A stretch of 64,000 bases of DNA from Streptosporangium sp. NBC_01755 (GTDB lineage: Bacteria > Actinomycetota > Actinomycetes > Streptosporangiales > Streptosporangiaceae), in the NCBI RefSeq assembly GCF_035917995.1, contig NZ_CP109131.1:4650001-4714000 (forward strand), given 5' to 3'. Position 1 is the stretch's first letter, and each line of letters begins with the position of its first letter. The position numbers and the translations under genes were made by a program. The notes below the pieces were generated by a model, which was not told the DNA's origin, did not search any database, and was given only the letters and a program-made list of their open reading frames with translations. This document shows positions 1-64,000 of the stretch, one piece after another.

Positions 1-1037
1 AACAGTCCCACCACGCCACGGGCCGCCAGGGCCCTGGCGATCCGTTCGGTGTGCGCGCCCAGCTCGGCCCGGTACTCCTGCCGCGCGGGGAAGCTGCAGC
101 CCTGGTAGACGTCCCCGTTGGGGCCGCCGAGGACCTGCTCGTGGGTGGCGACCACGTCGTAGGCGCCGCCGGGGGTGATCCTCGCCAGCGCGCTGGGTGA
201 GCGCAGCGGCCGGTCCTCGATGAACTCCTCGATCACCGCTCCCCGCTCGGCGATCTTCTCGGCGAACGTCGTCCAGCTCTCGTCCGAGGCGGAGAAGCTC
301 GTGGGGCAGGAGACGAGCGGCCGGTCGTCCTTGGTCACGATGGCGTTGCCGAGCCCCGAGTAGCTGTTGTTGAGCTTGACCATCAGCCTGGTCGTGGGGC
401 CCATCGCGCGGGCGGCGTGCTCCACCTCGGTCAGCGAACGCAGGTCGCCGAAGCCCCTGACCGTCGGCACCCCGGCCTCGTCGCCGATCACGCGTCCGCC
501 GCTCTTGGATCCCAGGTGGGTCAGGGAGGTGGCGGGGCCGTACACCGGCAGGGAGAGTATCCCGGCGAGGCGTTCCTCGTACTCGCTCACCACGAACGGC
601 ACCATCCAGGCGCCCCCGCCGCCCCCGCCGCCCCCGCCGCCCCCGCCGCCCCCGCCGCCCCCGCCGCCCCCGCCGCCCCCGCGGGCCTTCCGGCGGTCTC
701 CGAGTGCGGTGCGGATGCGCTCGATCACGTCCGGACGGCGCAGCAGCGCCTCGCTGAGCGGGTGCGTGTCAGGATCATCCAAACTGATCATTTGCAGGCG
801 GGTACGGGCCTCGTCCGGATCGTCGAGGAAACTCAGGTAGTAGTCCACGACCGCGTCGTTCACCGGCGTCGAGGTGAGATAGACGACCTCTACCTTCGGC
901 TCTCTCAGGGTGAGGAGAAGAAAGAGCAGTCGTTCCTCGTAGCAGAGGGCTCCGGTGATCCTGCGCAGTTCATCCTGGGGAAGCGACAACGAGGGAAGGA
1001 CCACCAGCGTGCCCTCGTTCGGTTCAAATATGCTCAA
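1..1037 (-). CDS. PGM1-like ATP-grasp peptide ligase (C-terminus off window)
   Basis: The 3' part of the gene lies beyond the left edge; 345 codons are visible. The N-terminal half matches the pre-ATP-grasp domain of PGM1-related ligases (VLPSLSLPQDELRRITGALC, then YEERLLFLLLTLREP). The later part, with MVKLNNSYSGLGNAIV, VIEEFIED and the start of the catalytic region, matches the ATP-grasp fold. PGM1 (pheganomycin) ligases join a peptide nucleophile to an amino acid using ATP; that this protein makes a peptide bond is inferred from family resemblance. I chose TTG 1037 because GGGGAGAGG lies 9 nt upstream. An in-frame ATG at 1076 would add 13 residues but has no purine-rich site. A run of 23 glycines sits between the two domains (see 612-680). 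Confidence 0.72.
   Translation of the reverse strand, partial: MSIFEPNEGTLVVLPSLSLPQDELRRITGALCYEERLLFLLLTLREPKVEVVYLTSTPVNDAVVDYYLSFLDDPDEARTRLQMISLDDPDTHPLSEALLRRPDVIERIRTALGDRRKARGGGGGGGGGGGGGGGGGGGGGGGAWMVPFVVSEYEERLAGILSLPVYGPATSLTHLGSKSGGRVIGDEAGVPTVRGFGDLRSLTEVEHAARAMGPTTRLMVKLNNSYSGLGNAIVTKDDRPLVSCPTSFSASDESWTTFAEKIAERGAVIEEFIEDRPLRSPSALARITPGGAYDVVATHEQVLGGPNGDVYQGCSFPARQEYRAELGAHTERIARALAARGVVGL
612..680 (-). repeat. 9-bp microsatellite encoding 23 glycines
   Basis: The unit GCCCCCGCC is repeated perfectly 7.7 times on the + strand. On the coding strand this is GGC-GGG-GGC, giving 23 consecutive Gly codons inside the ATP-grasp ligase, between R(K)AR and AWMVPFVV. The length is a multiple of three, so the frame is kept. 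Copy number probably varies by slippage. Confidence 0.95.
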
Positions 1038-1570
1038 ACGCGACTGCCTCTCCCCGAATGGGATGTTAGTGATCATGCGAGGAGTGAAACATGCATTCCT
1101 CCCGTTTGCATCACTCCGCCGGGTTCGATGACCGGCACCGGAGGTCAGGTAAGTTGCCAGGTCGGCGATGTTTGGAAGTGGTCCGGGGCTGCCACCCTCC
1201 GGCCCGGCCGTCACCCAACGTGACTAACGTCTCGTGGTCAATACGAGTCATCCCTTCTGGTTCTTTCGGGGCAGGAGATGTACGAGGGGGGTATGGGACG
1301 GCAAAACATTTGGTGTGGATGTCGGCGAGTTGCTCGCGGGGCGAGATAAAGTCGTTGTCATCGCCAATGCGACGGCTGCCCCGGACAACAGGCCCGCAGC
1401 TCCCGCGGCGGCGTCAACCAGCCCGCGCTGACACGGCCCGTGAGACCCACTCCGGCCCGTCGGTGCGGCGATCGCTTTTTTCGAGACTGCCTCATGGGTT
1501 TCGAGATCCTGGGCAGTGGCACGGTGCGTCGAGGATTCCGGACCGCCGGCGCGGAATAGGACGGTGAGCA
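1038..1570. other. Divergent intergenic region
   Basis: This is 533 bases between the leftward ligase and the rightward amidohydrolase. Open frames exist on both strands (for example 1248-1571 on the minus strand), but none has convincing codon use plus a ribosome site. The region probably holds the two divergent promoters. No RNA gene or repeat was seen. Confidence 0.5.
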
Positions 1571-2821
1571 ATGCGGGGGCGTAATTTGCGGGGAGAACTC
1601 GACACGTTCCTCGCCGGTCGCGAGCAGGAACTGATCAACTTCCGTCGAGACCTGCACATGCATCCCGAGCTCGCGTTCGCCGAATACCGCACGACGCAGC
1701 GCATCGCCGAGCGCCTGACCGCCGCTGGACTGGCCCCCTCGGTGCTGCCGCGCGGCACCGGCCTGCTCTGCGACGTCGGCAGCGGCGACGGCCCGACCGT
1801 GGCGCTGAGGGCCGACATCGACGCGCTGCCGGTGCCGGACGAGAAAGACGTCTCCTACAGCTCGACGGTCCCCGGCGTGTGCCACGCCTGCGGCCACGAC
1901 GTGCACACCGCGGTCCTGCTCGGCACCTCGCTCTTCCTCGCCCAGCAGGCCGAGGCCGGCCTGCTGCCCGGCAGGGTCCGGCTGATCTTCCAGCCCGCCG
2001 AGGAGCTTCCCGGCGGTGCGCTGGAGGTCATGGCCTCCGGCGGCATCAGCGGCGTCGACCGCATCTTCGGCCTGCACTGCGACCCCCGGCTGGACGTCGG
2101 CAAGGTCGGCCTTAAAGCCGGTCCCATCACCTCGGCCTGCGACAGGGTCACGATCCGGGTGAGCGGTCCCGGCGGGCACACCGCCAGGCCGCACCTCACC
2201 GCCGACCTCGTCTTCGCGCTCGCCAAGATCCTCACGGAGTTGCCCGCCGCGCTCTCGCGCCGGGTCGACCCCCGATCCTCGCTCAGCCTGGTCTGGGGCC
2301 GGGTGGAGGCGGGCTCGGTGGCCAACGCCATCCCGGACGACGGCATCGCCGAGGGCACCGTGCGCTGCCTGGACGAGGCGGCCTGGCACGCGGCCCCCGA
2401 CATGATCAAATCGCTGCTGGAGTCGGTCGCCGGCGCGTACGGCGTCGAGGCCGAGATGGACTACGCGCGCGGCGTGCCGCCGGTGGTCAACGACAAGGTC
2501 AGCGTGCAGATGCTGGCCGAGGCCGCGGAGGGTGTGCTCGGCGAGGGTTCCTCCGTGCCGACGGAGCAGAGCCTGGGGGGTGAGGACTTCGGCTGGTACC
2601 TGGAGTCCATCCCCGGCGCGTTCGCCAGGCTCGGCACCCGCGAGCCGGGGACGGCGCACCTGGCCGACATCCACCAGGGCACCTTCGATGTGGACGAGAG
2701 TGCCATCGGCACCGGGGTGCGCTTCCTCGCGGCGACCGCGCTGACCGCGCTCTGGGAGGGGCAGCGCCCCGTCGCGGGCGAGGCCCTGATGGCGCTGAAG
2801 GCACTGAAGGCCGACAACTGA
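1571..2821 (+). CDS. M20-family amidohydrolase (N-acyl amino acid hydrolase type)
   Basis: This 416-residue protein has the usual length for M20D metallopeptidases such as hippurate hydrolase and N-acyl-L-amino acid amidohydrolase. Metal-site motifs are visible: RRDLHMHPELAF near the N-terminus, ALRADIDALPV, GVCHACGHDVHTA, FQPAEE, and GGEDFGWYL near the C-terminus; the central GPGGHTARPH is the dimerisation or lid region. It hydrolyses amide bonds of small acylated substrates in the cytoplasm; the exact substrate cannot be told. It sits upstream of a nucleoside ABC transporter but is separated from it by a terminator-like hairpin and 370 bases, so it is probably a separate unit. TTG 1586, behind GGGGGCG, is an alternative start. 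Confidence 0.88.
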   Translation: MRGRNLRGELDTFLAGREQELINFRRDLHMHPELAFAEYRTTQRIAERLTAAGLAPSVLPRGTGLLCDVGSGDGPTVALRADIDALPVPDEKDVSYSSTVPGVCHACGHDVHTAVLLGTSLFLAQQAEAGLLPGRVRLIFQPAEELPGGALEVMASGGISGVDRIFGLHCDPRLDVGKVGLKAGPITSACDRVTIRVSGPGGHTARPHLTADLVFALAKILTELPAALSRRVDPRSSLSLVWGRVEAGSVANAIPDDGIAEGTVRCLDEAAWHAAPDMIKSLLESVAGAYGVEAEMDYARGVPPVVNDKVSVQMLAEAAEGVLGEGSSVPTEQSLGGEDFGWYLESIPGAFARLGTREPGTAHLADIHQGTFDVDESAIGTGVRFLAATALTALWEGQRPVAGEALMALKALKADN

Positions 2822-2835
2822 CGCGTTGAGACCAT

Positions 2836-2873
2836 ACGGGTCCGGTGGGGTTGGGCTGCCCCGCCGGGCCCGT
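2836..2873 (+). terminator. Hairpin after amidohydrolase gene
   Basis: Arms 2836-2850 and 2859-2873 pair over 15 bp as RNA with two G-U wobbles, closing an 8-nt loop (TTGGGCTG). There is no T tract. It starts 14 bases after the stop codon, consistent with a terminator of the actinobacterial type without a U run. Confidence 0.65.
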
Positions 2874-3192
2874 TGTGCATCCCACGGAACCGACGGCCGA
2901 ACCAGGAGCCGGAACGGAGAGATTGGTCACAAGCACCGGGCGTTTCCGAAGGGGAGGCGACCGGGGGGGAGAGGCCGGTGGGCCGATGTTCGGAGCCTTG
3001 ATCCTCCGAAAAGATGTCGGGGGCGAAGTCCTCTCTGGTCACAGTCTCGCTTGAGGTCGGTAACAGGCAGGTTGCGGACTTGAGTGATGGTTTGGAGTGC
3101 TCTATCCGACCAACTACATTCCGTCCAGGGTTGCCGTGCGTTTCTTCGCGCGTGCACAAATTCGGTACGGCGAAGAGGACGGAGGAGTCACC
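2874..3192 (+). promoter_or_regulatory. Upstream region of the nucleoside transporter operon
   Basis: There are 319 bases without a credible gene. An in-frame extension of the next gene up to 3097 exists, but it encodes no signal-like sequence and has no ribosome site, so this stretch is read as promoter and 5' leader. GGAGGAG at 3181 is the ribosome site of the following TTG start. No riboswitch-like conserved core was recognised. Confidence 0.45.
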
Positions 3193-4260
3193 TTGCTCCG
3201 CAGTCAGTTCGGCAAGATGACGATGGCCACCGCGGCGGGGGCCATGCTCATGGCAGCGGCCGCCTGTGGCGGCGGTACGGATACGGCGGCCAGCCCGGCG
3301 GCGAGCGCAGGGGCGAGCAGCGAGGCACCTCAGGCGTCCGGACTGAAGGTCGGCCTGGCCTACGACGTCGGCGGTCGCGGGGACAAGTCCTTCAACGACT
3401 CCGCCTACGCCGGCCTGGAGCGCGCGCAGAAGGAACTCGGCGCCGAGATCAAGGACCTCAGCCCGGCGGCCGACGGCTCCAACCGCGGTGAGCTGCTTCG
3501 CCAGCTGGCCGAGGCGGGCTACAACCCGATCGTCGGCGTCGGCTTCGCCTACGGCGAGGACATCCAGAAGGCCGCCGCCGAGTTCCCCGACATCCAGTTC
3601 GCGGTGGTCGACTCGGCTTCCAACGGGCCGAACGTGACCGGTCTGCTCTTCGCGGAGGAGCAGGGCTCCTACCTCGCGGGTGTGGCGGCGGCCGAGAAGA
3701 GCAAGGCGAAGCACCTCGGGTTCGTCGGCGGCGTCGAGAACGACCTGATCAAGAAGTTCCAGGCCGGGTTCGAAGCTGGTGCGAAGTCAATCAAGTCGGA
3801 CATCAAGGTCGACATCAAGTACCTGACCCCCGACGGCGACTTCAGCGGCTTCAAGGCTCCGGACAAGGGCAAGATCGCCGCGGAGAAGATGTACCAGGAC
3901 GGCGCGGACATCGTCTACCACGCCTCCGGCGACTCCGGCCTGGGGGTCTTCCAGGCTGCCGCCGCGGCGGGCAAGCAGGCCATCGGCGTCGACTCCGACC
4001 AGTACGAGACGGTCAAGGAGGCCGACCTCAAGAAGGTCATCATGACCTCGATGCTCAAGCGGGTCGACGTCGGCGTGTTCGAGTTCATCAAGGCGTTCCA
4101 GGGTGGCGCCAAGGGTGGCACCAACAGCATCTACGACCTGAAGGTCGACGGCGTCGGCCTGTCCACCTCCGGTGGCTTCATCGACGACGTCACCGCCAAG
4201 GTCGACGAGGCCAAGAAGAAGATCGTCGACGGTTCGATCACCGTTCCCTCGAAGCCGTAA
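3193..4260 (+). CDS. BMP-family nucleoside-binding lipoprotein
   Basis: This 355-residue protein is the extracytoplasmic binding component of a nucleoside (purine nucleoside/BMP type) ABC importer. TTG 3193 follows GGAGGAG at good spacing and gives a signal peptide with lipobox AAAC, so Cys25 would be lipidated. After a low-complexity Ala/Ser linker the BMP (Med/PnrA) domain follows: KVGLAYDVGGRGDKSFND, then GVGFAYGEDI, FAEEQGSYLAG and IVYHASGDSGLGVFQAA. The two hairpins after its stop (4265-4330) may set a higher transcript level for this protein than for the downstream ATPase and permeases, a common arrangement for binding proteins. Confidence 0.92.
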   Translation: MLRSQFGKMTMATAAGAMLMAAAACGGGTDTAASPAASAGASSEAPQASGLKVGLAYDVGGRGDKSFNDSAYAGLERAQKELGAEIKDLSPAADGSNRGELLRQLAEAGYNPIVGVGFAYGEDIQKAAAEFPDIQFAVVDSASNGPNVTGLLFAEEQGSYLAGVAAAEKSKAKHLGFVGGVENDLIKKFQAGFEAGAKSIKSDIKVDIKYLTPDGDFSGFKAPDKGKIAAEKMYQDGADIVYHASGDSGLGVFQAAAAAGKQAIGVDSDQYETVKEADLKKVIMTSMLKRVDVGVFEFIKAFQGGAKGGTNSIYDLKVDGVGLSTSGGFIDDVTAKVDEAKKKIVDGSITVPSKP

Positions 4261-4264
4261 GCCT

Positions 4265-4330
4265 GTTCCCCGCCCCCTCGGAAAAAGGGGGCGGGGAACG
4301 ACTTTCGAGAGCCCGGGGGTGACCCCGGGC
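4265..4330 (+). terminator. Tandem hairpins between binding protein and ATPase
   Basis: The first hairpin has perfect 14-bp arms 4265-4278 and 4286-4299 with loop CGGAAAA. The second has 8-bp arms 4311-4318 and 4323-4330 with loop GTGA, a GNRA-type tetraloop. Neither is followed by a T run. They probably attenuate or protect the transcript between the binding-protein gene and the rest of the operon. Confidence 0.75.
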
Positions 4331-4384
4331 TTCTCCCTGTCTTGATCACGATCCGTGAGCCGGTTGGTTCTTCAGGAGAACGCA

Positions 4385-5935
4385 TTGTCGACGAGCTCGG
4401 ACACCCCGGCCGAGGCGCCCCCCGCGGTACAGCTGGAGGGAATCACCAAGCGCTTTCCCGGCGTCGTCGCCAACCACGACATCCGGATCGTCATCGAGTC
4501 CGGTTCCGTGCATGCCATCGTGGGAGAGAACGGCGCGGGCAAGTCCACGCTGATGAAGATCCTGTACGGCATGCAGAGACCCGACGAGGGCAAGATCTAC
4601 GTCAACGGTGCGGAAGTCACCTTCCGGACCCCCGGCGACGCGATCGCGGCCGGGATCGGAATGGTGCACCAGCACTTCATGCTCGCCGACAACCTGACGG
4701 TGCTGGAGAACATCATCCTCGGCGCCGAGCCCGCGAAGGCCGGCGTCCTGGATGTGAAGGGCGCGCGTAAGCGCATCGTCCAGCTCGCGGGAGATCACGG
4801 TCTGCGGGTCGACCCCGACCGGATGGTCGAGGAACTCGGCGTCGGCGACCGGCAGCGGGTGGAGATCCTCAAGGTCCTCTACCGGGGCGCGCGCGTCCTC
4901 ATCCTCGACGAGCCGACGGCCGTCCTCGTACCCCAGGAGGTCGAGGAGCTCTTCGCCAACCTGCGCGAGCTCAAGGCCGACGGCCTCACGGTCATCTTCA
5001 TCTCGCACAAACTCGACGAGGTGCTGAGCATCGCCGACGCCATCACGGTGATCCGGCGCGGCACCACCGTCGCCAGCGTCGACCCCGGTTCCGTGACGGC
5101 CAGGCAGCTCGCCGAGCTGATGGTCGGCAGCGAGCTGCCCACCCCGGAGACCAGGGACTCCACGGTCACCGACCGCGTCGTCCTCGACGTGCGTGACGCG
5201 ACGCTTCAGGGAGCGGGAGCCAAACCTCTCCTTTCCGATGTCAGCTTCACGGTCCACGCCGGTGAGGTCCTGGGCATCGCGGGGGTCGAGGGCAACGGCC
5301 AGTCCGAGTTGATCGAGGCCATCATGGGCCTGCAGACGCTCGACGGCGGGCAGATCATCCTCGGTGCGGAGGACATCACCGCCTGGTCCACGCTCCGCCG
5401 CCGTGAGTCCGGCATCGGCTACATTCCGGAGGACCGGCACCGCCAGGGGCTCCTGCTTGAGGCGTCCCTGTGGGAGAACCGGGTGCTCGGCCACCAGACC
5501 AGGAAGCCCGCCCGCAAGGGAATCTGGGTGAACCGCGCGGCGTCGCGCAAGGACACCGAGCGCATCGTGCGCGAGTACGACGTCCGTACCCCGAGCATCG
5601 ACACCCTCGCCCTGGCGCTCTCCGGCGGAAACCAGCAGAAGCTGATCGTCGGACGTGAGATGAGCGGCGACCCGAAGTTCCTCATCGCCGCCCATCCGAC
5701 CCGGGGAGTGGACGTCGGCGCACAGGCCGCTATCTGGGACCACCTGCGCGCCGCCCGCGCGGGCGGCCTCGCGGTGCTGCTGATCTCGGCCGACCTCGAC
5801 GAGCTGATCGGCCTGTCGGACACCCTCCACGTCATCTACGGCGGGCGCATGGTGGCCCGCCTCGACCCAGGCCAGGTCACCCCCGAACAACTCGGCGGAT
5901 ACATGACCGGTGCCATCGCGGAGGAGAGGTCATGA
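4385..5935 (+). CDS. Nucleoside ABC transporter ATPase (two ABC domains)
   Basis: This 516-residue cytoplasmic protein energises the importer formed with the next two permeases. The first ABC domain has Walker A GENGAGKST and Walker B VLILDEPTAVL. The second has a relaxed Walker A (GVEGNGQSEL), signature LSGGNQQK and a B motif FLIAAHPTRGVDVG, the pattern of the RbsA/MglA/nucleoside family in which one site is degenerate. TTG 4385 was chosen because AGGAG lies 6 nt upstream; GTG 4355 in frame has no such site. The stop overlaps the next start by 4 nt, so translation is probably coupled. Confidence 0.93.
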   Translation: MSTSSDTPAEAPPAVQLEGITKRFPGVVANHDIRIVIESGSVHAIVGENGAGKSTLMKILYGMQRPDEGKIYVNGAEVTFRTPGDAIAAGIGMVHQHFMLADNLTVLENIILGAEPAKAGVLDVKGARKRIVQLAGDHGLRVDPDRMVEELGVGDRQRVEILKVLYRGARVLILDEPTAVLVPQEVEELFANLRELKADGLTVIFISHKLDEVLSIADAITVIRRGTTVASVDPGSVTARQLAELMVGSELPTPETRDSTVTDRVVLDVRDATLQGAGAKPLLSDVSFTVHAGEVLGIAGVEGNGQSELIEAIMGLQTLDGGQIILGAEDITAWSTLRRRESGIGYIPEDRHRQGLLLEASLWENRVLGHQTRKPARKGIWVNRAASRKDTERIVREYDVRTPSIDTLALALSGGNQQKLIVGREMSGDPKFLIAAHPTRGVDVGAQAAIWDHLRAARAGGLAVLLISADLDELIGLSDTLHVIYGGRMVARLDPGQVTPEQLGGYMTGAIAEERS

Positions 5936-7071
5936 TGCCCGCGAGGCTGCAACGCACGCTGCTGACCGTGGCGGGTGCGGTGGTGGCGGTGCTGCTCGCC
6001 GTCGGGGTTTCGAGCATCGCGATCCTGGCCGCCGGCGCCAGCCCGGTCACCGCTCTGGGGGCGATGTTCGACTTCGGCGACACCCAACCACAGGTGGTCA
6101 ACTCCCTCACCTTCATCGTCAACCGCGCCGTCCCGCTGTTCATCGCGGGCCTCGCGGTCGCCATCGGCTTCCGGATGAACCTCTTCAACATCGGTGTCGA
6201 GGGGCAGTACCGGATCGCGGCGATCGTCGCCGCCTTCGTGGGATCCCAGTTCATGCTCCCCGCGCCGATCCAGATCGCGGTGATCATTGTGGTCGCGATG
6301 CTGGTGGGCGGGCTCTACGCGTTCATCCCCGCGATGCTCAAGGTGACGCGGGGGGTGAACGAGGTGATCTCCACGATCATGCTCAACTACATCGCGATCA
6401 ACCTCGCCGCCTTCCTCGTCCGAGGCCCGTTCGCGGGGGAGCGCACGGAGGGGAAGCTGACGACGTCCACTCCGGAACTTCCGGAGTCCGCGTGGTTCCC
6501 CAACCTGAACTTCCTGTTCGAGATGTTCGGCCTGCCGGCCCCGCGCAGTGGGCTGTGGGGATTCCTCGCGGTGGCGATCGGTGTCGGTGTGGTCATCTGG
6601 GTGGTCCTCGAACGCACCCGGTTCGGCTTCGACGTCAGGGCCAGCGGCCTCAACGCCTCGGCGGCCCTCGCCTCCGGGGTCGACCCCAAGCGCATGGTGA
6701 TCTCCGCGATGGTCCTCTCCGGCGCGATCGCCGGTCTGATCGGCCTGCCGGAGATACTCGGCCGCACCCACGCCTACGGCTCGAACTTCACCGCGGGCCT
6801 CGGCTTCCTCGGTATCGCGGTCGCGCTGCTGGGTAGGAACAAGCCCGTCGGCATCGCGGTGGCCGCGCTGCTCTTCGGTTTCCTCGACCGTGCGGCCGCG
6901 CCCCTGCAGTTCGCCGACATCCCGCCCTCGGTCGTCGCCATCATCCAGGGCACGATCGTGCTCATGGTCGTGATCGCCAACGAGGTCACCAGCAGGATGT
7001 CGATACGTCAGGAAGAACGGCGGGCCGCCCGCCAACTCGGTACCACTCAGCAAGCAGAGGTGGCCGCATGA
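5932..7071 (+). CDS. Nucleoside ABC transporter permease 1
   Basis: This 379-residue integral membrane protein belongs to the BPD_transp_2 family of sugar and nucleoside importers. It has about nine hydrophobic segments. The conserved cytoplasmic loop GFDVRASGLNASAALASGVD contacts the ATPase in this family, and the glycine-rich NMNLFNIGVEGQYRIAA segment is typical. ATGA overlaps join it to the ATPase gene before it and to the second permease after it. Confidence 0.93.
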   Translation: MMPARLQRTLLTVAGAVVAVLLAVGVSSIAILAAGASPVTALGAMFDFGDTQPQVVNSLTFIVNRAVPLFIAGLAVAIGFRMNLFNIGVEGQYRIAAIVAAFVGSQFMLPAPIQIAVIIVVAMLVGGLYAFIPAMLKVTRGVNEVISTIMLNYIAINLAAFLVRGPFAGERTEGKLTTSTPELPESAWFPNLNFLFEMFGLPAPRSGLWGFLAVAIGVGVVIWVVLERTRFGFDVRASGLNASAALASGVDPKRMVISAMVLSGAIAGLIGLPEILGRTHAYGSNFTAGLGFLGIAVALLGRNKPVGIAVAALLFGFLDRAAAPLQFADIPPSVVAIIQGTIVLMVVIANEVTSRMSIRQEERRAARQLGTTQQAEVAA

Positions 7072-8357
7072 CCACGTCCGTGGCATCCTCGGAAGCCCGC
7101 CGCGTACGCCGCTACCACCTGGCGCTCCTCGGGGTGGCGGCGCTCATCCTGCTGCTCTCCCTGGCCCGGACCGTGGCGGGCGCGCCCGAACTCACGTCCT
7201 CGGGAACCTTCTCGGCGGCCCTGCTGCTCGCCGTCCCCATCGGGCTGGCCGGTCTCGGCGGGCTGTGGGCCGAGCGCGCGGGCATCGTCAACATCGGTCT
7301 CGAAGGCATGATGGTGCTCGGCACCTGGTTCGCCGGATGGGCCGGTTACCAGTGGGGGGCCACCGCGGCGCTGCTCGCCGGCCTGGCCGGCGGGGCGATC
7401 GGCGGCCTGATCCACGCGATCGCGACCGTGACGTTCGGCGTCGACCACATCATCAGCGGTGTGGCGATCAACCTCCTGGGCCCCGGCGTCACCCGCTTCC
7501 TGTCCGAGGTGCTGTACGCGCAGGGCACGGTCGCGGGCGAGAAGGGCGCGGGCATCACCTCCTCGCCCACACTCTCCTCGGACGCCCCGAGCGTCAGCCT
7601 GCCGATCCTCTCCGACGGCCCCGACCTGCTCGGGAAGCTGGAGAACACGCACTGGTTCCTGCTCTCCGACGTCGCCGGGATCCTGCGCGGCCTCACGCAC
7701 GACGTGAACGTCCTGGTCATCCTGGCCGTGGCCCTGATCCCGCTGACGTTCTTCGTCCTGTGGCGTACCTCCTTCGGGCTCCGGCTGCGCTCGTGCGGCG
7801 AGAACCCGTGGGCGGCGGAGTCGCTGGGTGTCAACGTCTACCGGACCAAGTACGTCGCGACGGTCATCTCCGGCGCGCTGGCCGGTCTCGGCGGCGTGTT
7901 CCTGGTCTTCGTCACCACCAAGTACGTCGAGGGGCAGACCGCGGGCCGGGGGTTCATCGGGCTGGCGGCGATGATCTTCGGTAACTGGCGGCCGGGCGGC
8001 CTCGCCATCGGAGCCTCCCTGTTCGGCTATGCCGACGGCCTCCAGCTCCGCAGCTCCCAGGCGGTCACCGGCCTGCTGCTCTTCGGCGCCCTGCTGCTGC
8101 TGATCTACACCGGCCACGAGGTCCGCAGGCGTCTGGCCGCGGGAGAGCCCGGTGTCAGGCAGTACACGGCCGCGGTGGCGGCCGTGCTCGCCGCCGTGGT
8201 GCTGATCTGGCTCTGGATGACCGTCGACAAGCTGCCCAACGAATTCGTCTTCATCACACCGCACGTGCTGACCCTGCTGGTGCTTTCCGCGGCTTCGCAG
8301 AGCCTGCGCATGCCACAGGCGGACGGCGTGCGCTACCGCCGGGGGGAGCAACACTGA
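7068..8357 (+). CDS. Nucleoside ABC transporter permease 2
   Basis: This 429-residue protein is the partner permease of the heterodimeric nucleoside importer. The conserved IVNIGLEGMMVLGTW and RLRSCGENPWAAESLGVNV loops are visible, and the protein carries an extra C-terminal hydrophobic extension (AAVAAVLAAVVLIWLWM). Its start overlaps the previous gene by 4 nt and its TGA overlaps the cytidine deaminase ATG by 1 nt, so all are one translational unit. Confidence 0.93.
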   Translation: MTTSVASSEARRVRRYHLALLGVAALILLLSLARTVAGAPELTSSGTFSAALLLAVPIGLAGLGGLWAERAGIVNIGLEGMMVLGTWFAGWAGYQWGATAALLAGLAGGAIGGLIHAIATVTFGVDHIISGVAINLLGPGVTRFLSEVLYAQGTVAGEKGAGITSSPTLSSDAPSVSLPILSDGPDLLGKLENTHWFLLSDVAGILRGLTHDVNVLVILAVALIPLTFFVLWRTSFGLRLRSCGENPWAAESLGVNVYRTKYVATVISGALAGLGGVFLVFVTTKYVEGQTAGRGFIGLAAMIFGNWRPGGLAIGASLFGYADGLQLRSSQAVTGLLLFGALLLLIYTGHEVRRRLAAGEPGVRQYTAAVAAVLAAVVLIWLWMTVDKLPNEFVFITPHVLTLLVLSAASQSLRMPQADGVRYRRGEQH

Positions 8358-8755
8358 TGGTGTCGATCGATTGGACTGCCCTCAAGGCCGAGGCGGTGCG
8401 GGCCATGGGGCACGCCTACGCCCCCTACTCGAAGTTCCCGGTCGGCGCCGCCGCCCTGGTGGACGACGGGCGGATCGTGTCCGGCTGCAACGTCGAGAAC
8501 GCCTCCTACGGCATCGGACTGTGCGCCGAGTGCGGGCTGGTCTCCGCGCTCCAGGCCACGGGCGGCGGCCGTCTCGTCGCGTTCACCTGTGTCGACGGGC
8601 ACGAGGAACTGCTCATGCCGTGCGGCAGGTGCCGCCAGCTGCTGTACGAGTTCGGCGGTCCCGAGCTGCTGCTGGAGACCATCGACGGCCCGAAGACGAT
8701 GTCGGAGATCCTTCCGTACGCCTTCGGGCCCGACGACCTGAGCCGGGGGGCCTGA
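8357..8755 (+). CDS. cdd: Cytidine deaminase
   Basis: This 132-residue enzyme converts cytidine and deoxycytidine to uridine and deoxyuridine. It has the small tetrameric class length. The zinc site is complete: CAEC with Cys56 and catalytic Glu58, then PCGRC with Cys89 and Cys92. The N-terminal AYAPYSKFPVGAA and SGCNVENASYG substrate motifs are intact. It is translationally coupled to the nucleoside permease before it, so imported pyrimidine nucleosides are its likely substrates. Confidence 0.96.
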   Translation: MVSIDWTALKAEAVRAMGHAYAPYSKFPVGAAALVDDGRIVSGCNVENASYGIGLCAECGLVSALQATGGGRLVAFTCVDGHEELLMPCGRCRQLLYEFGGPELLLETIDGPKTMSEILPYAFGPDDLSRGA

Positions 8756-8757
8756 GC

Positions 8758-10038
8758 ATGGACGCGATCAACGTCATCGTCACCAAGCGGGACGGCGGGG
8801 AGCTGTCGGCGGAGCAGATCGACTGGGTGATCGACGCCTACACCAAGGGCGTCGTCGCCGACGAGCAGATGTCCGCGCTCGCGATGGCGATCCTGCTCAA
8901 CGGTATGAACCGGCGGGAGATCGCCGAGTGGACCCAGGCCATGATCCGTTCCGGGGCGCGGATGGACTGGTCGGCGCTGCCGGGACCCACCACGGACAAG
9001 CACTCCACCGGCGGCGTCGGTGACAAGATCACGCTGCCGCTGGCTCCGCTGGTCGCCGCGTGCGGGGGGCACGTGCCCCAGCTGTCCGGCCGGGGGCTCG
9101 GCCACACCGGCGGCACCCTGGACAAGCTGGAGTCCATCCCCGGCTGGCAGGCGTCCCTGTCCAACGACGAGATGCTCGACGTGCTCGGCAAGGCCGGCGC
9201 GGTCATCTGCGCGGCGGGCGACGGGCTCGCCCCGGCCGACAAGAAGCTGTACGCGCTCCGCGACGTCACCGGTACGGTCGAGTCGATCCCGCTGATCGCC
9301 TCCTCGATCATGTCGAAGAAGATCGCGGAGGGTACCGGTGCGCTGGTGCTCGACGTCAAGGTCGGCTCCGGGGCCTTCATGAAGACTCCTGAGCGGGCCC
9401 GCGAGCTGGCCATGACCATGGTCGCGCTGGGCACCGACGCCGGAGTCAACACGGTCGCGCTGCTGACCGCCATGGACCGGCCGCTGGGCAGGGCCGTGGG
9501 CAACGCGCTGGAGGTCACCGAGTCGGTCGAGGTGCTCGCCGGAGGCGGGCCCGCCGACGTGGTCGAGCTGACCGTACGGCTGGCGCGGGAGATGCTTCAG
9601 GCGGCGGGCCTGTCCGGGGGCAAGGACCCCGAGCGGGCCCTCGCGGACGGCTCGGCGATGGACGCCTGGCGCCGGATGATCTCCGCTCAGGGGGGCGATC
9701 CGGACGCCCTGCTGCCCAGGGCCGCCGAGACCATGGAGGTCACCGCGCCCGCGTCCGGCGTGCTGTCCAGGCTCGACGCGTACGGCGTGGGCCTGGCGGC
9801 CTGGCGGCTCGGCGCGGGCCGGGAGCGCAAGGAGGACCCGGTGTCGTTCGGCGCGGGCATCGTGCTGCACGCCAAGCCGGGGGACCTCGTCCGTGAGGGG
9901 CAGCCGCTGATGACGCTGCACGCGGACGAGACCTTCCGCTTCGAGCGGGCACTCGCCGCCCTGGAGGGCGCCTACACCGTCGGGGAGAGCGCCGATCCGG
10001 ACCTGCTCCCCCTGGTGATCGACCGCATCACGGCCTGA
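8758..10038 (+). CDS. deoA: Thymidine (pyrimidine nucleoside) phosphorylase
   Basis: This 426-residue enzyme cleaves thymidine or uridine with phosphate to the base and (deoxy)ribose 1-phosphate. The family signature is present: GPTTDKHSTGGVGDK for phosphate binding, SGRGLGHTGGTLDKLE, and DVKVGSGAFMK. The C-terminal pyrimidine nucleoside phosphorylase domain (VSFGAGIVLHAKPGDLV) is also present. The start is ATG 8758 behind a GGGGGG tract, 2 nt after the cytidine deaminase stop, so the two genes are coupled. Confidence 0.95.
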   Translation: MDAINVIVTKRDGGELSAEQIDWVIDAYTKGVVADEQMSALAMAILLNGMNRREIAEWTQAMIRSGARMDWSALPGPTTDKHSTGGVGDKITLPLAPLVAACGGHVPQLSGRGLGHTGGTLDKLESIPGWQASLSNDEMLDVLGKAGAVICAAGDGLAPADKKLYALRDVTGTVESIPLIASSIMSKKIAEGTGALVLDVKVGSGAFMKTPERARELAMTMVALGTDAGVNTVALLTAMDRPLGRAVGNALEVTESVEVLAGGGPADVVELTVRLAREMLQAAGLSGGKDPERALADGSAMDAWRRMISAQGGDPDALLPRAAETMEVTAPASGVLSRLDAYGVGLAAWRLGAGRERKEDPVSFGAGIVLHAKPGDLVREGQPLMTLHADETFRFERALAALEGAYTVGESADPDLLPLVIDRITA

Positions 10039-10042
10039 CGGT

Positions 10043-10276
10043 TTGGCCGCCCGGCCGCCGAACCGAGTCAGGTTCGTGTTCACCGACGACCGAGCCCGGG
10101 CCACATACCCCGATTGGGACCACATCGCCGACGAGCAGGGACTGGCCTCCGGCCTGCTCAACCGCCGGATACCGGGGCCCGGCGGCGGCATCCCCGCTGC
10201 CTCCGCACCGCTCGCCCCGACTTCACGGCCGTGTGCCGCGAATCGCCGCGGGTCTTACCATGATCGCGGTACTTGA
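10043..10276 (+). pseudogene. Fragment resembling an MmyB-type regulator ligand domain
   Basis: The segment RVRFVFTDDRARATYPDWDHIADE resembles the RYVFLDPRAR-x-PDW motif of the C-terminal MmyB-like domain in actinobacterial XRE regulators. No HTH precedes it, and the sequence after GLLNRRIPG looks non-coding. I read it as a short remnant. The frame is open for 77 codons, so a small expressed protein cannot be excluded. Confidence 0.35.
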
Positions 10277-10379
10277 CTCGCCCTTCGACAAGCTGTCAGG
10301 ATCTTCTCGGGGCGCATGTGGACGGCAGAGGGTGAACCTCTCCGGAGACCTGGGCATCTAACGGGGCAGGAGGCTCAAC

Positions 10380-10973
10380 ATGAACCGCACCCTCGTTTCC
10401 CTCGCGCTCGTCCCCCTCTTCCTGCTGGCCGGTTGCGGCTCGGCCACCCAGACCGCGCCCCCGTCCACCGGGGCCCCGGCGGCCACGGCCCCGGTGGTCA
10501 CGCCGACCGCCACGCCCTCCGCCGCGCCGGCCGAGTTGCAGCCCCCGATGAGCACCAAGGAGATCAAGGTCGACCGCGCCGCCGGCACCCCGCCGACGGT
10601 CACCGGGGCCCGGTTCGCCCAGCATCAGGGGTTCGACCGCGTAGTGATCGACCTCAAGGGAGACCTGCCCGGCTACACGGTGCGGTGGGTGCCCGAGCTC
10701 GTCCAGGACGGCTCCGGCGACCGGGTCGACGTCAAGGGCGGTGCCTACCTCCAGCTGACGATGAACCCCGCCGTCGCGCACACCGAGGCGGGCAAGACGA
10801 CCTGGACGGGCGGGCCGGTGTTCCAGGCGCAGCTCGGCAACGTCCAGCACGTGGTCAAGACGGGCGACTTCGAGGCCGTGGTGAGCGTGGGCATCGTCCT
10901 CGACCGCAGGGCGCCGTTCCGGGTGCTGGAGCAGAAGAGCCCGAACCGGCTGGTCATCGACGTCGCGAACTGA
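10380..10973 (+). CDS. AMIN-like domain lipoprotein
   Basis: This 197-residue secreted lipoprotein starts at an ATG behind AGGAGG. The signal peptide ends in lipobox LAGC with Cys19. A Pro/Thr/Ala linker to about residue 55 is followed by one domain (VTGARFAQHQGFDRVVIDLKG ... PNRLVIDV) that matches the AMIN-like beta-sandwich common in actinobacterial lipoproteins. A cell-wall or envelope role is inferred from the fold only. It stands alone between the salvage operon and the cupin gene. Confidence 0.78.
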   Translation: MNRTLVSLALVPLFLLAGCGSATQTAPPSTGAPAATAPVVTPTATPSAAPAELQPPMSTKEIKVDRAAGTPPTVTGARFAQHQGFDRVVIDLKGDLPGYTVRWVPELVQDGSGDRVDVKGGAYLQLTMNPAVAHTEAGKTTWTGGPVFQAQLGNVQHVVKTGDFEAVVSVGIVLDRRAPFRVLEQKSPNRLVIDVAN

Positions 10974-11011
10974 GAGGCGCCGCACCCCGAGACCAGTGAC
11001 AGACTGGTCTG

Positions 11012-11365
11012 ATGGTACGCAAAATCGACAGCGCGACGCGGATTCCCGTTCCGGGGGGCAAGACGATCGACGAATACGTCGGCCGGGTCAACAGCGGCGA
11101 CGATCGGATCTCGATCGCACGCATGATCGCCCCAGCGGGGTGGGAGGAGCCCGCCCAGACCCCGGAGTTCGCCGAGTACACCCTGGTGCTCAGCGGAACG
11201 GTCGTCGTGGAGCACGACGGGGGCACCACCGAGGTCGGCGCGGGGCAGGTGTTCACGTGCGAGCCGGGGGAGCGGATCCGCTACAGCTCGGGCCCCGACG
11301 GCGCCGAATACGTCGCCGTCTGCCTGCCCGCCTTCTCTCCCGAGACCGCCAACCGCGACGACTAG
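11012..11365 (+). CDS. Cupin-domain protein
   Basis: This 117-residue protein is a single small beta-barrel cupin. EYTLVLSGTVVVEHDG and AGQVFTCEPGERIRY correspond to the two cupin motifs; the usual metal-ligand histidines of motif 1 are mostly absent, so catalytic activity is uncertain. It lies 38 bases after the AMIN-like lipoprotein gene and 178 bases before adenosine deaminase. Its substrate is unknown. Confidence 0.75.
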   Translation: MVRKIDSATRIPVPGGKTIDEYVGRVNSGDDRISIARMIAPAGWEEPAQTPEFAEYTLVLSGTVVVEHDGGTTEVGAGQVFTCEPGERIRYSSGPDGAEYVAVCLPAFSPETANRDD

Positions 11366-11543
11366 CCGCCCGTACGACGTCGACCAGGTCCGCGGCTCCG
11401 GGACCCTCGGCCATGCCAGAGCCGAGGGTCCCGGCCCTTACGCGCGATGGGCCGGTCGTGAACACGTCACCCGAAACACGCGGGACCGCGCCGCACCCCG
11501 TCCCCGTGACTAAAGTCGAGGTCTCCCCGCTGGAAGGATGTAG

Positions 11544-12623
11544 ATGAGTCAGCTACCCACTTTTGAGCAGATCCGTCTGGCTCCGAAGGTGTTGCTCCAC
11601 GACCACCTCGACGGAGGGCTCCGGCCGGAGACCATCATCGAGCTGGCCCGCGACTCCGGCTACGACAGGTTGCCGACGACCGACGCCGACAGCCTGCGCG
11701 CCTGGTTCAGGGAGGCCGCCGACTCCGGCTCGCTGGTGCGCTACCTGGAGACCTTCGACCACACGGTCGGCGTCATGCAGACGCGCGAGTCGCTGGTCAG
11801 GGTCGCCGCCGAGTGTGCCGAGGACCTGGCCGACGACGGCATCGTCTACGCCGAGGTGCGTTACGCGCCCGAGCAGCACACCTCCAGGGGGCTGAGCCTC
11901 GAAGAGGTCATCGAGGCGGTGCAGGAGGGTTTCAGGGCCGGTTCCAAGGGGCGGGGCATCCGGGTGGGCACCCTGCTCACCGCCATGCGCCACCAGGCCA
12001 GGTCCATGGAGATCGCCGAGCTGGCGGTCCGCTACCGCGACGCCGGGGTGGCCGGGTTCGACATCGCCGGCGCGGAGGCGGGCTACCCTCCCACCCGTCA
12101 TCTCGACGCCTTCGAATACCTCCAGCGGGAGAACGCCCACTTCACCATCCACGCCGGTGAGGCCTTCGGCCTGCCGTCGATCTGGCAGGCGATCCAGTGG
12201 TGCGGCGCGGACCGGCTCGGCCACGGCGTCCGGATCATCGACGACATCTCCGTCTCCGATGACGGCGAGCCCAAGCTGGGCCGCCTGGCGGCCTACGTCC
12301 GGGACAAGCGCATCCCGCTGGAGATGTGCCCGACCTCCAACCTGCAGACCGGTGCGGCGGCCTCCATCGCCGAGCACCCGATCGGCCTGCTGCGTCGGCT
12401 GAACTTCCGGGTGACCGTCAACACCGACAACCGGTTGATGAGCGGTACGAGCCTCTCCGAGGAGTTCGCCAAGCTGTCGGAGGCGTTCGGCTACGACTGG
12501 GACGACATGCTGTGGTTCACGGTCAACGCCATGAAGTCCGCGTTCCTGCCGTTCGACGAGCGCCTGGCGCTCATCAACGGCGTCATCAAGCCCGGTTTCG
12601 CGCGCCTCAAGTGGCAGGCGTGA
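11544..12623 (+). CDS. add: Adenosine deaminase
   Basis: This 359-residue enzyme deaminates adenosine and deoxyadenosine to inosine and deoxyinosine. All zinc and catalytic motifs are present: [10 protein letters not shown] with His19 and His21, HAGE near residue 203, [19 protein letters not shown], and [12 protein letters not shown] with the zinc Asp near residue 293. The ATG follows GGAAGGA. With cdd, deoA and the purine nucleoside phosphorylase nearby it completes a salvage set. Confidence 0.95.
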
Positions 12624-12656
12624 CCGGGCTCGTACGAGTGAAGTGAGCCTTCTCCC

Positions 12657-13406
12657 ATGAAGCAGGTGTTCCGCTCCAACCTCGCGATGATCGTCGGCTG
12701 GCTCTGGATGGTGTTCGCCGCGTACAACGCGGTGGACCTGGTCGTCCGCTACAACGGCCGTCCCTCGATGGTCGCCGCGGCGGTGCTGGGGGTGCTGACC
12801 GCGCTGGTCTTCGTCACCTGCCTGCGCCCGGTGATCGTCATGTCCGAGGAGGGGGTGCTGGTCCGCAACCCGCTGCGGAACGCCTTCGTACCCTGGAGCG
12901 GAGTGGACGAGGTCACGGTCTCGCACTCGATCACGATCACCTCCGGCGGCCGGAGCGTCCGCTGCTGGGCGCCGCAGACCTCGGCCCGCGAGCGGGCGGC
13001 GGCCGCGCGCAAGGGAAGGCCCGCGCCCGCCCGGGGTCGCTTCAGGACCGAGCCGGTCCGTTCGAAGGCCGAGCAGGCTGCTGACGAGGCGATGGCGGGC
13101 AAGACGCACGCCGACTGGGTGGCCGAGCAGATCACCGAACGCGCCGAGGCCGCCCAGCGGACGGCCTCCGTGGCCGGGACCGCGGCAGTGCCCGAGACCG
13201 AGACCGAGAACGGGACCGGGACCGCGGCAGTGACCGAGAACGGAACCGGGAACGGGGCTGCGGCAGTGACCGGGTCCGAGACCGGGACCGAGAACGGGTC
13301 CGAGACCGGAACCGGGAATGACGGGCTCAAAGTCACCTGGGCGCCGAGTGCCCTGGTCGCCCTGGTGCTCGCGCTCGCTCTCGTGGTCGCCGCCTTCGTC
13401 GCCTGA
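12657..13406 (+). CDS. Membrane protein with PH-like domain
   Basis: This 249-residue protein has two N-terminal transmembrane segments (residues about 8-25 and 39-58). A bacterial PH-like segment follows (VIVMSEEGVLVRNPLRNAFVPWSGVDEVTV), then a charged region, a repetitive Glu/Thr/Gly/Asn stretch encoded by near-repeats around 13190-13315, and a final transmembrane helix. The PH-domain family is common next to actinobacterial envelope genes. Its function is unknown. Confidence 0.75.
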   Translation: MKQVFRSNLAMIVGWLWMVFAAYNAVDLVVRYNGRPSMVAAAVLGVLTALVFVTCLRPVIVMSEEGVLVRNPLRNAFVPWSGVDEVTVSHSITITSGGRSVRCWAPQTSARERAAAARKGRPAPARGRFRTEPVRSKAEQAADEAMAGKTHADWVAEQITERAEAAQRTASVAGTAAVPETETENGTGTAAVTENGTGNGAAAVTGSETGTENGSETGTGNDGLKVTWAPSALVALVLALALVVAAFVA

Positions 13407-13494
13407 CGGCTCCTCCCGCGGCCGTTGAAGGCCGCTCACTGAGCGGGCCGAGGCGCCGGAGGGGCGGCCGTTCCGGCCTGTCCCGATACGTCGC

Positions 13495-13717
13495 AACCGG
13501 CGGGCCGTCCATCCTGGTGCCTTCGTGACCGGCGGGCCGTCTGTCGTGGTGCTTTCGTGACCGGCGGGCCGTCTGTCGTGGTGCTTTCGTGACCGACGGT
13601 CCGTCTGTCGCGGTGCTCCGCAGCCGGTAGACCGCGCGTCCCGATGCTTCGAACCCGGTGGACCACCCGCCGCGGTGCTCCGCGAGCGGTGCGTCGCCCG
13701 TCTTGGTGCTCGAATAC
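13495..13717. repeat. Seven degenerate 32-bp tandem repeats
   Basis: Units start at 13495, 13527, 13559, 13591, 13623, 13654 and 13686. Units two and three are identical (GACCGGCGGGCCGTCTGTCG and on); the outer ones drift. They fill the gap between the PH-domain gene and the iron-box promoter. An open frame crosses them on the minus strand but looks like low-complexity shadow. Confidence 0.85.
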
Positions 13718-13787
13718 CGCCCGAGGAGGATATGGGCGTTTCATCCTTTTTCTGGCCGTATATCTTGACGCTCAGAGGGCGGCCTGA

Positions 13788-13829
13788 TTAGGTTAGGCTT
13801 GCCTAATTGAGTTTAGGCTTACCTTAACT
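13788..13829 (+). promoter_or_regulatory. Two iron boxes (IdeR/DmdR1-type operators)
   Basis: TTAGGTTAGGCTTGCCTAA at 13788-13806 matches the IdeR/DmdR1 iron-box consensus TTAGGTTAGGCTAACCTAA at 17 of 19 positions. A second, weaker copy (TTAGGCTTACCTTAA) lies at 13813-13827. They precede the heme-type uptake operon, so iron-bound repressor should silence it when iron is plentiful. Confidence 0.88.
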
Positions 13830-14017
13830 TTTAAGTGAGATGACCCGGAAGTCGTACTTCTGGAACGTGTCAAGGCGCCTATCTGCCGGCGGCCCGCCGA
13901 GTTCGCGGGTTTCCCGGCCGAGCTGCCGCTCGACGACGGTGGCGTCACGTTCCGCGGTACGGCGGACATCGGGGTCGGCGAGTCCGTCGATGTGCGGGCC
14001 CGCGGGAAGGCAGAAGC
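13830..14017 (+). other. Leader between iron boxes and hmuT-like gene
   Basis: A frame open from about 13838 to the TGA at 14019 reads ...EVVLLERVKAP... and ends RGTADIGVGESVDVRARG-KAEA. It overlaps the next start by ATGA but has no ATG or GTG start. It may be a degenerate upstream gene or simply leader sequence; I do not assign a function. Confidence 0.3.
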
Positions 14018-14995
14018 ATGAAGCGCGGTTTGATCGCCCTACTGGCTGTGGGAACGGTCGTCCTGGCCGGGTGCGGGAGCACGGCGGAGACCTCGGCGGA
14101 AGCCGCACCCGAGACATCGGCCCCGGCTGCCTCGACTGCCCCCGCGGCCCAGGGGCTTCCGGTGACCGTGCAGTCCGCAGACGGATCCAGCGTCGAGGTC
14201 AAGGACGCTTCAAAGATCATCCCGCTGACCAGCGACGTGGCCGAGATCGTGTTCGCGCTGGGCCTGGCCGACCGGGTCGTGGGCGTGGACCTGTCCGCGA
14301 TGGGGCTGCCCGAGGCGCGGCAGAAGCCGCAGATCGGCTACCAGCGCGCGCTGGCCGCCGAGGGCATCCTCTCGCTCAAGCCGACCGTGCTACTCGGCAC
14401 CGAGGAGGCCGGCCCGCCGCCGGTCATCGAGCAGCTCAAGGGGGCCGGGATCCCTGTCGTCATGGTGCCCTCCGGCGCCGGCGGCGTGGACGAGGTCCCC
14501 GCCAAGATCGAGCTCATCGGCAAGGCGCTAGGTGTGCCGGACAAGGGCGCCGAGCTGGCGGCCAAGACCAAGTCCGAGATCGACGCGGCCAGGGCCAAGG
14601 CGGCGGCCGCGGGCACGGAGAAGCCCCGGGTCGCTTTCCTCTACCTGCGCGGCCAGTCCAAGACCTACCAGATCGGCGGCACGGGCACCCGCGCCGACGC
14701 CATGATCGCCGCCGCCGGGGCCGAGGACGCGGGCACCGGCGCCGGCGTCCAGGGATACAAGCCGATCACCGCCGAGGCCATGGTGAAGGCCGCCCCCGAC
14801 CACATCCTGGTGATGAAGATGGGCCTGGAGTCGGTCGGCGGCGTGGACGGCCTGCTCAAGCTGCCCGGCGTCGCCGAAACCCCGGCCGGCAAGAACAAGC
14901 GGATCGTGTCGCTGGACGACCTGGAACTGCTCGGTATGGGCCCGCGCACCGGGCAGGCCATCGGCAAGCTCGTCACGGCCTTCCAGGCGAAGTGA
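14018..14995 (+). CDS. hmuT: Heme-type ABC transporter binding lipoprotein
   Basis: This 325-residue lipoprotein has a signal peptide with lipobox LAGC (Cys19), a Ser/Ala/Pro linker and a class III periplasmic-binding fold (SKIIPLTSDVAEIVFALGL at the start, LSLKPTVLLGTEE in the middle). The TYQIGGTGTRADAMI and NKRIVSLDDLELLGMGPR segments are characteristic of hemin-binding HmuT-type proteins rather than hydroxamate siderophore binders. The substrate is therefore probably heme, by family resemblance. Its stop overlaps the permease start by 3 nt, and two iron boxes lie upstream. Confidence 0.85.
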   Translation: MKRGLIALLAVGTVVLAGCGSTAETSAEAAPETSAPAASTAPAAQGLPVTVQSADGSSVEVKDASKIIPLTSDVAEIVFALGLADRVVGVDLSAMGLPEARQKPQIGYQRALAAEGILSLKPTVLLGTEEAGPPPVIEQLKGAGIPVVMVPSGAGGVDEVPAKIELIGKALGVPDKGAELAAKTKSEIDAARAKAAAAGTEKPRVAFLYLRGQSKTYQIGGTGTRADAMIAAAGAEDAGTGAGVQGYKPITAEAMVKAAPDHILVMKMGLESVGGVDGLLKLPGVAETPAGKNKRIVSLDDLELLGMGPRTGQAIGKLVTAFQAK

Positions 14996-16101
14996 ACCCC
15001 GCACAGACCGTGGCGGAGGCGTCCCACAGCGCACCCGCCGCCGCCCGCGGCCAGACCGGGGGGACGCCGGCGCGGCCGTCCACACCCCGATCCGGCCGCG
15101 TGGTGCTCAGGAAGGCGCTGATCCCCGCCCTGGCGGTGCTGCTCGCCACGCTCTGCGTCGCGTCGGCGGGGATCGGCGCCGTCCCGGTCCCCCTCGGGGA
15201 GGTGGCCGCCTCGGTCTTCGGTGGCTCGGGACCGCACGACGCGGTGCTCTGGCAGATCCGCTTCCCGCGCGTGGTGCTCTCCGTGCTCATCGGGGCCGCG
15301 CTCGGCGTCGCCGGGGCCGCCATGCAGGGCGTCTTCGGCAACCCGCTCGCCGAACCCGGCGTCATCGGCGTCTCCTCCGGCGCGGCCGTCGGTGCGATCG
15401 GCGCGATCGTGCTGGGCGTGAGCGCCTTCGGGGAGTGGTCGGTGACCGTGGCCGCCTTCCTCGGCGGTCTGATCGCCACCTTCGCCGTCTACCTGCTCTC
15501 CCGGTCCGGAGGCAGGACCGAGGTGGTCACCCTGGTCCTCACCGGTATCGCGATCAATGCCGTCGCCGGGGCGATCGTCGGCCTGCTGACCTTCCTGGCC
15601 GACGACGCCGAGCTCCGCTCGATCTCCTTCTGGAGCCTGGGCAGCATCGGCGGCGCGACCTGGCCGGTGGTCGCGGCGGTCGCCCCGTTCACCGCGGCGG
15701 GGCTGGTGCTGATCCCCTTCTTCGCGCGAGCGCTGGACGTGCTGGCGCTGGGGGAGCGCGGGGCCCGGCACCTGGGAGTGGACACCGAGCGGGTCCGCGT
15801 CGGGGTGATCCTGCTGGCCGCGCTGCTGACCGGCGCCGCCGTCGCGGCCGCCGGGATCATTGGCTTCGTCGGCCTGGTCGTCCCGCACCTCATCCGGCTG
15901 GCCGCCGGGCCGGGGCACCGCGTCCTGCTGCCCGCCTCGGCGTTAGCCGGAGCCGTCGTGCTGCTCGCGGCCGACCTGGCGGCCCGGACGCTGGCGATCC
16001 CCGCCGAACTGCCGATCGGCGTGCTCACCGCGCTCATCGGCGGCCCGTTCTTCCTCTGGCTGCTCCGCCGTACCCGATCCCAGCAGGGAGGATGGGCATG
16101 A
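14992..16101 (+). CDS. hmuU: Heme-type ABC transporter permease (FecCD family)
   Basis: This 369-residue FecCD permease has about nine or ten transmembrane helices. Conserved segments are RFPRVVLSVLIGAALGVAGA, the QGVFGNPLAEPGVIGVSSGA loop, and GFVGLVVPHLIRLAAGPGHR, which docks the ATPase. GTG 14992 overlaps the preceding stop and gives a polar 40-residue N-terminal tail; a later GTG near 15101 would remove most of that tail. The start codon of hmuV overlaps its stop as ATGA. Confidence 0.9.
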   Translation: MNPAQTVAEASHSAPAAARGQTGGTPARPSTPRSGRVVLRKALIPALAVLLATLCVASAGIGAVPVPLGEVAASVFGGSGPHDAVLWQIRFPRVVLSVLIGAALGVAGAAMQGVFGNPLAEPGVIGVSSGAAVGAIGAIVLGVSAFGEWSVTVAAFLGGLIATFAVYLLSRSGGRTEVVTLVLTGIAINAVAGAIVGLLTFLADDAELRSISFWSLGSIGGATWPVVAAVAPFTAAGLVLIPFFARALDVLALGERGARHLGVDTERVRVGVILLAALLTGAAVAAAGIIGFVGLVVPHLIRLAAGPGHRVLLPASALAGAVVLLAADLAARTLAIPAELPIGVLTALIGGPFFLWLLRRTRSQQGGWA

Positions 16102-16853
16102 TCGACGTTTCCGGGGTGTCCCTCACCGCAGGCTCCGCCCGGCTGCTCGACGACGTGTCGCTGCGGGTGGCGCCCGGCGAACTGGTGGCGATCGCCGGGC
16201 CGAACGGCGCAGGCAAGTCATCGCTGCTGTCCGTCCTGGCCGGGGACGTGCCCGCGACACACGGCGCGGTCACCCTGGCTGGCCGGCCGGTGCGCGCGCT
16301 GCGCCCGGCCGCGCTGGCGCGGCTGCGCGCGGTGCTGCCGCAGCGGGTCACGCTGGCCTTCCCGTTCACCGTCGCCGAGGTGGTCGCCATGGGCCTGTAC
16401 GGCTCCCGCCGTCCCGCCCACGAGGAGGAGGAGATCCTCGCCCGGGCCATGGAGGTGACCGACGTCGCGCACCTGGCCGGGCGGACCTACCCCACCCTGT
16501 CGGGCGGTGAGCAGGCCCGGGTCTCACTGGCCCGGGTCCTGGTCCAGAGTGCCCCGATCCTGCTGCTGGACGAGCCGACCGCGGCCCTGGACCTGCGCCA
16601 CCAGGAGCAGGTCATGTGCGTCGCCCGTGAGCGGGCGGCGGCGGGGGACGCGGTGGTGGTCGTCCTGCACGACCTCAACCTCGCCGCCGCCTACGCCGGC
16701 CGGGTGCTGGTCATGTCCGGCGGGCGGCTCGTCGCCGACGGCTCCCCGGACCGGGTCCTGGCCTCGGAGACCCTCAGCGAGGTGTACGGCTGCGCCATCG
16801 ACGTCCACCGGAACGGCAGCGCGCTGCTGGTCGCCCCCCGCCGCGCCGTCTGA
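16098..16853 (+). CDS. hmuV: Heme-type ABC transporter ATPase
   Basis: This 251-residue ATPase has Walker A GPNGAGKSS, signature LSGGEQARV, Walker B ILLLDEPTAALD and H-loop VLHDLN, all intact. ATG 16098 was preferred over ATG 16092 because AGGGAGG sits 6 nt upstream of it and too close to the other. It is the last gene of the iron-box operon hmuTUV-like. Confidence 0.92.
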   Translation: MIDVSGVSLTAGSARLLDDVSLRVAPGELVAIAGPNGAGKSSLLSVLAGDVPATHGAVTLAGRPVRALRPAALARLRAVLPQRVTLAFPFTVAEVVAMGLYGSRRPAHEEEEILARAMEVTDVAHLAGRTYPTLSGGEQARVSLARVLVQSAPILLLDEPTAALDLRHQEQVMCVARERAAAGDAVVVVLHDLNLAAAYAGRVLVMSGGRLVADGSPDRVLASETLSEVYGCAIDVHRNGSALLVAPRRAV

Positions 16854-16907
16854 CCCCGGCCCGTGAACCGGATGGCCGACCCCGGCCCCCGGCCTGTCGC
16901 GCCTGGC

Positions 16908-17001
16908 GGCTACTGTCCCGCCGTCAGGCCGAGGACGTCGGCCAGGCCCGACTGCGGCTACTGTCCTGCTGTCAGGCCGAGGACGTCGGCCAGGCCCGAC
17001 T
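16908..17001 (-). repeat. 48-bp tandem duplication of a gene 3' end
   Basis: Bases 16908-16953 repeat 16956-17001 with two mismatches. The right copy is the last 15 codons and stop of the phospho-sugar mutase gene; the left copy is an extra end with its own in-frame TAG. The two copies differ at synonymous positions (ACA-GCA versus ACG-GCG). Confidence 0.92.
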
Positions 17002-18613
17002 TCAGCGCGTCGAGGTCCCGCGCGGCCCGCTCCCGTGCCTCGGACACCTCACCGGTGACCGGGACGACGGCCTCCAGGTAGCACTTGAGCTTGGGCTCGG
17101 TGCCCGAGGGGCGGACGACGACGCGGGCGTCGCCGGACAGGCGGTAGCGCAGGCCGTCGGTGGACGGGAGGTCGGCGGAGCCCTCGATCAGGTCGTCGGT
17201 GGACTCGACCTTGCGGCCCCCGAGTTCCACCGGCGGGGTGGTGCGCAGGCGGGTCATGGCGCCGGTGATCAGGGACAGGTTGTCCACCCGGACCGAGAGC
17301 TGGGACGTGGCGTGCAGGCCGTAGCGGCGAGCTTGGTCGTCGAGGAGGTCGAGCAGGGTACGGCCGTCGAGTTTGGCCTGGGCGGCCAGCCCGGCGACGG
17401 TCAGCGCCGCGCCGATGCCGTCCTTGTCGTGCACGGGCAGCCCGAGGTCGGAGCCGACGCTGTACCCCAGCGCCTCCTCGTACCCGAAGAGCAGGCCCGG
17501 GCCGGCCTTCATGATCCATTTGAAGCCGGTCAGGGTCTCGGCGTAGCGCACCCCGTGCCCGGCAGCGATCTTGCCGAGCAGCGACGAGGAGACGATGGTG
17601 GTCGCCACCAGGCGGTCCTCGCCGGAGGTCTGCCCGATCACGTGCTCGCCCAGCAGGGCGCCCACCTCGTCGCCGGTCAGCATCCGGTAGCCACCGCCAG
17701 GCAGCGGCACACCGACCGCGCAGCGATCGGCGTCGGGGTCGTTGGCCAGGATCAGGTCGGCGCCGACCCGCTCCGCCAGCTCCAGTGCGAGGTCCATCGC
17801 GCCGGGCTCCTCCGGGTTGGGGAAGGCGACGGTGGGGAAGTCGGGGTCGGGCTCGGCCTGGGCCTCGACGATGGCCGGCGCGTCGAACCCGGCGGCGGCG
17901 AAGGCCCTGGCCAGGGTGTCGCCGCCCACGCCGTGCAGCGGGGTGTACGCCACCCGCAGCTCGCGGGCGCCGCCGATCGGGAGCGCGGTCACCGCCTCCA
18001 GGTAGGCGGCCACGACGCCGTCGTCCAGCGCGGTCCAGGCGGGGTCGTCAGGGGAGCCGAGGGGCAGCTCGGAGACCGGCCCGACCGCGTCGATGGCGGC
18101 GGAGATCTCCGCGTCGATCGGCGGCACGATCTGCGAGCCGTCCCCCCAGTAGACCTTGTAGCCGTTGTCGCGGGGCGGGTTGTGGCTGGCGGTGACGGTC
18201 ACGCCCGCGTCGGCGCCGAGGTGGCGGACCGCGAAGGCCAGCACGGGCGTGGGCAGCGGCGCCGGGAGGACCGAGGCGCGCAGTCCGGCCCCGGTGAGCA
18301 CGGCCGCGGTGTCGCGGGCGAAGAGGTCGGACTTGTGCCGGGCGTCGTAGCCGATCACGACATGCCTGCCGGGACCGAGGACGCGGGCCAGACCGGCGGC
18401 GGCACGCATGACCGTCACCCGGTTCATCCGATTGGGGCCGGCGCCCAGCTCGCCGCGGAGCCCGGCGGTGCCGAACTCCAGCTTCGAGCCGAACCGCTCG
18501 CGCAGCGCGTCACCGTCGCCGCTCTCCAGCAGTTCGGCCAGCTCCGCGCGCGTGTCGGGGTCGGGGTCCTGGGCCAGCCAGGAACGGGCGAGCCCCGCGA
18601 GATCGCTGCTCAT
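16958..18613 (-). CDS. Phospho-sugar mutase (phosphoglucomutase/phosphopentomutase type)
   Basis: This 551-residue alpha-D-phosphohexomutase interconverts sugar 1- and 6-phosphates (or 1- and 5-phosphates). The phosphoserine loop VTVTASHNP lies near residue 140, the metal loop DPDADR near residue 290, the sugar-binding GYEEALGY near 390 and the phosphate site VVRPSGTEPKLK near the end. Its position directly downstream of purine nucleoside phosphorylase fits a phosphopentomutase role on (deoxy)ribose 1-phosphate; that is inference. ATG 18613 was chosen (AGAGG 5 nt upstream) over GTG 18619. Confidence 0.9.
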   Translation of the reverse strand: MSSDLAGLARSWLAQDPDPDTRAELAELLESGDGDALRERFGSKLEFGTAGLRGELGAGPNRMNRVTVMRAAAGLARVLGPGRHVVIGYDARHKSDLFARDTAAVLTGAGLRASVLPAPLPTPVLAFAVRHLGADAGVTVTASHNPPRDNGYKVYWGDGSQIVPPIDAEISAAIDAVGPVSELPLGSPDDPAWTALDDGVVAAYLEAVTALPIGGARELRVAYTPLHGVGGDTLARAFAAAGFDAPAIVEAQAEPDPDFPTVAFPNPEEPGAMDLALELAERVGADLILANDPDADRCAVGVPLPGGGYRMLTGDEVGALLGEHVIGQTSGEDRLVATTIVSSSLLGKIAAGHGVRYAETLTGFKWIMKAGPGLLFGYEEALGYSVGSDLGLPVHDKDGIGAALTVAGLAAQAKLDGRTLLDLLDDQARRYGLHATSQLSVRVDNLSLITGAMTRLRTTPPVELGGRKVESTDDLIEGSADLPSTDGLRYRLSGDARVVVRPSGTEPKLKCYLEAVVPVTGEVSEARERAARDLDALKSGLADVLGLTAGQ

Positions 18614-18716
18614 TGTCACCTCTCGGGCCTGGGCCCGTCGCCGGTTGAACCCTTGAAACCAGGGTGATTCTTGAAAGCCGGGTGCTTCCTCTGACCGGTT
18701 CCCGGCCAGGGGGTCC

Positions 18717-18862
18717 CAGACCGTGTGGTCCGGGCTGTGGTCTCAGACCGTGTGGTCCGTGTGGTCTCAGATCGTGTGGTCCGTGTGGTCTCAGATCGTG
18801 TGGTCCGTGTGGTCTCAGATCGTGTGGTCCGTGTGGTCTCAGACCGTGTGGTCCGGGCTGTG
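18717..18862. repeat. 24-bp tandem repeat array
   Basis: Five clean units begin at 18741, 18765, 18789, 18813 and 18837 (core TCTCAGATCGTGTGGTCCGT), flanked by variant units on both sides. The array fills the gap between the purine nucleoside phosphorylase stop and the mutase start, so it is transcribed within that minus-strand operon. Confidence 0.92.
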
Positions 18863-18866
18863 GGGC

Positions 18867-19670
18867 CTACAGCTTGCCGACGACCTTGGCCAGCAGGCCG
18901 CCCATGCGTGCGGCGGTGGCGCGGCCGACCTCAAGCACCTCCTCGTGGTTGAGCGGCTCGCCCACGAGACCGGCGCCCGGGTTCGTGACCAGGGAGATGC
19001 CGAGCACCTCGGCGCCGCCCTCGCGGGCCGCGATGGCCTCAAGCACCGTGGACATGCCCACCATGTCGCCACCGAGGATGCGGCACATGCGGACCTCGGC
19101 CGGGGTCTCGTACGTCGGGCCGCGGAAGGCCACGTAGACGCCCTCGGCCAGCGAAGGGTCGGCCTCGCGGGCCAGCTCGCGCAGGCGCGGGGTGTAGACG
19201 TCGGTGAGGTCGACGAAGGTGGCGCCGGTGATCGGGCTGGCACCGGTCAGGTTGATGTGGTCACTGATCAGCACCGCCTCGCCGACCTCCTGGGTCTCGG
19301 GGCGCAGGCCCCCCGCGGCGTTGGTCAGCACGACCGTGCCCGCCCCGGCCCTGATCGCGGTCCGTACCCCGTGCACGACCGGCTCCACGCCGCGGCCCTC
19401 GTAGAGGTGGGTGCGGCCGAGGAAGATCAGCACGTTCTTGCCCGACCCGGTCCGCACGGCGCGGATCCGGCCCGCGTGGCCGGCCACCGCGGGCGGAGCG
19501 AAGCCGGGCAGGTCGGTCACCGGGATCTCGGCGATCGTCTCGCCGATCGCGTCGGCGGCCGGGACCCAGCCCGAACCCATCACCAGCGCGACGTCGAAGG
19601 AGTCCACGCCGACGGTGCTCCTCAGCGTGTCCGCGGCGTCCGTGGCGAGTGCATAGGGATCATTGCTCAC
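18867..19670 (-). CDS. punA: Purine nucleoside phosphorylase
   Basis: This 267-residue trimeric-class enzyme cleaves inosine and guanosine with phosphate. Motifs in order: VMGSGW for phosphate, GHAGRIRAVRTG, RTHLYEG, TNAAGGL, FRGPTYETPAE, the GDMVGMSTVLE specificity segment and TNPGAG. It would act on the inosine made by adenosine deaminase. It lies 253 bases upstream of the phospho-sugar mutase on the same strand, the two separated by a tandem repeat array. Confidence 0.94.
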   Translation of the reverse strand: MSNDPYALATDAADTLRSTVGVDSFDVALVMGSGWVPAADAIGETIAEIPVTDLPGFAPPAVAGHAGRIRAVRTGSGKNVLIFLGRTHLYEGRGVEPVVHGVRTAIRAGAGTVVLTNAAGGLRPETQEVGEAVLISDHINLTGASPITGATFVDLTDVYTPRLRELAREADPSLAEGVYVAFRGPTYETPAEVRMCRILGGDMVGMSTVLEAIAAREGGAEVLGISLVTNPGAGLVGEPLNHEEVLEVGRATAARMGGLLAKVVGKL

Positions 19671-19915
19671 CTCACCGAGCGTACCGGCCGACGGTGGCGT
19701 CTCGTCCGCTCCGTACCGCTTTCTGCTTACCTGTCCATGGCCGTCCGGCGGACGGCCGCGGACAGGCGCCGAAGAGCGCCCCGTCCGTCCTCTTCCAGCA
19801 CGGCTAGCCCCGTTCTCCGTATGTGCCGCGTCGTTGCAGGTCAGCAGCTATACCTGATCCAGTGCAGCAGGTAATCACCCCAGGTCGATCGGGGGTCATG
19901 TGCGGAATACAGGGC

Positions 19916-20368
19916 CTAGCTCCCCAGGGAGGTGCAGGGGCGGCCGCGTAGTTCCTTGACGTAGTCGTCGGGGGCGCCCGCGCGCTCGGCGGCCTCGGCC
20001 AGGATGCCGAGGTAGCGGGCCGAGGGCAGCCCACCCTCGTAGCCGTCGAGCACGTAGAACCACGCCACGACCTCGCCCTCCAGGGTCTGCACCCGGAGCC
20101 TGACCTTGTGGTAGAGGCCGCGCGCCGCACCCTCCCACTGGTCGAGAGAGCTCTCGTCCCACTCGGGCACGTCGTAGAGGACGACGAAGACCTGCTCGGC
20201 TGCGTCCTCGACGATGGAGGCGAGGGCGCCCTCCCAGCTGAGATCGTTCCCGCCGAAGGTCAGACGCCAGCCCTGGAGCCAGCCCGTTCCCCTGATCGGG
20301 GAGTGAGGGGCCCGCTGGGCCATCTGCTTCGGGTCCATGTTGCTGCCGTAAGCGGCGTAGACAGGCAC
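19916..20368 (-). CDS. Gamma-glutamylcyclotransferase family protein
   Basis: This 150-residue protein starts with the family signature VYAAYGSNMDP, followed by GTGWLQGWRLTFGG and a conserved acidic core (VVAWFYVLDGYEGG). Family members release 5-oxoproline from gamma-glutamyl compounds. GTG 20368 places YGSN close to the N-terminus as in relatives; longer in-frame starts upstream lack support. It is divergent from the lpdA-like gene, with about 150 bases between them. Confidence 0.85.
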   Translation of the reverse strand: MPVYAAYGSNMDPKQMAQRAPHSPIRGTGWLQGWRLTFGGNDLSWEGALASIVEDAAEQVFVVLYDVPEWDESSLDQWEGAARGLYHKVRLRVQTLEGEVVAWFYVLDGYEGGLPSARYLGILAEAAERAGAPDDYVKELRGRPCTSLGS

Positions 20369-20521
20369 GTTGGCCAACACTAATCGAAGATCCGCGAGAC
20401 GCTCACCCAGCCTCGAAGCCACGCCGGTGTCCCGTGGAATTACGGCGGTTTTGGAGGACTTTCGCGTTTTGGGAGGGATGCTGAGCGATGGCCGGTCCCG
20501 CCATGCGGGAGAATAGGGTAC

Positions 20522-21916
20522 GTGACGAGGATAGTGATCATTGGTGGCGGGCCCGGTGGATACGAGGCTGCGCTGGTCGCCGCCCAGTTGGGAGCGCAGG
20601 TCACCGTCGTCGAACAGGACGGCCCCGGCGGAGCCTGCGTGCTCACCGACTGCGTGCCCTCCAAGACGCTGATCGCCACCTCCGCGCGCAAGCAGGCGCT
20701 TCTCGACGCCAGCATGCTCGGCGTGCACTTCACCGGCGGCCCCGACGGCGAGGTCGGCGGCGTCATCGCCGATATGCCGCTGGTCAACAAGCGCGTCAAG
20801 GATCTCGCCAGGGCGCAGTCCGCCGACATCGCCGCGCGACTGGCCGCCGAGGGCGTCGAGGTGATCAAGGCCCCGGGGCGGTTGGTCGACCCGCAGGTGG
20901 TCAGGGCCGGAGACAGGACGATCCGCGCCGACGTCGTCATCGTGGCGACCGGCGCGACCCCGCGTATCCTGAACGGCGCCGAGCCCGACGGCGAGCGCAT
21001 CCTCACCTGGCGGCAGTTGTACGACCTGGAGGAACTGCCCGAGCACCTCATCGTGGTCGGCTCCGGCGTCACCGGCGCCGAGTTCGCGGGCGCCTACCGC
21101 TCGCTGGGCTCGGAGGTCACGCTCGTCTCCTCCCGCGACCGGATGATGCCCAATGAGGACGCCGACGCCGCCGAGGTCCTCGAAGAGGTCTACCGCCGCC
21201 GAGGCATGAACGTCATGGGCCGCTCGCGCGCCGAATCCGTCAAGCGCACCGCGGACGGTGTGGTCGTCACGCTGGAGGACGGCCGGACCGCCGAGGGCAG
21301 CCACTGCCTCATGACCGTCGGCATGGTCCCCAACACCGCCGGGATCGGTCTTGAGGAGGCCGGGGTCACCCTCGATCGGGGCGGTTTCATCCAGGTCGAC
21401 AAGGTCTCCCGCACCTCCGCGCCCGGCGTCTACGCGGCCGGGGACTGCACCGGGGTCCTGATGCTCGCCTCGGTCGCCGCCATGCAGGGCCGGATCGCCG
21501 TCTGGCACGCCCTCGGCGAGGCCGTGCAGCCGCTCCGCCTGGCCACCGTGGCCTCCGCCATCTTCACCGACCCCGAGATCGCCGCCGTGGGCGTCGCCGA
21601 GAGGGCGGTCGAGGCCGGCGAGATCGAGGCCAACATCGTCAAGCTGCCGCTGGCCACCAACGCCCGCGCCAAGATGCAGGGCTTCAACGACGGTTTCGTG
21701 AAGCTGTTCTGCCGCCCGCACACCGGCATCGTCCTCGGCGGTGTCGTGGTCGCCCCCCGAGCCTCCGAGCTGATCCTGGCGGTCTCGGTGGCCGTACAGC
21801 AGCGCCTGACCGTCGACCAGATCGCGCACACCTTCGCGGTCTACCCCTCCCTGTCCGGCTCCATCACCGAGGCCGCCCGCCGCCTCATGCAGCCCATGAC
21901 CCCCAGCGGCATCTGA
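20522..21916 (+). CDS. lpdA: NAD(P)H-quinone dehydrogenase, LpdA type
   Basis: This 464-residue flavoprotein of the pyridine nucleotide-disulfide oxidoreductase family has the FAD motif GGGPGGYEAAL, NAD motif VVGSGVTGAEFAG and second FAD motif VYAAGDCTGV. The redox motif reads GGACVLTDCVPSKT. The C-terminal His-Glu pair of true lipoamide dehydrogenases (HxHPTxxE) is replaced by VYPSLSGSITEA. It therefore resembles mycobacterial LpdA, a quinone reductase, and not the E3 subunit. The start is GTG 20522. Confidence 0.88.
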   Translation: MTRIVIIGGGPGGYEAALVAAQLGAQVTVVEQDGPGGACVLTDCVPSKTLIATSARKQALLDASMLGVHFTGGPDGEVGGVIADMPLVNKRVKDLARAQSADIAARLAAEGVEVIKAPGRLVDPQVVRAGDRTIRADVVIVATGATPRILNGAEPDGERILTWRQLYDLEELPEHLIVVGSGVTGAEFAGAYRSLGSEVTLVSSRDRMMPNEDADAAEVLEEVYRRRGMNVMGRSRAESVKRTADGVVVTLEDGRTAEGSHCLMTVGMVPNTAGIGLEEAGVTLDRGGFIQVDKVSRTSAPGVYAAGDCTGVLMLASVAAMQGRIAVWHALGEAVQPLRLATVASAIFTDPEIAAVGVAERAVEAGEIEANIVKLPLATNARAKMQGFNDGFVKLFCRPHTGIVLGGVVVAPRASELILAVSVAVQQRLTVDQIAHTFAVYPSLSGSITEAARRLMQPMTPSGI

Positions 21917-21981
21917 CGTGGCCCCCGGGTGGGAGGCACGGCTGGCATCCTGGGAGGCCCGCGATCACAAGGAGATCAGCC

Positions 21982-22317
21982 ATGCCCCACCCTCTCGGCA
22001 CGCCGCCCGCGCCTCGGCGCACCCCTCTCAGCGCGGAGGAGAGGGTCCGGAGCGAGGCGAACTTCGCCCCCTTGGTCGCCCAGCAGCTCGTCGCCAACGG
22101 ATGGTTCAGGGTGAGCGCCGACACGCCGGAGATGGTGGAGCTGTTCCAGGCGGTCGCCCGCCGGGTGGGCGAGACGCTCGGGCGGCCTGTGGTCAGCTAT
22201 GCCAACGGCAGGTACATGGTGATCACCTTCGGCCAGGAGGAGACCTCAGCCGTCTCGGCCTCACTGGCCGAGGTGCCCGCTCAGCACGGGAGTGACCGCC
22301 AGGCGTCGTCCCTGTAG
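21982..22317 (+). CDS. Small conserved-type protein of unknown function
   Basis: This 111-residue protein has an ATG preceded by AAGGAG. A Pro-rich N-terminus is followed by a compact alpha/beta stretch (LSAEERVRSEANFAPLVAQQ, RPVVSYANGRYMVITFGQEE). I do not recognise the family. It sits 65 bases after the lpdA-like gene on the same strand. Confidence 0.6.
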   Translation: MPHPLGTPPAPRRTPLSAEERVRSEANFAPLVAQQLVANGWFRVSADTPEMVELFQAVARRVGETLGRPVVSYANGRYMVITFGQEETSAVSASLAEVPAQHGSDRQASSL

Positions 22318-22406
22318 TCGAGTGCTCCCGAACCGGTGGGCGGCTCCGGAGGAACCCGATGAACCTTACCGGTGCGGAATCGGTCCGGCTCAACCGTCTT
22401 GGTTCT

Positions 22407-22658
22407 TCAGACAGGTCCCGGACCGAAGTCGAACTCTCCGGCACGGACGCCGGAGACGAAGGCGTCCCATTCCGTGCGGGTGTAGTGGATCACGGGTCCA
22501 TCGGGATCTTTGCTGTGCCGTACGGCGACACGTCCGGTGCCGTCGTTCACGGGACCCGCTTCGACACAGTTGCCGCCACCGTCGGCACTGAAGCTGCTGA
22601 TGTGCCAGGAAATCGGGGCGTGCTCGGGAGCAGACATGAGCGGTGCGGCTCCATTCAT
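22407..22658 (-). CDS. DUF397-domain protein
   Basis: This 83-residue protein has the DUF397 pattern: WHISSFSADGGGNCVEAG, VAVRHSKDPDGPVIHYTRTEWDAFVSGVRAGEF. Such proteins in actinomycetes are paired with XRE regulators and are thought to act as their small partners or targets (WhiJ/BldB-like systems). The start overlaps the stop of the XRE gene as ATGA, so the two are coupled. Confidence 0.92.
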   Translation of the reverse strand: MNGAAPLMSAPEHAPISWHISSFSADGGGNCVEAGPVNDGTGRVAVRHSKDPDGPVIHYTRTEWDAFVSGVRAGEFDFGPGPV

Positions 22659-23518
22659 GCGGGCTGATGGAACTTTTCCGCGATCGCTGTGATCAGCTCG
22701 ATGGACCTCTTTGGGCTGAGCGAATCATTGCAAATGCGGTCGAACTTAGACGTAAGCCTGTCGGCGGCTCCGGCTTCTACGTATATCGCACCAGCGGGGC
22801 TCGGGACATAGGCGACTGCGGGGTAGGGGCCAGGGAGTTCGAAGATTCGAAAGGCCCCGTCAGGGCTGGCGTGAGCGCCCGCGGTCAGGGGCAATACCCG
22901 GATCTCGATGTTCGTCTGGTTCGCGGAGGCGACGAGCTGAGCGAGCTGATCACACATGATTTCGGACCCGCCTACCCTGCGGCGCAGCGTGGCCTCGTCG
23001 AGAACCGCGATGAGGTTTGGCGCGTTCTCCACGGTCAAGACCTGCTGGCGGGTCTGCCGGAACCTGATCCAGCGGTCGACCTGCTCCGGATCTGCCGTGG
23101 GTTCCTCGGCTCGGATCATGGCGTTCATGTATTCCCTGGTCTGGAGCAGCCCTGGGATGACGAATGCGTCGAACGACCTGATCCTCTGAGCGCGTGACTC
23201 CAGCCAGGCGTAGTCGACGATGTTCAGGGACAGGTCCTCGGAGTAGTTGTCCCACCAGCCGCTCTGCCAGACGTCGCGGCTCAGCCGGATGAGCCCTTCT
23301 CGCCGTTGTTCCCCTGTGACGCCGTACAGGTCGAGCAGCGCGATGACATCCGGTGTCCGGGCAGGGTACAGACCGGCTTCGAAGCGGCTGACCGTGGAGC
23401 CGTCGCGTTGAAGGAACTCGCCGGTTTCTTTGAGGGTGAGGTTGGCCGCCTCCCGTAGTTCACGGAGCTGCTTGCCCAGCCACTGGGATCGCAGGGTTAC
23501 GCCGCGCTTGGCGTTCAC
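22655..23518 (-). CDS. XRE-family regulator with DUF5753 domain
   Basis: This 287-residue regulator has an N-terminal HTH (LGKQLRELREAANLTLKETGEFLQRDGSTVSRFEAG) and the DUF5753 domain (VPGLLQTREYMNAMI ... EAGAADRLTSKFDRI). GTG 23518 was chosen because AGGAAGGA lies just upstream; the longer frame from 23539 would start inside that site. With the coupled DUF397 gene and the divergent ATPase it forms the three-part actinobacterial set related to development and antibiotic control. Confidence 0.92.
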   Translation of the reverse strand: MNAKRGVTLRSQWLGKQLRELREAANLTLKETGEFLQRDGSTVSRFEAGLYPARTPDVIALLDLYGVTGEQRREGLIRLSRDVWQSGWWDNYSEDLSLNIVDYAWLESRAQRIRSFDAFVIPGLLQTREYMNAMIRAEEPTADPEQVDRWIRFRQTRQQVLTVENAPNLIAVLDEATLRRRVGGSEIMCDQLAQLVASANQTNIEIRVLPLTAGAHASPDGAFRIFELPGPYPAVAYVPSPAGAIYVEAGAADRLTSKFDRICNDSLSPKRSIELITAIAEKFHQPA

Positions 23519-23729
23519 AGCCGTTCCTTCCTCATACACGGACAGTGGTCGAAGGTTACACCTCTGTCACGCATATGGGAGGAGTTCACGATTCCGCTGT
23601 GCAGGTTTGCAGAGCGCATGCCATAGTTCATCGTGTTCAATTCATTACTCTCCGTGTTCGAGAGGTTGTGAACGACATGAGAACGTTGGCGTGCGTTAAC
23701 CGCGCTCCTTGTGCCGAGGAGGCCCCATC

Positions 23730-24131
23730 ATGATCGGCGTAACGTGGCGTAGATCTTTTCCCGGTGATCCGGCCCAGCTCCACGATGTCCGCAAACTTGT
23801 TGGAGCACTCCTGGCCGAATGCCCCGTCCTGGATGACGCGATCGCCTGCCTTGCCGAGCTGGCTTCGAACGCGGTAGTCCACACCAAGTCGCGTGGCGAC
23901 GTGTTCACGGTCGAGCTCCGGCTGGTGGGTGATTCCGTCCGGATCGCCGTAACGGACGCCGGAGGGCCTACGGTGCCGGCTCTTCCTTCTCCCGTCCGGG
24001 GGGAGATGCTCGAAGGCGGGCGGGGATTGGCCATTGTCGCTGCGTTAAGCACGTACATGGGCACCGAGGGCGACGAGGAAGGCCGCACTGTGTGGGCGGA
24101 GCTCAAGTGGGGTGCCCAAGAGAGGTGCTAG
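23730..24131 (+). CDS. GHKL ATPase (anti-sigma/regulatory kinase-like)
   Basis: This 133-residue protein is an HATPase_c domain without other modules. The N box is ELASNAVVH, the G1 box is VTDAGGP and the G2 box is GGRGLAIV. Such single-domain proteins act like RsbW/SpoIIAB anti-sigma kinases or as partners of XRE/DUF397 pairs. ATG 23730 follows GAGGAGG. It is divergent from the XRE gene, about 200 bases away. Confidence 0.88.
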   Translation: MIGVTWRRSFPGDPAQLHDVRKLVGALLAECPVLDDAIACLAELASNAVVHTKSRGDVFTVELRLVGDSVRIAVTDAGGPTVPALPSPVRGEMLEGGRGLAIVAALSTYMGTEGDEEGRTVWAELKWGAQERC

Positions 24132-24186
24132 CGGACGAGGACGAGGAGCCTCCCGTCGCCTCTGCGTGCCGGACTAAGATCGGCGG

Positions 24187-25089
24187 ATGTCCAAGCCGCG
24201 ATCAACAACGCGCCGGGTGCTGCGCTGGGCGCGTCGGCTGGTCGCCGTCGTGATCGGCGTCTGCGCGCTGGTGGGGGCGGTGCGGCTGGTCGCGCCCGCC
24301 ACCGCGGGGACGACCGAGGAACCGGCCGGGGTCAGGCGGCAGTTGACGTTCCTGCGCGCCGCGCTGGACGGCGGGGCCGGTGACGAGGCGCAGCGGCTGT
24401 TTCCGGAGGGGTACTTCTTCCTGCACGCGCTGTACGGCCTGAGCTGGGCCGAGATCGGGATACGCGAACCGGCCGGCGAGCGGGCGTCGGCGCTGCGGGA
24501 GGCACGGTGGGCATTGGAGCGGCTGGACTCGCCGTCCGGCCGCGACCCGTTCAGCCCGGACCTCACCCCCTCGTACGGTGTCTTCTACCGGGGCTGGAGC
24601 AACTGGCTGCGCGGGCAGGTGCTGAGCCTGCAACCGGCCGGGCAACGCGATCCGGGCGAGCTGCGCCGCTTCGCCGACGACTCCGCCGCGCTCGGCGCGG
24701 CGTTCGACGCCTCGGCGTCGCCCTACCTGACCGCCTATCCCGGTCAGGCGTGGCCGGTCGACTCGACCGTGGCGATCGCGTCGCTGCGGCTGCACGACAC
24801 GCTGCTGCCGGCCCGGTTCGCCGGGACCGCCGAACGCTGGCTGCGGGAGGCGCGCCGACGGCTCGACCCGCGCACCAGGCTGCTCCCGCACCGGGTCGAC
24901 CCCGACACCGGCGAGCCGGCCGAGGTGGCCAGAGGCACCTCCATGGGGGACGCCCACGCCGCCCCCGCCACCGGCGAGCATCTCGTGGTGGTGGCGGATG
25001 CCACTGCTCTCGCTGCTGGTCCTTATCGGCATCGCGCCCTGGCTGCCCGCTCTGGTACGCCGCCGCACCCGCTGATCTGGAACTCGTAA
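24187..25089 (+). pseudogene. Internally deleted membrane-anchored protein gene
   Basis: The first 240 codons look genuine: a membrane anchor (residues 13-37), then an alpha-helical enzyme-like domain (FFLHALYGLSWAEIGIR, YGVFYRGWSNWLRG, LLPHRVDPDTGEPAEVARGT). After ARGTSM the reading frame turns to low-quality sequence, while a +1-shifted frame at 25002-25076 encodes a hydrophobic helix and basic tail (PLLSLLVLIGIAPWLPALV, RRRTR, stop). That pattern fits loss of a central segment plus a frameshift. The last codons run into a copy of pentapeptide-gene sequence (25056-25109). Confidence 0.55.
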
Positions 25090-25109
25090 TCGAGCCGGTC
25101 GATAAGATC
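25056..25109 (-). pseudogene. Remnant of a pentapeptide-protein C-terminal segment
   Basis: On the minus strand this reads LIDRLDYEFQISGCGGV, close to EEIDQLDYEFQVSGRGGI of the intact gene at 25930-27126 and in the same orientation. DNA identity is high over about 50 bases. It marks an old duplication or recombination end point. Confidence 0.6.
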
Positions 25110-25117
25110 TGTCCCCC

Positions 25118-25848
25118 GTGGTCGCGTCCACGGATGTGGTGTACGAGCATCCGAATCCGGTAAGCCGGTCACGGTGGAAAAGCGCGGCGTTGTCCGTGGT
25201 GAAAGCGCGGCGAGGGTGGTGGAGTGGTTCAGGGCCGCTCGTCGGTGTCGCGTCGTGCGGGGTCGAAGATCAAAAGCGCAGCGAGGGCAGTGGAGTGGCC
25301 CAAGACCGCCCATCGGTACGGGTCCGCCGCGGTGCGGCAGGATTCGGGGCCGCTCCTCGCCGCTGCTCGCCGCCGCCTCGTGCGGGGCTCTCGCCGTGCG
25401 GGGTACGAAGGTCCGCGGGGCGTCCGGTCACGGGTCGCCCTCGGCCGGGCGCGGGGACGAATCGGGCCTTCCACCACGAAAAGCGGCCCACCCGAGGGGT
25501 GGCAGTGGCGCCTTCCTTGATCTGGGTGAATCCGCACGCCCCCAGCGTGCCAACTCACCCAGATCATGGAAAATCCCCGATCGTCACCACCACGGCCCCG
25601 CCTCCACGCCCGCCATGACCCGCTTTGCCCCCTCCCGGAGCTCCACCGGCCCGCCCCCGGTCACCCACACCCGCCCAACGCCCGCCACCACCCCGCACGA
25701 TGCGACACCGGTGAGCGGCCCCCAACCACTCCACCACCCTCGCCGCGCTTTTCCCCACGGACTACGCCGCGCTTTTCAATGGCGATCAGCCAGGCGCGAC
25801 GCAGGTACCGATCTCAAACACTCGTACACCACCTGCGCGGACGCGACC
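25118..25848. repeat. Long imperfect inverted repeat around 430 bp
   Basis: The left arm 25118-25262 pairs with the right arm 25692-25848. Shared stretches include GAAAGCGCGGCGAGGGTGGT with GGAGTGGTT (25202-25231) against its complement at 25728-25757, GGTGTCGCGTCGTGCGGGGT at 25242-25261 against GGTGTCGCATCGTGCGGGGT read in reverse, and GGTGGTGTACGAG near both outer ends. A third degenerate copy of the inner part lies directly at 25267-25312. The interior holds no credible gene; a perfect 11-bp inverted repeat (GATCTGGGTGA / TCACCCAGATC) lies near 25518-25567. No transposase is present. Confidence 0.75.
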
Positions 25849-25909
25849 GGTGGATCTGCCGAGGGATACGTGGTGGATCTGCCGAAGGTTGCGTGGTGGA
25901 TCTGCCGAG
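25849..25909. repeat. 23-bp tandem repeat, 2.7 copies
   Basis: Units begin at 25849, 25872 and 25895, each starting GGTGGATCTGCCGA. They lie between the inverted repeat and the end of the pentapeptide gene. Confidence 0.85.
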
Positions 25910-25929
25910 CCGAGTTCCGCTGATGGGCG

Positions 25930-27126
25930 TCAGCGGACGCGGGAGCGGAGGCGGTCCAGGGCGGCTCTGCCGTCCTGGACGGCGCGGGCCACGAAGTGCA
26001 GTTCCTCGGAGCGGCGGGCGACCGACAGGGCCTGCTTGGCGGCCTCGTAGGCGTCGAGCGCGTGCCGCCAGTCGTGGTCGGCGGTTATGCCGCCGCGCCC
26101 GCTGACCTGGAACTCGTAGTCGAGCTGGTCGATCTCCTCGCCCAGCCGGGTGATGTCGTCCTCGGCACCCCGCCGCGCCACGGCGAACCGGGCGTTGCGC
26201 CGGGTACGCTGCTGGGTGCTGACACCCCAGGCCACCACGGTCAGGGCCAGGCCCACCGCGCTGAGCACGACCATGACCAGGCCCACGGACAAGCCGCCGC
26301 CTCGCGCGGGTTCGGCCTGCGAGGTGTCCGTCTTCTCGATCTCGGGGGCGTCGGAGCCGGGCACCGAGGTCGGCACCGAGATGGTGAGACCCGTGGGGGT
26401 GCCCCGGGAACCGGTGAGGTCGACGTCGTCGGCCTGGGTGAAGGACGCGCCCTGGACCAGCGCGCCGGTGAAGTCGGCGCCGTTCAGTTCGGCCTGGGTG
26501 AACTGGGCCTCGCTCACGTCGGCGTACTTGAACGTCGCGTTGCGCAGGTTCGACTGGCTCAGCCTGGCCTCGCGGAGCTTGGCCCGGGTGAAGTCGGCCT
26601 TGCGGGCCTTGAGCTGGCCGGGGGTGCTCTCGTCGAGGTCGGCGTCGATGAGCTTGGCGCCGGTGAAGTTGACCTGGGTCAGCTCGGCCCTGGTCAGCTT
26701 CGCCCCGGTCAGGTTCGCGTGCGGGAACTCCGCCTGACCGGCCTCGGCGTCGACCAGGATCGCGTTTCGCAGGTCGGCGTGGTCGGCGTGCATCTGGCCC
26801 AGGTCGGCCTCGGTGAGGTTGGCGCCCCGCAGGTCGGCGTACTTCAGCGTGGCCTGGGTGAGGTTGGCCTGCTTGAGCGAGGCGCCGCGCAGGATCGCTC
26901 CGGTGAGGTCCTTCTGGATGAGCTCCACGCCGTTCAGCTTGGCCTTGGTCAGGTCGGCGCAGCGCAGGTCGTCGGGGAGCCGGGCGCCCCTGGTGAAGTC
27001 CCTGCCGCGCAGGTTGGCACCCTGGCCGGGCTTGCACGGCCCGGCCGTGGCCTGGGCGGGGGAGATGACCGTCCCCGACAGCGCGAAGATCGCGACAACG
27101 AGAGCCAGGGGGATGGAACGACGCAA
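25930..27126 (-). CDS. Exported pentapeptide-repeat membrane protein
   Basis: This 398-residue protein has a signal peptide (to about residue 28, AQATA). About 40 pentapeptide A(D/N)LXX units follow from residue 38 to 235 (for example TKAKLNGVEL and LTEADLGQMH), then a Ser/Pro linker, one transmembrane helix near 272-298 (LVMVVLSAVGLALTVVAWGV) and a basic, helical cytoplasmic tail of about 95 residues. The right-handed beta-helix would lie outside the membrane. TTG 27126 was chosen because GGAGG precedes it by 7 nt. The function is unknown. Confidence 0.85.
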   Translation of the reverse strand: MRRSIPLALVVAIFALSGTVISPAQATAGPCKPGQGANLRGRDFTRGARLPDDLRCADLTKAKLNGVELIQKDLTGAILRGASLKQANLTQATLKYADLRGANLTEADLGQMHADHADLRNAILVDAEAGQAEFPHANLTGAKLTRAELTQVNFTGAKLIDADLDESTPGQLKARKADFTRAKLREARLSQSNLRNATFKYADVSEAQFTQAELNGADFTGALVQGASFTQADDVDLTGSRGTPTGLTISVPTSVPGSDAPEIEKTDTSQAEPARGGGLSVGLVMVVLSAVGLALTVVAWGVSTQQRTRRNARFAVARRGAEDDITRLGEEIDQLDYEFQVSGRGGITADHDWRHALDAYEAAKQALSVARRSEELHFVARAVQDGRAALDRLRSRVR

Positions 27127-27185
27127 GGGGGAGCCTCCTTCAAACCGGCCCCGATCGTGTCAGCAGATCATTGCATCACGCTAAA

Positions 27186-27313
27186 CAATCACTTGCACCT
27201 TTACTACCAGGTGCTCGCGGGCGAGCAGCATGCCGGTCTCACCACCCGGCGGCCGGACCACGATCCACCGCTTCGGGCGGCCGTCGTTCGTCAGCGACGG
27301 CGAGTCCTCGATG
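27186..27313 (-). pseudogene. Fragment of a VOC/glyoxalase-family gene
   Basis: The minus strand reads IEDSPSLTNDGRPKRWIVV and then RPPGGETGMLLAREH, a typical middle segment of VOC-superfamily proteins, with no start or complete fold. A sister fragment with the same EDSPSLTN-GRPKR core lies beside the CRISPR array at 60671-60898. Confidence 0.65.
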
Positions 27314-27668
27314 GGGCGCTCCGGGGGTCCGTCTCAGCTGAACACGCTGCTGAGAGGCGGTCAGGCGAGGGGCGGGCTTACACAGGCTTGTTGCGGGAGT
27401 ATGGCGGGGTTGTGTCCGTTGACGCACTTATTGGCCACATGTTACATATGGCATGAATCTGATTCGGCGCGCCGCCGCGCTCCTCCGCAGTGTGGTGAGC
27501 GGCTTCTCGTACCCCGGCGCTCCTCGCGGAAGTCTTCCCGGCGTGGAGGGGGGCGGGCTCCCGTGCCCCACGGGACGAACCGGACATCCCGCAGGAAGAA
27601 CCGAACAAAAAGTATTATTCGGCGATCTTTCTCCCTCTCTTCCCTGTTGCTCGTCCCGTTGCTACATT
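27314..27668. other. Gap upstream of the IclR gene
   Basis: There are 355 bases with no supported gene. Frames in this stretch have poor codon use. The last 100 bases are less GC-rich (AAAAAGTATTATTCGGCG) and probably contain the IclR-gene promoter. Confidence 0.4.
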
Positions 27669-27696
27669 CCAAAACAAGAATTTATTTCAGTTTTGG
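27669..27696 (+). promoter_or_regulatory. Candidate operator upstream of IclR gene
   Basis: CCAAAAC (27669-27675) and GTTTTGG (27690-27696) form a perfect 7-bp inverted repeat around a 14-nt A/T-rich spacer, ending just before the ribosome site GGGGAG. Its position fits autoregulation of the IclR-type gene. It differs from the TCCC boxes of the catabolic genes. Confidence 0.55.
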
Positions 27697-27705
27697 GGAG
27701 ATGTG

Positions 27706-28596
27706 ATGACCGCTCTCTCTGAGCTTGGCCAGGCCGCGTCCGCGCGGCGAGAGCTCCCGCCCTCGATGGTCGAGCGAATGACGCTGATCATCGACGCGTT
27801 CGACGGCCGTTTCACCCATCTCACCCTGGAGGACGTGGCTCGGTGCACTCACCTGCCGCGCTCGACGGCGCATCGCATCCTTGACCAGCTCGTACGACTG
27901 AACTGGCTGGAGCACTCGTCCTTCGGCTACAGCCTGGGCAAGCGGGCACTCGGAATCGGCGGAGGCGACGGCAGCCACGGCGAGATCCGAGAGGCCGCCG
28001 CGCCGCTGCTGCACGACCTGCAGATGAGAACCAGGATGGTCGTCCACCTGGCGGTCCTGGACGGCTCGGAGATCTTCTACCTGGACAAGGCCGGCGGGCG
28101 GTTCGCCCTGTCCGTGCCCTCCCGAGTCGGCGGCCGTGCCCCGGCGCACTCCACCGCGCTGGGCAAGGCGATCCTCGCCTGGCTGGAGCCCGAGCGGGTC
28201 GAGGAACTGGTCGGAGGCAAGGTCAGCCGGCTCACCAGCCGCACCATCGGCGACATCGGCACCCTGCACCAGGAGTTGAACCGCATCCGGCAGCGGCAGG
28301 GGCTGGCCTTCGAACGGGGCGAGAACGTCCCCAGCATCTCGTGTGCCGCCGCGGCGATCCGAGGCCACGAGGGCCCGGTGGCGAGCATCTCTCTCGTCGG
28401 CGACACCCGCACGCCGCTGGAGAACGTCGCCCCGCTGGTGGTCGACGCGGCACGGCAGGCCTCACTCGCCCTCTTCCCCGACCTGGACAGCCAGCGGGGG
28501 CGATCCCGTCAAGCCGCTCGGATGCCGGACCGCAACTGGTCGACGGAGACCATGAACCGATTGCTCACCATGGGCGGGAACGACGGCTGGCTGTGA
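27706..28596 (+). CDS. IclR-family transcriptional regulator
   Basis: This 296-residue regulator has a winged HTH at residues about 18-80 (TLEDVARCTHLPRSTAHRIL) and the IclR effector domain after it (SRVGGRAPAHSTALGKAILA, GLAFERGENVPSISCAAAAI). ATG 27706 follows GGGGAG. IclR proteins often activate aromatic and steroid catabolic genes from palindromes centred near -50. It is convergent with hsaB and is the best candidate for the regulator that binds the nine TCCC boxes of this island; that link is inference. Confidence 0.92.
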   Translation: MTALSELGQAASARRELPPSMVERMTLIIDAFDGRFTHLTLEDVARCTHLPRSTAHRILDQLVRLNWLEHSSFGYSLGKRALGIGGGDGSHGEIREAAAPLLHDLQMRTRMVVHLAVLDGSEIFYLDKAGGRFALSVPSRVGGRAPAHSTALGKAILAWLEPERVEELVGGKVSRLTSRTIGDIGTLHQELNRIRQRQGLAFERGENVPSISCAAAAIRGHEGPVASISLVGDTRTPLENVAPLVVDAARQASLALFPDLDSQRGRSRQAARMPDRNWSTETMNRLLTMGGNDGWL

Positions 28597-28612
28597 TTCG
28601 CGCGGCCCGGCG

Positions 28613-29218
28613 TCATTCCCGGGCCCGATTCCAGTCCCACTGATCCGCCCAGCCCCACAGACCGGGAGCGAACAGGGCCTGTTCGGTGTCCGTCTCATGG
28701 TCGATGCCGAACCGCCCGCGGAAGAACACCATGGGACGCCGCTCGACGTCCCGCTCCACCTCCAGTACCCGGCCGATCACCACATCGTGATCCCCGGCGA
28801 CGTGCACGTCGGCGACCTCGGCGTGGACGCGCAGGAGCACGTCGCGCAGCGCCGGAGTGCCCCACCGGGACAGCTCCCAGTCGAGCCCGTCGTACTTCCT
28901 GCCCTTGCTGGAGCCGAACCGGCCGCAGAGGTCGGACTGCCCTTCGCCCAGCACGTTCACGCTGAACCTCCCGGACCTCCTGATCCTCGGCCAGGTGCGG
29001 CTGTTGTGGTCGGCGCAGAAAAGGATCAGCGGCGGTTCGAGGGACACCGACGCGAACGCCTGGCACGCGAATCCCACCGGCTCTCCGCCGTCGATGCCGG
29101 TGATGATCGTCACGCCGCTCGCGAACATGCCCATCGCCTGCCGCATTTCCGCGGGATCGGGTGGTGTCACCCCGGTGAAGTCCGGAGCTAGTGAGGGCTC
29201 GGAGGTCTCGGCTGTCAT
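28613..29218 (-). CDS. hsaB: Flavin reductase, HsaB type
   Basis: This 201-residue flavin reductase domain protein supplies reduced flavin to a two-component monooxygenase such as HsaA. Motifs: MRQAMGMFASGVTIIT, GFACQAFASVSLEPPLILFCAD, FSVNVLGEGQ, and a C-terminal FRGRFG. ATG 29218 follows GAGG; GTG 29227 is an alternative start. The partner is likely one of the two HsaA-like proteins in the cluster. A TCCC box with a TAACTT hexamer lies upstream. Confidence 0.88.
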   Translation of the reverse strand: MTAETSEPSLAPDFTGVTPPDPAEMRQAMGMFASGVTIITGIDGGEPVGFACQAFASVSLEPPLILFCADHNSRTWPRIRRSGRFSVNVLGEGQSDLCGRFGSSKGRKYDGLDWELSRWGTPALRDVLLRVHAEVADVHVAGDHDVVIGRVLEVERDVERRPMVFFRGRFGIDHETDTEQALFAPGLWGWADQWDWNRARE

Positions 29219-29309
29219 GCGGTTCACCTCGGGTGACGTCGGGCGCCGCCCCGTCGGCGGCCTCGGGCAACGAAGTTACGGACCTCCGGTGGGCTTCACC
29301 AGGGCTGGA

Positions 29310-29324
29310 TCCCGCTGAGCGGAA
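29310..29324 (-). promoter_or_regulatory. TCCC box A (hsaB promoter)
   Basis: TCCCGCTGAGCGGAA matches the palindrome TCCCGCTnAGCGGGA at 14 of 15. In the hsaB direction TAACTT begins 46 nt from the first base of the box (29278), giving a leader of about 50 nt. Confidence 0.68.
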
Positions 29325-29379
29325 GGGGCTCGGGGCGCGACCCGGTGTCCCGGCCGATCCCGGGCGGAGGTGGGCCGGG

Positions 29380-29394
29380 TCTCACTCATCGGGA
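29380..29394 (+). promoter_or_regulatory. TCCC box B (hsaD operon promoter)
   Basis: TCTCACTCATCGGGA matches the palindrome at 12 of 15. TACCTT begins 45 nt from its first base (29425), and the hsaD ATG follows about 32 nt after the expected start point. Confidence 0.6.
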
Positions 29395-29468
29395 GAGGCG
29401 ACCCGCTCGCCGGCCCTCGCGGGCTACCTTCCCCGAAGCCGATACTCCGCGATGAACAGGACGGATGA

Positions 29469-30338
29469 ATGCTTACCGAGCTGACCTATGAGTCGACGGC
29501 GCGGGAACTTGCGACCGACCAGGGTGTACTGCGCTACCACGAAGCCGGCGAGGGCCCGCCGCTGCTGCTCCTGCACGGCTCGGGGCCCGGAGTCACCGGC
29601 TGGCGGAACTTCCGAGGCAACCTCGCGGTCCTGGCGGAGCACTTCCGCTGCCTGATCCTGGAGTTCCCCGGTTTCGGGGTGAGCGATTCCACCGGCGAGC
29701 ATCCCATGGTGGGGGCGCAGACCGCGGTGATCCGCTTCCTTGACGGGCTCGGGCTCCATCAGGCCGACGTGATCGGCAACTCCATGGGCGGAGCCATCGG
29801 TGCCCAGGTGGCGATGGCCCATCCCGACCGGGTGCGCCGGTTGGTCACCATCGGCGGCATCGGCAGGAACCTGTTCAGCCCGGGCCCCGGTGAGGGCATC
29901 AAGCTGCTCATGGATTTCACCGAGGAGCCCACCCGGGAGCGGCTCGTTCAGTGGCTGGACTCCATGGTCTACGACCGGTCCCTGGTCACCGAGGAACTGA
30001 TCGAGGAGCGCTGGGCGCTGGCCACCGAACCGGCCACCCTGGCCGGCGCCCGCCAGATGTACGGCAAGGCGGCGTTCGCCGCCCGTGCCGCGGCCGCGGC
30101 GGCCTCGGACGCCCCGCCGTACTGGGCGATGCTGCACAAGGTCAAGGCCAAGACACTGATCACCTGGGGCCGCGACGACCGGGTCAGCCCGCTTGACATG
30201 GCGATCCTGCCGATGCGGTCCATCCCCGACGTCGAGGTGCACATCTTCCCCGACTGCGGTCACTGGGTGATGATCGAGCAGAAAGCCGCCTGGGAGAGCG
30301 CCGTGCTGGCCTTCCTGACCAGGAAGGACGAGCGGTGA
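29469..30338 (+). CDS. hsaD: C-C bond hydrolase of the meta-cleavage pathway, HsaD-like
   Basis: This 289-residue alpha/beta hydrolase is of the meta-cleavage-product class. LLLHGSGPGVTGWRNFRGN holds the oxyanion hole, GNSMGG the nucleophile Ser105, GRDDRVSP the Asp and CGHWVMIE the His (about 265). HsaD cleaves the ring-opened 4,9-DSHA to HHD and DOHNAA in steroid catabolism; here the assignment rests on fold plus neighbours. It is the first gene of hsaD-kstD-kshB-hsaA and its stop overlaps the kstD start (GTGA). Confidence 0.82.
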   Translation: MLTELTYESTARELATDQGVLRYHEAGEGPPLLLLHGSGPGVTGWRNFRGNLAVLAEHFRCLILEFPGFGVSDSTGEHPMVGAQTAVIRFLDGLGLHQADVIGNSMGGAIGAQVAMAHPDRVRRLVTIGGIGRNLFSPGPGEGIKLLMDFTEEPTRERLVQWLDSMVYDRSLVTEELIEERWALATEPATLAGARQMYGKAAFAARAAAAAASDAPPYWAMLHKVKAKTLITWGRDDRVSPLDMAILPMRSIPDVEVHIFPDCGHWVMIEQKAAWESAVLAFLTRKDER

Positions 30339-32023
30339 GTGGGTGGGACCACGAGTTCGACCTGGTCATCGTGGGCAGCGGCGGCGGCGGCATGACGGCG
30401 GCGCTGACCGCGCACGACAGCGGCCTGTCCGCGGTGGTGGTCGAGAAGGGTGCGGCGTTCGGCGGCAGCACCGGGATTTCCGGTGGCGGCATCTGGATCC
30501 CCAACAATCCCACCCTGCGGGCCGAGGGGCACGACGACAGCCGCGAGTCCATCCGCCGCTACCTCGATCTGCTGACCGAGCGCCGGGTCCCCGCGGCCAG
30601 GCTCGACGCGTTCGTGGACAACGGTCCGGCCGCGATGGAACTGCTCGGCAGGAGCAAGTGGATCCGGTTCTTCTGGACCAGGGGTTACGCCGACTACCAC
30701 CCCGAGTTCGAAGGCGGCAGGCCGCTGGGCCGGTCGATCGAGCCGATCCCGTTCGACACCCGCGCGCTCGGCGAGGACGAGAAGTACCAGCGTCCCAACG
30801 GCATGAAGGGCCCGCTGGGGCTCTGGGTCACCAGCAAGGACTACCACGACCTGGCCATGGTCAAGCGCACCTGGAGCGGCCGCCGGGCGTCGATCGTCGC
30901 CGCCTGGCGGGTCTGGTCGAACCTGTTCCGCCGCCGCCACATGTCCACCGGCGGGCGCGCGCTCGTCGCCCGGCTGCGGATGGCGCTGAAGGACGCGCGG
31001 ATCCCGCTGTGGCTGCGGACGCCGATGACCGAACTCGTCACCGACGAAAGCGGCGCCGTCACCGGCGTCGTCGTTCGGCGCGACGGGAAGACCGTCCGGA
31101 TCCGCGGCAGGCGCGGGGTGCTGCTGGCGACCGGTGGTTTCGACCACAACCAGGAAATGCGCGACAAGTACCTGCCCGCCGGCGGCCGAACCGACTTCGG
31201 CATGGGGGCCACGGAGAACACCGGCGACGGCATCCTGGCGGGCGAGCGGCTCGGCGCGGCCCTCGACCTGATGGACGACGCCTGGTGGATGCCGGCCGTA
31301 CGGCACCCGGCGGGGGCGACCATCCCGCTGGTGTCCGAGCGGTGCATCCCGCCGTCGGTCATCGTGTCGCAGCAGGGGCGGCGGTTCACCAACGAGTCCG
31401 CCCCATACGTCAACTTCGTGCACGACCAGTTGGCCGGCGGGCACGTGCCCGTGTGGTTCGTGATGGACGCCAAGGCCCGGACGCGGTACCCGTTCGCGCA
31501 GATCCTTCCCGGGATGCCGATACCGGAGGCGTTCTACGAGCGGGGTGTGGCGTTCCGCGCCGACACGCTCGCCGAGCTGGCGGTAAAGGTCGGCATGCCC
31601 GCCGGCGCGCTGGCCGAGACCGTCGAGCGTTTCAACCGGTTCGCCAGGGCCGGCAAGGACGAGGACTTCGGCCGGGGCGACAGCGCCTACGACCGCTACT
31701 ACGGCGATCCCACGCTGAGGAATCCGAACCTCGACGTGATCGACAAGGCGCCGTACTATGCCTTTCGTGTCGAGGCCGGCGACCTCGGCACCAAGGGCGG
31801 GCTGGTCTGCGACGAGCACAGCCGGGTGCTGCGATCCGACGGCTCGGTGATCGAAGGGCTGTACGCCACCGGGAACACCTCCGCATCGGTCATGGGCAAC
31901 GAGTACGCGGGTCCCGGCGCTACGATCGGCCCCTCGATCGTCTTCGGGTACATCGCCGCCCGGCACGCGGCGGGTCGATCCCACCAGACCGTTTCCGCGA
32001 TCAGGGAGGAGTGGGGAGCATGA
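30335..32023 (+). CDS. kstD: KstD-like 3-ketosteroid delta-1-dehydrogenase
   Basis: This 562-residue FAD protein of the fumarate reductase/KstD family starts at GTG 30335. The N-terminal FAD motif is DLVIVGSGGGGMTAALTA, with GGSTGISGGGIWIPNN after it. The C-terminal GNEYAGPGATIGPSIVFGY contains the Tyr-x-Gly-Pro-Gly motif that holds the catalytic Tyr and Gly in known KstDs. The enzyme would introduce the 1,2 double bond into a 3-ketosteroid A ring. It is flanked by coupled hsaD and kshB genes. A second KstD-like gene lies at 35009-36553. Confidence 0.86.
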   Translation: MSGWDHEFDLVIVGSGGGGMTAALTAHDSGLSAVVVEKGAAFGGSTGISGGGIWIPNNPTLRAEGHDDSRESIRRYLDLLTERRVPAARLDAFVDNGPAAMELLGRSKWIRFFWTRGYADYHPEFEGGRPLGRSIEPIPFDTRALGEDEKYQRPNGMKGPLGLWVTSKDYHDLAMVKRTWSGRRASIVAAWRVWSNLFRRRHMSTGGRALVARLRMALKDARIPLWLRTPMTELVTDESGAVTGVVVRRDGKTVRIRGRRGVLLATGGFDHNQEMRDKYLPAGGRTDFGMGATENTGDGILAGERLGAALDLMDDAWWMPAVRHPAGATIPLVSERCIPPSVIVSQQGRRFTNESAPYVNFVHDQLAGGHVPVWFVMDAKARTRYPFAQILPGMPIPEAFYERGVAFRADTLAELAVKVGMPAGALAETVERFNRFARAGKDEDFGRGDSAYDRYYGDPTLRNPNLDVIDKAPYYAFRVEAGDLGTKGGLVCDEHSRVLRSDGSVIEGLYATGNTSASVMGNEYAGPGATIGPSIVFGYIAARHAAGRSHQTVSAIREEWGA

Positions 32024-33054
32024 CCCAGCCGGGACCACTGAAGGCGCGGGTCGTCGAGGTCATCCGGGAGACCTCCGACGCGCACTCGCTGGTGCTGGAG
32101 CCCGCCGACGGAGACCACACCCGGTTCGGCTACCGGCCAGGCCAGTTCCTCACCATCCGGGTGCCCACCACCCGCCCCGAGGGTGCGGCGCGCTGCTACT
32201 CCCTGAGCAGCTCACCGGTGTGCGACGAGAAGCTCAAGGTGACGGTGAAGCGCACCCGGGGCGGCTACGGGTCGAACTGGATCTGCGATGACGTCATCGA
32301 GGGGGACGTGCTGGAGGTGCTGCGGCCGGCGGGCACGTTCGTCCCCGTCTCGCTCGACGAGGACCTGCTGCTGCTCGCCGGCGGCAGCGGCATCACACCG
32401 GTCATGTCGATCCTCAAATCGTGCCTGCGCGGGGGCACCGGCGCCGTCTCCCTCCTGTACGCCAACCGCGACGAGAACTCGGTGATCTTCCGTGACGAAC
32501 TGGTGGCGCTGACCGCCGAGTACGGCGAGAGGCTGACCGTCGTCCACTGGCTGGAGTCGGTGCAGGGCCTGCCCAGCGCGAGCAGCCTGGCCGCGCTGAC
32601 CCGGCCGTACACCGACCGGGAGGCGTTCATCTGCGGCCCGGGCCCGTTCATGGACCTCGCCGTGAAGGTCCTCGCCGACCTGGGTGTCCCGAGGCGGCGG
32701 GTCAACGTCGAACGTTTCGAGTCGCTGGCCACCGACCCCTTCGCCGGGCCCGGTGTCGCGGTCGACTCCTCGGGCCCCGGCAGCACGCTCGAGATCGAGC
32801 TGGACGGTGAGAAGAGGACGTTGACCTGGCCGAAGGGCAACAAGCTCCTCGACGTGCTACTGGCGGCCGGCATGGAGGCGCCGTACTCGTGCCGTGAGGG
32901 GTCCTGCAGCGCCTGCGCCTGCGTGCTGCTGGAGGGCGAGGTCGCGCTGGAGCGCAACACGGTCCTCGACGCGCAGGACCTCGCCGACGGGCTGATCCTT
33001 TCCTGCCAGGCGACCCCGCTCAGCGAGCACCTCAGGATCACCTACGACGAGTGA
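32020..33054 (+). CDS. kshB: KshB-like ferredoxin-NADH reductase
   Basis: This 344-residue protein has three modules: an FAD domain (RCYSLSSSP), an NAD domain (GGSGITPVMS, FICGPGPFMD) and a C-terminal plant-type [2Fe-2S] domain (Cys291, Cys296, Cys299 in SCREGSCSACAC, last Cys in LSCQA near 329). This order is that of KshB, the reductase of 3-ketosteroid 9-alpha-hydroxylase; the oxygenase KshA lies at 40766. Phenylacetate-oxygenase reductases share the layout. ATG 32020 overlaps the kstD stop as ATGA. Confidence 0.87.
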   Translation: MTQPGPLKARVVEVIRETSDAHSLVLEPADGDHTRFGYRPGQFLTIRVPTTRPEGAARCYSLSSSPVCDEKLKVTVKRTRGGYGSNWICDDVIEGDVLEVLRPAGTFVPVSLDEDLLLLAGGSGITPVMSILKSCLRGGTGAVSLLYANRDENSVIFRDELVALTAEYGERLTVVHWLESVQGLPSASSLAALTRPYTDREAFICGPGPFMDLAVKVLADLGVPRRRVNVERFESLATDPFAGPGVAVDSSGPGSTLEIELDGEKRTLTWPKGNKLLDVLLAAGMEAPYSCREGSCSACACVLLEGEVALERNTVLDAQDLADGLILSCQATPLSEHLRITYDE

Positions 33055-33221
33055 ACCTCGTCCGGGCCCGGAACCCTTTCGCCGAGGGGGAGACGGGCAC
33101 CGCTGGGAGAGCCGTCACGGAAACCCCGCAGCACCGTTGACCATCCCCATCTCTCAACCGCCCGCACTGCCCGAGCACGATGCGGGACACGAACTCGGGA
33201 GGACCGAATGCTGGAGGTAAG

Positions 33222-34457
33222 GTGAAAATCGGTACGGCGCACCGGCGTGAACGGCACGGGCCGGGCGAACGCGACTCTCCTATGTCTCCCCCGGGCGACG
33301 AGGTCCTGGACGCGGTCCGCGCACTGCTGCCGACGATCGGGGAGCGGGCAGGCGCAGCCGACGTGAATCGGCGGGTGCCCGAGGAGACGATACGGGAGCT
33401 CATCCGGACGGGGGTCTTCCGGATGCTGCAGCCCAGGAGGTACGGCGGCGCCGAGAGCGACCCCGTGAAGTTCTTCGAGGTCGTCCGGGAGATCTCCGCG
33501 GTCTGCGGATCCACAGGCTGGCTGGTTTCCGTGCTCGGCGTCCACCCGTGGCAGCTCGCCCTGTTCGACGAGGCAGCGCAGGACGAGGTCTGGGGGGAGG
33601 ACCCGGACGCGCTCGTGTCCTCGTCGTACGCTCCCGTGGGGCGGCTCACTCCGGTCGAGGGCGGATACGAGCTCTCCGGTCGGTGGCGCTTCTCCTCCGG
33701 TTGCGACCACGCGTCGTGGGCACTGGTCGGGGGCCTGGTGGTGGGGAAGCAGGGCAGGCCGGTGGACTTCATGACCCTCCTCGTCCCCCGTACCGACTAC
33801 GTGACCGAGGATGTCTGGGACGTCATCGGACTGCGCGGCACGGCCAGCAACGACATCATCGTGAAGCGGGTGTTCGTGCCCGAGCACCGCGCCATGCGCA
33901 ACTACGAGCAGGCACAACTGCGCGGTCCCGGCCAGAAGGTGAATACCGGCCCGCTCTACCGGATGCCGTTCGCGACCGTCTTCACCAACGCGATCACCGC
34001 TCCCGTCGTCGGCATGGCGGCCGGTTGCTACCGGGCCTACGTCACCGCGATGCGCGACCGGGTACGGCTGAGCCTGGGCGGCGGCCGGTTCGCCGAGGAC
34101 CAGTTCGCCCAGGTCGCGGTGGCCCGGGCCGCTTCGGAGATCGACGCGGCGGTGCTGCAGACGGACCACAACGTGCGCCGGGTGTACGAGTACGCCGTCC
34201 GGGGCGAACGAATTCCGATGGAGTTGCGGCTGCGCGTCCGCAGGGACCAGGTCCGTGCCACCGAGCGGGCGGTGGAGGCGATCGACAGTCTCTTCAAGAC
34301 CGCCGGAGGGAACTCGCTCGGCCGAGGCAACCCCATCGAGCGGGCCTGGCGGGACGCGCACGCGGGCAGCGTGCACGTCGCCAACGACGCCGAGCGCGCC
34401 CTGGGGATGTACGGCAAGGGCGAGTTCGGCCTGACCGTCGAGGACAACCTGGTCTGA
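33222..34457 (+). CDS. hsaA: HsaA-like flavin-dependent monooxygenase, copy 1
   Basis: This 411-residue protein of the acyl-CoA dehydrogenase fold belongs to the group of two-component hydroxylases (HsaA: 3-HSA to 3,4-DHSA). Features: EETIRELIRTGVFRMLQPRR, VCGSTGWLVSVLGVHPWQLA, GRWRFSSGCDHASW and WDVIGLRGTASNDI. GTG 33222 has GGAGG just upstream; ATG 33282 would match the shorter N-terminus of relatives. It follows kshB by 167 bases with no obvious promoter, so it is probably read from the hsaD promoter. It is about half identical by eye to the copy at 43539. Confidence 0.82.
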   Translation: MKIGTAHRRERHGPGERDSPMSPPGDEVLDAVRALLPTIGERAGAADVNRRVPEETIRELIRTGVFRMLQPRRYGGAESDPVKFFEVVREISAVCGSTGWLVSVLGVHPWQLALFDEAAQDEVWGEDPDALVSSSYAPVGRLTPVEGGYELSGRWRFSSGCDHASWALVGGLVVGKQGRPVDFMTLLVPRTDYVTEDVWDVIGLRGTASNDIIVKRVFVPEHRAMRNYEQAQLRGPGQKVNTGPLYRMPFATVFTNAITAPVVGMAAGCYRAYVTAMRDRVRLSLGGGRFAEDQFAQVAVARAASEIDAAVLQTDHNVRRVYEYAVRGERIPMELRLRVRRDQVRATERAVEAIDSLFKTAGGNSLGRGNPIERAWRDAHAGSVHVANDAERALGMYGKGEFGLTVEDNLV

Positions 34458-34524
34458 TGCCACCCGGTCCCGCCGGGCATCCCGGCGGGCATCCCGGTGG
34501 GACCAGGACGGGCGGGTGGAACGG

Positions 34525-34559
34525 CCACAGGCCCGGCGCGCGATGCGCCGGGCCTGTGG
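34525..34559. terminator. Strong hairpin between convergent genes
   Basis: Arms 34525-34539 and 34545-34559 are perfectly complementary over 15 bp with loop GCGAT. It lies between the convergent hsaA-like and isomerase-like genes, so it can serve both directions. A second inverted repeat (CCCGCCGGG/CCCGGCGGG) lies just before it near 34468. Confidence 0.85.
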
Positions 34560-34640
34560 CATGAACGGTTTCGGCCTATGCGGCCGGGCGGTCCGCCCTG
34601 CGGCGGAGGACGACGGCCCGGCCGGCCGCGCACCGAGGGT

Positions 34641-35012
34641 TCACTGTGCCTCCCGCATGTCGTCGCCGCTCCAGAACGCCCGCATGCTGGTGATCCGCTG
34701 CTCTTCGTCGAAGGTCATCACGTCGATCGGCTCGATCTCGAACGCCCGGTCACCCCGCTCGCTCCGTACCCGGAAGTGGAAGGCGGCGCTGTCGCCGGCG
34801 ACGCGGACGGTCAGCAACTCCGTGCTCCGGCGCGCGCCTTCGAGCGCCGAGTAGAACTCGCGGATCGCGGCGCGGCCCCGGCGCGGCTCGCTGCCCACCG
34901 GGTCCTCCAGCGTCCCGTCCTCCGCGTAGCAGGCCGCCAAGTCGTCCGCGGTCCCGTTCGCCACCGCGTCCAGGTAACGGACGACGGCATCGTTGATCTT
35001 CTCGGCGCTCAT
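34641..35012 (-). CDS. SnoaL/ketosteroid-isomerase-like protein
   Basis: This 123-residue protein has the NTF2-like cone fold: INDAVVRYLDAVANGTADDLAACYAEDGTLEDPVG, then FYSALEG, FHFRVRSERGDRAFEIEPIDVMTFDEEQRI and MRAFWS. The pattern matches steroid delta-5-isomerase-like proteins, with Tyr/Asp-type positions kept. It would move the double bond of a 3-keto-5-ene steroid before KstD acts. Its ATG overlaps the stop of the kstD-like gene by 4 nt, so the two are coupled. Confidence 0.8.
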   Translation of the reverse strand: MSAEKINDAVVRYLDAVANGTADDLAACYAEDGTLEDPVGSEPRRGRAAIREFYSALEGARRSTELLTVRVAGDSAAFHFRVRSERGDRAFEIEPIDVMTFDEEQRITSMRAFWSGDDMREAQ

Positions 35013-36553
35013 CGGTCCGCCGTCCGGATTCGGGTGGCGGCGCGGTAGCCGAAGACCATGCCGGAGCCGAGCGGGACCCCGGGGCCCGGGTAGACATGCC
35101 CGGCCACCGAGGCGGCCGAGTTGCCGATGGCGTACAGGCCGGGGATCGCGTTTCCGTCCTCGCCGAGCACCTGCCCGTCCTCCCCGACCCGCGCGCCGCC
35201 CTTGGTGCCGAGGTCGCCGAGCACGACCTGCACCGCGTGGAACGGGGCCCGCTCGATCGGGACGAGGGCGGGGTTCGGGCCGTCACCGGTCGCGAAGAAC
35301 CGGTCGTAGGGGTCCTCGCCCCGGTGGAAGTCGCTGTCCACGCCGGAGGCGGCGAACCCGTTGAACCGGGTGACGGTCTTGCCCAGCACGTCGGCGGGCA
35401 CGCCGATCCGCTCGGCGAGAGCGGTGAGTGTGTCGGCGGTGCGCCACAGGCCGGCAGCCTGGAACGCCTCGGGATCGGGCGCGGGCTGGGACATCCCCGG
35501 CACGTTGGCGAAGCGCCCGTCGAAGATCCACCACACCGGCAGGTGCGACACACCGGTGGCGTGCCCCGCGCGGATCTCGTGGCCCATCCGGTCGTACGGC
35601 AGCGACTCGTTGGCGAACCGCTCGCCCGCGGCGTTCACGAAGACGCCTCCGCGCAGGCCGAGGGTGAAGGCGGCGTGGCCGTTGGGGAACAGCACGGCCG
35701 GGCACCACCACGCCTCGTCGGTCAGGTCCGTCGCGGCGCCCACCGCCTGGAGCGCGGCGAGCGCGTCCCCGGTGTTCGACCCGGGCGCCGCCGACGACCA
35801 GTCCGCGCCGGGCAGGTCCTGTAGCTCGCGCCGCAACTCCGCGTTGCGCTCGAACCCGCCGGCGGCCACGATCACGCCGAGCTCGGCGCGGATCATCAGT
35901 GTGCGGCCCTCATGCTCGGCCTCAAGGCCGACGACCCGGCCGTCCTCAACCACCAGCGAGCGCATCCGCGTTCCGGTCCGCGACGTGGCGTTCCCGGTGC
36001 CGTCCAGGGCGAGCAGCAGCCTGCCGATGAGGGCCTGACCGCCGGTCAGCGTCTCCCGGTCGTATGGCACGCCGAACTGGTCGATCGAGATCGGCGGGCG
36101 CACCTGACCGAGCCGGGCGCCCAGCAGGTGCGCCGGCAGCGGCTTGGGGCGGATTCCCCGGCCGCCGGGGGCGCGTCCCGGAGCCGCGAAGTAGTCCGGG
36201 AACGGCAGGTACTCGAACTCCAGCACCGGGTCACGGTCCAGGAACTCCACCAGCTCGGGCGCCGTCGAGACGTAGGCCTTCTGCAGTGCGGCCGGTGTGC
36301 GGTCGCCGACGACGGCCCGGAAGTACTCCAGCCCCCGCTCCACGCTGTCCTCGACGCCCGCCTGGCGCAGGATGTGGTTGCCGGGCAGCCACAGGCCCGA
36401 CCCGGAGTAGGCGCTGGTGCCGCCGAAGTACTCGGTCTTCTCCAGCACCAGGGTGCGCAATCCGCCCGCCGCCGCTGTGTAGGCCGCCGTCAGCGCGGCG
36501 CCTCCGGATCCCACGACGACGACGTCGGCCGTCTCATCCCACTGAACTGGCAC
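35009..36553 (-). CDS. KstD-like dehydrogenase, copy 2
   Basis: This 514-residue FAD protein starts at GTG 36553 behind GGAGGAG. The FAD motif is DVVVVGSGGAALTAAYTAAA, then FGGTSAYSGSGLWLPGN. The C-terminal GHVYPGPGVPLGSGMVFGY keeps Tyr-x-Gly-Pro-Gly. It is clearly divergent from copy 1, so it may act on a different ring substitution pattern (for example a 4-ene versus a 5-alpha substrate). It is coupled to the isomerase-like gene. Confidence 0.84.
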   Translation of the reverse strand: MPVQWDETADVVVVGSGGAALTAAYTAAAGGLRTLVLEKTEYFGGTSAYSGSGLWLPGNHILRQAGVEDSVERGLEYFRAVVGDRTPAALQKAYVSTAPELVEFLDRDPVLEFEYLPFPDYFAAPGRAPGGRGIRPKPLPAHLLGARLGQVRPPISIDQFGVPYDRETLTGGQALIGRLLLALDGTGNATSRTGTRMRSLVVEDGRVVGLEAEHEGRTLMIRAELGVIVAAGGFERNAELRRELQDLPGADWSSAAPGSNTGDALAALQAVGAATDLTDEAWWCPAVLFPNGHAAFTLGLRGGVFVNAAGERFANESLPYDRMGHEIRAGHATGVSHLPVWWIFDGRFANVPGMSQPAPDPEAFQAAGLWRTADTLTALAERIGVPADVLGKTVTRFNGFAASGVDSDFHRGEDPYDRFFATGDGPNPALVPIERAPFHAVQVVLGDLGTKGGARVGEDGQVLGEDGNAIPGLYAIGNSAASVAGHVYPGPGVPLGSGMVFGYRAATRIRTADR

Positions 36554-36728
36554 TGATCTCCTCCAGATCGCTCGTGTTGGCGGGCGGTGCGGCGGCCGTG
36601 CGGCCGGCGACCTGTCCGAAGGCGAGGGTGTCGGCGATGTGGAACCCGCCGTCCTTGACCTGTCCGAAGGCGAGGGTGTCGGCGATGTGGAACCCACCGT
36701 CCTTCGCCCGGCTACAGGTGGAGCTCAC
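36534..36728 (-). pseudogene. Flavoprotein C-terminal remnant with 48-bp duplication
   Basis: A 64-codon frame holds two tandem copies of KDGGFHIADTLAFGQV (DNA repeat 36610-36657 and 36658-36705, one or two mismatches), then AGRTAAA. The motif resembles the last residues of fumarate reductase/KstD-type flavoproteins. It ends inside the start of kstD copy 2 and has no larger domain, so it is read as the end of a lost flavoprotein gene. It lies about 60 nt after the promoter predicted from box C. Confidence 0.5.
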
Positions 36729-36829
36729 CGAATCATCACTTCCGTCCGCATTGGCCCGCAGGAACCCGGGGGCGTGGCCTTCCGGGTAACCGGACCGTAA
36801 TCAACGGTCTCGCCGCGCTCCCGGGCCGA

Positions 36830-36844
36830 TCCCGCTCAGCAGGA
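36830..36844 (-). promoter_or_regulatory. TCCC box C (kstD copy-2 direction)
   Basis: TCCCGCTCAGCAGGA matches the palindrome at 14 of 15. Read leftward, TACGGT begins 45 nt from the first base of the box (36799). Confidence 0.65.
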
Positions 36845-36977
36845 CGCGCGGGGCAAGACCGGGGTGAGGGGCCGGCCGGCGGCGTGAACGACCTGCCGAT
36901 CATCGGTTCCGACCGGCCGCCGGGTACGGACGTCGCAGTGCGGATGAGATGTGTGTCACCGCCTTCTCACCGCCGGG

Positions 36978-36992
36978 TCCCGCTCATTGGGA
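36978..36992 (+). promoter_or_regulatory. TCCC box D (MFS gene direction)
   Basis: TCCCGCTCATTGGGA matches at 13 of 15. TAGCGT begins 45 nt from its first base (37023), within ACTTAGCGTCTGCG, which nearly repeats ACTTAGCGTCAGCG downstream of box F. The leader to the MFS ATG would be about 280 nt. Confidence 0.62.
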
Positions 36993-37311
36993 TGCCCGAC
37001 GTGATCTACGTCACCGGGCACTTAGCGTCTGCGCCAGTGCACGACCTGAAGCCAGGCGGGCCGGTCGTGCTCCGCGCCGCCCCTGATCTCCCCGAGCCCC
37101 GGCGGTTCCCCGCCGGGCCGGGATGACCGCACCCCCGTCGTGGGGGAACCTGCGGTCCGTTATCGACCGGAAAACGTGCGTGACACCGTGGTGTCCGCGT
37201 GGTGCCAAGGAGGAACAGCATCCCCCCGCCGGGACCTGCGCCACGAAGACGCCGGGGTCCGCGGCCACGCCGAGATTCATTGAAATATCACGTTTTTCTG
37301 GAGGCCTGACG

Positions 37312-38811
37312 ATGAGTACGACAGATACGACGGCGGAGAAGGGCGGGTGGACCCCGCGGCTCGCCCTCTCCATGCTGACGATGGTCATGATCATGGAGGG
37401 GACCGCGCTGGGGTACAGCCTTGTGACGACCGCGCTGCCGGCGATCACCACCCACTTCAAGACGGACCAGGGAGGCTGGCTCCTCACCGGCTTCATCCTC
37501 GCCGGGGCCGTCCTCTGCCCGCTGGTGGGGAAGCTGGCCGACATCCACGGTAAGCGGCGGATGATGATCGTCTGTCTGATGGCGAGCACGGTCGGCTCGG
37601 TCGTCGCGGCTGTCGCGCCGACCTTCGGCGTGCTCATCGCGGGTCGGATGCTGCAGGGCGCCGTGCTGCCCACGATGTTCCTGAGCTACTCGCTGATGCG
37701 CGATGTGTACCCTCGGCGGATCCTGCCGCTGGCCAGTGCGATCGCGATGACCGGCATCGGGGTCTTCTCCATCGGCGTGCCGTTCCTCATCGGCTGGCTG
37801 CTCGACAACTGGGGCTTCCGCGGCCTGTTCGCCTTCGACGTGCTGTGGATGATCATCCTCACGCCGCTGCTGCTGATCACCACCCCGGAGACGCGGCTCC
37901 GCGTCCCCTCGAAGGTCGACTTCCTGGGCGCCGGCATGCTGGGCTTCGGCCTGGGCATCCTGCTCCTGGGGATCAGCTCCGGAAGCAAGTGGGGCTGGGG
38001 CTCGGTCGCCACGCTGGGCGCGTTCGCGGTCGGCCTGCTGCTTCTGTTCGGGTTCGTCAAGCGGTCGTTGAACTTCGCCCAGCCGATCGTCGACCTGCGG
38101 ATCTTCACCCGCCGGCCGATCGTGCTCGCCGCGGTGACGGCCGCCACCGCGTACGGGTCGACCGCCATCACCGGTTCGATGCTTCCAATGATCGGCATGA
38201 CGCCGGGCGCCGCCGGGCTCGGTTACGGCTTGGGGATGACCGCGTCGGAGTACGCGATGATCACCGCACCCCAGTCGGTGGCCATGGTGGTCATGGGCGT
38301 CGTCGTCGGCAAGCTGCTCAGCCGTGTGGGCGGCGCGACCATGATGAGGATCGGCCTGCTGCTCCTGCTGGTGGGCGGTATCCAGCTCGGTTTCAACCAC
38401 GGCAGCTACGTGCAGGTCCTCATCGCCGCCCTGCTGGTGGGCGCCGGAACGGGCCTGGCCTATGGCTCGGTCCCCGGCCTGGTCATCGCCGGCTCCCCGG
38501 CCGACAAGCAGGGCTCCATCGCCGGGATGGTGCAGGTGAGCTACAGCGGTTTCGCCAGCACCGCGCCGGTCATCCTGTTCGTCATCATGGGGGAGCTCGC
38601 GATGCGCACCCCGGACGGTGCCATCCGGTACCCCGAGGGCGCCATCAACGCGGGCGGAGTGTTCCTGGTAGGCCTGGTGACCCTCGGGCTGCTCCTCGCC
38701 TCAACGGTCCTGCGGATCCCCAAGCAGGATGCGATGATCAGCCAGGACCCGGATTCGCTGCTCGATCCGCCTGCGGTCACCGTGGCGGCGGGTCCGGACA
38801 GCAGGCGCTGA
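37312..38811 (+). CDS. MFS transporter, drug:H+ antiporter type, copy 1
   Basis: This 499-residue membrane protein has roughly 14 hydrophobic segments. The MFS motif GKLADIHGKRRMMIV lies in loop 2-3, and an antiporter-like GRMLQGAV follows in helix 4-5. ATG 37312 follows GGAGG. Inside a catabolic island it may carry the substrate in or an intermediate out; the direction cannot be told from sequence. It is convergent with MFS copy 2. Confidence 0.88.
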   Translation: MSTTDTTAEKGGWTPRLALSMLTMVMIMEGTALGYSLVTTALPAITTHFKTDQGGWLLTGFILAGAVLCPLVGKLADIHGKRRMMIVCLMASTVGSVVAAVAPTFGVLIAGRMLQGAVLPTMFLSYSLMRDVYPRRILPLASAIAMTGIGVFSIGVPFLIGWLLDNWGFRGLFAFDVLWMIILTPLLLITTPETRLRVPSKVDFLGAGMLGFGLGILLLGISSGSKWGWGSVATLGAFAVGLLLLFGFVKRSLNFAQPIVDLRIFTRRPIVLAAVTAATAYGSTAITGSMLPMIGMTPGAAGLGYGLGMTASEYAMITAPQSVAMVVMGVVVGKLLSRVGGATMMRIGLLLLLVGGIQLGFNHGSYVQVLIAALLVGAGTGLAYGSVPGLVIAGSPADKQGSIAGMVQVSYSGFASTAPVILFVIMGELAMRTPDGAIRYPEGAINAGGVFLVGLVTLGLLLASTVLRIPKQDAMISQDPDSLLDPPAVTVAAGPDSRR

Positions 38812-38912
38812 CCGCCCGGCGGACCAGGGCGGCGGGTCCGGCCATCGGGCGCTGACCGTCCGGCCATCGGGCGCTGACCGCCCGGCCAGGGGCGGCGGGT
38901 CCGGACAACGGA
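38806..38912 (+). repeat. 22-bp degenerate repeats over the MFS stop
   Basis: CGCTGACCGCCCGG, which contains the TGA stop of the MFS gene, recurs at 38850 and 38872 as part of two adjacent 22-bp units (38847-38868 and 38869-38890, core GGGCGCTGACCG), then as a decayed copy near 38905. Confidence 0.75.
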
Positions 38913-38939
38913 CGCCGACCGCCCGGTGGACCAGGGACA

Positions 38940-38973
38940 GCCGCTCCACCGATCTTCGGATCGGTGGAGCGGC
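38940..38973. terminator. Bidirectional UUCG hairpin
   Basis: Arms 38940-38954 and 38959-38973 pair perfectly over 15 bp around TTCG, an extra-stable tetraloop, followed by TGCTTTCTT. It separates the two convergent MFS genes. Confidence 0.92.
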
Positions 38974-38994
38974 TGCTTTCTTCTCACCGGCTTC

Positions 38995-40449
38995 TCACCG
39001 GGCCGTGGCGCTGCGGCGGGGGCGCTGCAGGAGGAACAGGACGAGGGCGACCAGCGCCGCGGCAGCGCCGGCGGCGGTGAACGCGTCGTAGGAGCCGCGC
39101 GGTACGAACGCGACGCCGACGGGAATCGTCGTGACGATGCCGAACACCGCGCTGCTCACCGACATGCCGACGGCGCGGGCCAGCGAGTTGAGTCCGTTCG
39201 CGACACCGATGTTCTCCTCCGGCGTGACCTGAAGGATCAGTGCGGGCAGGTTCGCCAGGACCATGGAGTTGCCGACCGAGACGACGGCGATCACGCAGAC
39301 GAGCACCCACAGCGATCCGTGTCCCAGTGGGATCTGGGCCGCGAACCCGGCGGTGGAGATCGCGCAGCCCAGCGCGATCGTCACCCGTGGGGTGACGATC
39401 GCGCTCAGCCTGGCCGACAGCGGCGCCACCACCGCCGACAGCAGCCCTCCGGGCAGCAGGCACAGACCGGTCATCAGCACCGACAGCCCGTGCCCGTAAC
39501 CGGTCGACACCGGCGCCTGGAGGCGTCCGACGATCCCGAGGAAGTTCGTGAACAGCGCGAAACCAATCAGGATCGACCCTCCGTTGATCGTGGCGGAGGA
39601 GCGGCTCACCGCCACCCTGAGGTCGATGAGCGGAGCATGGCGGCGAAGCTCCACCAGGGTCAGCAGGCACCCGGACACCAGCGCCGCGAGGAAGGACGCG
39701 ATGGTCAGCGCGTTCGTCCACCCCCACTCGCCGCCGCGGTCGAGCCCGACCAGCAGGGTGACGATGAAGCAGGTGAGCAGTACCGCGCCGAAGAGGTCGA
39801 CCCGCTGCGTGTGCTCGCGCCGGGGCGGCGCCGGGACCGCCAGCAGCAGGGCGGCCACCGCGATCGCACCCGCGACCGCCGAGACGGCGAACAGCCCGTG
39901 GAAGCCCCACAGCCGGGAGACCAGCCCGGCGGTCGGCAGCCCGAGCGCGCCGCCGGCCCCCATCATCGCGCTGACGGAGGCGATGGCGGAGGCGCGGCGC
40001 TTTGGCTCCAGGACCACCCCCACCAGGCTCATCCCGAGCGGGATCGTCGCACTGGAGATCCCCTGGAGCGCCCGCCCGGCGATGAGGACGCCGATGTTGT
40101 CGCTCATCACGCACATCAGGGACCCGAGGATCATGGCGCCGAGCGCCACGATCATCATCCTGCGCATCCCGAACTGGTCGCCCAGCCTGCCCAGCACCGG
40201 GTGCGACACCGCGCCGGCGATGACCGTCGCGGTGACCAGCCAGGTGGCGATGGAGGGCGTCACCCCCAGGCGGCCGGGCAGTTCGGGCAGCACCGGGACG
40301 ACCAGCGTCTGGTTGAGCGTGGTCACCAGGGTCGCGAAGGCGACGACGAGGACCACCCGCAACGGGTGCTTCACCACGGTGGGGGCCGGATCCGGAGCGC
40401 GTGTCGAATCCCCGCTTCCGGGTCCGGACAAGATCTGGTGAGTGGTCAT
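38995..40449 (-). CDS. MFS transporter, drug:H+ antiporter type, copy 2
   Basis: This 484-residue protein of the same MFS class has about 14 hydrophobic helices. GRLGDQFGMRRMMIVALG is the loop 2-3 motif and IAGRALQGISSATIPLGMS the helix-5 antiporter region. ATG 40449 was chosen; the longer frame to 40542 is Arg/Pro-rich leader. TCCC box E lies about 100 nt upstream. It is divergent from kshA. Confidence 0.88.
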   Translation of the reverse strand: MTTHQILSGPGSGDSTRAPDPAPTVVKHPLRVVLVVAFATLVTTLNQTLVVPVLPELPGRLGVTPSIATWLVTATVIAGAVSHPVLGRLGDQFGMRRMMIVALGAMILGSLMCVMSDNIGVLIAGRALQGISSATIPLGMSLVGVVLEPKRRASAIASVSAMMGAGGALGLPTAGLVSRLWGFHGLFAVSAVAGAIAVAALLLAVPAPPRREHTQRVDLFGAVLLTCFIVTLLVGLDRGGEWGWTNALTIASFLAALVSGCLLTLVELRRHAPLIDLRVAVSRSSATINGGSILIGFALFTNFLGIVGRLQAPVSTGYGHGLSVLMTGLCLLPGGLLSAVVAPLSARLSAIVTPRVTIALGCAISTAGFAAQIPLGHGSLWVLVCVIAVVSVGNSMVLANLPALILQVTPEENIGVANGLNSLARAVGMSVSSAVFGIVTTIPVGVAFVPRGSYDAFTAAGAAAALVALVLFLLQRPRRSATAR

Positions 40450-40551
40450 ATCGGCCTTCGGTCTCCTTCGTTCGCCCGGATCGGACGATTTCCTTCGCCC
40501 GAATCGGTCGACCCCACGGTGTCGATGCCCGAGGTGCCCCACAACTCGTCC

Positions 40552-40566
40552 TCCCGGCGAGCGGGA
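40552..40566 (-). promoter_or_regulatory. TCCC box E (MFS copy 2 / kshA region)
   Basis: TCCCGGCGAGCGGGA matches the palindrome at 13 of 15 and is itself near-perfectly symmetric. It lies 103 nt upstream of MFS copy 2. This is the one box without a TAnnnT hexamer at the usual 45-46 nt in either direction. Confidence 0.55.
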
Positions 40567-40656
40567 CGGGCTTTCGAACTGCTCGATCTCGACGGGAGAC
40601 CGGAGACCGGAGACCGGTGTTTCGCGGAACGCGTTGCCGTGACTTGCGAGACGAGG

Positions 40657-40671
40657 TCCCGGTCAGTGGGA
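40657..40671 (+). promoter_or_regulatory. TCCC box I (kshA promoter)
   Basis: TCCCGGTCAGTGGGA matches at 13 of 15. CATGAT begins 45 nt from its first base (40702), giving a kshA leader of about 50 nt. Confidence 0.6.
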
Positions 40672-40765
40672 AAGGGGAGGTGTCGCACACCGTCGGCTTC
40701 GCATGATGAGGATCCCGCGGGCAGGGCGATTCGGCCCGGGCGCATTGGACGGCAAGGGAGACTTC

Positions 40766-41932
40766 ATGACGTCGATACAGACCGCCGGTGATGACGAGAT
40801 TCGAGTGATCGAGGCGGCCCCACCTCCGGCGCGTTATGCCCGGGGCTGGCACTGCCTGGGCCTGGCGAACGAGTTCAGGGACGGCAAACCGCACAAGATC
40901 GAGGCATTCGGCACCAAGCTGGTGGTGTTCGCCGACAGCACCGGCACGCTGAACGTCCTCAACGCCTACTGCCCGCACATGGGCGGCGACCTCAGCCAGG
41001 GGGAGGTCAAGGGCGACTCGCTCGCCTGTCCCTTCCACGACTGGCGCTGGGCGGGCAACGGCCGGTGCACCAGCATTCCGTACGCCCGCCGGGTGCCGCC
41101 GAGGGCACGCACCAGGACATGGCTGGCCCTGGAGCGCAACGCGCAGCTGTACGTCTGGCACGACCCGCAGGGCAACCCGCCCCCGCCGGAGGTGACGATC
41201 CCGGAGATCGCCGGTGTGAACACATCGGAGTGGACCTCCTGGACGTGGAACCGGATCAAGATCGAGGGCTCCAACTGCCGTGAGATCGTCGACAACGTGG
41301 TCGACATGGCCCACTTCTTCTACATCCACTTTGCCTTCCCGACGTACTTCAAGAACGTCTTCGAAGGGCACGTCGCCGCGCAGTACATGAACAGCCGGCC
41401 CCGTCCGGATATCCAGATCGGTACGAACTACTCCGGTGACAGGACCGACGGGCGTTCGGAGGCGGCGTACTACGGCCCGTCGTACATGATCGACTACCTG
41501 TGGCACACCGTGGCGGGGCAGACGATCGAGTCCGTCCTGATCAACTGCCACTACCCGGTGTCGCCGACCAGCTTCGTGCTCCAGTGGGGCGCGATGGTCA
41601 AGAAGCCCCAGGGCGTCTCCGACGACGCGGCGCAGGCGATGGCGGCGGGCTTCGCGGCGGGCGTGGAGACGGGCTTCATGCAGGACGTGGAGATCTGGAG
41701 GAACAAGGCCAAGATCGACAATCCGCTGCTGTGTGAGGAGGACGGCCCGGTCTACCAGCTGCGCCGCTGGTACGACCAGTTCTACGTCGACGTCGATGAC
41801 GTCGCCCCGGAGATGACCCAGCGGTTCGAGTTCGAGATCGACACCGAGCGGGCCAACCAGTTCTGGCAGAAAGAGGTCGACGACAACATCGCCAACGGTC
41901 GGATCGTCACCTCGGCCCCGGCCCCGGCTTAG
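40766..41932 (+). CDS. kshA: KshA-like Rieske oxygenase (3-ketosteroid 9-alpha-hydroxylase)
   Basis: This 388-residue oxygenase has a Rieske centre with Cys69-x-His71 (CPHMGG) and Cys88-x2-His91 (CPFH). The mononuclear iron site is within DNVVDMAHFFYIH (Asp180 region, His183, His188). The sequence around FAFPTYFKNVFEGH and LWHTVAGQTIESVLINCHYPV matches KshA. Together with KshB it would hydroxylate C9 so that ring B opens. ATG 40766 follows AAGGGAGA. Its TAG stop lies inside a 14-bp repeat array. Confidence 0.9.
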   Translation: MTSIQTAGDDEIRVIEAAPPPARYARGWHCLGLANEFRDGKPHKIEAFGTKLVVFADSTGTLNVLNAYCPHMGGDLSQGEVKGDSLACPFHDWRWAGNGRCTSIPYARRVPPRARTRTWLALERNAQLYVWHDPQGNPPPPEVTIPEIAGVNTSEWTSWTWNRIKIEGSNCREIVDNVVDMAHFFYIHFAFPTYFKNVFEGHVAAQYMNSRPRPDIQIGTNYSGDRTDGRSEAAYYGPSYMIDYLWHTVAGQTIESVLINCHYPVSPTSFVLQWGAMVKKPQGVSDDAAQAMAAGFAAGVETGFMQDVEIWRNKAKIDNPLLCEEDGPVYQLRRWYDQFYVDVDDVAPEMTQRFEFEIDTERANQFWQKEVDDNIANGRIVTSAPAPA

Positions 41933-42051
41933 CCCGTCCGGCTTAGCCCGTCCGGCTTAGCCCGTCCGGCTTAGCCCGTCCGGCTTAGCCCGTCCGGCTT
42001 AGCCCGTCCGGCTTAGCCCGTCCGGCTTAGCCCGTCCGGCTTAGCCCGTCC
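41926..42051 (+). repeat. Nine perfect 14-bp tandem repeats over the kshA stop
   Basis: The unit GGCTTAGCCCGTCC is repeated nine times without change. The first unit contains the kshA stop codon (TAG 41930-41932), so every unit carries another TAG. Perfect identity suggests recent expansion. Confidence 0.97.
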
Positions 42052-42069
42052 CGGCCGATCGGCCGGGAC
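42048..42069 (+). terminator. Hairpin after the 14-bp array
   Basis: GTCCCGGCC (42048-42056) pairs with GGCCGGGAC (42061-42069) around loop GATC. It follows kshA and precedes the small Cys-rich gene. Confidence 0.65.
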
Positions 42070-42145
42070 GGACCGGCGGTGGCGCTTCGCGACGACGCGC
42101 CACCACCGTCAGGAACGTTAGTGATCGCAACCGAGGAGATATTCC

Positions 42146-42358
42146 GTGCGCCCCGTGTCCTGCAGCAGCTGCGGCTCGTGCGTCCTGGTCAAGAAGCACA
42201 GCCTGGCGCACACGCTCGTCCAGTGGACCACAGAGACCGATCAGTGTGTCGAGTTGAGCCGGGATACCGACCGGGGTGTCGTCCCGACCTGCACGCGACT
42301 GCGCGACAGCATCGAGAACTCCGTCCGCCTCGGGGCCATCCCGGTTCCTGACCTCTGA
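42146..42358 (+). CDS. Small Cys-rich protein linked to kshA
   Basis: This 70-residue protein starts at GTG 42146, 7 nt after GAGGAG. The N-terminus has Cys6-x2-Cys9-x2-Cys12 (SCSSCGSCVL), then KKHSLAHTLVQWTT and two more cysteines. It resembles small proteins I recall near actinobacterial oxygenase genes, possibly ferredoxin-like or a zinc-ribbon partner, but no role is established here. It is read in the kshA direction, 214 bases downstream. Confidence 0.7.
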   Translation: MRPVSCSSCGSCVLVKKHSLAHTLVQWTTETDQCVELSRDTDRGVVPTCTRLRDSIENSVRLGAIPVPDL

Positions 42359-42410
42359 GACGGCCGGCGAGACCGCCCCCCGCCGACCACTCGGTACAAG
42401 GGGCGCTGAA

Positions 42411-42450
42411 GACATGGGCTCCACTCCGATGACGCGGTGGAGCCCATGTC
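42411..42450 (+). terminator. Perfect hairpin before the TetR gene
   Basis: Arms 42411-42424 and 42437-42450 (GACATGGGCTCCAC and complement) pair over 14 bp around a 12-nt loop, followed by CGTTGGGG. It ends the small Cys-rich gene transcript. Confidence 0.85.
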
Positions 42451-42464
42451 CGTTGGGGGGCCGA

Positions 42465-42478
42465 TATCCTGAGATCGG
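42465..42478 (+). promoter_or_regulatory. Likely promoter of TetR gene 1
   Basis: TATCCTGAGATCGG includes a good -10 hexamer, TATCCT. The same 14 bases, with one change, occur at 47425-47438 before TetR gene 2. CCGAT and ATCGG around it (42461-42478) form a weak inverted repeat. Confidence 0.5.
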
Positions 42479-42528
42479 TACTCACACACGGTTCGCTCGG
42501 GAGTAGACAGGCAAGACAAGGGGAATTC

Positions 42529-43140
42529 GTGGCGAGAATCGCCGAAGCGCGGGCTCCGGCGTCGCCGACCTCGGAGAGCCAGATCGCCCGGTACAAGCGC
42601 ATTCTGGACGCCGCGGCCGAGCTCGGCGCCCGCAAGAGAGTCGACGTGGTGCAGATGCACGAGGTCGCCAAGGACGCCGGCGTGGCGATCGCGACCCTGT
42701 ACCGCTACTTCCCTTCCAAGAACGCGCTGTTCGCCGCGGTCTTCTGGGCGGAGATCAAAGCCTTCGGCGAAAGCAGGCGGCCCGGCGAGGGCGAGGACCT
42801 CGTCGACCAGGTCACCGACTTCCTGGTGGGGCTGAGCCGCCATCTGCTGGTGCGGCCGATGCTGGCCGCCGCGATGTTCCAGGGCACCAGCGCCGTATAT
42901 GTAACGGCAACGATGGACGAGGTCGAACCGACGAAGTCCGAGCTCGGCCGCATTCTGCTGCGCATCATCGGGGCAGAGGAGCCGAACAGGCAGGATCTGA
43001 GCGTGGTGCGGCTGCTCACGCACTGCTGGTGGGGTGCGCTGATCTCGACCCTCGGGGGCCAGACGACCCTGCCGAGGGCGGATGCCGACATCCGGCTGGC
43101 CGCGCGGCTGCTCCTCGCGCCGTACTCCGACGATCGGTGA
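42529..43140 (+). CDS. TetR-family regulator 1 (catabolic island)
   Basis: This 203-residue repressor-type protein starts at GTG 42529 behind AAGGGGA. The HTH lies at residues about 22-66 (VQMHEVAKDAGVAIATLYRYFPSKNALF), which resembles KstR-type steroid regulators. The C-terminal helical domain probably binds a pathway intermediate. It stands between kshA and the hsaA-hsaC operon. None of the nine TCCC boxes lies directly before it. Confidence 0.9.
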   Translation: MARIAEARAPASPTSESQIARYKRILDAAAELGARKRVDVVQMHEVAKDAGVAIATLYRYFPSKNALFAAVFWAEIKAFGESRRPGEGEDLVDQVTDFLVGLSRHLLVRPMLAAAMFQGTSAVYVTATMDEVEPTKSELGRILLRIIGAEEPNRQDLSVVRLLTHCWWGALISTLGGQTTLPRADADIRLAARLLLAPYSDDR

Positions 43141-43283
43141 CCGGGCCGGTTCCCTTCGCCTGTCATCGCGTTGGGAACCCGCCTTCCGTCACCCCCGCGA
43201 GTCCCGGTGACCGGGCCGGTTCCCGCCGTCTGTCACCGCGTTGGGAACCCGCCCCAGGTCACCCCGCGAGTCCCGGTGACCGG
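43136..43283 (+). repeat. 70-bp tandem duplication over the TetR stop
   Basis: GGTGACCGGGCCGGTTCCC begins at 43136 and again at 43206, and GGTGACCGG begins at 43275. The first copy contains the TGA stop of TetR gene 1. Each unit has GGTTCCC and GGGAACC arms able to form a hairpin. The rest of the gap to 43538 holds only box F and its promoter. Confidence 0.9.
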
Positions 43284-43424
43284 AACCTCGCGACCGTTGC
43301 CGTCGCCCCCATGCCACCGCCGGTCCCCGGTCGTCGGCCGCGTCTTTTCCCGACGCGGCGCGGTGCCCGCCGGAGTCTCCCCCGAAGAGGATGACGGACC
43401 TGCCCGCCGTACCCCGTTGTCCAG

Positions 43425-43439
43425 TCCCGGCCAGCGGGA
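43425..43439 (+). promoter_or_regulatory. TCCC box F (hsaA copy-2 / hsaC promoter)
   Basis: TCCCGGCCAGCGGGA matches at 13 of 15. TAGCGT begins 46 nt from its first base (43471), giving a leader of about 56 nt to the hsaA copy-2 ATG. Confidence 0.65.
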
Positions 43440-43538
43440 TGTGCCGTGGACTCGGTGGTCGAGGGCGACTTAGCGTCAGCGAGCCGCCGCAGAAACGGCG
43501 GATTGCGACTCTCTCAGATTCAGTCCGGAGGTGCCTTG

Positions 43539-44723
43539 ATGGCGCATGAAGTTGTTTCCCGAGTAGAGGAGATCGCCGGTCAGCTGGCCGCGGCCGCGGA
43601 CGAGACCGAGCGCCTGGGCAAGCTGTCCGATGAGAGTGTGAAGCTGATCCGCGAGACCGGAGTGATGCGGCTGCTGCAGCCGACCGACTTCGGGGGATAC
43701 GCGGCGCACCCCCGGGACTTCGCCGAGGCGGTGATGGCGGTGGCGAAGGCGTGCGGCTCAACGGGCTGGGTGTGCGGGGTCGGTGGAGTGCACCCGTGGG
43801 AGATGGCGTTGTGCGACCGCCGGCTGCAGGAGGAGGTGTGGGGCTCCGATCCGAACACGTGGATCGCTTCGCCGTACATGCCCAGCGGGGTGGCGACGCC
43901 GACCGACGGCGGGTACATCCTCAAGGGCCACTGGCAGTTCTCCTCGGGCACCGACCACTGCGACTGGATCTTCCTCGGCGCGCTGCTCGGAGACGCCGAG
44001 GGCAAGCCGGCGCAGCCGATGAAGGGAATGCACGTGGTGCTGCCCCGCTCCGACTACACGATCGTCGAGGACTCCTGGGACGTCATCGGACTGCGCGGGA
44101 CCGGCAGCAAGGACATCATCGTCGACGGCGCGTTCATCCCCGCCTACCGGACGATCGACGCCGCGGAGGTCGCCGAGGGCGAGGTCGCGGCCGAGCGGGC
44201 CGGCCGGACCGAGACGGTGTACAGGCTGCCGTTCTGGTCGATGTTCCCCCTGGGCATCACCGCCGCGGTGATCGGCATCTGCGAGGGCGTGCTCGCCACG
44301 CACCTGGACTACCAGCGGGACCGGGTGACGGCCTCCGGCGCAAAGGTGAAGGAAGACCCGCACACGCTGTACGCGATCTCCGAGGCCGCGTCCGACATCC
44401 AGTCCTCGCGGCTGCAACTGCTCGACGGCATCAGCCGGCTCTACGACCTCGCCGACTCCGGAAAGCCGATCACTTTCGCGGATCGGGCCGTGGTCCGGCG
44501 CAACCAGGTTCGCTGCGCGTGGCGGGCGGTGTCGGCGGTCGATGAGATCTTCGCGCGGTCCGGCGGCAACGCGGTGCGCCGCAACAACCCGATGCAGCGG
44601 TTCTGGCGCGACGCGCACGTCGGGTTGCAGCACGCCATCCACATTCCCGGCAACGCCTACCAGGCGACGGCACTGACCCAGATGGGTGTCGAGCCGCAGG
44701 GCGCGCTGCGCGCGCTGATCTGA
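43539..44723 (+). CDS. hsaA: HsaA-like flavin-dependent monooxygenase, copy 2
   Basis: This 394-residue protein starts at ATG 43539 behind GGAGG. It shares with copy 1 GSTGWVCGVGGVHPWEMA, GHWQFSSGTDHCDW, WDVIGLRGTGSKDIIVDG and the RNNPMQRFWRDAHVG end. HsaA hydroxylates the phenolic A ring (3-HSA) using FMNH2 or FADH2 from HsaB. Because it is in one operon with hsaC, this copy is the better candidate for the true HsaA; copy 1 may serve a modified substrate. Confidence 0.86.
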   Translation: MAHEVVSRVEEIAGQLAAAADETERLGKLSDESVKLIRETGVMRLLQPTDFGGYAAHPRDFAEAVMAVAKACGSTGWVCGVGGVHPWEMALCDRRLQEEVWGSDPNTWIASPYMPSGVATPTDGGYILKGHWQFSSGTDHCDWIFLGALLGDAEGKPAQPMKGMHVVLPRSDYTIVEDSWDVIGLRGTGSKDIIVDGAFIPAYRTIDAAEVAEGEVAAERAGRTETVYRLPFWSMFPLGITAAVIGICEGVLATHLDYQRDRVTASGAKVKEDPHTLYAISEAASDIQSSRLQLLDGISRLYDLADSGKPITFADRAVVRRNQVRCAWRAVSAVDEIFARSGGNAVRRNNPMQRFWRDAHVGLQHAIHIPGNAYQATALTQMGVEPQGALRALI

Positions 44724-44777
44724 TCCCCGCTCCGGACGATCTCGACCAACACCTCAATCGATTCAGGAGAGATGGGC

Positions 44778-45665
44778 ATGACCGACATCAGCTCGCTGGG
44801 TTACGTGCGCGTCCGAGCCACGGACCTGGACGCATGGCGCACGTTCGCCCTCGACACGATCGGATTCGCCGAAGGTACCGGGCCGGAATCCGACGCGCTG
44901 TACCTGCGCATGGACGAGCGGCACGCCCGCATCGTGCTGCTGCCCGGCGAGGAGGACCGGGTGGAGGCCGTCGGGTGGGAGGTCCGCGACCACCTGGCGC
45001 TGCGGCGCGTGCAGTCGGCCGTCGAGGCTGCCGGCATCGCGACGAAGCCGCTGTCGCTGGAGGACGCCGAGGCCCGCCGGATCGAGGCGGGGATCGCCTT
45101 CCAGAGCCCGGGTGGGACTCCACTGGAGGTCTTCCACGGTCCCGCACTGGACCACAGCCCGATCGCGACGAAGTTCGGCAACCGCTTCGTCGCCGGGCGG
45201 CTCGGCATGGGCCACGTGGTGGTGCCGGTGAGCGATCTGGAGGGCGACCACCGGTTCTACGCCGAAACCCTCGGTTTCCTGCCCCGCGGGGCGTACCGCC
45301 TTCCGGTGCCGCCCGAGTACGGCCCGATCCGGCTGCGGTTCATGGGCGTCAACGCCCGGCACCACAGCCTGGCGATCCTGCCGACCCCGGACCTCAAGGC
45401 GCCGGCGCTGGTGCACATCATGGTCGAGTGTGAAACCCTCGATGAGGTCGGCCGGGCACTCGACCGCGTCACGGCGGGCGGCTACCACCTCTCCTCGACG
45501 CTGGGCCGGCACACCAACGACAAGATGGTCTCCTTCTACGTGCGCACCCCCGGCCGTTGGGACCTTGAGGTCGGCTGCGAGGGCATGCTCGTCGACGAGA
45601 CCTCCTACACCGCCGAGGAGATCACCGCCGACAGCTACTGGGGTCACAAGTGGGACCGGACCTGA
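44778..45665 (+). CDS. hsaC: Extradiol ring-cleavage dioxygenase, HsaC type
   Basis: This 295-residue type I extradiol dioxygenase is built of two glyoxalase-like modules. The Fe(II) ligands are visible in the second: His in LGMGHVVVPV, His in ARHHSLAIL and Glu in WDLEVG. HsaC cleaves the catechol 3,4-DHSA next to the hydroxyls; biphenyl-diol dioxygenases (BphC) share the fold. ATG 44778 has AGGAG at 8 nt; ATG 44772 is too close to it. The gene follows hsaA copy 2 by 54 bases, in one operon. Confidence 0.9.
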   Translation: MTDISSLGYVRVRATDLDAWRTFALDTIGFAEGTGPESDALYLRMDERHARIVLLPGEEDRVEAVGWEVRDHLALRRVQSAVEAAGIATKPLSLEDAEARRIEAGIAFQSPGGTPLEVFHGPALDHSPIATKFGNRFVAGRLGMGHVVVPVSDLEGDHRFYAETLGFLPRGAYRLPVPPEYGPIRLRFMGVNARHHSLAILPTPDLKAPALVHIMVECETLDEVGRALDRVTAGGYHLSSTLGRHTNDKMVSFYVRTPGRWDLEVGCEGMLVDETSYTAEEITADSYWGHKWDRT

Positions 45666-46163
45666 CCACTCGTCCGCCCGGCGGGCGCGCCCCGGACAGG
45701 GATCCGAACCGCCTCGGGAGAGTCTGATGGATCCGGACAGTCGGCTGACGCTGCGGCGTTGAAGACACAGTCGGTGAGAGAAGGCCCGCTGACGTAGGAG
45801 AGCGAGCGGATTCCGACGGCATCGCGGTCCGCGGACTGTGGTGCCGTTCTCGCGGTCCGCGGGTTGTGGTGCCGTTCTCGCGGTCCGCGGACTGCGGTGC
45901 CGTTCTTGCGGCGCACCTCGCCGTACTCCTCGTCCACGATCAGCCCACCGACCGAAGACGTCGCCGAGGGCGGACTTACGGCGTACCTCGACGAGCGGGT
46001 GTGTGCTCGACACGCCCGCGCCCGGTAGCGCGAGGTACGTGCGCCGGGGGAGCGGGAAACAGGCGCCGGCGGCGGCCGGGGGTTCGGCCGCCGCCGGTCG
46101 ACCCGATCAGGCCGAAGGCGCGGGCGGTGAAGTGAAGCGGTGCCCCCAGAACGCGCCTTCTGT
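45666..46163. other. Convergent gap with 28-bp repeats
   Basis: There are 498 bases between hsaC and the convergent hydrolase gene. Three 28-bp units at 45824, 45852 and 45880 (GCGGTCCGCGGACTGTGGTG core) are clear. On the minus strand 45905-46030 there are protein-like fragments in shifted frames (THPLVEVRRKSALGDVF; SVGGLIVDEEYGEVRRK), possibly a decayed gene end. No intact gene was seen. Confidence 0.55.
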
Positions 46164-47000
46164 TCAGGCTGCGGTGAAGAAGTCGCGGACCAGCGCCTCG
46201 AACGCCGCCTTGCGCTCCACCTGGGCCCAGTGGCCACAGTTGGAGAAGACGTACAGGTCGGCGTTGGGCATGCGCCGGGTGGCGAAGAAGGCGCCCTCCA
46301 GCGGCAGCATCCGATCGTCACGGCCCCAGGTGACAAGCGTGCGGTGGTGGATCTGCCCGGTTCGCGTCCACATCGGACCGTGGACGGACGGGATGGCGAG
46401 GCTGCCGAAGATGTTGCGCATCCGGTCGATCGCGCCGGGCGCGAGTGCGCGGTCGGTGCGTTCCTGGATCAACTCGTCGGACACGCCGGCCGGATCGGAG
46501 ACCATGGTGTCCACCCACGCCCGCATGGCGGCCGGGGAGGGAGAGGCGACGAAATCGAACAGCCGTCGAGCCCCTTCCGACCTCGGCGGGGCGAAGATCT
46601 CGGCCGCGATCCCGCCGGGGCCCATCATGAGCATCCGATCGACCCGGTCGGGGTAGGCGAACGCGGTCTCCAGCGCGACGAAGCCTCCCATCGAGTTGCC
46701 GACCAGATGGGCCTTGGCGATGCCCAGGTCGTCGAGCAGGGAGATGACGGCGTCGGCCGCGTGCTCCGGATACGGGCGGGTATAGGGCACTTCGGGACTG
46801 TCACCGAAACCGGGCATGTCAATGACGATCGTCCGAAACGTCTCAGCGAGAGGTGCCAGATTGGCGGCGAAGTTCGACATGCCGGAGACGCCGGGGCCCG
46901 AACCGTGCAGCATGACCACCACGGGTCCGGTGCCGGCCTCGCGGTAGGTCAGTTCGTAGGTGCCACGGCTCACCTTTGGTGCGATCTCGACTGTCGTCAT
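46164..47000 (-). CDS. C-C bond hydrolase of the meta-cleavage class, copy 2
   Basis: This 278-residue alpha/beta hydrolase is closely similar in layout to the HsaD-like protein at 29469. It has VVMLHGSGPGVSGMSNFAAN, nucleophile GNSMGG, WGRDDRMLP and CGHWAQVE. ATG 47000 was chosen; the in-frame extension to 47123 is basic and unlike relatives. Being next to hsaC, it may be the true HsaD for the ring-cleavage product. Two TCCC boxes lie upstream. Confidence 0.82.
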   Translation of the reverse strand: MTTVEIAPKVSRGTYELTYREAGTGPVVVMLHGSGPGVSGMSNFAANLAPLAETFRTIVIDMPGFGDSPEVPYTRPYPEHAADAVISLLDDLGIAKAHLVGNSMGGFVALETAFAYPDRVDRMLMMGPGGIAAEIFAPPRSEGARRLFDFVASPSPAAMRAWVDTMVSDPAGVSDELIQERTDRALAPGAIDRMRNIFGSLAIPSVHGPMWTRTGQIHHRTLVTWGRDDRMLPLEGAFFATRRMPNADLYVFSNCGHWAQVERKAAFEALVRDFFTAA

Positions 47001-47117
47001 CGGTGGTTTCCACCTTCTCTTCGATGAGGAACCCCGCAGGGACACCCGCGGATGCGACGCTCGGTCGCCGCTGGGTCGTGATGCTAGGTATTTCGCTGAG
47101 AAGGCGGCCATTACTCC

Positions 47118-47132
47118 TCCCACTCACCGGGA
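47118..47132 (-). promoter_or_regulatory. TCCC box G (hydrolase copy-2 promoter)
   Basis: TCCCACTCACCGGGA matches the palindrome at 13 of 15. Read leftward, TAGCAT begins 46 nt from its first base (47086); the leader to ATG 47000 would be about 74 nt. Confidence 0.63.
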
Positions 47133-47222
47133 GATCTCGCGAGGAGCTCGACGACCGGCTCATCGGGGTTCCAAAGCCAATCCGTTCACCAGGAGCACGA
47201 ATGGGAGGTCTCGATTTCCGCC

Positions 47223-47237
47223 TCCCACTCACCGGAA
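47223..47237 (+). promoter_or_regulatory. TCCC box H
   Basis: TCCCACTCACCGGAA matches at 12 of 15 and nearly repeats box G. TAGTGT begins 45 nt from its first base on the + strand (47268), pointing toward TetR gene 2, about 190 nt ahead. Confidence 0.5.
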
Positions 47238-47392
47238 CCCACACCTGTATTACCCGCCACTGCTTCGTAGTGTTCCTCGCACAACGCAACCTCATCCAGA
47301 AGGAGTGCCGCACCGAAGACCTCGGCCAGTCCCTCGGTCTCGAACCCGTGATCGCTCACCGTCACCATCCCTCACCTCGGCCACTCCGGCGA

Positions 47393-47415
47393 TTCAGATG
47401 TTTCTAACATCTGAA
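47393..47415 (+). promoter_or_regulatory. Perfect palindromic operator of TetR gene 2
   Basis: TTCAGATGTT (47393-47402) and AACATCTGAA (47406-47415) are exact inverted complements around TCT. The site overlaps the -35 position relative to TATCCT at 47425, the classical arrangement for TetR autorepression. Confidence 0.82.
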
Positions 47416-47460
47416 TTTTGAGAGTATCCTGATATCGGCGCTCTAGGGAAAGGAATTGCG

Positions 47461-48579
47461 ATGGTTCGACTGACTCGGGTGCAGCAGCAGGAGCGCACTC
47501 GGGCGTCCGTGCTGGCGGCGGCGAGGGAGGAGTTCACCGAGCACGGCTACGCCTTGGCCAAGGTTGATCGGATCGCCGAGCGGGCCGAACTGACCCGCGG
47601 GGCGGTGTACTCGAACTTCCCGAGCAAGCGCGCGCTGTATCTGGCGGTGCTGATCGACATGGTGGAGAACGCCGGCACGGGTGAGCCGCCGGTGCCGCCG
47701 GTGCCGTCGGTGTCGTCGGCCGACGCGCTGGGCGTGTTCGCCCGGGCCTGGCTTGAACGGCTGCCCTTGGTCGACGACACGGCCTCGGGAGGGCGGCTGC
47801 ACCTGCGCTCGCTGGTCGGCGTCCTCGATGACGAGCACGGGCGCACGGTGCTGGCGCAGGTCGTCCGGCTGGAGGCGTTGCTGCTCGCCATCGCGCTGGA
47901 ATCGTGCGAACCGGCCCATGCGACGCCGGTACGGCGCGTACGGCTGGCTGAGCTGGTGCTGACGCTGCTGGACGGTTCGGGTCACCTGGCTGAGACCGCA
48001 CCGGGATTCGGTGACCCTTTCGACCTGGCGCGTGCGTGTGAGCATCTGGCCGGGATCGATCTCGCTGACACCTGGACGCCGCCGTATCTGCCCTATGTCG
48101 CTCCGGCGCGACCGTGTGGGGACGCGTGGGATCCGCCCACGGGACTCGCGGATCGGATCAGCGGGGATCAGGTCGACTTCGGCGCCGATGGGCTGATCGC
48201 GGTGCTGGGGGCCGGCCGCCTTGCCGCCGCCGAGGAAGCCGTCCGTTCCGCTCGGCCCGGCGAGCAGGTGACGGTGGTCGTCGTCGCGAATGATGCCGCC
48301 GAGACGGGCCGCCTCGTACGGCTCAGGATCACCGACCTCATCGGCTGCCTGCGGCGGGTGTTCGCTCCCGAGGTCTGGCGGTGCGTTCGGCTGGTCCTCG
48401 ATGATGAAGCCCTGACGGCGTCGGCGATCGGCCTGACGGACCTCGACGACGAGACAGAGGCCGCGGTACGCGTCCAGGGTGGTGCGATCGTCGCCCGAGC
48501 CCACGGGCGAGGCGCCGCGTACGCGGCATCGACCGCCGGCGCTTCGAACGGCACGCGGCCGCGGAGTGCCCGGACATGA
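47461..48579 (+). CDS. Long TetR-family regulator 2
   Basis: This 372-residue protein is much longer than the usual 190-220 residues. Residues about 8-62 are a TetR HTH (LAKVDRIAERAELTRGAVYSNFPSKRALYLAV). The usual ligand domain runs to about 230, and an additional domain of 140 residues follows (DGLIAVLGAGRLAAAEEAVRSARPGEQVTVVVVANDA ...). The extra domain is not recognised. The stop overlaps the next start (ATGA), so it is coupled to the winged-helix and PPDK-like genes, which it probably controls from the palindrome at 47393. Confidence 0.85.
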   Translation: MVRLTRVQQQERTRASVLAAAREEFTEHGYALAKVDRIAERAELTRGAVYSNFPSKRALYLAVLIDMVENAGTGEPPVPPVPSVSSADALGVFARAWLERLPLVDDTASGGRLHLRSLVGVLDDEHGRTVLAQVVRLEALLLAIALESCEPAHATPVRRVRLAELVLTLLDGSGHLAETAPGFGDPFDLARACEHLAGIDLADTWTPPYLPYVAPARPCGDAWDPPTGLADRISGDQVDFGADGLIAVLGAGRLAAAEEAVRSARPGEQVTVVVVANDAAETGRLVRLRITDLIGCLRRVFAPEVWRCVRLVLDDEALTASAIGLTDLDDETEAAVRVQGGAIVARAHGRGAAYAASTAGASNGTRPRSART

Positions 48580-49220
48580 CCCGACCCGAGCTTCCTGCGA
48601 CCGACACCGGCCTGCTGGTCCTCCATGCCCTGCGCTGCGGCGGCGGTGCCGGCGGCGGTGCCGGCCTCGCTCGCCTGGCCAAGGCCACGGGTCTCGGTGA
48701 ATCCGACGTCGAGTCCGAGCTGATCGATCTCGCGGTCGCCGGTCTCGTCACGCATATGGCCGGCGACTTCGGCGGGTGGAGTCTGTCGGACACCGGCCGT
48801 GCCGTAGATGCCGAACGGATCACCGACGAGCTGGAGTCGGCCGGTGCTCGCGCCGCCGTGACAGCGGCGTTCGACGGCTTTCTCGTGCTCAACCCGGAAC
48901 TGCTCGACCTCTGCACGGCATGGCAACTCCGATCCATCGACGGTGCCATGACCGCCAACGACCACGGAGATCCCTCCTACGACGCCCGCGTCCTCGCCCG
49001 ATTCGTCGAGTTCGACCAGCGTGCCGCCGTTGTCGGCGCCGAGCTGTCCGCGGCATTGCCTCGATTCGGCCGCTACCGGACCCGCCTCACCGAAGCCCTC
49101 GATCGCGCCACCGCCGGCGCGTTGGAGTACGTGGCCGACAACACCGCGTCGTACCACATCGTGTGGTTCGAGCTTCACGAAGACCTGCTCGCCACACTCG
49201 GGATCCCCCGATGGGGATGA
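48576..49220 (+). CDS. Winged-helix regulator-like protein
   Basis: This 214-residue protein is predicted to have an N-terminal wHTH (LARLAKATGLGESDVESELIDLAVAGLVTHM, then a GWSLSDTGRAVD wing). A helical domain follows, with conserved-looking LNPELLDLCTAWQLRSIDGAMTANDH. I do not know its target. It overlaps both neighbours by 4 nt, tying it to the long TetR protein and the PPDK-like protein; the three probably act together. Confidence 0.75.
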   Translation: MTRPELPATDTGLLVLHALRCGGGAGGGAGLARLAKATGLGESDVESELIDLAVAGLVTHMAGDFGGWSLSDTGRAVDAERITDELESAGARAAVTAAFDGFLVLNPELLDLCTAWQLRSIDGAMTANDHGDPSYDARVLARFVEFDQRAAVVGAELSAALPRFGRYRTRLTEALDRATAGALEYVADNTASYHIVWFELHEDLLATLGIPRWG

Positions 49221-50848
49221 GATGGATTCGCCGGCTCTCCACGCAGGTCGAGGAGACAGCGGAGATGCTGGGCGGCAAGGCCCACGGCCTCCTGGTCCTC
49301 CAGCGTCTCGGGTTGCGGGTGCCCGCCGGGTTCGTCGTCACCACGGAGGCATGTCGCGCGTTCCTGCGTGACGGGAGTCTTCCCGACGGACTCGACGACG
49401 AACTCGCGACGGCCATCACCGACCTCGAAGCCTCCACCGGACGCCATTTCGGGGGATCACAGGTGCCGTTGGCGGTGTCCGTTCGCTCCGGGGCCGCCGT
49501 GTCGATGCCCGGCATGATGAACACGATCCTCAACCTCGGCCTCACCACCGGAGCCACAGCCGGGCTGGCGGCCGAGACGGGCGACTCGCGGTTCGCGCTG
49601 AATTCGCGGCTGCGGTTCTTGTCCGGCTTCGCCGCTGCGATCGCCAACCTGGACGTGGACGGCGTGGGGACCGTCCTCAGCGGAGCCCCGGGGCAAGGAA
49701 CCGGCGACGAGGAGGCACACATCACCAGCGCGATCGGAGCGGTCGAGAACCTCATCCGGCAACGAGGTGGCCGGCCGATTCCGGACGACGCGACCCGGCA
49801 GCTGGAGCTGGCGGTCAAGGCCGTGTTCTCGTCCTGGGACACACCGCGCGCACGAACCTACCGCGAACTGCATGACGTCCCGCACAACCTCGGCACAGCC
49901 GCGATCGTACAGACGATGGTGTTCGGGAACCGCGATGACCACAGCGGCACCGGAGTCGCGTTCAGCCGCGACCCCAACACCGGGGAGAACGTCCCGTTCG
50001 GCGAGGTCCTGTTCGGACACCAAGGCGAAGACGTCGTCTCCGGCAGATCACTGACCCGGCCCCTGCACGAACTCGCCGGCCGAGAACCGGCAGTGTGGGT
50101 CGGCCTCCTCGATGCCCTGAGCCGGGTCGAGGGGCACTACCGCGACGCGTGCTACGTCGAGTTCACCTTCCAGGCCGGGGAGCTGTGGATTCTGCAGGTC
50201 CGGCCCGGCCGGTTCGTCGGGGGTGCCGCCGTCCGCGTTGCGACCGACCTCGCCGACGAGCGTGTGATCGGGCGTCACGAAGCGCTGCTCAGGATCTCAC
50301 CGCGGCATCTCCAGCACGTCCGCACACCCCGGATAGCGACCACCGAGAAGGTCGACATCCTGGCCCGAGGGCTGGGCGCCTGTCCCGGTGTCGCGGTCGG
50401 CAAGGTGGCGACCACGGCCGACGGAGCAGTGCGCATGGCCGCGGACGGCCCGGTCATCCTGGTACGGCCGGAGACCTCCCCGCACGACATGCGCGGCCTG
50501 GCGGTTGCCGCCGGAATCGTCACCGCCCGTGGCGGGCCGGCCAGCCACGCCGCGGTCGTCGCACGAGCGATGGGAAAGCCCGCCGTCGTGGGGATCACCG
50601 ACCTCACCGTTGACGTCGCCGACGCCTCGGTGAGAGCCGGTGGACGCACCATCGGTGAAGGCACCCTCGTCACCATCGACGGGACCGGTGGCGAAGTCGC
50701 CCTCGGCAGCCCCCGTATCGTCACGACCACAGCCGACGTCCACCTGCATCGACTACTCGAATGGGCCGACGACGTATCGGGCGACCGTTCCGAACGCGAT
50801 GAAGCCCAGCGCCTCGGTGCCGCCCATGCCGTACTTCGTCACGGCTAG
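49217..50848 (+). CDS. Truncated pyruvate phosphate dikinase-like protein
   Basis: This 543-residue protein contains the N-terminal nucleotide-binding domain (LGGKAHGLLVLQRLGLRVPAGFVVTTEA, VSVRSGAAVSMPGMMNTILN, SRDPNTGENVPFGEVLFGHQGEDVVSG) and the phospho-histidine swivel domain (TARGGPASHAAVVARAMGKP, His intact). It ends there, without the C-terminal TIM barrel that binds PEP/pyruvate. It therefore cannot be a complete dikinase unless a partner supplies that domain. M. tuberculosis Rv1127c, which I recall as a similarly short PpdK in a propionate/cholesterol-related locus, is a parallel. ATG 49217 overlaps the previous stop. Confidence 0.83.
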   Translation: MRWIRRLSTQVEETAEMLGGKAHGLLVLQRLGLRVPAGFVVTTEACRAFLRDGSLPDGLDDELATAITDLEASTGRHFGGSQVPLAVSVRSGAAVSMPGMMNTILNLGLTTGATAGLAAETGDSRFALNSRLRFLSGFAAAIANLDVDGVGTVLSGAPGQGTGDEEAHITSAIGAVENLIRQRGGRPIPDDATRQLELAVKAVFSSWDTPRARTYRELHDVPHNLGTAAIVQTMVFGNRDDHSGTGVAFSRDPNTGENVPFGEVLFGHQGEDVVSGRSLTRPLHELAGREPAVWVGLLDALSRVEGHYRDACYVEFTFQAGELWILQVRPGRFVGGAAVRVATDLADERVIGRHEALLRISPRHLQHVRTPRIATTEKVDILARGLGACPGVAVGKVATTADGAVRMAADGPVILVRPETSPHDMRGLAVAAGIVTARGGPASHAAVVARAMGKPAVVGITDLTVDVADASVRAGGRTIGEGTLVTIDGTGGEVALGSPRIVTTTADVHLHRLLEWADDVSGDRSERDEAQRLGAAHAVLRHG

Positions 50849-50920
50849 ACCGCTCCGGCTGGTCGGCCTGACGCGCGAGCGCATCCGCCAGCTGGATCGT
50901 CACGGCTGGACCGCTCCGGC
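50837..50920 (+). repeat. 23-bp direct repeat over the PPDK-like stop
   Basis: CGTCACGGCTAGACCGCTCC and three more bases at 50837-50859 recur at 50898-50920 with one change (TAG to TGG). The first copy contains the TAG stop of the PPDK-like gene. Confidence 0.85.
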
Positions 50921-50957
50921 GCGCCGGTCCGGCCTTGCGTGGCGACCACACCGCCAC

Positions 50958-51545
50958 TCATGGCCGCGCGCCGGGCCCGAACCCCGTCCAACGCAGGTCA
51001 GGCGGGAGGTGACCCATGTCGTTGTACAACAACACCGTCGGTGCTACACCGTCGCGATACTCGATCGCCGTCAGCGCCGTGTTTCCGCAGTTCAGCCCCA
51101 GCCACCGCGCCGGTGGTGCGTCGAGGGCGTGCCGCACCAGCCAGGCCACCGGATAGGCATGGGTGACCAGGACCTCGTGGGTCTCGGTTTCGGCGGGGCG
51201 CGCGAACCTGTCGATCAGTGCATCCGCAAGGCCTGCGCCCGCAGCGGCTTCCGCGGCGTCGTACCCATCGAAGAACCCCGCCCACGCGGGGGGCATCTCG
51301 TTCGGCACATGCGGCACGTGGTCAACCAGCTCGGCCGCTTCCCGCACGGCGGCGCCCGGCAGGTGCTTACCCACGATCTGGGCAGACCGCACTGCCCGGG
51401 GAAGGGGCGAATGCCACACGGCATCGACCGGCAGGTCGGCCAGGCGCTCCCCGGCCAGTTCCGACTGCCGCTGCCCAACATCGGTCAACTCGCCGAACGG
51501 GTCCGCCGCGCCGTGCCTCATCACGTACAAGTGCCGAGTCGCCAT
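50958..51545 (-). CDS. Histidine phosphatase family protein
   Basis: This 195-residue protein of the phosphoglycerate-mutase-like phosphatase superfamily has the catalytic RHG motif in LYVMRHGAAD, the second Arg in HSPLPRAVRSAQI, and the C-terminal catalytic His in VLVTHAYPV. The substrate is unknown. It is convergent with the PPDK-like operon, 109 bases away. Confidence 0.9.
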   Translation of the reverse strand: MATRHLYVMRHGAADPFGELTDVGQRQSELAGERLADLPVDAVWHSPLPRAVRSAQIVGKHLPGAAVREAAELVDHVPHVPNEMPPAWAGFFDGYDAAEAAAGAGLADALIDRFARPAETETHEVLVTHAYPVAWLVRHALDAPPARWLGLNCGNTALTAIEYRDGVAPTVLLYNDMGHLPPDLRWTGFGPGARP

Positions 51546-51943
51546 TGTCAGACCCCGGGCCTAATCCGCGCCGCATACCGAGCGCGGTGGCCGGATCCTC
51601 GTGCGGCTCCATCCATACCGCGTGGAAAGAGCCGACGCTCGTCCCCGCCATCCGGTGCTGGCTTGCCCGGAAAGTTCGAGCACACCGCACTCCGAGTCAG
51701 CCGAGCACTCCGAGTCAGCCGAACCATCCCTGCTCCTTCCCCAGGCAACCCAAATTAGGATATTCACAAAATCCAAATGGTCACAACATTTGAGTAGGCG
51801 AGAGATGAAGGAGGCCGCATCGAGTTACACCGTTAACTACTGGACACACCCGCGCCCGAATCCACTGAGCGAGTACAGGTAGTTGCGGGCCGCGGCCATC
51901 ACCGGGCCCGGGCCGCTGAAGTGGGCACTCGGGGGACCTCGCG
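51546..51943. other. Gap with A/T-richer promoter-like stretch
   Basis: There are 398 bases without a supported gene. 51748-51800 is unusually A/T-rich (AAATTAGGATATTCACAAAA) and followed at 51804 by a 25-codon frame that begins ATG AAG GAG GCC. That frame has no recognisable product. Confidence 0.4.
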
Positions 51944-52132
51944 TTCACTTTCGGGGCCATCGCCCTGCTCGCCCGCGCCGGAGCCGATGCCGCCCCCGAC
52001 GCCTGGCGTCGCAGCATCACGTTCCTCCTCGACGGCCTGCGCACCGAAGCCGCCCGCCATCCGCTCCCCATCGGCCCAGCGACACCGCAACAGGTCTACG
52101 AGGTGTTGAGCAGGCTCACCGGCACGCCATAG
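51944..52132 (+). pseudogene. TetR-family C-terminal remnant
   Basis: FTFGAIALLARAGADAAPDA, then WRRSITFLLDGLRTEAARHP, matches the end of a TetR-type ligand domain, closing at TAG 52130-52132. No HTH or start exists upstream in frame, so only the last third of a regulator gene survives. Confidence 0.6.
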
Positions 52133-52317
52133 GTGCCGGGCCTCGGGCCGTCCGAGCAGGTCGACATCGGCTGGCACACGTTCCTGATGTACACCCGCGA
52201 GTACCGGGACTTCTGCGCGAGGGTCGCCGGCCGGTTCATCCACCACACCTCCGACGACACCCCCGGCGAAACCGGGACCGGGGGCGGTCTCGCGGTTACG
52301 CCGGCGCGGACGTGTAG
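52133..52317 (+). pseudogene. Fragment of a glycine-rich-domain type protein
   Basis: VDIGWHTFLMYTREYRDFCA and RVAGRFIHHTSDD match a conserved stretch of actinobacterial proteins I recall as glycine-rich domain proteins. It starts one base after the previous remnant. The reading frame decays after GETGTGGG, so the gene is broken. Confidence 0.5.
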
Positions 52318-52329
52318 ACGGACAACCAC

Positions 52330-52380
52330 GGGCTCCCGGTAGCTGAGCTGCTTGGACAACACCTCAGCTACCGGGAGCCC
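52330..52380. terminator. Strong 18-bp hairpin
   Basis: Arms 52330-52347 and 52363-52380 are perfectly complementary (GGGCTCCCGGTAGCTGAG and complement) around a 15-nt loop. It lies downstream of pyruvate carboxylase (minus strand) and downstream of the remnants (plus strand). 52381-52556 holds nothing else recognisable. Confidence 0.88.
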
Positions 52381-52556
52381 GCTCCCGTTCACGGGTCAAC
52401 GACCCGGAAATGACCACACCCCGGCGGTCTCCTGACTCGAACCTCGACGCCAGATCCCTTTGTCAGCAGGCTCTTAGGCTCAAGCGATCATCGCGTGTGA
52501 CCTCTAAGCCCAGCACACTCGGGACGCGGCTCGTCACCTGACTCGCCAGGCGCGCC

Positions 52557-55500
52557 TCAAGCGGGGGTGATCTCGAGGACCAGGTCCCCGCCGTCGACCT
52601 GCTGCGTGCCGCTGAGGGCGATGCGCCGCACGGTGCCGGAGAGCGGCGCGGTGATGGAGGCTTCCATCTTCATCGCCTCGATGGTGGCAACGGTGTCGCC
52701 GGCAGCCACGATGTCACCGACCTTGACGACCGGGGTGACCACGCCACCGAACGGTGCGCCGACGTGCCCGGGGTAGGCCGGATCGACCTTCTCCTGGGCG
52801 GGTGCCTCGGCGGAGACGGCCCGGTCACGGACGTTGATCGGGCGGAGCTGGCCGTTGATCGTGCACATGACGGTGCGGATGCCGCGTTCGTCGGGGTCGC
52901 TGATCGACCGCAGGCCGAGGATGAGGGTCTTGCCCTCGTCGATGACGACCTCGTGCTCCTCGCCGGGCTTGAGTCCGTAGAGGTAGGCGAGCGTGGGGAG
53001 TGTGGAGATGTCGCCGTACTTCTCGCGGGACTCGAGGAAGTCCCGGGTGGGGCCGGGGAAGAGCAGCGTGTTGAGGGTGAGCCTGGCGTCTTTCTCCAGG
53101 CTGCGGCGTTCGTCGGATGTCAGGTCGACGGTGGGGGCCTTTTGGGTGCGGCCGGCCAGTGCCTTGGTGCGGAACGGTTCGGGCCAGCCTCCGGGCGGGT
53201 CGCCAAGATCCCCGGCCAGGAACCCGATGACGGAGTCGGGTATGTCGTGCGCGCCGGGGTTGTCGGCGAAGGCGGCGGGGTCTGCTCCCACGGCGACCAG
53301 GTGGAGGGCGAGGTCGCCGACGACCTTGCTCGACGGGGTGACCTTGACGATGTTGCCGAGGATGCCGTTCGCGGCGGCGTACATGCCCTCGACCTGCTCG
53401 AACTTCTCGCCCAGACCGAGCGCGATGGCTTGCTGCCGCAGGTTGGACAGCTGGCCGCCGGGGATCTCGTGGGTGTACACGCGGCCGGTGGGGGACGGCA
53501 GTCCGGACTCGAAGGGTGCGTAGAGGCGGCGGGTGGCCTCCCAGTAGGGCTCGAGGTCGCAGACCGCGGCGAGGGAGAGCCCGGTCTCGCGATCGGTGTG
53601 GTCCGTCGCGGCGACCAGCGAGGAGAGCGCCGGCTGGCTGGTGGTCCCCGCCATGGCGGCGCAGGCGGCGTCGACGGCGTCGACCCCGGCGTCGATGGCC
53701 GCGAGGAGGGTGGCGAGCTGGCCGCCGGGGGTGTCGTGGGTGTGCAGGTGGACCGGCAGGTCGAAGCGCTCGCGGAGGGCGGTCACCAGTGTGCGGGCGG
53801 CCGGGGCGCGGAGCAGACCGGCCATGTCCTTGATCGACAGGATGTGGGCGCCGGCGTCGACGATGCGTTCGGCCAGGCGCAGGTAGTAGTCCAGTGTGTA
53901 GAGCGTCTCGCGGGGGTCGGACAGGTCGCCGGTGTAGCAGAGGGCGACCTCGGCGACAGCGGTTCCGGTGTCGCGGACGGCCTGGATCGCGGGGGCCATC
54001 TGGGACACGTCGTTGAGGGCGTCGAAGATCCGGAAGATGTCGATGCCGGTGGCGGCGGCCTCGTGGACGAAGGCCTCGGTCACCTCGGTCGGATACGGTG
54101 TGTAGCCGACGGTGTTGCGGCCGCGCAGCAGCATCTGCAGACAGATGTTGGGGATCGCTGCGCGGAGCGCTTCCAGCCGTTCCCAGGGGTCCTCGGACAG
54201 GAACCGCAGCGCCACGTCGTACGTCGCTCCGCCCCAGGCCTCCACTGACAGCAGCTGGGGCGTGGTGCGGGCCACGTGTTCGGCGACGTTGAGCAGGTCC
54301 TTGGTCCGCACCCGGGTGGCGAGCAGCGACTGGTGGGCGTCGCGGAAGGTGGTGTCGGTGACCGCCACCGGGGTCTGCTGCCGCAGCGCCCGGGCGAACC
54401 CGACGGGGCCGAGCTCGAGGAGCCGCTGACGGGAGCCGTCGGAGAGGGCGCCCGACCCGGTGGGCAGCTTGGCCAGGGGGTCGACGGCCGTCGGTGCCGG
54501 GCCGTGGGGCTGATTCACGGTCACGTCGGCGAGGAAGGTCAGCAGCTTGGTGCCGCGGTCGGCACTGGACCGGGCGGTCAGCAGCTGCGGGTGGGTCTCG
54601 ATGAAGCTGGTGGTGAGCCGGCCGGCCTGGAAGTCGGGGTCGTCCAGGACCGCCTGGAGGAACGGGATGTTGGTCGCGACGCCGCGGATGCGGAACTCCG
54701 CGACCGCGCGGCGGGCCCGGTCGACGGCAGTGGCGAAGTCGCGGCCCCGGCAGGTCAGCTTGGTCAGCATCGAGTCGAAGTGCGCCGACACCTCCGCGCC
54801 GGTGTACGTCGTACCCCCGTCGAGGCGGACCCCGGCCCCACCCGGCGAGCGGTATGTCGTGATCGTGCCCGTGTCGGGACGGAACCCGTTGGCCGGGTCC
54901 TCTGTGGTGATCCGGCACTGGAGGGCCGCGCCCCGCAGCCGCACCGAGTCCTGGGAGAGCCCGAGGTCGGCCAGGGTCGCACCCGAGGCGATCCGCAGCT
55001 GCGCCTGCACCAGGTCGACGTCGGTGACCTCCTCGGTCACGGTGTGCTCGACCTGGATCCGCGGGTTCATCTCGATGAACACATACGTGCCTGCCCGGTC
55101 GAGGAGGAACTCCACCGTGCCCGCGTTGACGTACCCGATCGTGCGCGCGAACCGCACCGCGTCGGCGCACATCCGGTCCCTCAAGTCCGGGTCGAGGTTC
55201 GGTGCCGGCGCGATCTCGACCACCTTCTGGTGCCGCCGCTGCACCGAGCAGTCCCGCTCGAACAGATGGATCACCTCGCCCGTGGCATCCGCCAGGATCT
55301 GCACCTCGATGTGGCGGGGGTCGACCACCGCCTGCTCGATGAACACCGTCGGGTCCCCGAACGCGGCCTCGGCCTCACGCATGCACGTCTCCACCGCGTC
55401 ACGTAGACCAGTGGGCGAATCGACCCGGCGCATTCCCCGGCCACCGCCACCGGCGACCGCCTTGACGAACAGCGGATAGGGCATCGCGGTGGCAGCCTCG

Positions 55501-55934
55501 ACCAGACTGTCCACGTCGGTCGACGGTGCGATGCTCGCCAGCGTCGGAACCCCGGCAGCCTTCGCCGCGGCGATGGCGCGCGCCTTGTTGCCCGTCAGGG
55601 TGAGCACATCGGCCGACGGGCCCACGAACGTGATGCCCGCCGCGGCACACGCCTCGGCGAGCTCAGGGTTCTCCGACAGGAAGCCGTAGCCCGGATACAC
55701 CGCGTCCGCACCCGCAGACAGCGCCGTTTCCACGATCAGCCGCGGGTTCAGGTACGCCCGTACCGGGTGCCCACGCTCTCCGATCTGGTACGCCTCGTCC
55801 GCCTTCAGCCGGTGCTCCGAACCCCGATCCTCGAACGGGAACACAGCCACCGTCTCGGCCCCGAGCTCGTACGCCGCGCGAAGGGCACGGATGGCGATCT
55901 CGCCTCGGTTGGCGACGAGGACTTTGCTGAACAT
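52557..55934 (-). CDS. pyc: Pyruvate carboxylase
   Basis: This 1125-residue enzyme is full length for single-chain pyruvate carboxylase. Domains in order: biotin carboxylase (MFSKVLVANRGEIAIRALRA, VKAVAGGGGRGMR, EMNPRIQVEHTVTE), carboxyltransferase (TDTTFRDAHQSLLATRVRT, LQMLLRGRNTVGYTPYP, LHTHDTPGGQ), the PYC-specific region and a C-terminal biotin carrier with EAMKMEA. It makes oxaloacetate from pyruvate and bicarbonate with ATP. ATG 55934 was chosen; the in-frame extension to 56078 lacks similarity. It stands alone, bounded by the 52330 hairpin. Confidence 0.97.
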   Translation of the reverse strand: MFSKVLVANRGEIAIRALRAAYELGAETVAVFPFEDRGSEHRLKADEAYQIGERGHPVRAYLNPRLIVETALSAGADAVYPGYGFLSENPELAEACAAAGITFVGPSADVLTLTGNKARAIAAAKAAGVPTLASIAPSTDVDSLVEAATAMPYPLFVKAVAGGGGRGMRRVDSPTGLRDAVETCMREAEAAFGDPTVFIEQAVVDPRHIEVQILADATGEVIHLFERDCSVQRRHQKVVEIAPAPNLDPDLRDRMCADAVRFARTIGYVNAGTVEFLLDRAGTYVFIEMNPRIQVEHTVTEEVTDVDLVQAQLRIASGATLADLGLSQDSVRLRGAALQCRITTEDPANGFRPDTGTITTYRSPGGAGVRLDGGTTYTGAEVSAHFDSMLTKLTCRGRDFATAVDRARRAVAEFRIRGVATNIPFLQAVLDDPDFQAGRLTTSFIETHPQLLTARSSADRGTKLLTFLADVTVNQPHGPAPTAVDPLAKLPTGSGALSDGSRQRLLELGPVGFARALRQQTPVAVTDTTFRDAHQSLLATRVRTKDLLNVAEHVARTTPQLLSVEAWGGATYDVALRFLSEDPWERLEALRAAIPNICLQMLLRGRNTVGYTPYPTEVTEAFVHEAAATGIDIFRIFDALNDVSQMAPAIQAVRDTGTAVAEVALCYTGDLSDPRETLYTLDYYLRLAERIVDAGAHILSIKDMAGLLRAPAARTLVTALRERFDLPVHLHTHDTPGGQLATLLAAIDAGVDAVDAACAAMAGTTSQPALSSLVAATDHTDRETGLSLAAVCDLEPYWEATRRLYAPFESGLPSPTGRVYTHEIPGGQLSNLRQQAIALGLGEKFEQVEGMYAAANGILGNIVKVTPSSKVVGDLALHLVAVGADPAAFADNPGAHDIPDSVIGFLAGDLGDPPGGWPEPFRTKALAGRTQKAPTVDLTSDERRSLEKDARLTLNTLLFPGPTRDFLESREKYGDISTLPTLAYLYGLKPGEEHEVVIDEGKTLILGLRSISDPDERGIRTVMCTINGQLRPINVRDRAVSAEAPAQEKVDPAYPGHVGAPFGGVVTPVVKVGDIVAAGDTVATIEAMKMEASITAPLSGTVRRIALSGTQQVDGGDLVLEITPA

Positions 55935-56130
55935 GGGGGGACCTAGCCTTCCTTGCGCTGGGAGGTCTCGGCCAGACGTGCCAGACCCTGCAACAGACCA
56001 TCGCACAATCCGGTGGCCCGGACCATGGCGGGGCCAGGCCGTAGCGCCGCCCGTCGAGCCAGGCAAACACCGGCGCATGGTCTTGATCGCCTTGCCTCGC
56101 CCTACTTCGCACTAAAAGGAGTTAGATGTC

Positions 56131-56442
56131 CTATGCCTCACGAGAGTCCGACAGAGAGGGCGGGGCTGCGGAGAGCGGCGGGTCCGGACGGCTGGCCGCG
56201 CCGGGTGTGGGCGGTGTGGGGGCGGGTGGTGAGGTCCGCCAGAGGTCGAGTTCTGCCTGTTGCATGAGGTTCCACAGGGCGGTGGCGCTGCTTGCGCAGA
56301 CGATGCGGCACTCGTTGGGGTCGGTGCATTGCCAGGCTTCGAAGCGGCGGTGGCGCAGGCTCCAGATGACGAACCAGTCAGGTGCGTGCTGTTGGACCTG
56401 TTGGGCGGCTCGGGCCGCGTCGAGGTCAGCGAGGGTCAACAT
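56131..56442 (-). CDS. Small protein of unknown function (operon end)
   Basis: This 103-residue protein has a structured first 70 residues (LADLDAARAAQQVQQHAPDW, FVIWSLRHRRFEAW, ALWNLMQQAELDLWR) and a Pro-rich tail. I do not recognise the family. Its ATG lies inside the end of the gene before it (17-nt overlap), so it belongs to the leftward small-gene operon. Confidence 0.6.
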   Translation of the reverse strand: MLTLADLDAARAAQQVQQHAPDWFVIWSLRHRRFEAWQCTDPNECRIVCASSATALWNLMQQAELDLWRTSPPAPTPPTPGAASRPDPPLSAAPPSLSDSREA

Positions 56443-56803
56443 GCTCGGCCAGGATCACATCGGCCGGCAGCGGCAGCCCGTTGCGCACCACATCGGCTGC
56501 GTCTTTGGTGCGCAGGATGGCGTGGTGTTCGGCGAGCTGTCTGGCAGCCGCGAGCAGTGTCGGCTCGGAGCTGAGCAGTGGGCTGCCGGCGTGGTTGAGT
56601 TCGGGGCCGGTCCACCAGAAGCTTTCGCCGTCGGTGTAGGCCAGCAGCCCGTAGTGGACGGAGACGATGGCGTTGCCGGAGGAGAGTTCGTGGACGTCCG
56701 CGTGGATGTGGTGAACCTCAGGCCAGTACGGCGGCCAGGTCCTGGGCGTACTCCACGGCGGTCGGCGGCGCGGCGGCGATCGCCTGGGACGCGGGCTCGC
56801 CAC
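56426..56803 (-). CDS. Small protein of unknown function, start unclear
   Basis: The convincing part is EVHHIHADVHELSSGNAIVS, then VHYGLLAYTDGESFWWTGPE and an Arg/Ala-rich helical end. The only upstream in-frame start is GTG 56803, which overlaps the 47-codon gene by 86 nt and gives an unlikely Arg/Pro-rich N-terminus. A one-base frameshift near 56720 would fuse that gene (ending YAQDLAAVLA) to this one, so the two may be one broken gene. Confidence 0.5.
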   Translation of the reverse strand: MASPRPRRSPPRRRPPWSTPRTWPPYWPEVHHIHADVHELSSGNAIVSVHYGLLAYTDGESFWWTGPELNHAGSPLLSSEPTLLAAARQLAEHHAILRTKDAADVVRNGLPLPADVILAEHVDPR

Positions 56804-56861
56804 CGCACCTGCAATCGCACCCGCACGCGAGGGTGTCGTCCCGCTCAGGGGTCGTGTTCAT
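56718..56861 (-). CDS. 47-residue Cys-rich small protein
   Basis: ATG 56861 opens MNTTPERDDTLACGCDCRCG and continues to EYAQDLAAVLA at TGA 56718. Four cysteines form C-x-C-x-C-x-C. Its ATG overlaps the stop of the gene before it (ATGA), which strongly supports translation. It is either a small protein or the N-terminus of the next gene after a frameshift. Confidence 0.6.
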   Translation of the reverse strand: MNTTPERDDTLACGCDCRCGGEPASQAIAAAPPTAVEYAQDLAAVLA

Positions 56862-57334
56862 GCCGCGACCCCCTGGTGGTGCGGGTGGTGTCGCCAGGAC
56901 GAAGGGGCGTCCGGTGAATGGTCCCGGCCGGGAGCGATGGTGAGCTCCGGCCGGTGCGGACGGCCGGTGCCGGGCATTACCGGGCGGCGCGTGTCCGTAC
57001 GCCCGGAAGGCCGAGTGTGGGCCGATGGAATCTCGCGCTCGGCCTGGCGGGGCGCGGGCACGACCGGAACGAGGTGCGCGGTGACCTCGTGAGCGGGCTC
57101 GAAGGTCGGCAGGGTCCGGCCCAGGCCGAGTCGGCGGCGCACATCGAGGCGCTCGGCCATCAGCTCACCGGACGGCTGCGCGTACTCGTGGTCGGCGGCC
57201 TGGCCGGGGCAGCCGTGCGCGTACGGCGCGTGCCCACAAACGGCGCACCCCATCGGCAGCGGCGGCCTCTCCGCGAAACAGCCGCAGCCGCTCACCACGG
57301 CCCGGTCGAGAACCGGAGCACTAGGGTTATGCAT
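56858..57334 (-). CDS. Cys-rich protein of unknown function (operon start)
   Basis: This 158-residue protein has an N-terminal cysteine pattern (GCGCFAERP, then GCAVCGHAPYAHGCPG) suggesting a metal site, then a helical stretch (GELMAERLDVRRRLGLGR) and a Pro/Arg/His-rich tail. I do not recognise the family. It is the first gene of a leftward operon divergent from the XRE regulator. Confidence 0.6.
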   Translation of the reverse strand: MHNPSAPVLDRAVVSGCGCFAERPPLPMGCAVCGHAPYAHGCPGQAADHEYAQPSGELMAERLDVRRRLGLGRTLPTFEPAHEVTAHLVPVVPAPRQAEREIPSAHTRPSGRTDTRRPVMPGTGRPHRPELTIAPGRDHSPDAPSSWRHHPHHQGVAA

Positions 57335-57523
57335 CGGGTCAGGACTCCCTTCCTGATCAAGGGACCCGTACGGCGTTGTGAGCGCCTGCGGGTCCCGCTT
57401 TTTGTAGTCGTAATGTCACTGAGTGAAATCATCAGAACGCAGCGCCACTGGTATCCGCTAGAGGACGATGGAGGATGGAAAGCGGACGTCCTCTGGTGTG
57501 TCCGCCCCTTGCGGAGGTGCATC

Positions 57524-58822
57524 ATGGCTGACGTACCGGCATGGGCCGCCCGGCTCCGAGCGGCGAGGAATGAGCGGTGCTGGTCACAGAGAGGGACCAT
57601 CCGGCGGCTGGCCGAAGCCGCCGACGAGTCCACGCGGGCACACCTGCCGACCCGCGAGTCACTGACCAGGATGCTCAGGGCGTGGGAGTCGGGTAAGCAC
57701 CGTCCCAACGAGCCCTACCCGCGGCTGCTCGCGCGGGCCTTCGGGGTCAGCGAGGAGAAGTTGTTCGCCGACTCGCTGGATGTTCCCGAACCGGGGAAAG
57801 CGTCACAGAATAGTCTCATCCAGAAGGCGTCAGATGGAGACGACGACATGGAACGCCGACGACTTTTACGGCTTGCCGCCGGTGCCGGAATCGGCATACT
57901 CGGCATCTCCGGCGAGCCGGTTCGCCAGCTCCTCGACCTGTCCCTCGATCACGATTTCCGCAGTGCAGAGGAATGGGAACTGGCTCGCGAGGACCACCTG
58001 CACGCGCTTCGGACCCGGCCTCCCGCGCAGGTGGCGGCCGACCTCATCATCGACCTGCTCCTGGTACGGCGGCAGATGGAAGTGTCGCCTCCCGCCGAGG
58101 TCGCCGAACTGCAGCGGGTCCTAGCCACACTCTCCGCCATCCACGGCAACGCGTTGACCCGCCTGGGCGACCACGGGGCGGCCATCCGGTGGTGGCACAC
58201 GGCTCGCCATGCGGCCGATGCGTCCGGCGATCGGGAAGTGCGACTGCTGGTTCGTGTGTCGGAAGCGGGCACGGGCCTGTACGGACAGCGCGCCCCGGAG
58301 ACGGTTGTCCGCCTTATTCACGACGCGGAGCGGATCGCCGGCGAACCTTCCGTCGGCTTGATGACCACCCGGGCAAAGGCACTCTCCCTGCTCGGCAGGC
58401 ACGATGATGCGCGCACGACACTGAACGCTCTTGTCGATCTGGCGGAAAAGGGTGCCGCTGGAGATTCTCTCGGCTTCTGGAAGCCAGATCAGATCCATTT
58501 CGCCGAGAGCTGGGTTTACGCCGGTGCGGGTGACGAGGCCAAGGCAGACGCGGCCCGAGAGAATGTGCTCGGGTTCACCCCCGAGTACCAATACGGAACC
58601 AACGTCATGCTCCATGAGGCGCTCTGCACGGTCGTCAATGGGGGTGTTGACGAGGGTATGCAACGCGCGGCAACAGTGATCGATGCCCTTTCGCCCGCCT
58701 ACCGCAGCCGCTACATCATTGAAACCGGGCGGATGCTGCTGCGCGCTGTTCCCCCCGACCAGCGAAACCGTCCGGCCATTGGCGAATTTCGTGAAGTTCT
58801 GGCTCTTGAGGTCGTGAGATAG
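57524..58822 (+). CDS. XRE-type regulator with TPR-like C-terminal domain
   Basis: This 432-residue protein starts at ATG 57524 behind GGAGG. The HTH lies in residues about 5-80 (MLRAWESGKHRPNEPYPRLL, ARAFGVSEEKLF). A short hydrophobic linker follows (RRRLLRLAAGAGIGILGI), then helical repeats of the TPR type (ALTRLGDHGAAIRWWHTARH, ALSLLGRHDDARTTLNALVD). This layout is common in actinomycetes for regulators of small-molecule or developmental signals. It is divergent from the small-protein operon and probably controls it. Confidence 0.85.
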   Translation: MADVPAWAARLRAARNERCWSQRGTIRRLAEAADESTRAHLPTRESLTRMLRAWESGKHRPNEPYPRLLARAFGVSEEKLFADSLDVPEPGKASQNSLIQKASDGDDDMERRRLLRLAAGAGIGILGISGEPVRQLLDLSLDHDFRSAEEWELAREDHLHALRTRPPAQVAADLIIDLLLVRRQMEVSPPAEVAELQRVLATLSAIHGNALTRLGDHGAAIRWWHTARHAADASGDREVRLLVRVSEAGTGLYGQRAPETVVRLIHDAERIAGEPSVGLMTTRAKALSLLGRHDDARTTLNALVDLAEKGAAGDSLGFWKPDQIHFAESWVYAGAGDEAKADAARENVLGFTPEYQYGTNVMLHEALCTVVNGGVDEGMQRAATVIDALSPAYRSRYIIETGRMLLRAVPPDQRNRPAIGEFREVLALEVVR

Positions 58823-59362
58823 ACATCATTCGATTCAACGTCCCGCATGCCAGGCTTGACCGACGGGGCGCCGCTTCCCCCGCTGAGTTTTCGGCCAACT
58901 CACCACTCTGATCAAGAACTGGTTTAAGCTCATGAAATACCAGCCCGGACTCCCAGCCGGACTCATCGCCGAGACCGGCACCGTCCTATCCGACCCACCG
59001 TAGTAACGCCCAGATTTCAGACACGGTACGGCGCCACCTGCTTGAAGCATTCGGAGTACACCACTGTGACCTAATCCGAGAGTCGGCAAGACAGCAGAAA
59101 CTTTCCTGTTCACCATGAGCAGGGGAGGTCATGAAGGTGTTGCGATGCACACCTGCCATCTCTCTGCTCAGGTACTTGACGATGCCGGACATAGGTATCA
59201 CGCGGGCCGTTACCTCCCTCGGCCTCTTAACGATCTAGGAACCCCCGGTATGCCCGCGACACGCCACCTGTTCCGAACCGGAAATCATCAGCAATCAGAC
59301 ATTTTTCCCTGCCTGCTGGACGTCTCTCCCCCGAAAAAGACTAAAATCCCAGCTCAAGAACG
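58823..59362. other. Gap upstream of the CRISPR array, includes probable leader
   Basis: There are 540 bases without a supported gene; several short frames exist but none has a ribosome site plus codon bias. The last 100 bases, less GC-rich than average (CAATCAGACATTTTTCCC, GAAAAAGACTAAAATCCC), are the best candidate for the array leader and promoter, because the array appears to be read rightward. Confidence 0.45.
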
Positions 59363-60654
59363 CCAGCACCGACCCTCCGGGGTCGGTGAGGATCGCAACT
59401 GGGGGTGCTCGGCTCGTTGCCTGAGACGTCCCCACCGCCAGCACCGACCCTCCGGGGTCGGTGAGGATCGCAACGGCCGGTCGATCGCCTTGCCCACGTC
59501 CAGAGACTTGGGCCAGCACCGACCCTCCGGGGTCGGTGAGGATCGCAACGACGTCGACACCCCGGACACCACTCAAGCCCCGCCTCCAGCACCGACCCTC
59601 CGGGGTCGGTGAGGATCGCAACGGGGCGGTTGTCGAATGCGAGCGACTCGATCGTCTTCCAGCACCGACCCTCCGGGGTCGGTGAGGATCGCAACCTCGA
59701 ACTGCTGCGCACCGAGGAAGTGAAGATCCTTCCAGCACCGACCCTCCGGGGTCGGTGAGGATCGCAACGGCGACAAGCGGCGCGAGCACACCCGCGTCCG
59801 CCCCCCAGCACCGACCCTCCGGGGTCGGTGAGGATCGCAACGGCGGTGAGGAAGCCCGCAGCAATGAACGCCTCGACCCAGCACCGACCCTCCGGGGTCG
59901 GTGAGGATCGCAACGGCGACAAGCGGCGCGAGCACACCCGCGTCCGCCCCCCAGCACCGACCCTCCGGGGTCGGTGAGGATCGCAACTGAATTCGGTGGC
60001 CGGGTCCAGCGCGGCGCCGAGCGCGACCAGCACCGACCCTCCGGGGTCGGTGAGGATCGCAACGGCGACCAGGCGTCCGGGCATGCGGCCTGGGGGCCGG
60101 TCCAGCACCGACCCTCCGGGGTCGGTGAGGATCGCAACGAGCCCAAGCGCGTCCGGAAGGCCAGGCGGAAGCTGACCAGCACCGACCCTCCGGGGTCGGT
60201 GAGGATCGCAACCAGGACAACGCCACCTTGAGCGGGTCGCGGCGGGCCCAGCACCGACCCTCCGGGGTCGGTGAGGATCGCAACGTGGCGTTGGTCGCGG
60301 TGACCGGCGTTGAGGACAACCCAGCACCGACCCTCCGGGGTCGGTGAGGATCGCAACGGCTGTGGGATGTCGCCTCCGGCCGGCGGTCGGCCGGCCAGCA
60401 CCGACCCTCCGGGGTCGGTGAGGATCGCAACGCCCCGAGGTTCTGACCGGTGTCGAGCAGACCCCGCCCCCAGCACCGACCCTCCGGGGTCGGTGAGGAT
60501 CGCAACCGCCACGGCGCCCGCCGTCCCGCCCTCGTCCACAGACCAGCACCGACCCTCCGGGGTCGGTGAGGATCGCAACGGGACCCGGAACATCAGGTGC
60601 ACGCCCGGGTAGGCGGCCAGCACCGACCCCCCGGGGGTCGGTGAGGATCGCAAC
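59363..60654 (+). CRISPR. CRISPR array, 18 repeats and 17 spacers
   Basis: The repeat is 37 nt, starting CCAGCACC and ending GAGGATCGCAAC, with hairpin arms ACCGACCC and GGGTCGGT around TCCG. Repeats begin at 59363, 59438, 59513, 59586, 59659, 59732, 59805, 59878, 59951, 60027, 60102, 60176, 60248, 60321, 60395, 60470, 60543 and 60617. Spacers are 35-39 nt. Spacers 6 (59769-59804) and 8 (59915-59950) are identical. The last repeat is altered (38 nt, stem changed to GACCCC/GGGGTC), marking the leader-distal end, so the leader is on the left. The 3' end resembles the type I-C handle, and cas3 and cas5c follow on the same strand. Confidence 0.98.
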
Positions 60655-60670
60655 GGCATATTTAGGACCG

Positions 60671-60898
60671 TCACCACGCCGGCCGGACCGCGACCCGCCG
60701 CTTCGGGCGACCATTGTTCGTCAACGACGGCGAGTCCTCGACCAACTCGAAGCCCAGGGCGTTGGCGAAGAACTCGATGGCCTGGTCGTGGTCCTCCACG
60801 ATAATCGCCACCGGTTCGACTCGCGTCTTCGTGATCGTAAGCTCTGTCGGCGGCCTGCGTGTACGGCTCTTCGAACACATATTTCCCATGACTCCCAT
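60671..60898 (-). pseudogene. Truncated VOC/glyoxalase gene at the array edge
   Basis: The frame encodes VEPVAIIVEDHDQAIEFFAN, then ALGFELVEDSPSLTNNGRPK and RRVAVRPAW, the first half of a VOC protein, and then stops 16 bases from the last CRISPR repeat. The expected C-terminal half (after RPPG) is missing. The same core occurs in the fragment at 27186-27313. Confidence 0.65.
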
Positions 60899-61137
60899 GA
60901 TTTTTGGCGGGGGGAACGTGAATTATCGGGAAATTTAATCGCCCTCTCACCATGGTTTTCGGGTTTGCGCTTTATGTCTATTTTGTCATATTTATAAATA
61001 TAAGTCGCAATTGTCGGATGTGGTGTACTGAATAGTTTTCATGTTCTGCTTTGGCGTGGTTAACGCCTCCTTTTCCTGTTATGGTGAACCGGTTGTTTTC
61101 CCAGGTAGGGATGTGAAGGTGTTAGCTGAGGATCATT
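60899..61137 (+). promoter_or_regulatory. A/T-rich cas promoter region
   Basis: This is the most A/T-rich stretch of the window. It includes a perfect 14-bp palindrome ATATTTATAAATAT at 60988-61001 and GAGGA before the cas3 start. It probably carries the cas operon promoter and a regulator site. Confidence 0.6.
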
Positions 61138-63390
61138 GTGGTTTTTGCTCATAGTGAGAGTGACCGGCTACGGAACTGGCATCTGCTGACCGATCACCTA
61201 CGGGGTACGGCGGAGTTGGCGGCCCGCTTCGCTGAGAGGTTCGGCGGAGAGCGCATCGCCTGGTGGCTTGGCCTGCTGCACGATTGCGGCAAGGCCTCGT
61301 GTGACTGGCAGGAACGCCTGGCAGAGGTGTCGGGAACCGGGCGCCCGGTGGGCATCGATCACAAGACATTGGGTGCCCGCATGGCCCGGGAGCGAGGGCT
61401 GGGGTCCTTTGCTCTGGCGATCGCCGGTCATCATGGTGGGCTCGTGGATCCGCAGGCGTTGCGCGAGCGATTGGACAACCCGACGAAAGCGGATCGCGAC
61501 CGGGAATCCGATGCACTCGCTGTGCTGGAAAGCGGAATACTCCCGGAGTTGGACAATACCGATCGCGTGGTGATCCCCCCGGCATGGAGGCAACCGCTGG
61601 TGCGAGAGATGGCACTGCGGCTGACTTTCAGCGCGCTGTGCGATGCGGATTTCCTGGACACCGCCGCCCATTTCGCGGATGCCTCCGGTCCTGTCGTACG
61701 CCCCGACGCTGATTTCGGATATTTACGTGATCGGTTCGAGAAGAGACGTACAGCTCTGTTGGAAGATCGTCTCGTCCGCTCCGTCATTGATGCCGAGCGG
61801 GAGGAGGTCTATCGAGCATGCGTACGTGCCGCTGCTGCCAAGCCCGGCGTTTTCCGGCTGGCCGCACCCACGGGGGTGGGCAAGACCATCTCGGCCGGAG
61901 GATTCGCGCTACACCACGCCGCTCTGCGCGGACATCGCCGAGTGATCGTGGCGGTCCCCTTTTTGACGATCACTGAGCAGAACGCCGGTGTTTACCGGAG
62001 TTTGCTGGAGACCTCGCAGGGGGCACAGGTCGTGCTGGAGCATCACAGCGGGGTCAATCTGGACGAACCGTCCAACCGCTGGGCACGTCTGGCCGCGGAA
62101 AACTGGGACGCTCCGTTCGTGGTGACGACCACCGTCCGGCTGTTCGAGGCTTTGTTCGACCGGAAACCCGCTGCCATGCGCCGACTGCACCGGCTGGCGG
62201 GAGCGGTGATCGTGCTGGACGAAGTTCAATCACTACCGCACCAGATGCTGGTGCCGATTCTGGACGCCCTTCGAACGCTGGTCGACCACTTCGGGACGAC
62301 CGTGCTCCTCACCTCGGCCACCCAGCCGGACTTCTGGCACCTGAGTCCTTTCGAAACCCTTCCGGCGACCGAGATCGTTGCTGATCCCGCCGCGCTGGTA
62401 TCCCGGTTGCGGCGAGTCGAATTCGACTGGCGAATCGATCCCAGCCCCACCTTGGACGAACTCGCCGATGAGGCGGCCGCCCAGGAGCAGGCGCTGGTCG
62501 TGGTCAACACCACCGCCGACGCCCGTACGGTGTTCAACATCTGGCGTACGCAGGTTCCCGAGGGTGTGGCCTGGCACCTGTCGACCCGGATGTGCGCCGC
62601 ACATCGGCGCCGCGTGCTCGAAACGGTCCGTACTCGGTTAGCTGAGGGGATGCCGGTTCTTCTGGTGTCGACGCAGCTGATCGAGGCCGGGGTCGATGTC
62701 GATTTTCCCCTCGTCTACCGGGTCATGGCGCCGGCGGATTCCTTGCTTCAGGCGGCGGGACGAGCCAACCGTGAAGGCAATCTGCTCGGCCTGGGAAAGG
62801 TGGTCATTGTTGATCCCGAGGACGCCGGCCATCCACAGGCATACAAAACCCTGCTGGCTGCCACCCGCCTGTATTTCGGTCCAGGCAAGGCCGATCCCGA
62901 CAATCTCGCTGCGCTACGCGGCTACTACCGGTCGGTGTACGGCGCACTGAACCTGGAGGATTCACGCAGCGCCGGTCAGCGAATTCAGGACGCCAGAGGC
63001 ATTCTGGACTTCCCCGCTGTGACCGACGGGCCGGCCGACCCTGTCACCGGTATCCGTGATCGCCGCTATGCCTTCCGTATGATCACCGATGACGGTGTCA
63101 GCGTGGTGACCTCACGAGGAGCGGTCGATGAGGAGCAGCGGGAACTCATCGATCAGGTCGTGGAACGGGTTCGTACCGCCGCCCGCCCCGACGGGGCCGA
63201 CCTGCGACTGCTTCAGCCGTACGTGACCACCGTGCACCCCTCCGCACTGCGAAAGCCCGGAGTGGTCGCCCTGATGAAACCAATCATTGGTGAGCCCGGA
63301 CGCGCCGGCTCTCTTGCCGAGTGGATCGGCGACTACGACTCTCACACCGGTATCGAACTCGACCCCCGCACCGAGGAGTTCATCTGTTGA
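61138..63390 (+). CDS. cas3: CRISPR-associated helicase-nuclease Cas3 (type I-C)
   Basis: This 750-residue protein is recruited by Cascade to unwind and degrade target DNA. The HD nuclease domain is N-terminal: LLHDCGKAS with His48-Asp49, then AIAGHHGG. The helicase has Walker A APTGVGKT (about 243), DEVQ box VLDEVQSLPH (about 361), LTSATQP (about 392) and motif VI QAAGRANREG (about 538). The order HD then helicase and the DEVQ box fit the type I-C group. GTG 61138 follows GAGGA. Its TGA overlaps the cas5c start (TTGA). Confidence 0.96.
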   Translation: MVFAHSESDRLRNWHLLTDHLRGTAELAARFAERFGGERIAWWLGLLHDCGKASCDWQERLAEVSGTGRPVGIDHKTLGARMARERGLGSFALAIAGHHGGLVDPQALRERLDNPTKADRDRESDALAVLESGILPELDNTDRVVIPPAWRQPLVREMALRLTFSALCDADFLDTAAHFADASGPVVRPDADFGYLRDRFEKRRTALLEDRLVRSVIDAEREEVYRACVRAAAAKPGVFRLAAPTGVGKTISAGGFALHHAALRGHRRVIVAVPFLTITEQNAGVYRSLLETSQGAQVVLEHHSGVNLDEPSNRWARLAAENWDAPFVVTTTVRLFEALFDRKPAAMRRLHRLAGAVIVLDEVQSLPHQMLVPILDALRTLVDHFGTTVLLTSATQPDFWHLSPFETLPATEIVADPAALVSRLRRVEFDWRIDPSPTLDELADEAAAQEQALVVVNTTADARTVFNIWRTQVPEGVAWHLSTRMCAAHRRRVLETVRTRLAEGMPVLLVSTQLIEAGVDVDFPLVYRVMAPADSLLQAAGRANREGNLLGLGKVVIVDPEDAGHPQAYKTLLAATRLYFGPGKADPDNLAALRGYYRSVYGALNLEDSRSAGQRIQDARGILDFPAVTDGPADPVTGIRDRRYAFRMITDDGVSVVTSRGAVDEEQRELIDQVVERVRTAARPDGADLRLLQPYVTTVHPSALRKPGVVALMKPIIGEPGRAGSLAEWIGDYDSHTGIELDPRTEEFIC

Positions 63391-64000
63391 ACACGGTCAA
63401 ACCCTCATTACAGTTGCCGCGCTCCTCTGACGGTTCACCTCCGGTGGTGGTGCAGGTCGCGGGTGAGGCCGCGTTGTTCTCGCGGCCGGAGTTGAAGGCC
63501 GAGCGGCTGACCTATCCGGTGATGACACCGACTGCCGCCAGGGGAGTGCTGGAGGCGATCTTCTGGAAGCCGCAGATGCGCTACCGGGTGGTGGCCGTCG
63601 AAGTGCTCAAACCGATCAAACAGTTCACCATCCGGCGCAACGAGACCCATCAGGTGGTGTCGATGGCCGGGGCGCTGCGCGGGGATCGGGTGGACACCGC
63701 CGCCAATCGGGACCAACGCAACGCTGTGTGCCTGCGTGATGTGGCCTATCGGATCCACGCCCATATCGAGGCCGGTACGCAGGCCAACAAGAACGCCGCA
63801 GCCTACCGGGACCAGTTCCGGCGCAGGGTTACCCGAGGCTCCTGCTTCCACCAGCCGTTCCTGGGCACCAAGGAGTTCAGCGCGGACTTCGGCGATCCCG
63901 ACGACACACCGCCGATCAACCGGACCGAGGATCTGGGGGTGATGCTGCACACCATCCATTTCGGGCCACCGATCCAGATGGAGTGGTTCACCGCCCGACT
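63387..64000 (+). CDS. cas5c: Cas5c (Cas5d), type I-C, 3' end off window
   Basis: 204 codons are visible. TTG 63387 follows GAGGAG by 8 nt and overlaps the cas3 stop. The RAMP-like N-terminus carries the I-C signature AERLTYPVMTPTAARGVLEA, IFWKPQMRYRV and VLKPIKQFTIRRNE. In type I-C this protein, not Cas6, cleaves the precursor crRNA at the repeat hairpin and stays in Cascade. Further genes (cas8c, cas7c, cas4, cas1, cas2) are expected beyond the window. Confidence 0.93.
   Translation, partial: MNTVKPSLQLPRSSDGSPPVVVQVAGEAALFSRPELKAERLTYPVMTPTAARGVLEAIFWKPQMRYRVVAVEVLKPIKQFTIRRNETHQVVSMAGALRGDRVDTAANRDQRNAVCLRDVAYRIHAHIEAGTQANKNAAAYRDQFRRRVTRGSCFHQPFLGTKEFSADFGDPDDTPPINRTEDLGVMLHTIHFGPPIQMEWFTAR

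Follow-up and report, generated by a model that had tools for sequence, protein, structure and literature searches.

A 15-bp box with palindromic arms lies at a fixed distance upstream of steroid ring-degradation genes in the soil actinomycete Streptosporangium sp. NBC_01755. We conclude, with a probability of about 0.8, that this box serves as operator for the IclR-family protein encoded at 27703-28596, which would bind near -50 and activate the genes for steroid rings A and B. The stretch of DNA analyzed (the window) comprises 64,000 nucleotides, positions 4650001-4714000 of a genome of 8,149,094 bases in one contig. A preliminary description had noted nine boxes there, proposed that one regulator unites the island and named the IclR protein as its best candidate, with the TetR-family protein TetR 1 second.

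The coordinates of all nine sites are borne out, each with one to three mismatches to the consensus TCCCGCTNAGCGGGA (Table 1). At a limit of three mismatches the window holds 19 sites, compared with 8.70 expected (standard deviation 2.87), and none of 100 dinucleotide shuffles gave 19. The longest-ORF starts of kshA, MFS gene 2, hsaA copy 2 and hydrolase copy 2 fall in or near promoters. The true starts, estimated by eye near 40766, 40449, 43539 and 47000, put the boxes outside the genes, in non-coding DNA as first described. No box lies directly upstream of iclR in the window. Two more box-like sites, at 43202 and 43271, sit inside a 70-bp tandem repeat, and TANNNT was found at 44-47 nt from neither of them.

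Table 1. Boxes and genes of the steroid island in the window
Feature	Coordinates	Strand	Remarks
Box TCCCGCTGAGCGGAA	29310..29324	-	before hsaB; TAACTT at 29273-29278
Box TCTCACTCATCGGGA	29380..29394	+	before hsaD-kstD; TACCTT at 29425-29430
Box TCCCGCTCAGCAGGA	36830..36844	-	before kstD copy 2; TACGGT at 36794-36799
Box TCCCGCTCATTGGGA	36978..36992	+	before MFS gene 1; TAGCGT at 37023-37028
Box TCCCGGCGAGCGGGA	40552..40566	-	before MFS gene 2; CACCGT at 40516-40521
Box TCCCGGTCAGTGGGA	40657..40671	+	before kshA; CATGAT at 40702-40707
Box TCCCGGCCAGCGGGA	43425..43439	+	before hsaA copy 2 and hsaC; TAGCGT at 43471-43476
Box TCCCACTCACCGGGA	47118..47132	-	before hydrolase (HsaD-like) copy 2; TAGCAT at 47081-47086
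Box TCCCACTCACCGGAA	47223..47237	+	TAGTGT at 47268-47273; next same-strand gene is TetR 2 at 47461
Decayed box TTTCGCCGAGGGGGA	33077..33091	+	score 9.5; Sphaerisporangium L096 has a strong box here, before hsaE
IclR-family regulator, proposed box-binding activator	27703..28596	+	Pfam HTH_IclR 4.2e-10, IclR_C 3.3e-34, both above Pfam cut-offs
HsaB-like flavin reductase	28613..29227	-	NF045630, 186 bits, below cut-off 230
HsaD-like hydrolase	29469..30338	+	NF045632, 273 bits, below cut-off 400
KstD-like FAD dehydrogenase copy 1	30335..32023	+	FAD_binding_2 1.3e-76
Ferredoxin reductase, KshB-like by context	32020..33054	+	TIGR02160, 221 bits, below cut-off
HsaA copy 1	33180..34457	+	NF045629, 661 bits, above cut-off 450
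SnoaL/NTF2-like protein, possibly steroid isomerase	34641..35012	-	SnoaL_2 1.5e-18
KstD-like dehydrogenase copy 2	35009..36697	-	profile searches
MFS transporter 1	37123..38811	+	MFS_1 1.9e-31
MFS transporter 2	38995..40449	-	MFS_1 3e-47; start by eye
KshA	40766..41932	+	KshA_C 1.4e-92; start by eye
TetR 1, KstR-like, rival regulator	42529..43140	+	TetR_C_20 3.8e-15; PDB 3bjb E 5.7e-43; KstR 1e-16
HsaA copy 2	43539..44723	+	NF045629, 401 bits, below cut-off 450; start by eye
HsaC-like extradiol dioxygenase	44772..45665	+	TIGR03213 338 bits, NF045631 333 bits, both below cut-off
HsaD-like hydrolase copy 2	46164..47000	-	NF045632, 288.5 bits, below cut-off 400; start by eye

The eight hexamers of xAnnnT form first reported 45-46 nt from the box start are all present, and the ninth site, thought to lack one, has CACCGT (40516-40521, minus strand). 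The hexamer thus occurs at nine of nine sites (background 0.037 per oriented position; P = 1.4e-13), and the stricter TANNNT is found at 45 or 46 nt from seven of the nine (background 0.011; P = 7e-13). Both P values are post hoc, because the offset was first noticed in the same nine sites. The independent test is an offset count over 641 oriented sequences from loci with IclR orthologs: TANNNT occurs in 36, 54 and 35 of them at 44, 45 and 46 nt, respectively, and in 0-7 at every other offset from 15 to 83. No -35 consensus is seen in the 125 aligned promoters. An operator held at a fixed position upstream of a -10, with no -35, is the arrangement of IclR-type activators, and it agrees with the activator-like placement, centered near -50, proposed at the outset. 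A point against this reading is that some box sites, those of hsaE, the luciferase-like gene, kshA and MFS gene 2, have no consensus -10.

The preliminary description had tied its proposal to the presence of boxes in orthologous clusters, where they are conserved. Across 80 named loci around IclR orthologs (1.57 Mb), 416 matches reach a matrix score of at least 12, compared with 35 for the reversed matrix. Among the 40 of these 80 loci that were listed, the order IclR, HsaB, boxes, HsaD, KstD, HsaA, HsaC is conserved. Genomes with an IclR ortholog (56) carry a mean of 7.54 boxes, versus 2.52 in the 236 without (P = 2.8e-25, kinship ignored); a control pattern gives 0.57 versus 0.49. In a comparison within genera, all ten that include both kinds of genome show a higher mean where the ortholog is present. 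Against the reading stands the excess over the control in genomes lacking the ortholog (2.52 versus 0.49), so other proteins use a similar site.

The strongest competitor for the box is TetR 1, which might bind it and repress, as the related KstR does at cholesterol genes; we consider this improbable. Co-occurrence failed to exclude TetR 1, as the two genes travel together: both orthologs occur in 55 genomes, IclR only in one and TetR 1 only in three. A count of 4 of 80 for TetR 1 near the IclR loci proved misleading, since the genomes carry TetR 1 elsewhere; all 35 genomes searched (35 of the 80 loci) have a homolog with an E value no higher than 1e-12. By eye, a variant of the box precedes 16 of 20 TetR 1 orthologs, as autoregulation would give, but none was found before tetR1 in the genome studied here or in three of its near relatives. 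Box counts in the three genomes with TetR 1 but without the IclR ortholog are 3, 3 and 0, which is at background level; the one genome with IclR but without TetR 1 has only one strict box. The helix-turn-helix of TetR 1 has TLYRYFPSK in common with KstR, and KstR operators are of the AAC..GTT type. Fixed phasing to a -10 without a -35 also suits an activator rather than repression by TetR 1. In favor of TetR 1, a KstR homolog is mentioned in the cholate cluster of Rhodococcus jostii RHA1 (PMC8399759).

Because co-occurrence could not exclude TetR 1, we turned to the recognition helix of the IclR protein, LPRSTAHRIL. Among 21 IclR homologs in 20 stretches fetched regardless of boxes, some from closely related genomes, a box of score at least 16 lies within 1.6 kb of 5 of 7 homologs with the helix PRS[TS]xHR and of none of the 14 whose helix differs (Fisher P 0.001); this cut-off was picked after the scores were seen, and lowering it to 14 leaves the first group at 5 of 7 but raises the second to 5 of 14. 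Three remote paralogs (36-39% identity), picked for an adjacent box, have boxes at both gene ends with scores of 16.7-21.9, and the 2.5-2.8 kb fetched around each contains no TetR 1 homolog. Such a homolog is likewise missing from eight of nine stretches with IclR paralogs of 46-58% identity. Boxes thus recur beside IclR paralogs with no TetR 1 homolog in the stretch fetched, and the ranking of IclR first and TetR 1 second is supported.

IclR proteins can repress or activate, so the IclR protein might instead bind the box as a repressor, with an inducer releasing repression. Repression, however, does not call for the -10 to lie at the same distance in many promoters or for the -35 to be missing, and we think this reading even less probable than control by TetR 1.

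The box resembles the published IclR group 1 motif, GKTYCRYW3-4RYGRAMC (Suvorova and Gelfand 2021, PMC8222616), in its odd-length palindrome and YCRY..RYGR core. It differs in having C rather than T at -6 and S rather than W3 at the center. Aligned by eye with that group, the helix residues are P27, R28, S29, T30, H32 and R33. A weak preference for C at position 10 has been reported for proteins with His at position 32 of the helix (PMC8222616); the box has C at position 10, with His32 mapped by eye on TtgV.

Genome-wide, 110 sites have at most two mismatches, compared with 65 for the reversed pattern, so most of these matches are due to chance and box density beyond the island, on which the preliminary description had staked its proposal, is near background. 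Seven of the 110 fall within 29310-47132, where 0.24 are expected (Poisson P 7.5e-9). The idea that the boxes are GC-rich palindromes recurring by chance or through duplicated promoter DNA can appeal to the 110 genome matches, but we dismiss it in view of this enrichment, the phasing, the conservation at 80 loci, the per-genome counts and flanking DNA that diverges around a preserved box and -10.

A tenth site, a strong box, stands upstream of an hsaEGF operon 1.77 Mb away from the island, with AATCTT at 45 nt (by eye). Among 30 listed genome sites, 15 from each of two scans and six of them in the island, TANNNT at 44-46 nt occurs only at five island sites. The pattern TCCCRNTSANYGGGA, which includes the published motif Lcin1, has four genome sites, three in the island and one before hsaE; six of the nine window boxes deviate from it. 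We dropped the idea that hsaEGF left the island together with its box after finding that in S. amethystogenes the box of the hsaE inside the island is decayed (score 11.6), an observation that also counts against the IclR reading.

The box had been thought to belong to no described regulon, but it is not a new motif: the same 15-mer was predicted in 2020 as Lcin1, TCCCGGT[C/G]ACCGGGA, in Nocardioides simplex VKM Ac-2033D (Shtratnikova et al. 2020, PMC7593942). Lcin1 precedes lithocholate-induced cholate-type genes and hsaEGF; the box described here agrees with this 15-bp palindrome, TCCCGGTSACCGGGA, in length, arms and center. Its candidate factor is KR76_18060, whose only family label in the accessible parts of that paper is 'KstR3 ortholog'. 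KR76_18060 is numbered beside a flavin-dependent oxidoreductase, KR76_18065; in the relatives studied here, a luciferase-like gene adjoins iclR. The description of Lcin1 covers one species and, in the same parts, gives no promoter geometry, whereas our island is a rearranged version from another family. What is new beyond Lcin1 is the assignment to an IclR protein, the activator geometry of the promoters and the breadth of occurrence. A TetR regulator of kstD2, SRTF1, is also known from N. simplex (PMC7807495).

By locus tag, the RHA1 cholate cluster runs HsaB3, HsaD3, KstD3, HsaE3, HsaG3, HsaF3, HsaA3, HsaC3 (Table 1 of PMC8399759). The relatives match this order; R. jostii NBRC 16295 (locus L136) has MFS, luciferase-like gene, IclR, HsaB, HsaD, KstD, HsaE, HsaG, HsaA, HsaC. 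Gene cluster 2 of R. jostii, whose function is unknown (PMC4810484), was dropped as a counterpart, the order being that of the cholate cluster. The window follows it only partly: unlike the RHA1 cluster, the island lacks hsaEGF, and kstD, hsaA and the hydrolase are doubled. KshA_C has a single match in the whole genome, the island gene. Of the side-chain (cas) genes, one probe, the acyl-CoA ligase of locus L138, was unmatched in the genome at 1e-60, which alone shows little. Bile-acid induction is reported for N. simplex and R. jostii (PMC8399759, PMC7593942).

Taken together, these features fit control of the island by one regulator. We propose that one or more dimers of the IclR protein bind the palindrome, which is centered some 50 bp before the start of transcription, and that the 45-46 nt spacing to a -10 without a -35 would let the bound protein recruit RNA polymerase. 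A steroid-derived inducer may then turn on the ring A/B genes together. The proposed targets are hsaB, hsaD-kstD, kstD copy 2, kshA, hsaA copy 2-hsaC, hydrolase copy 2, the two MFS transporters and the distant hsaEGF. In relatives, the same IclR protein and box accompany a cluster with the Rhodococcus cholate gene order, which suggests that one IclR-type activator may also serve bile-acid clusters in other actinobacteria.

Actinobacterial 9,10-seco steroid genes of this type are governed in the KstR and KstR2 regulons by TetR-type repressors, in contrast to the IclR-type protein and activator-like geometry found here. We lean, by a modest degree, toward a wider view in which the IclR subfamily with helix PRS[TS]xHR and operator TCCCRNTSANYGGGA is a dedicated activator of the bile-acid-type branch of steroid ring degradation throughout Actinobacteria, working by a logic opposite to that of the KstR repressors. 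Genes that bear a box but lie outside the island, the hsaEGF copy among them, would belong to the regulon, and same-helix paralogs would employ this operator at different gene sets; if so, cross-talk between paralogs is expected.

A 2021 review describes knowledge of the regulation of bile-acid degradation as limited (PMC8399759). Now that a candidate protein can be paired with a precise operator and with a promoter geometry, control of the bile-acid branch becomes directly testable, and the orphan motif Lcin1 acquires a suggested gene family. The box may also serve as a signature for locating scattered genes of this branch, hsaEGF being an example here. Most descriptions in this field concern TetR repressors, to which the IclR protein would add an activator.

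An IclR regulator and a gene set for degradation of the 9,10-seco steroid ring occupy 27.7-47.3 kb of the window, within a genome of 8.15 Mb on one contig (see table). The closest named match of the IclR protein is from Streptosporangium amethystogenes (98% identical), near-identical records possibly having been left out. HsaB, HsaC, HsaD and the second HsaA score under their NCBIfam cut-offs. With 661 bits, HsaA copy 1 (33180-34457) passes the cut-off and is of the canonical equivalog type; the second copy (43539-44723) reaches 401 bits, similar to the 383 bits of HsaA at L136, a locus of Rhodococcus jostii NBRC 16295. The island KshA is the only match to KshA_C in the genome. A perfect 14-bp tandem repeat, CCGGCTTAGCCCGT, runs for 9.1 copies over the end of kshA and directly beyond (41924-42051). 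Upstream of the second TetR gene (TetR 2, 47461) lies a perfect palindrome, TTCAGATGTT-TCT-AACATCTGAA (47393-47415), likely TetR 2's own operator.

Features of the steroid island and of the distant hsaEGF operon (C1, contig coordinates)
Feature	Location	Content
Ring-degradation enzymes	27.7-47.3 kb	HsaB-like, HsaD-like, KstD-like, KshB-like reductase, HsaA, second KstD, KshA
Further enzymes	27.7-47.3 kb	second HsaA, HsaC-like, second HsaD-like hydrolase
Other island products	27.7-47.3 kb	SnoaL-like protein, two MFS transporters, KstR-like TetR
Divergent box pairs		hsaB/hsaD, kstD2/MFS1, MFS2/kshA
Single boxes with evident target		hsaA2-hsaC; hydrolase 2
Distant hsaEGF with strong box	C1:6462195-6465069	

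The preliminary description had placed a 15-bp palindromic box at nine island sites, and all nine are present, each with 1-3 mismatches from TCCCGCTNAGCGGGA. Sites with at most two mismatches number 110 genome-wide, 7 of which fall inside the 18-kb island against 0.24 expected. The accompanying xAnnnT hexamer, described earlier at eight sites, starts, reading toward the gene, 45 or 46 nt from the first base of the box at 9 of 9, and a strict TANNNT occupies these offsets at seven. Taking this hexamer as the -10 element puts the box centre near -50. A target gene is evident for eight sites; 47223 is the exception. Between TetR 1, the KstR-like regulator, and HsaA copy 2 there is a 70-bp tandem repeat (2.1 copies, 43135-43283), which contains box-like sites at 43202 and 43271, both lacking the phased hexamer.

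Scanning named genomes with the IclR protein yielded 183 places that encode a relative, and the best 80 of the 183 were used as loci. They represent Streptosporangium, Microbispora, Planotetraspora, Actinomadura, Geodermatophilus, Saccharopolyspora, Streptomyces, Nocardioides, Rhodococcus, Prescottella and other genera. The box is conserved at these clusters: over 1.57 Mb, a matrix derived from the nine window sites gave 416 matches scoring at least 12, compared to 35 for the reversed matrix. In 641 distinct oriented sequences adjoining boxes that score at least 14, TANNNT occurs 36, 54 and 35 times at offsets 44, 45 and 46, and 0-7 times at every other offset from 15 to 83. The phasing in relatives is an independent test of the observation in the window. 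Aligning these 125 promoters gave the consensus TASSKTC, in which TA and the final T are fixed by the selection of sequences, and no -35 consensus. The order IclR, HsaB (opposite), boxes, HsaD, KstD, HsaA, HsaC is widely conserved in the 40 loci, out of 80, whose gene order was inspected; HsaD is present at 70 of 80 loci, an HsaA2-like protein at 67, HsaB at 64, KstD at 63 and HsaC at 49, many loci stopping before the cluster ends.

Sufficient upstream DNA was available at 78 loci, and in 52 of them a luciferase-like oxidoreductase gene diverges from iclR. The box frequently lies between the two, with TAGAAA or TAGCAA on its reverse side near offset 44, as judged by eye. In relatives this phasing is absent from the promoter of iclR itself, where a TACATT-like hexamer stands about 76-80 nt from the box. 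Between the likely -10 and the start codon of iclR (window 27660-27705), TTGCTACATTCCAAAACAAGAATTTATTTCAGTTTTGGGG is kept in many relatives, in some accompanied by a GGAATTCATTCC palindrome, and is perhaps an autoregulation operator.

Which protein binds the box? We surveyed 297 genomes of the family, counting IclR proteins of at least 68% identity as orthologs. Genomes with an ortholog (n = 56) average 7.54 strict boxes versus 2.52 in those without (n = 236), while a control pattern averages 0.57 versus 0.49; neither group includes the five genomes whose homologs were all intermediate (3, 3, 5, 9 and 7 boxes). The mean is greater with the IclR gene in all 10 genera having both kinds, and in one genus 19 genomes with the gene carry 7-12 boxes compared to 0-5 in 19 without it. 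TetR 1 accompanies IclR in 55 genomes and is therefore a possible binder too, and a box variant was seen by eye upstream of 16 of 20 TetR 1 orthologs, 15 of these variants ending in GGTA. The sole IclR-only genome has just 1 box, which counts against IclR. No such variant stands before TetR 1 in the window genome or in three of its close relatives. A first result in favour of IclR is that the three TetR 1-only genomes are at background, holding 3, 3 and 0 boxes.

Two further results favour IclR. Among 21 IclR homologs on 20 stretches, retrieved irrespective of boxes, a box scoring at least 16 lies within 1.6 kb of 5 of 7 with the helix PRS[TS]xHR and of 0 of 14 with others; at score 14 the counts are 5 of 7 and 5 of 14. 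Box occurrence tracks the IclR recognition helix. At three further loci (L204, L205, L206), selected for their boxes, IclR paralogs (36-39% identical) have boxes at both gene ends (scores 16.7-21.9) and no TetR 1 homolog nearby. The box also agrees at its core with the group 1 consensus of IclR operators; helix position 32 is His and motif position 10 is C, a pairing described as a weak preference (PMC8222616).

Promoters that depend on an activator need what is seen at these sites: the operator at a constant position close to -50, a -10 hexamer that keeps its A and last T, and the absence of a -35 element. On this basis we propose that inducer-bound IclR would recruit RNA polymerase at the box promoters; we infer its binding, the direction of control and the inducer. 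A repressor acting at the box would not need fixed spacing.

The best HsaG of the genome (6463100, 82% identical to L136 HsaG) lies 1.77 Mb from the island in an hsaE-G-F operon (Pfam). Upstream of hsaE, the box TCCCACTGAGCGGGA (6462195) has one mismatch and AATCTT at offset 45. In the island, the alignable stretch (window 33060-33215), flanked by the KshB-like gene and HsaA copy 1, retains a decayed box at 33077 and what is left of an hsaE start, ATGCTGGA. In S. amethystogenes (L086) hsaEGF is still present there, its box decayed (TTTCGCTGAGGGGAA, score 11.6). Identity between the L086 copies and those of the distant operon in the window genome is 79%, 86% and 92%, while the remaining island proteins of L086 that we compared share 92-98% with their window counterparts. 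A search of the four nearest relatives placed the top HsaG match inside the island, the next one being remote (59-67%). Together, the identities and HsaG placement indicate that the island hsaEGF was lost from this genome by deletion and that the distant operon is probably of other ancestry, not the old one relocated. In the window's clade the island hsaE box is lost or weak, which speaks against its having a constant role at that place; at the related locus L048 and others it is strong. The genome also has another HsaG-like gene (57%), close to which stand an IclR paralog of different helix, LPKTTAFRLL (C1:3218356, C1:3221592), and only a weak box, scoring 15.1.

At the locus of R. jostii NBRC 16295, MFS, luciferase-like, IclR, HsaB, HsaD and KstD genes are followed by FAA-hydrolase (HsaE), acetaldehyde dehydrogenase (HsaG), HsaA and HsaC. 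The cholate genes of R. jostii RHA1, given with locus tags in Table 1 of PMC8399759, run HsaB3, HsaD3, KstD3, HsaE3, HsaG3, HsaF3, HsaA3 and HsaC3. Judging from these two gene orders, the regulon is most likely of the cholate-type branch; the RHA1 genes are reported to be raised by cholic acid but not by cholesterol (PMC8399759).

The preliminary description knew of no regulon with this box, and here it must be corrected: footprinting in Nocardioides simplex had predicted the motif as Lcin1, TCCCGGT[C/G]ACCGGGA, around cluster E, which lithocholate induces, and upstream of hsaEGF (PMC7593942). The factor suggested there is KR76_18060, termed a KstR3 ortholog; the next number, KR76_18065, is orthologous to ro05794, a flavin-dependent oxidoreductase (PMC7593942). 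Given the luciferase-like neighbour of iclR in relatives, KR76_18060 probably corresponds to the IclR protein described here. For Rhodococcus ruber Chol-4, a steroid-cluster figure legend names an IclR gene and gives no motif (PMC6498646), and our literature search, largely of records without full texts, found no published assignment of an IclR regulator to the cholate-type cluster. We conclude that the regulon is real and conserved and its motif predicted earlier; new here, from comparative evidence, is the tie between that motif and an IclR subfamily with activator geometry.
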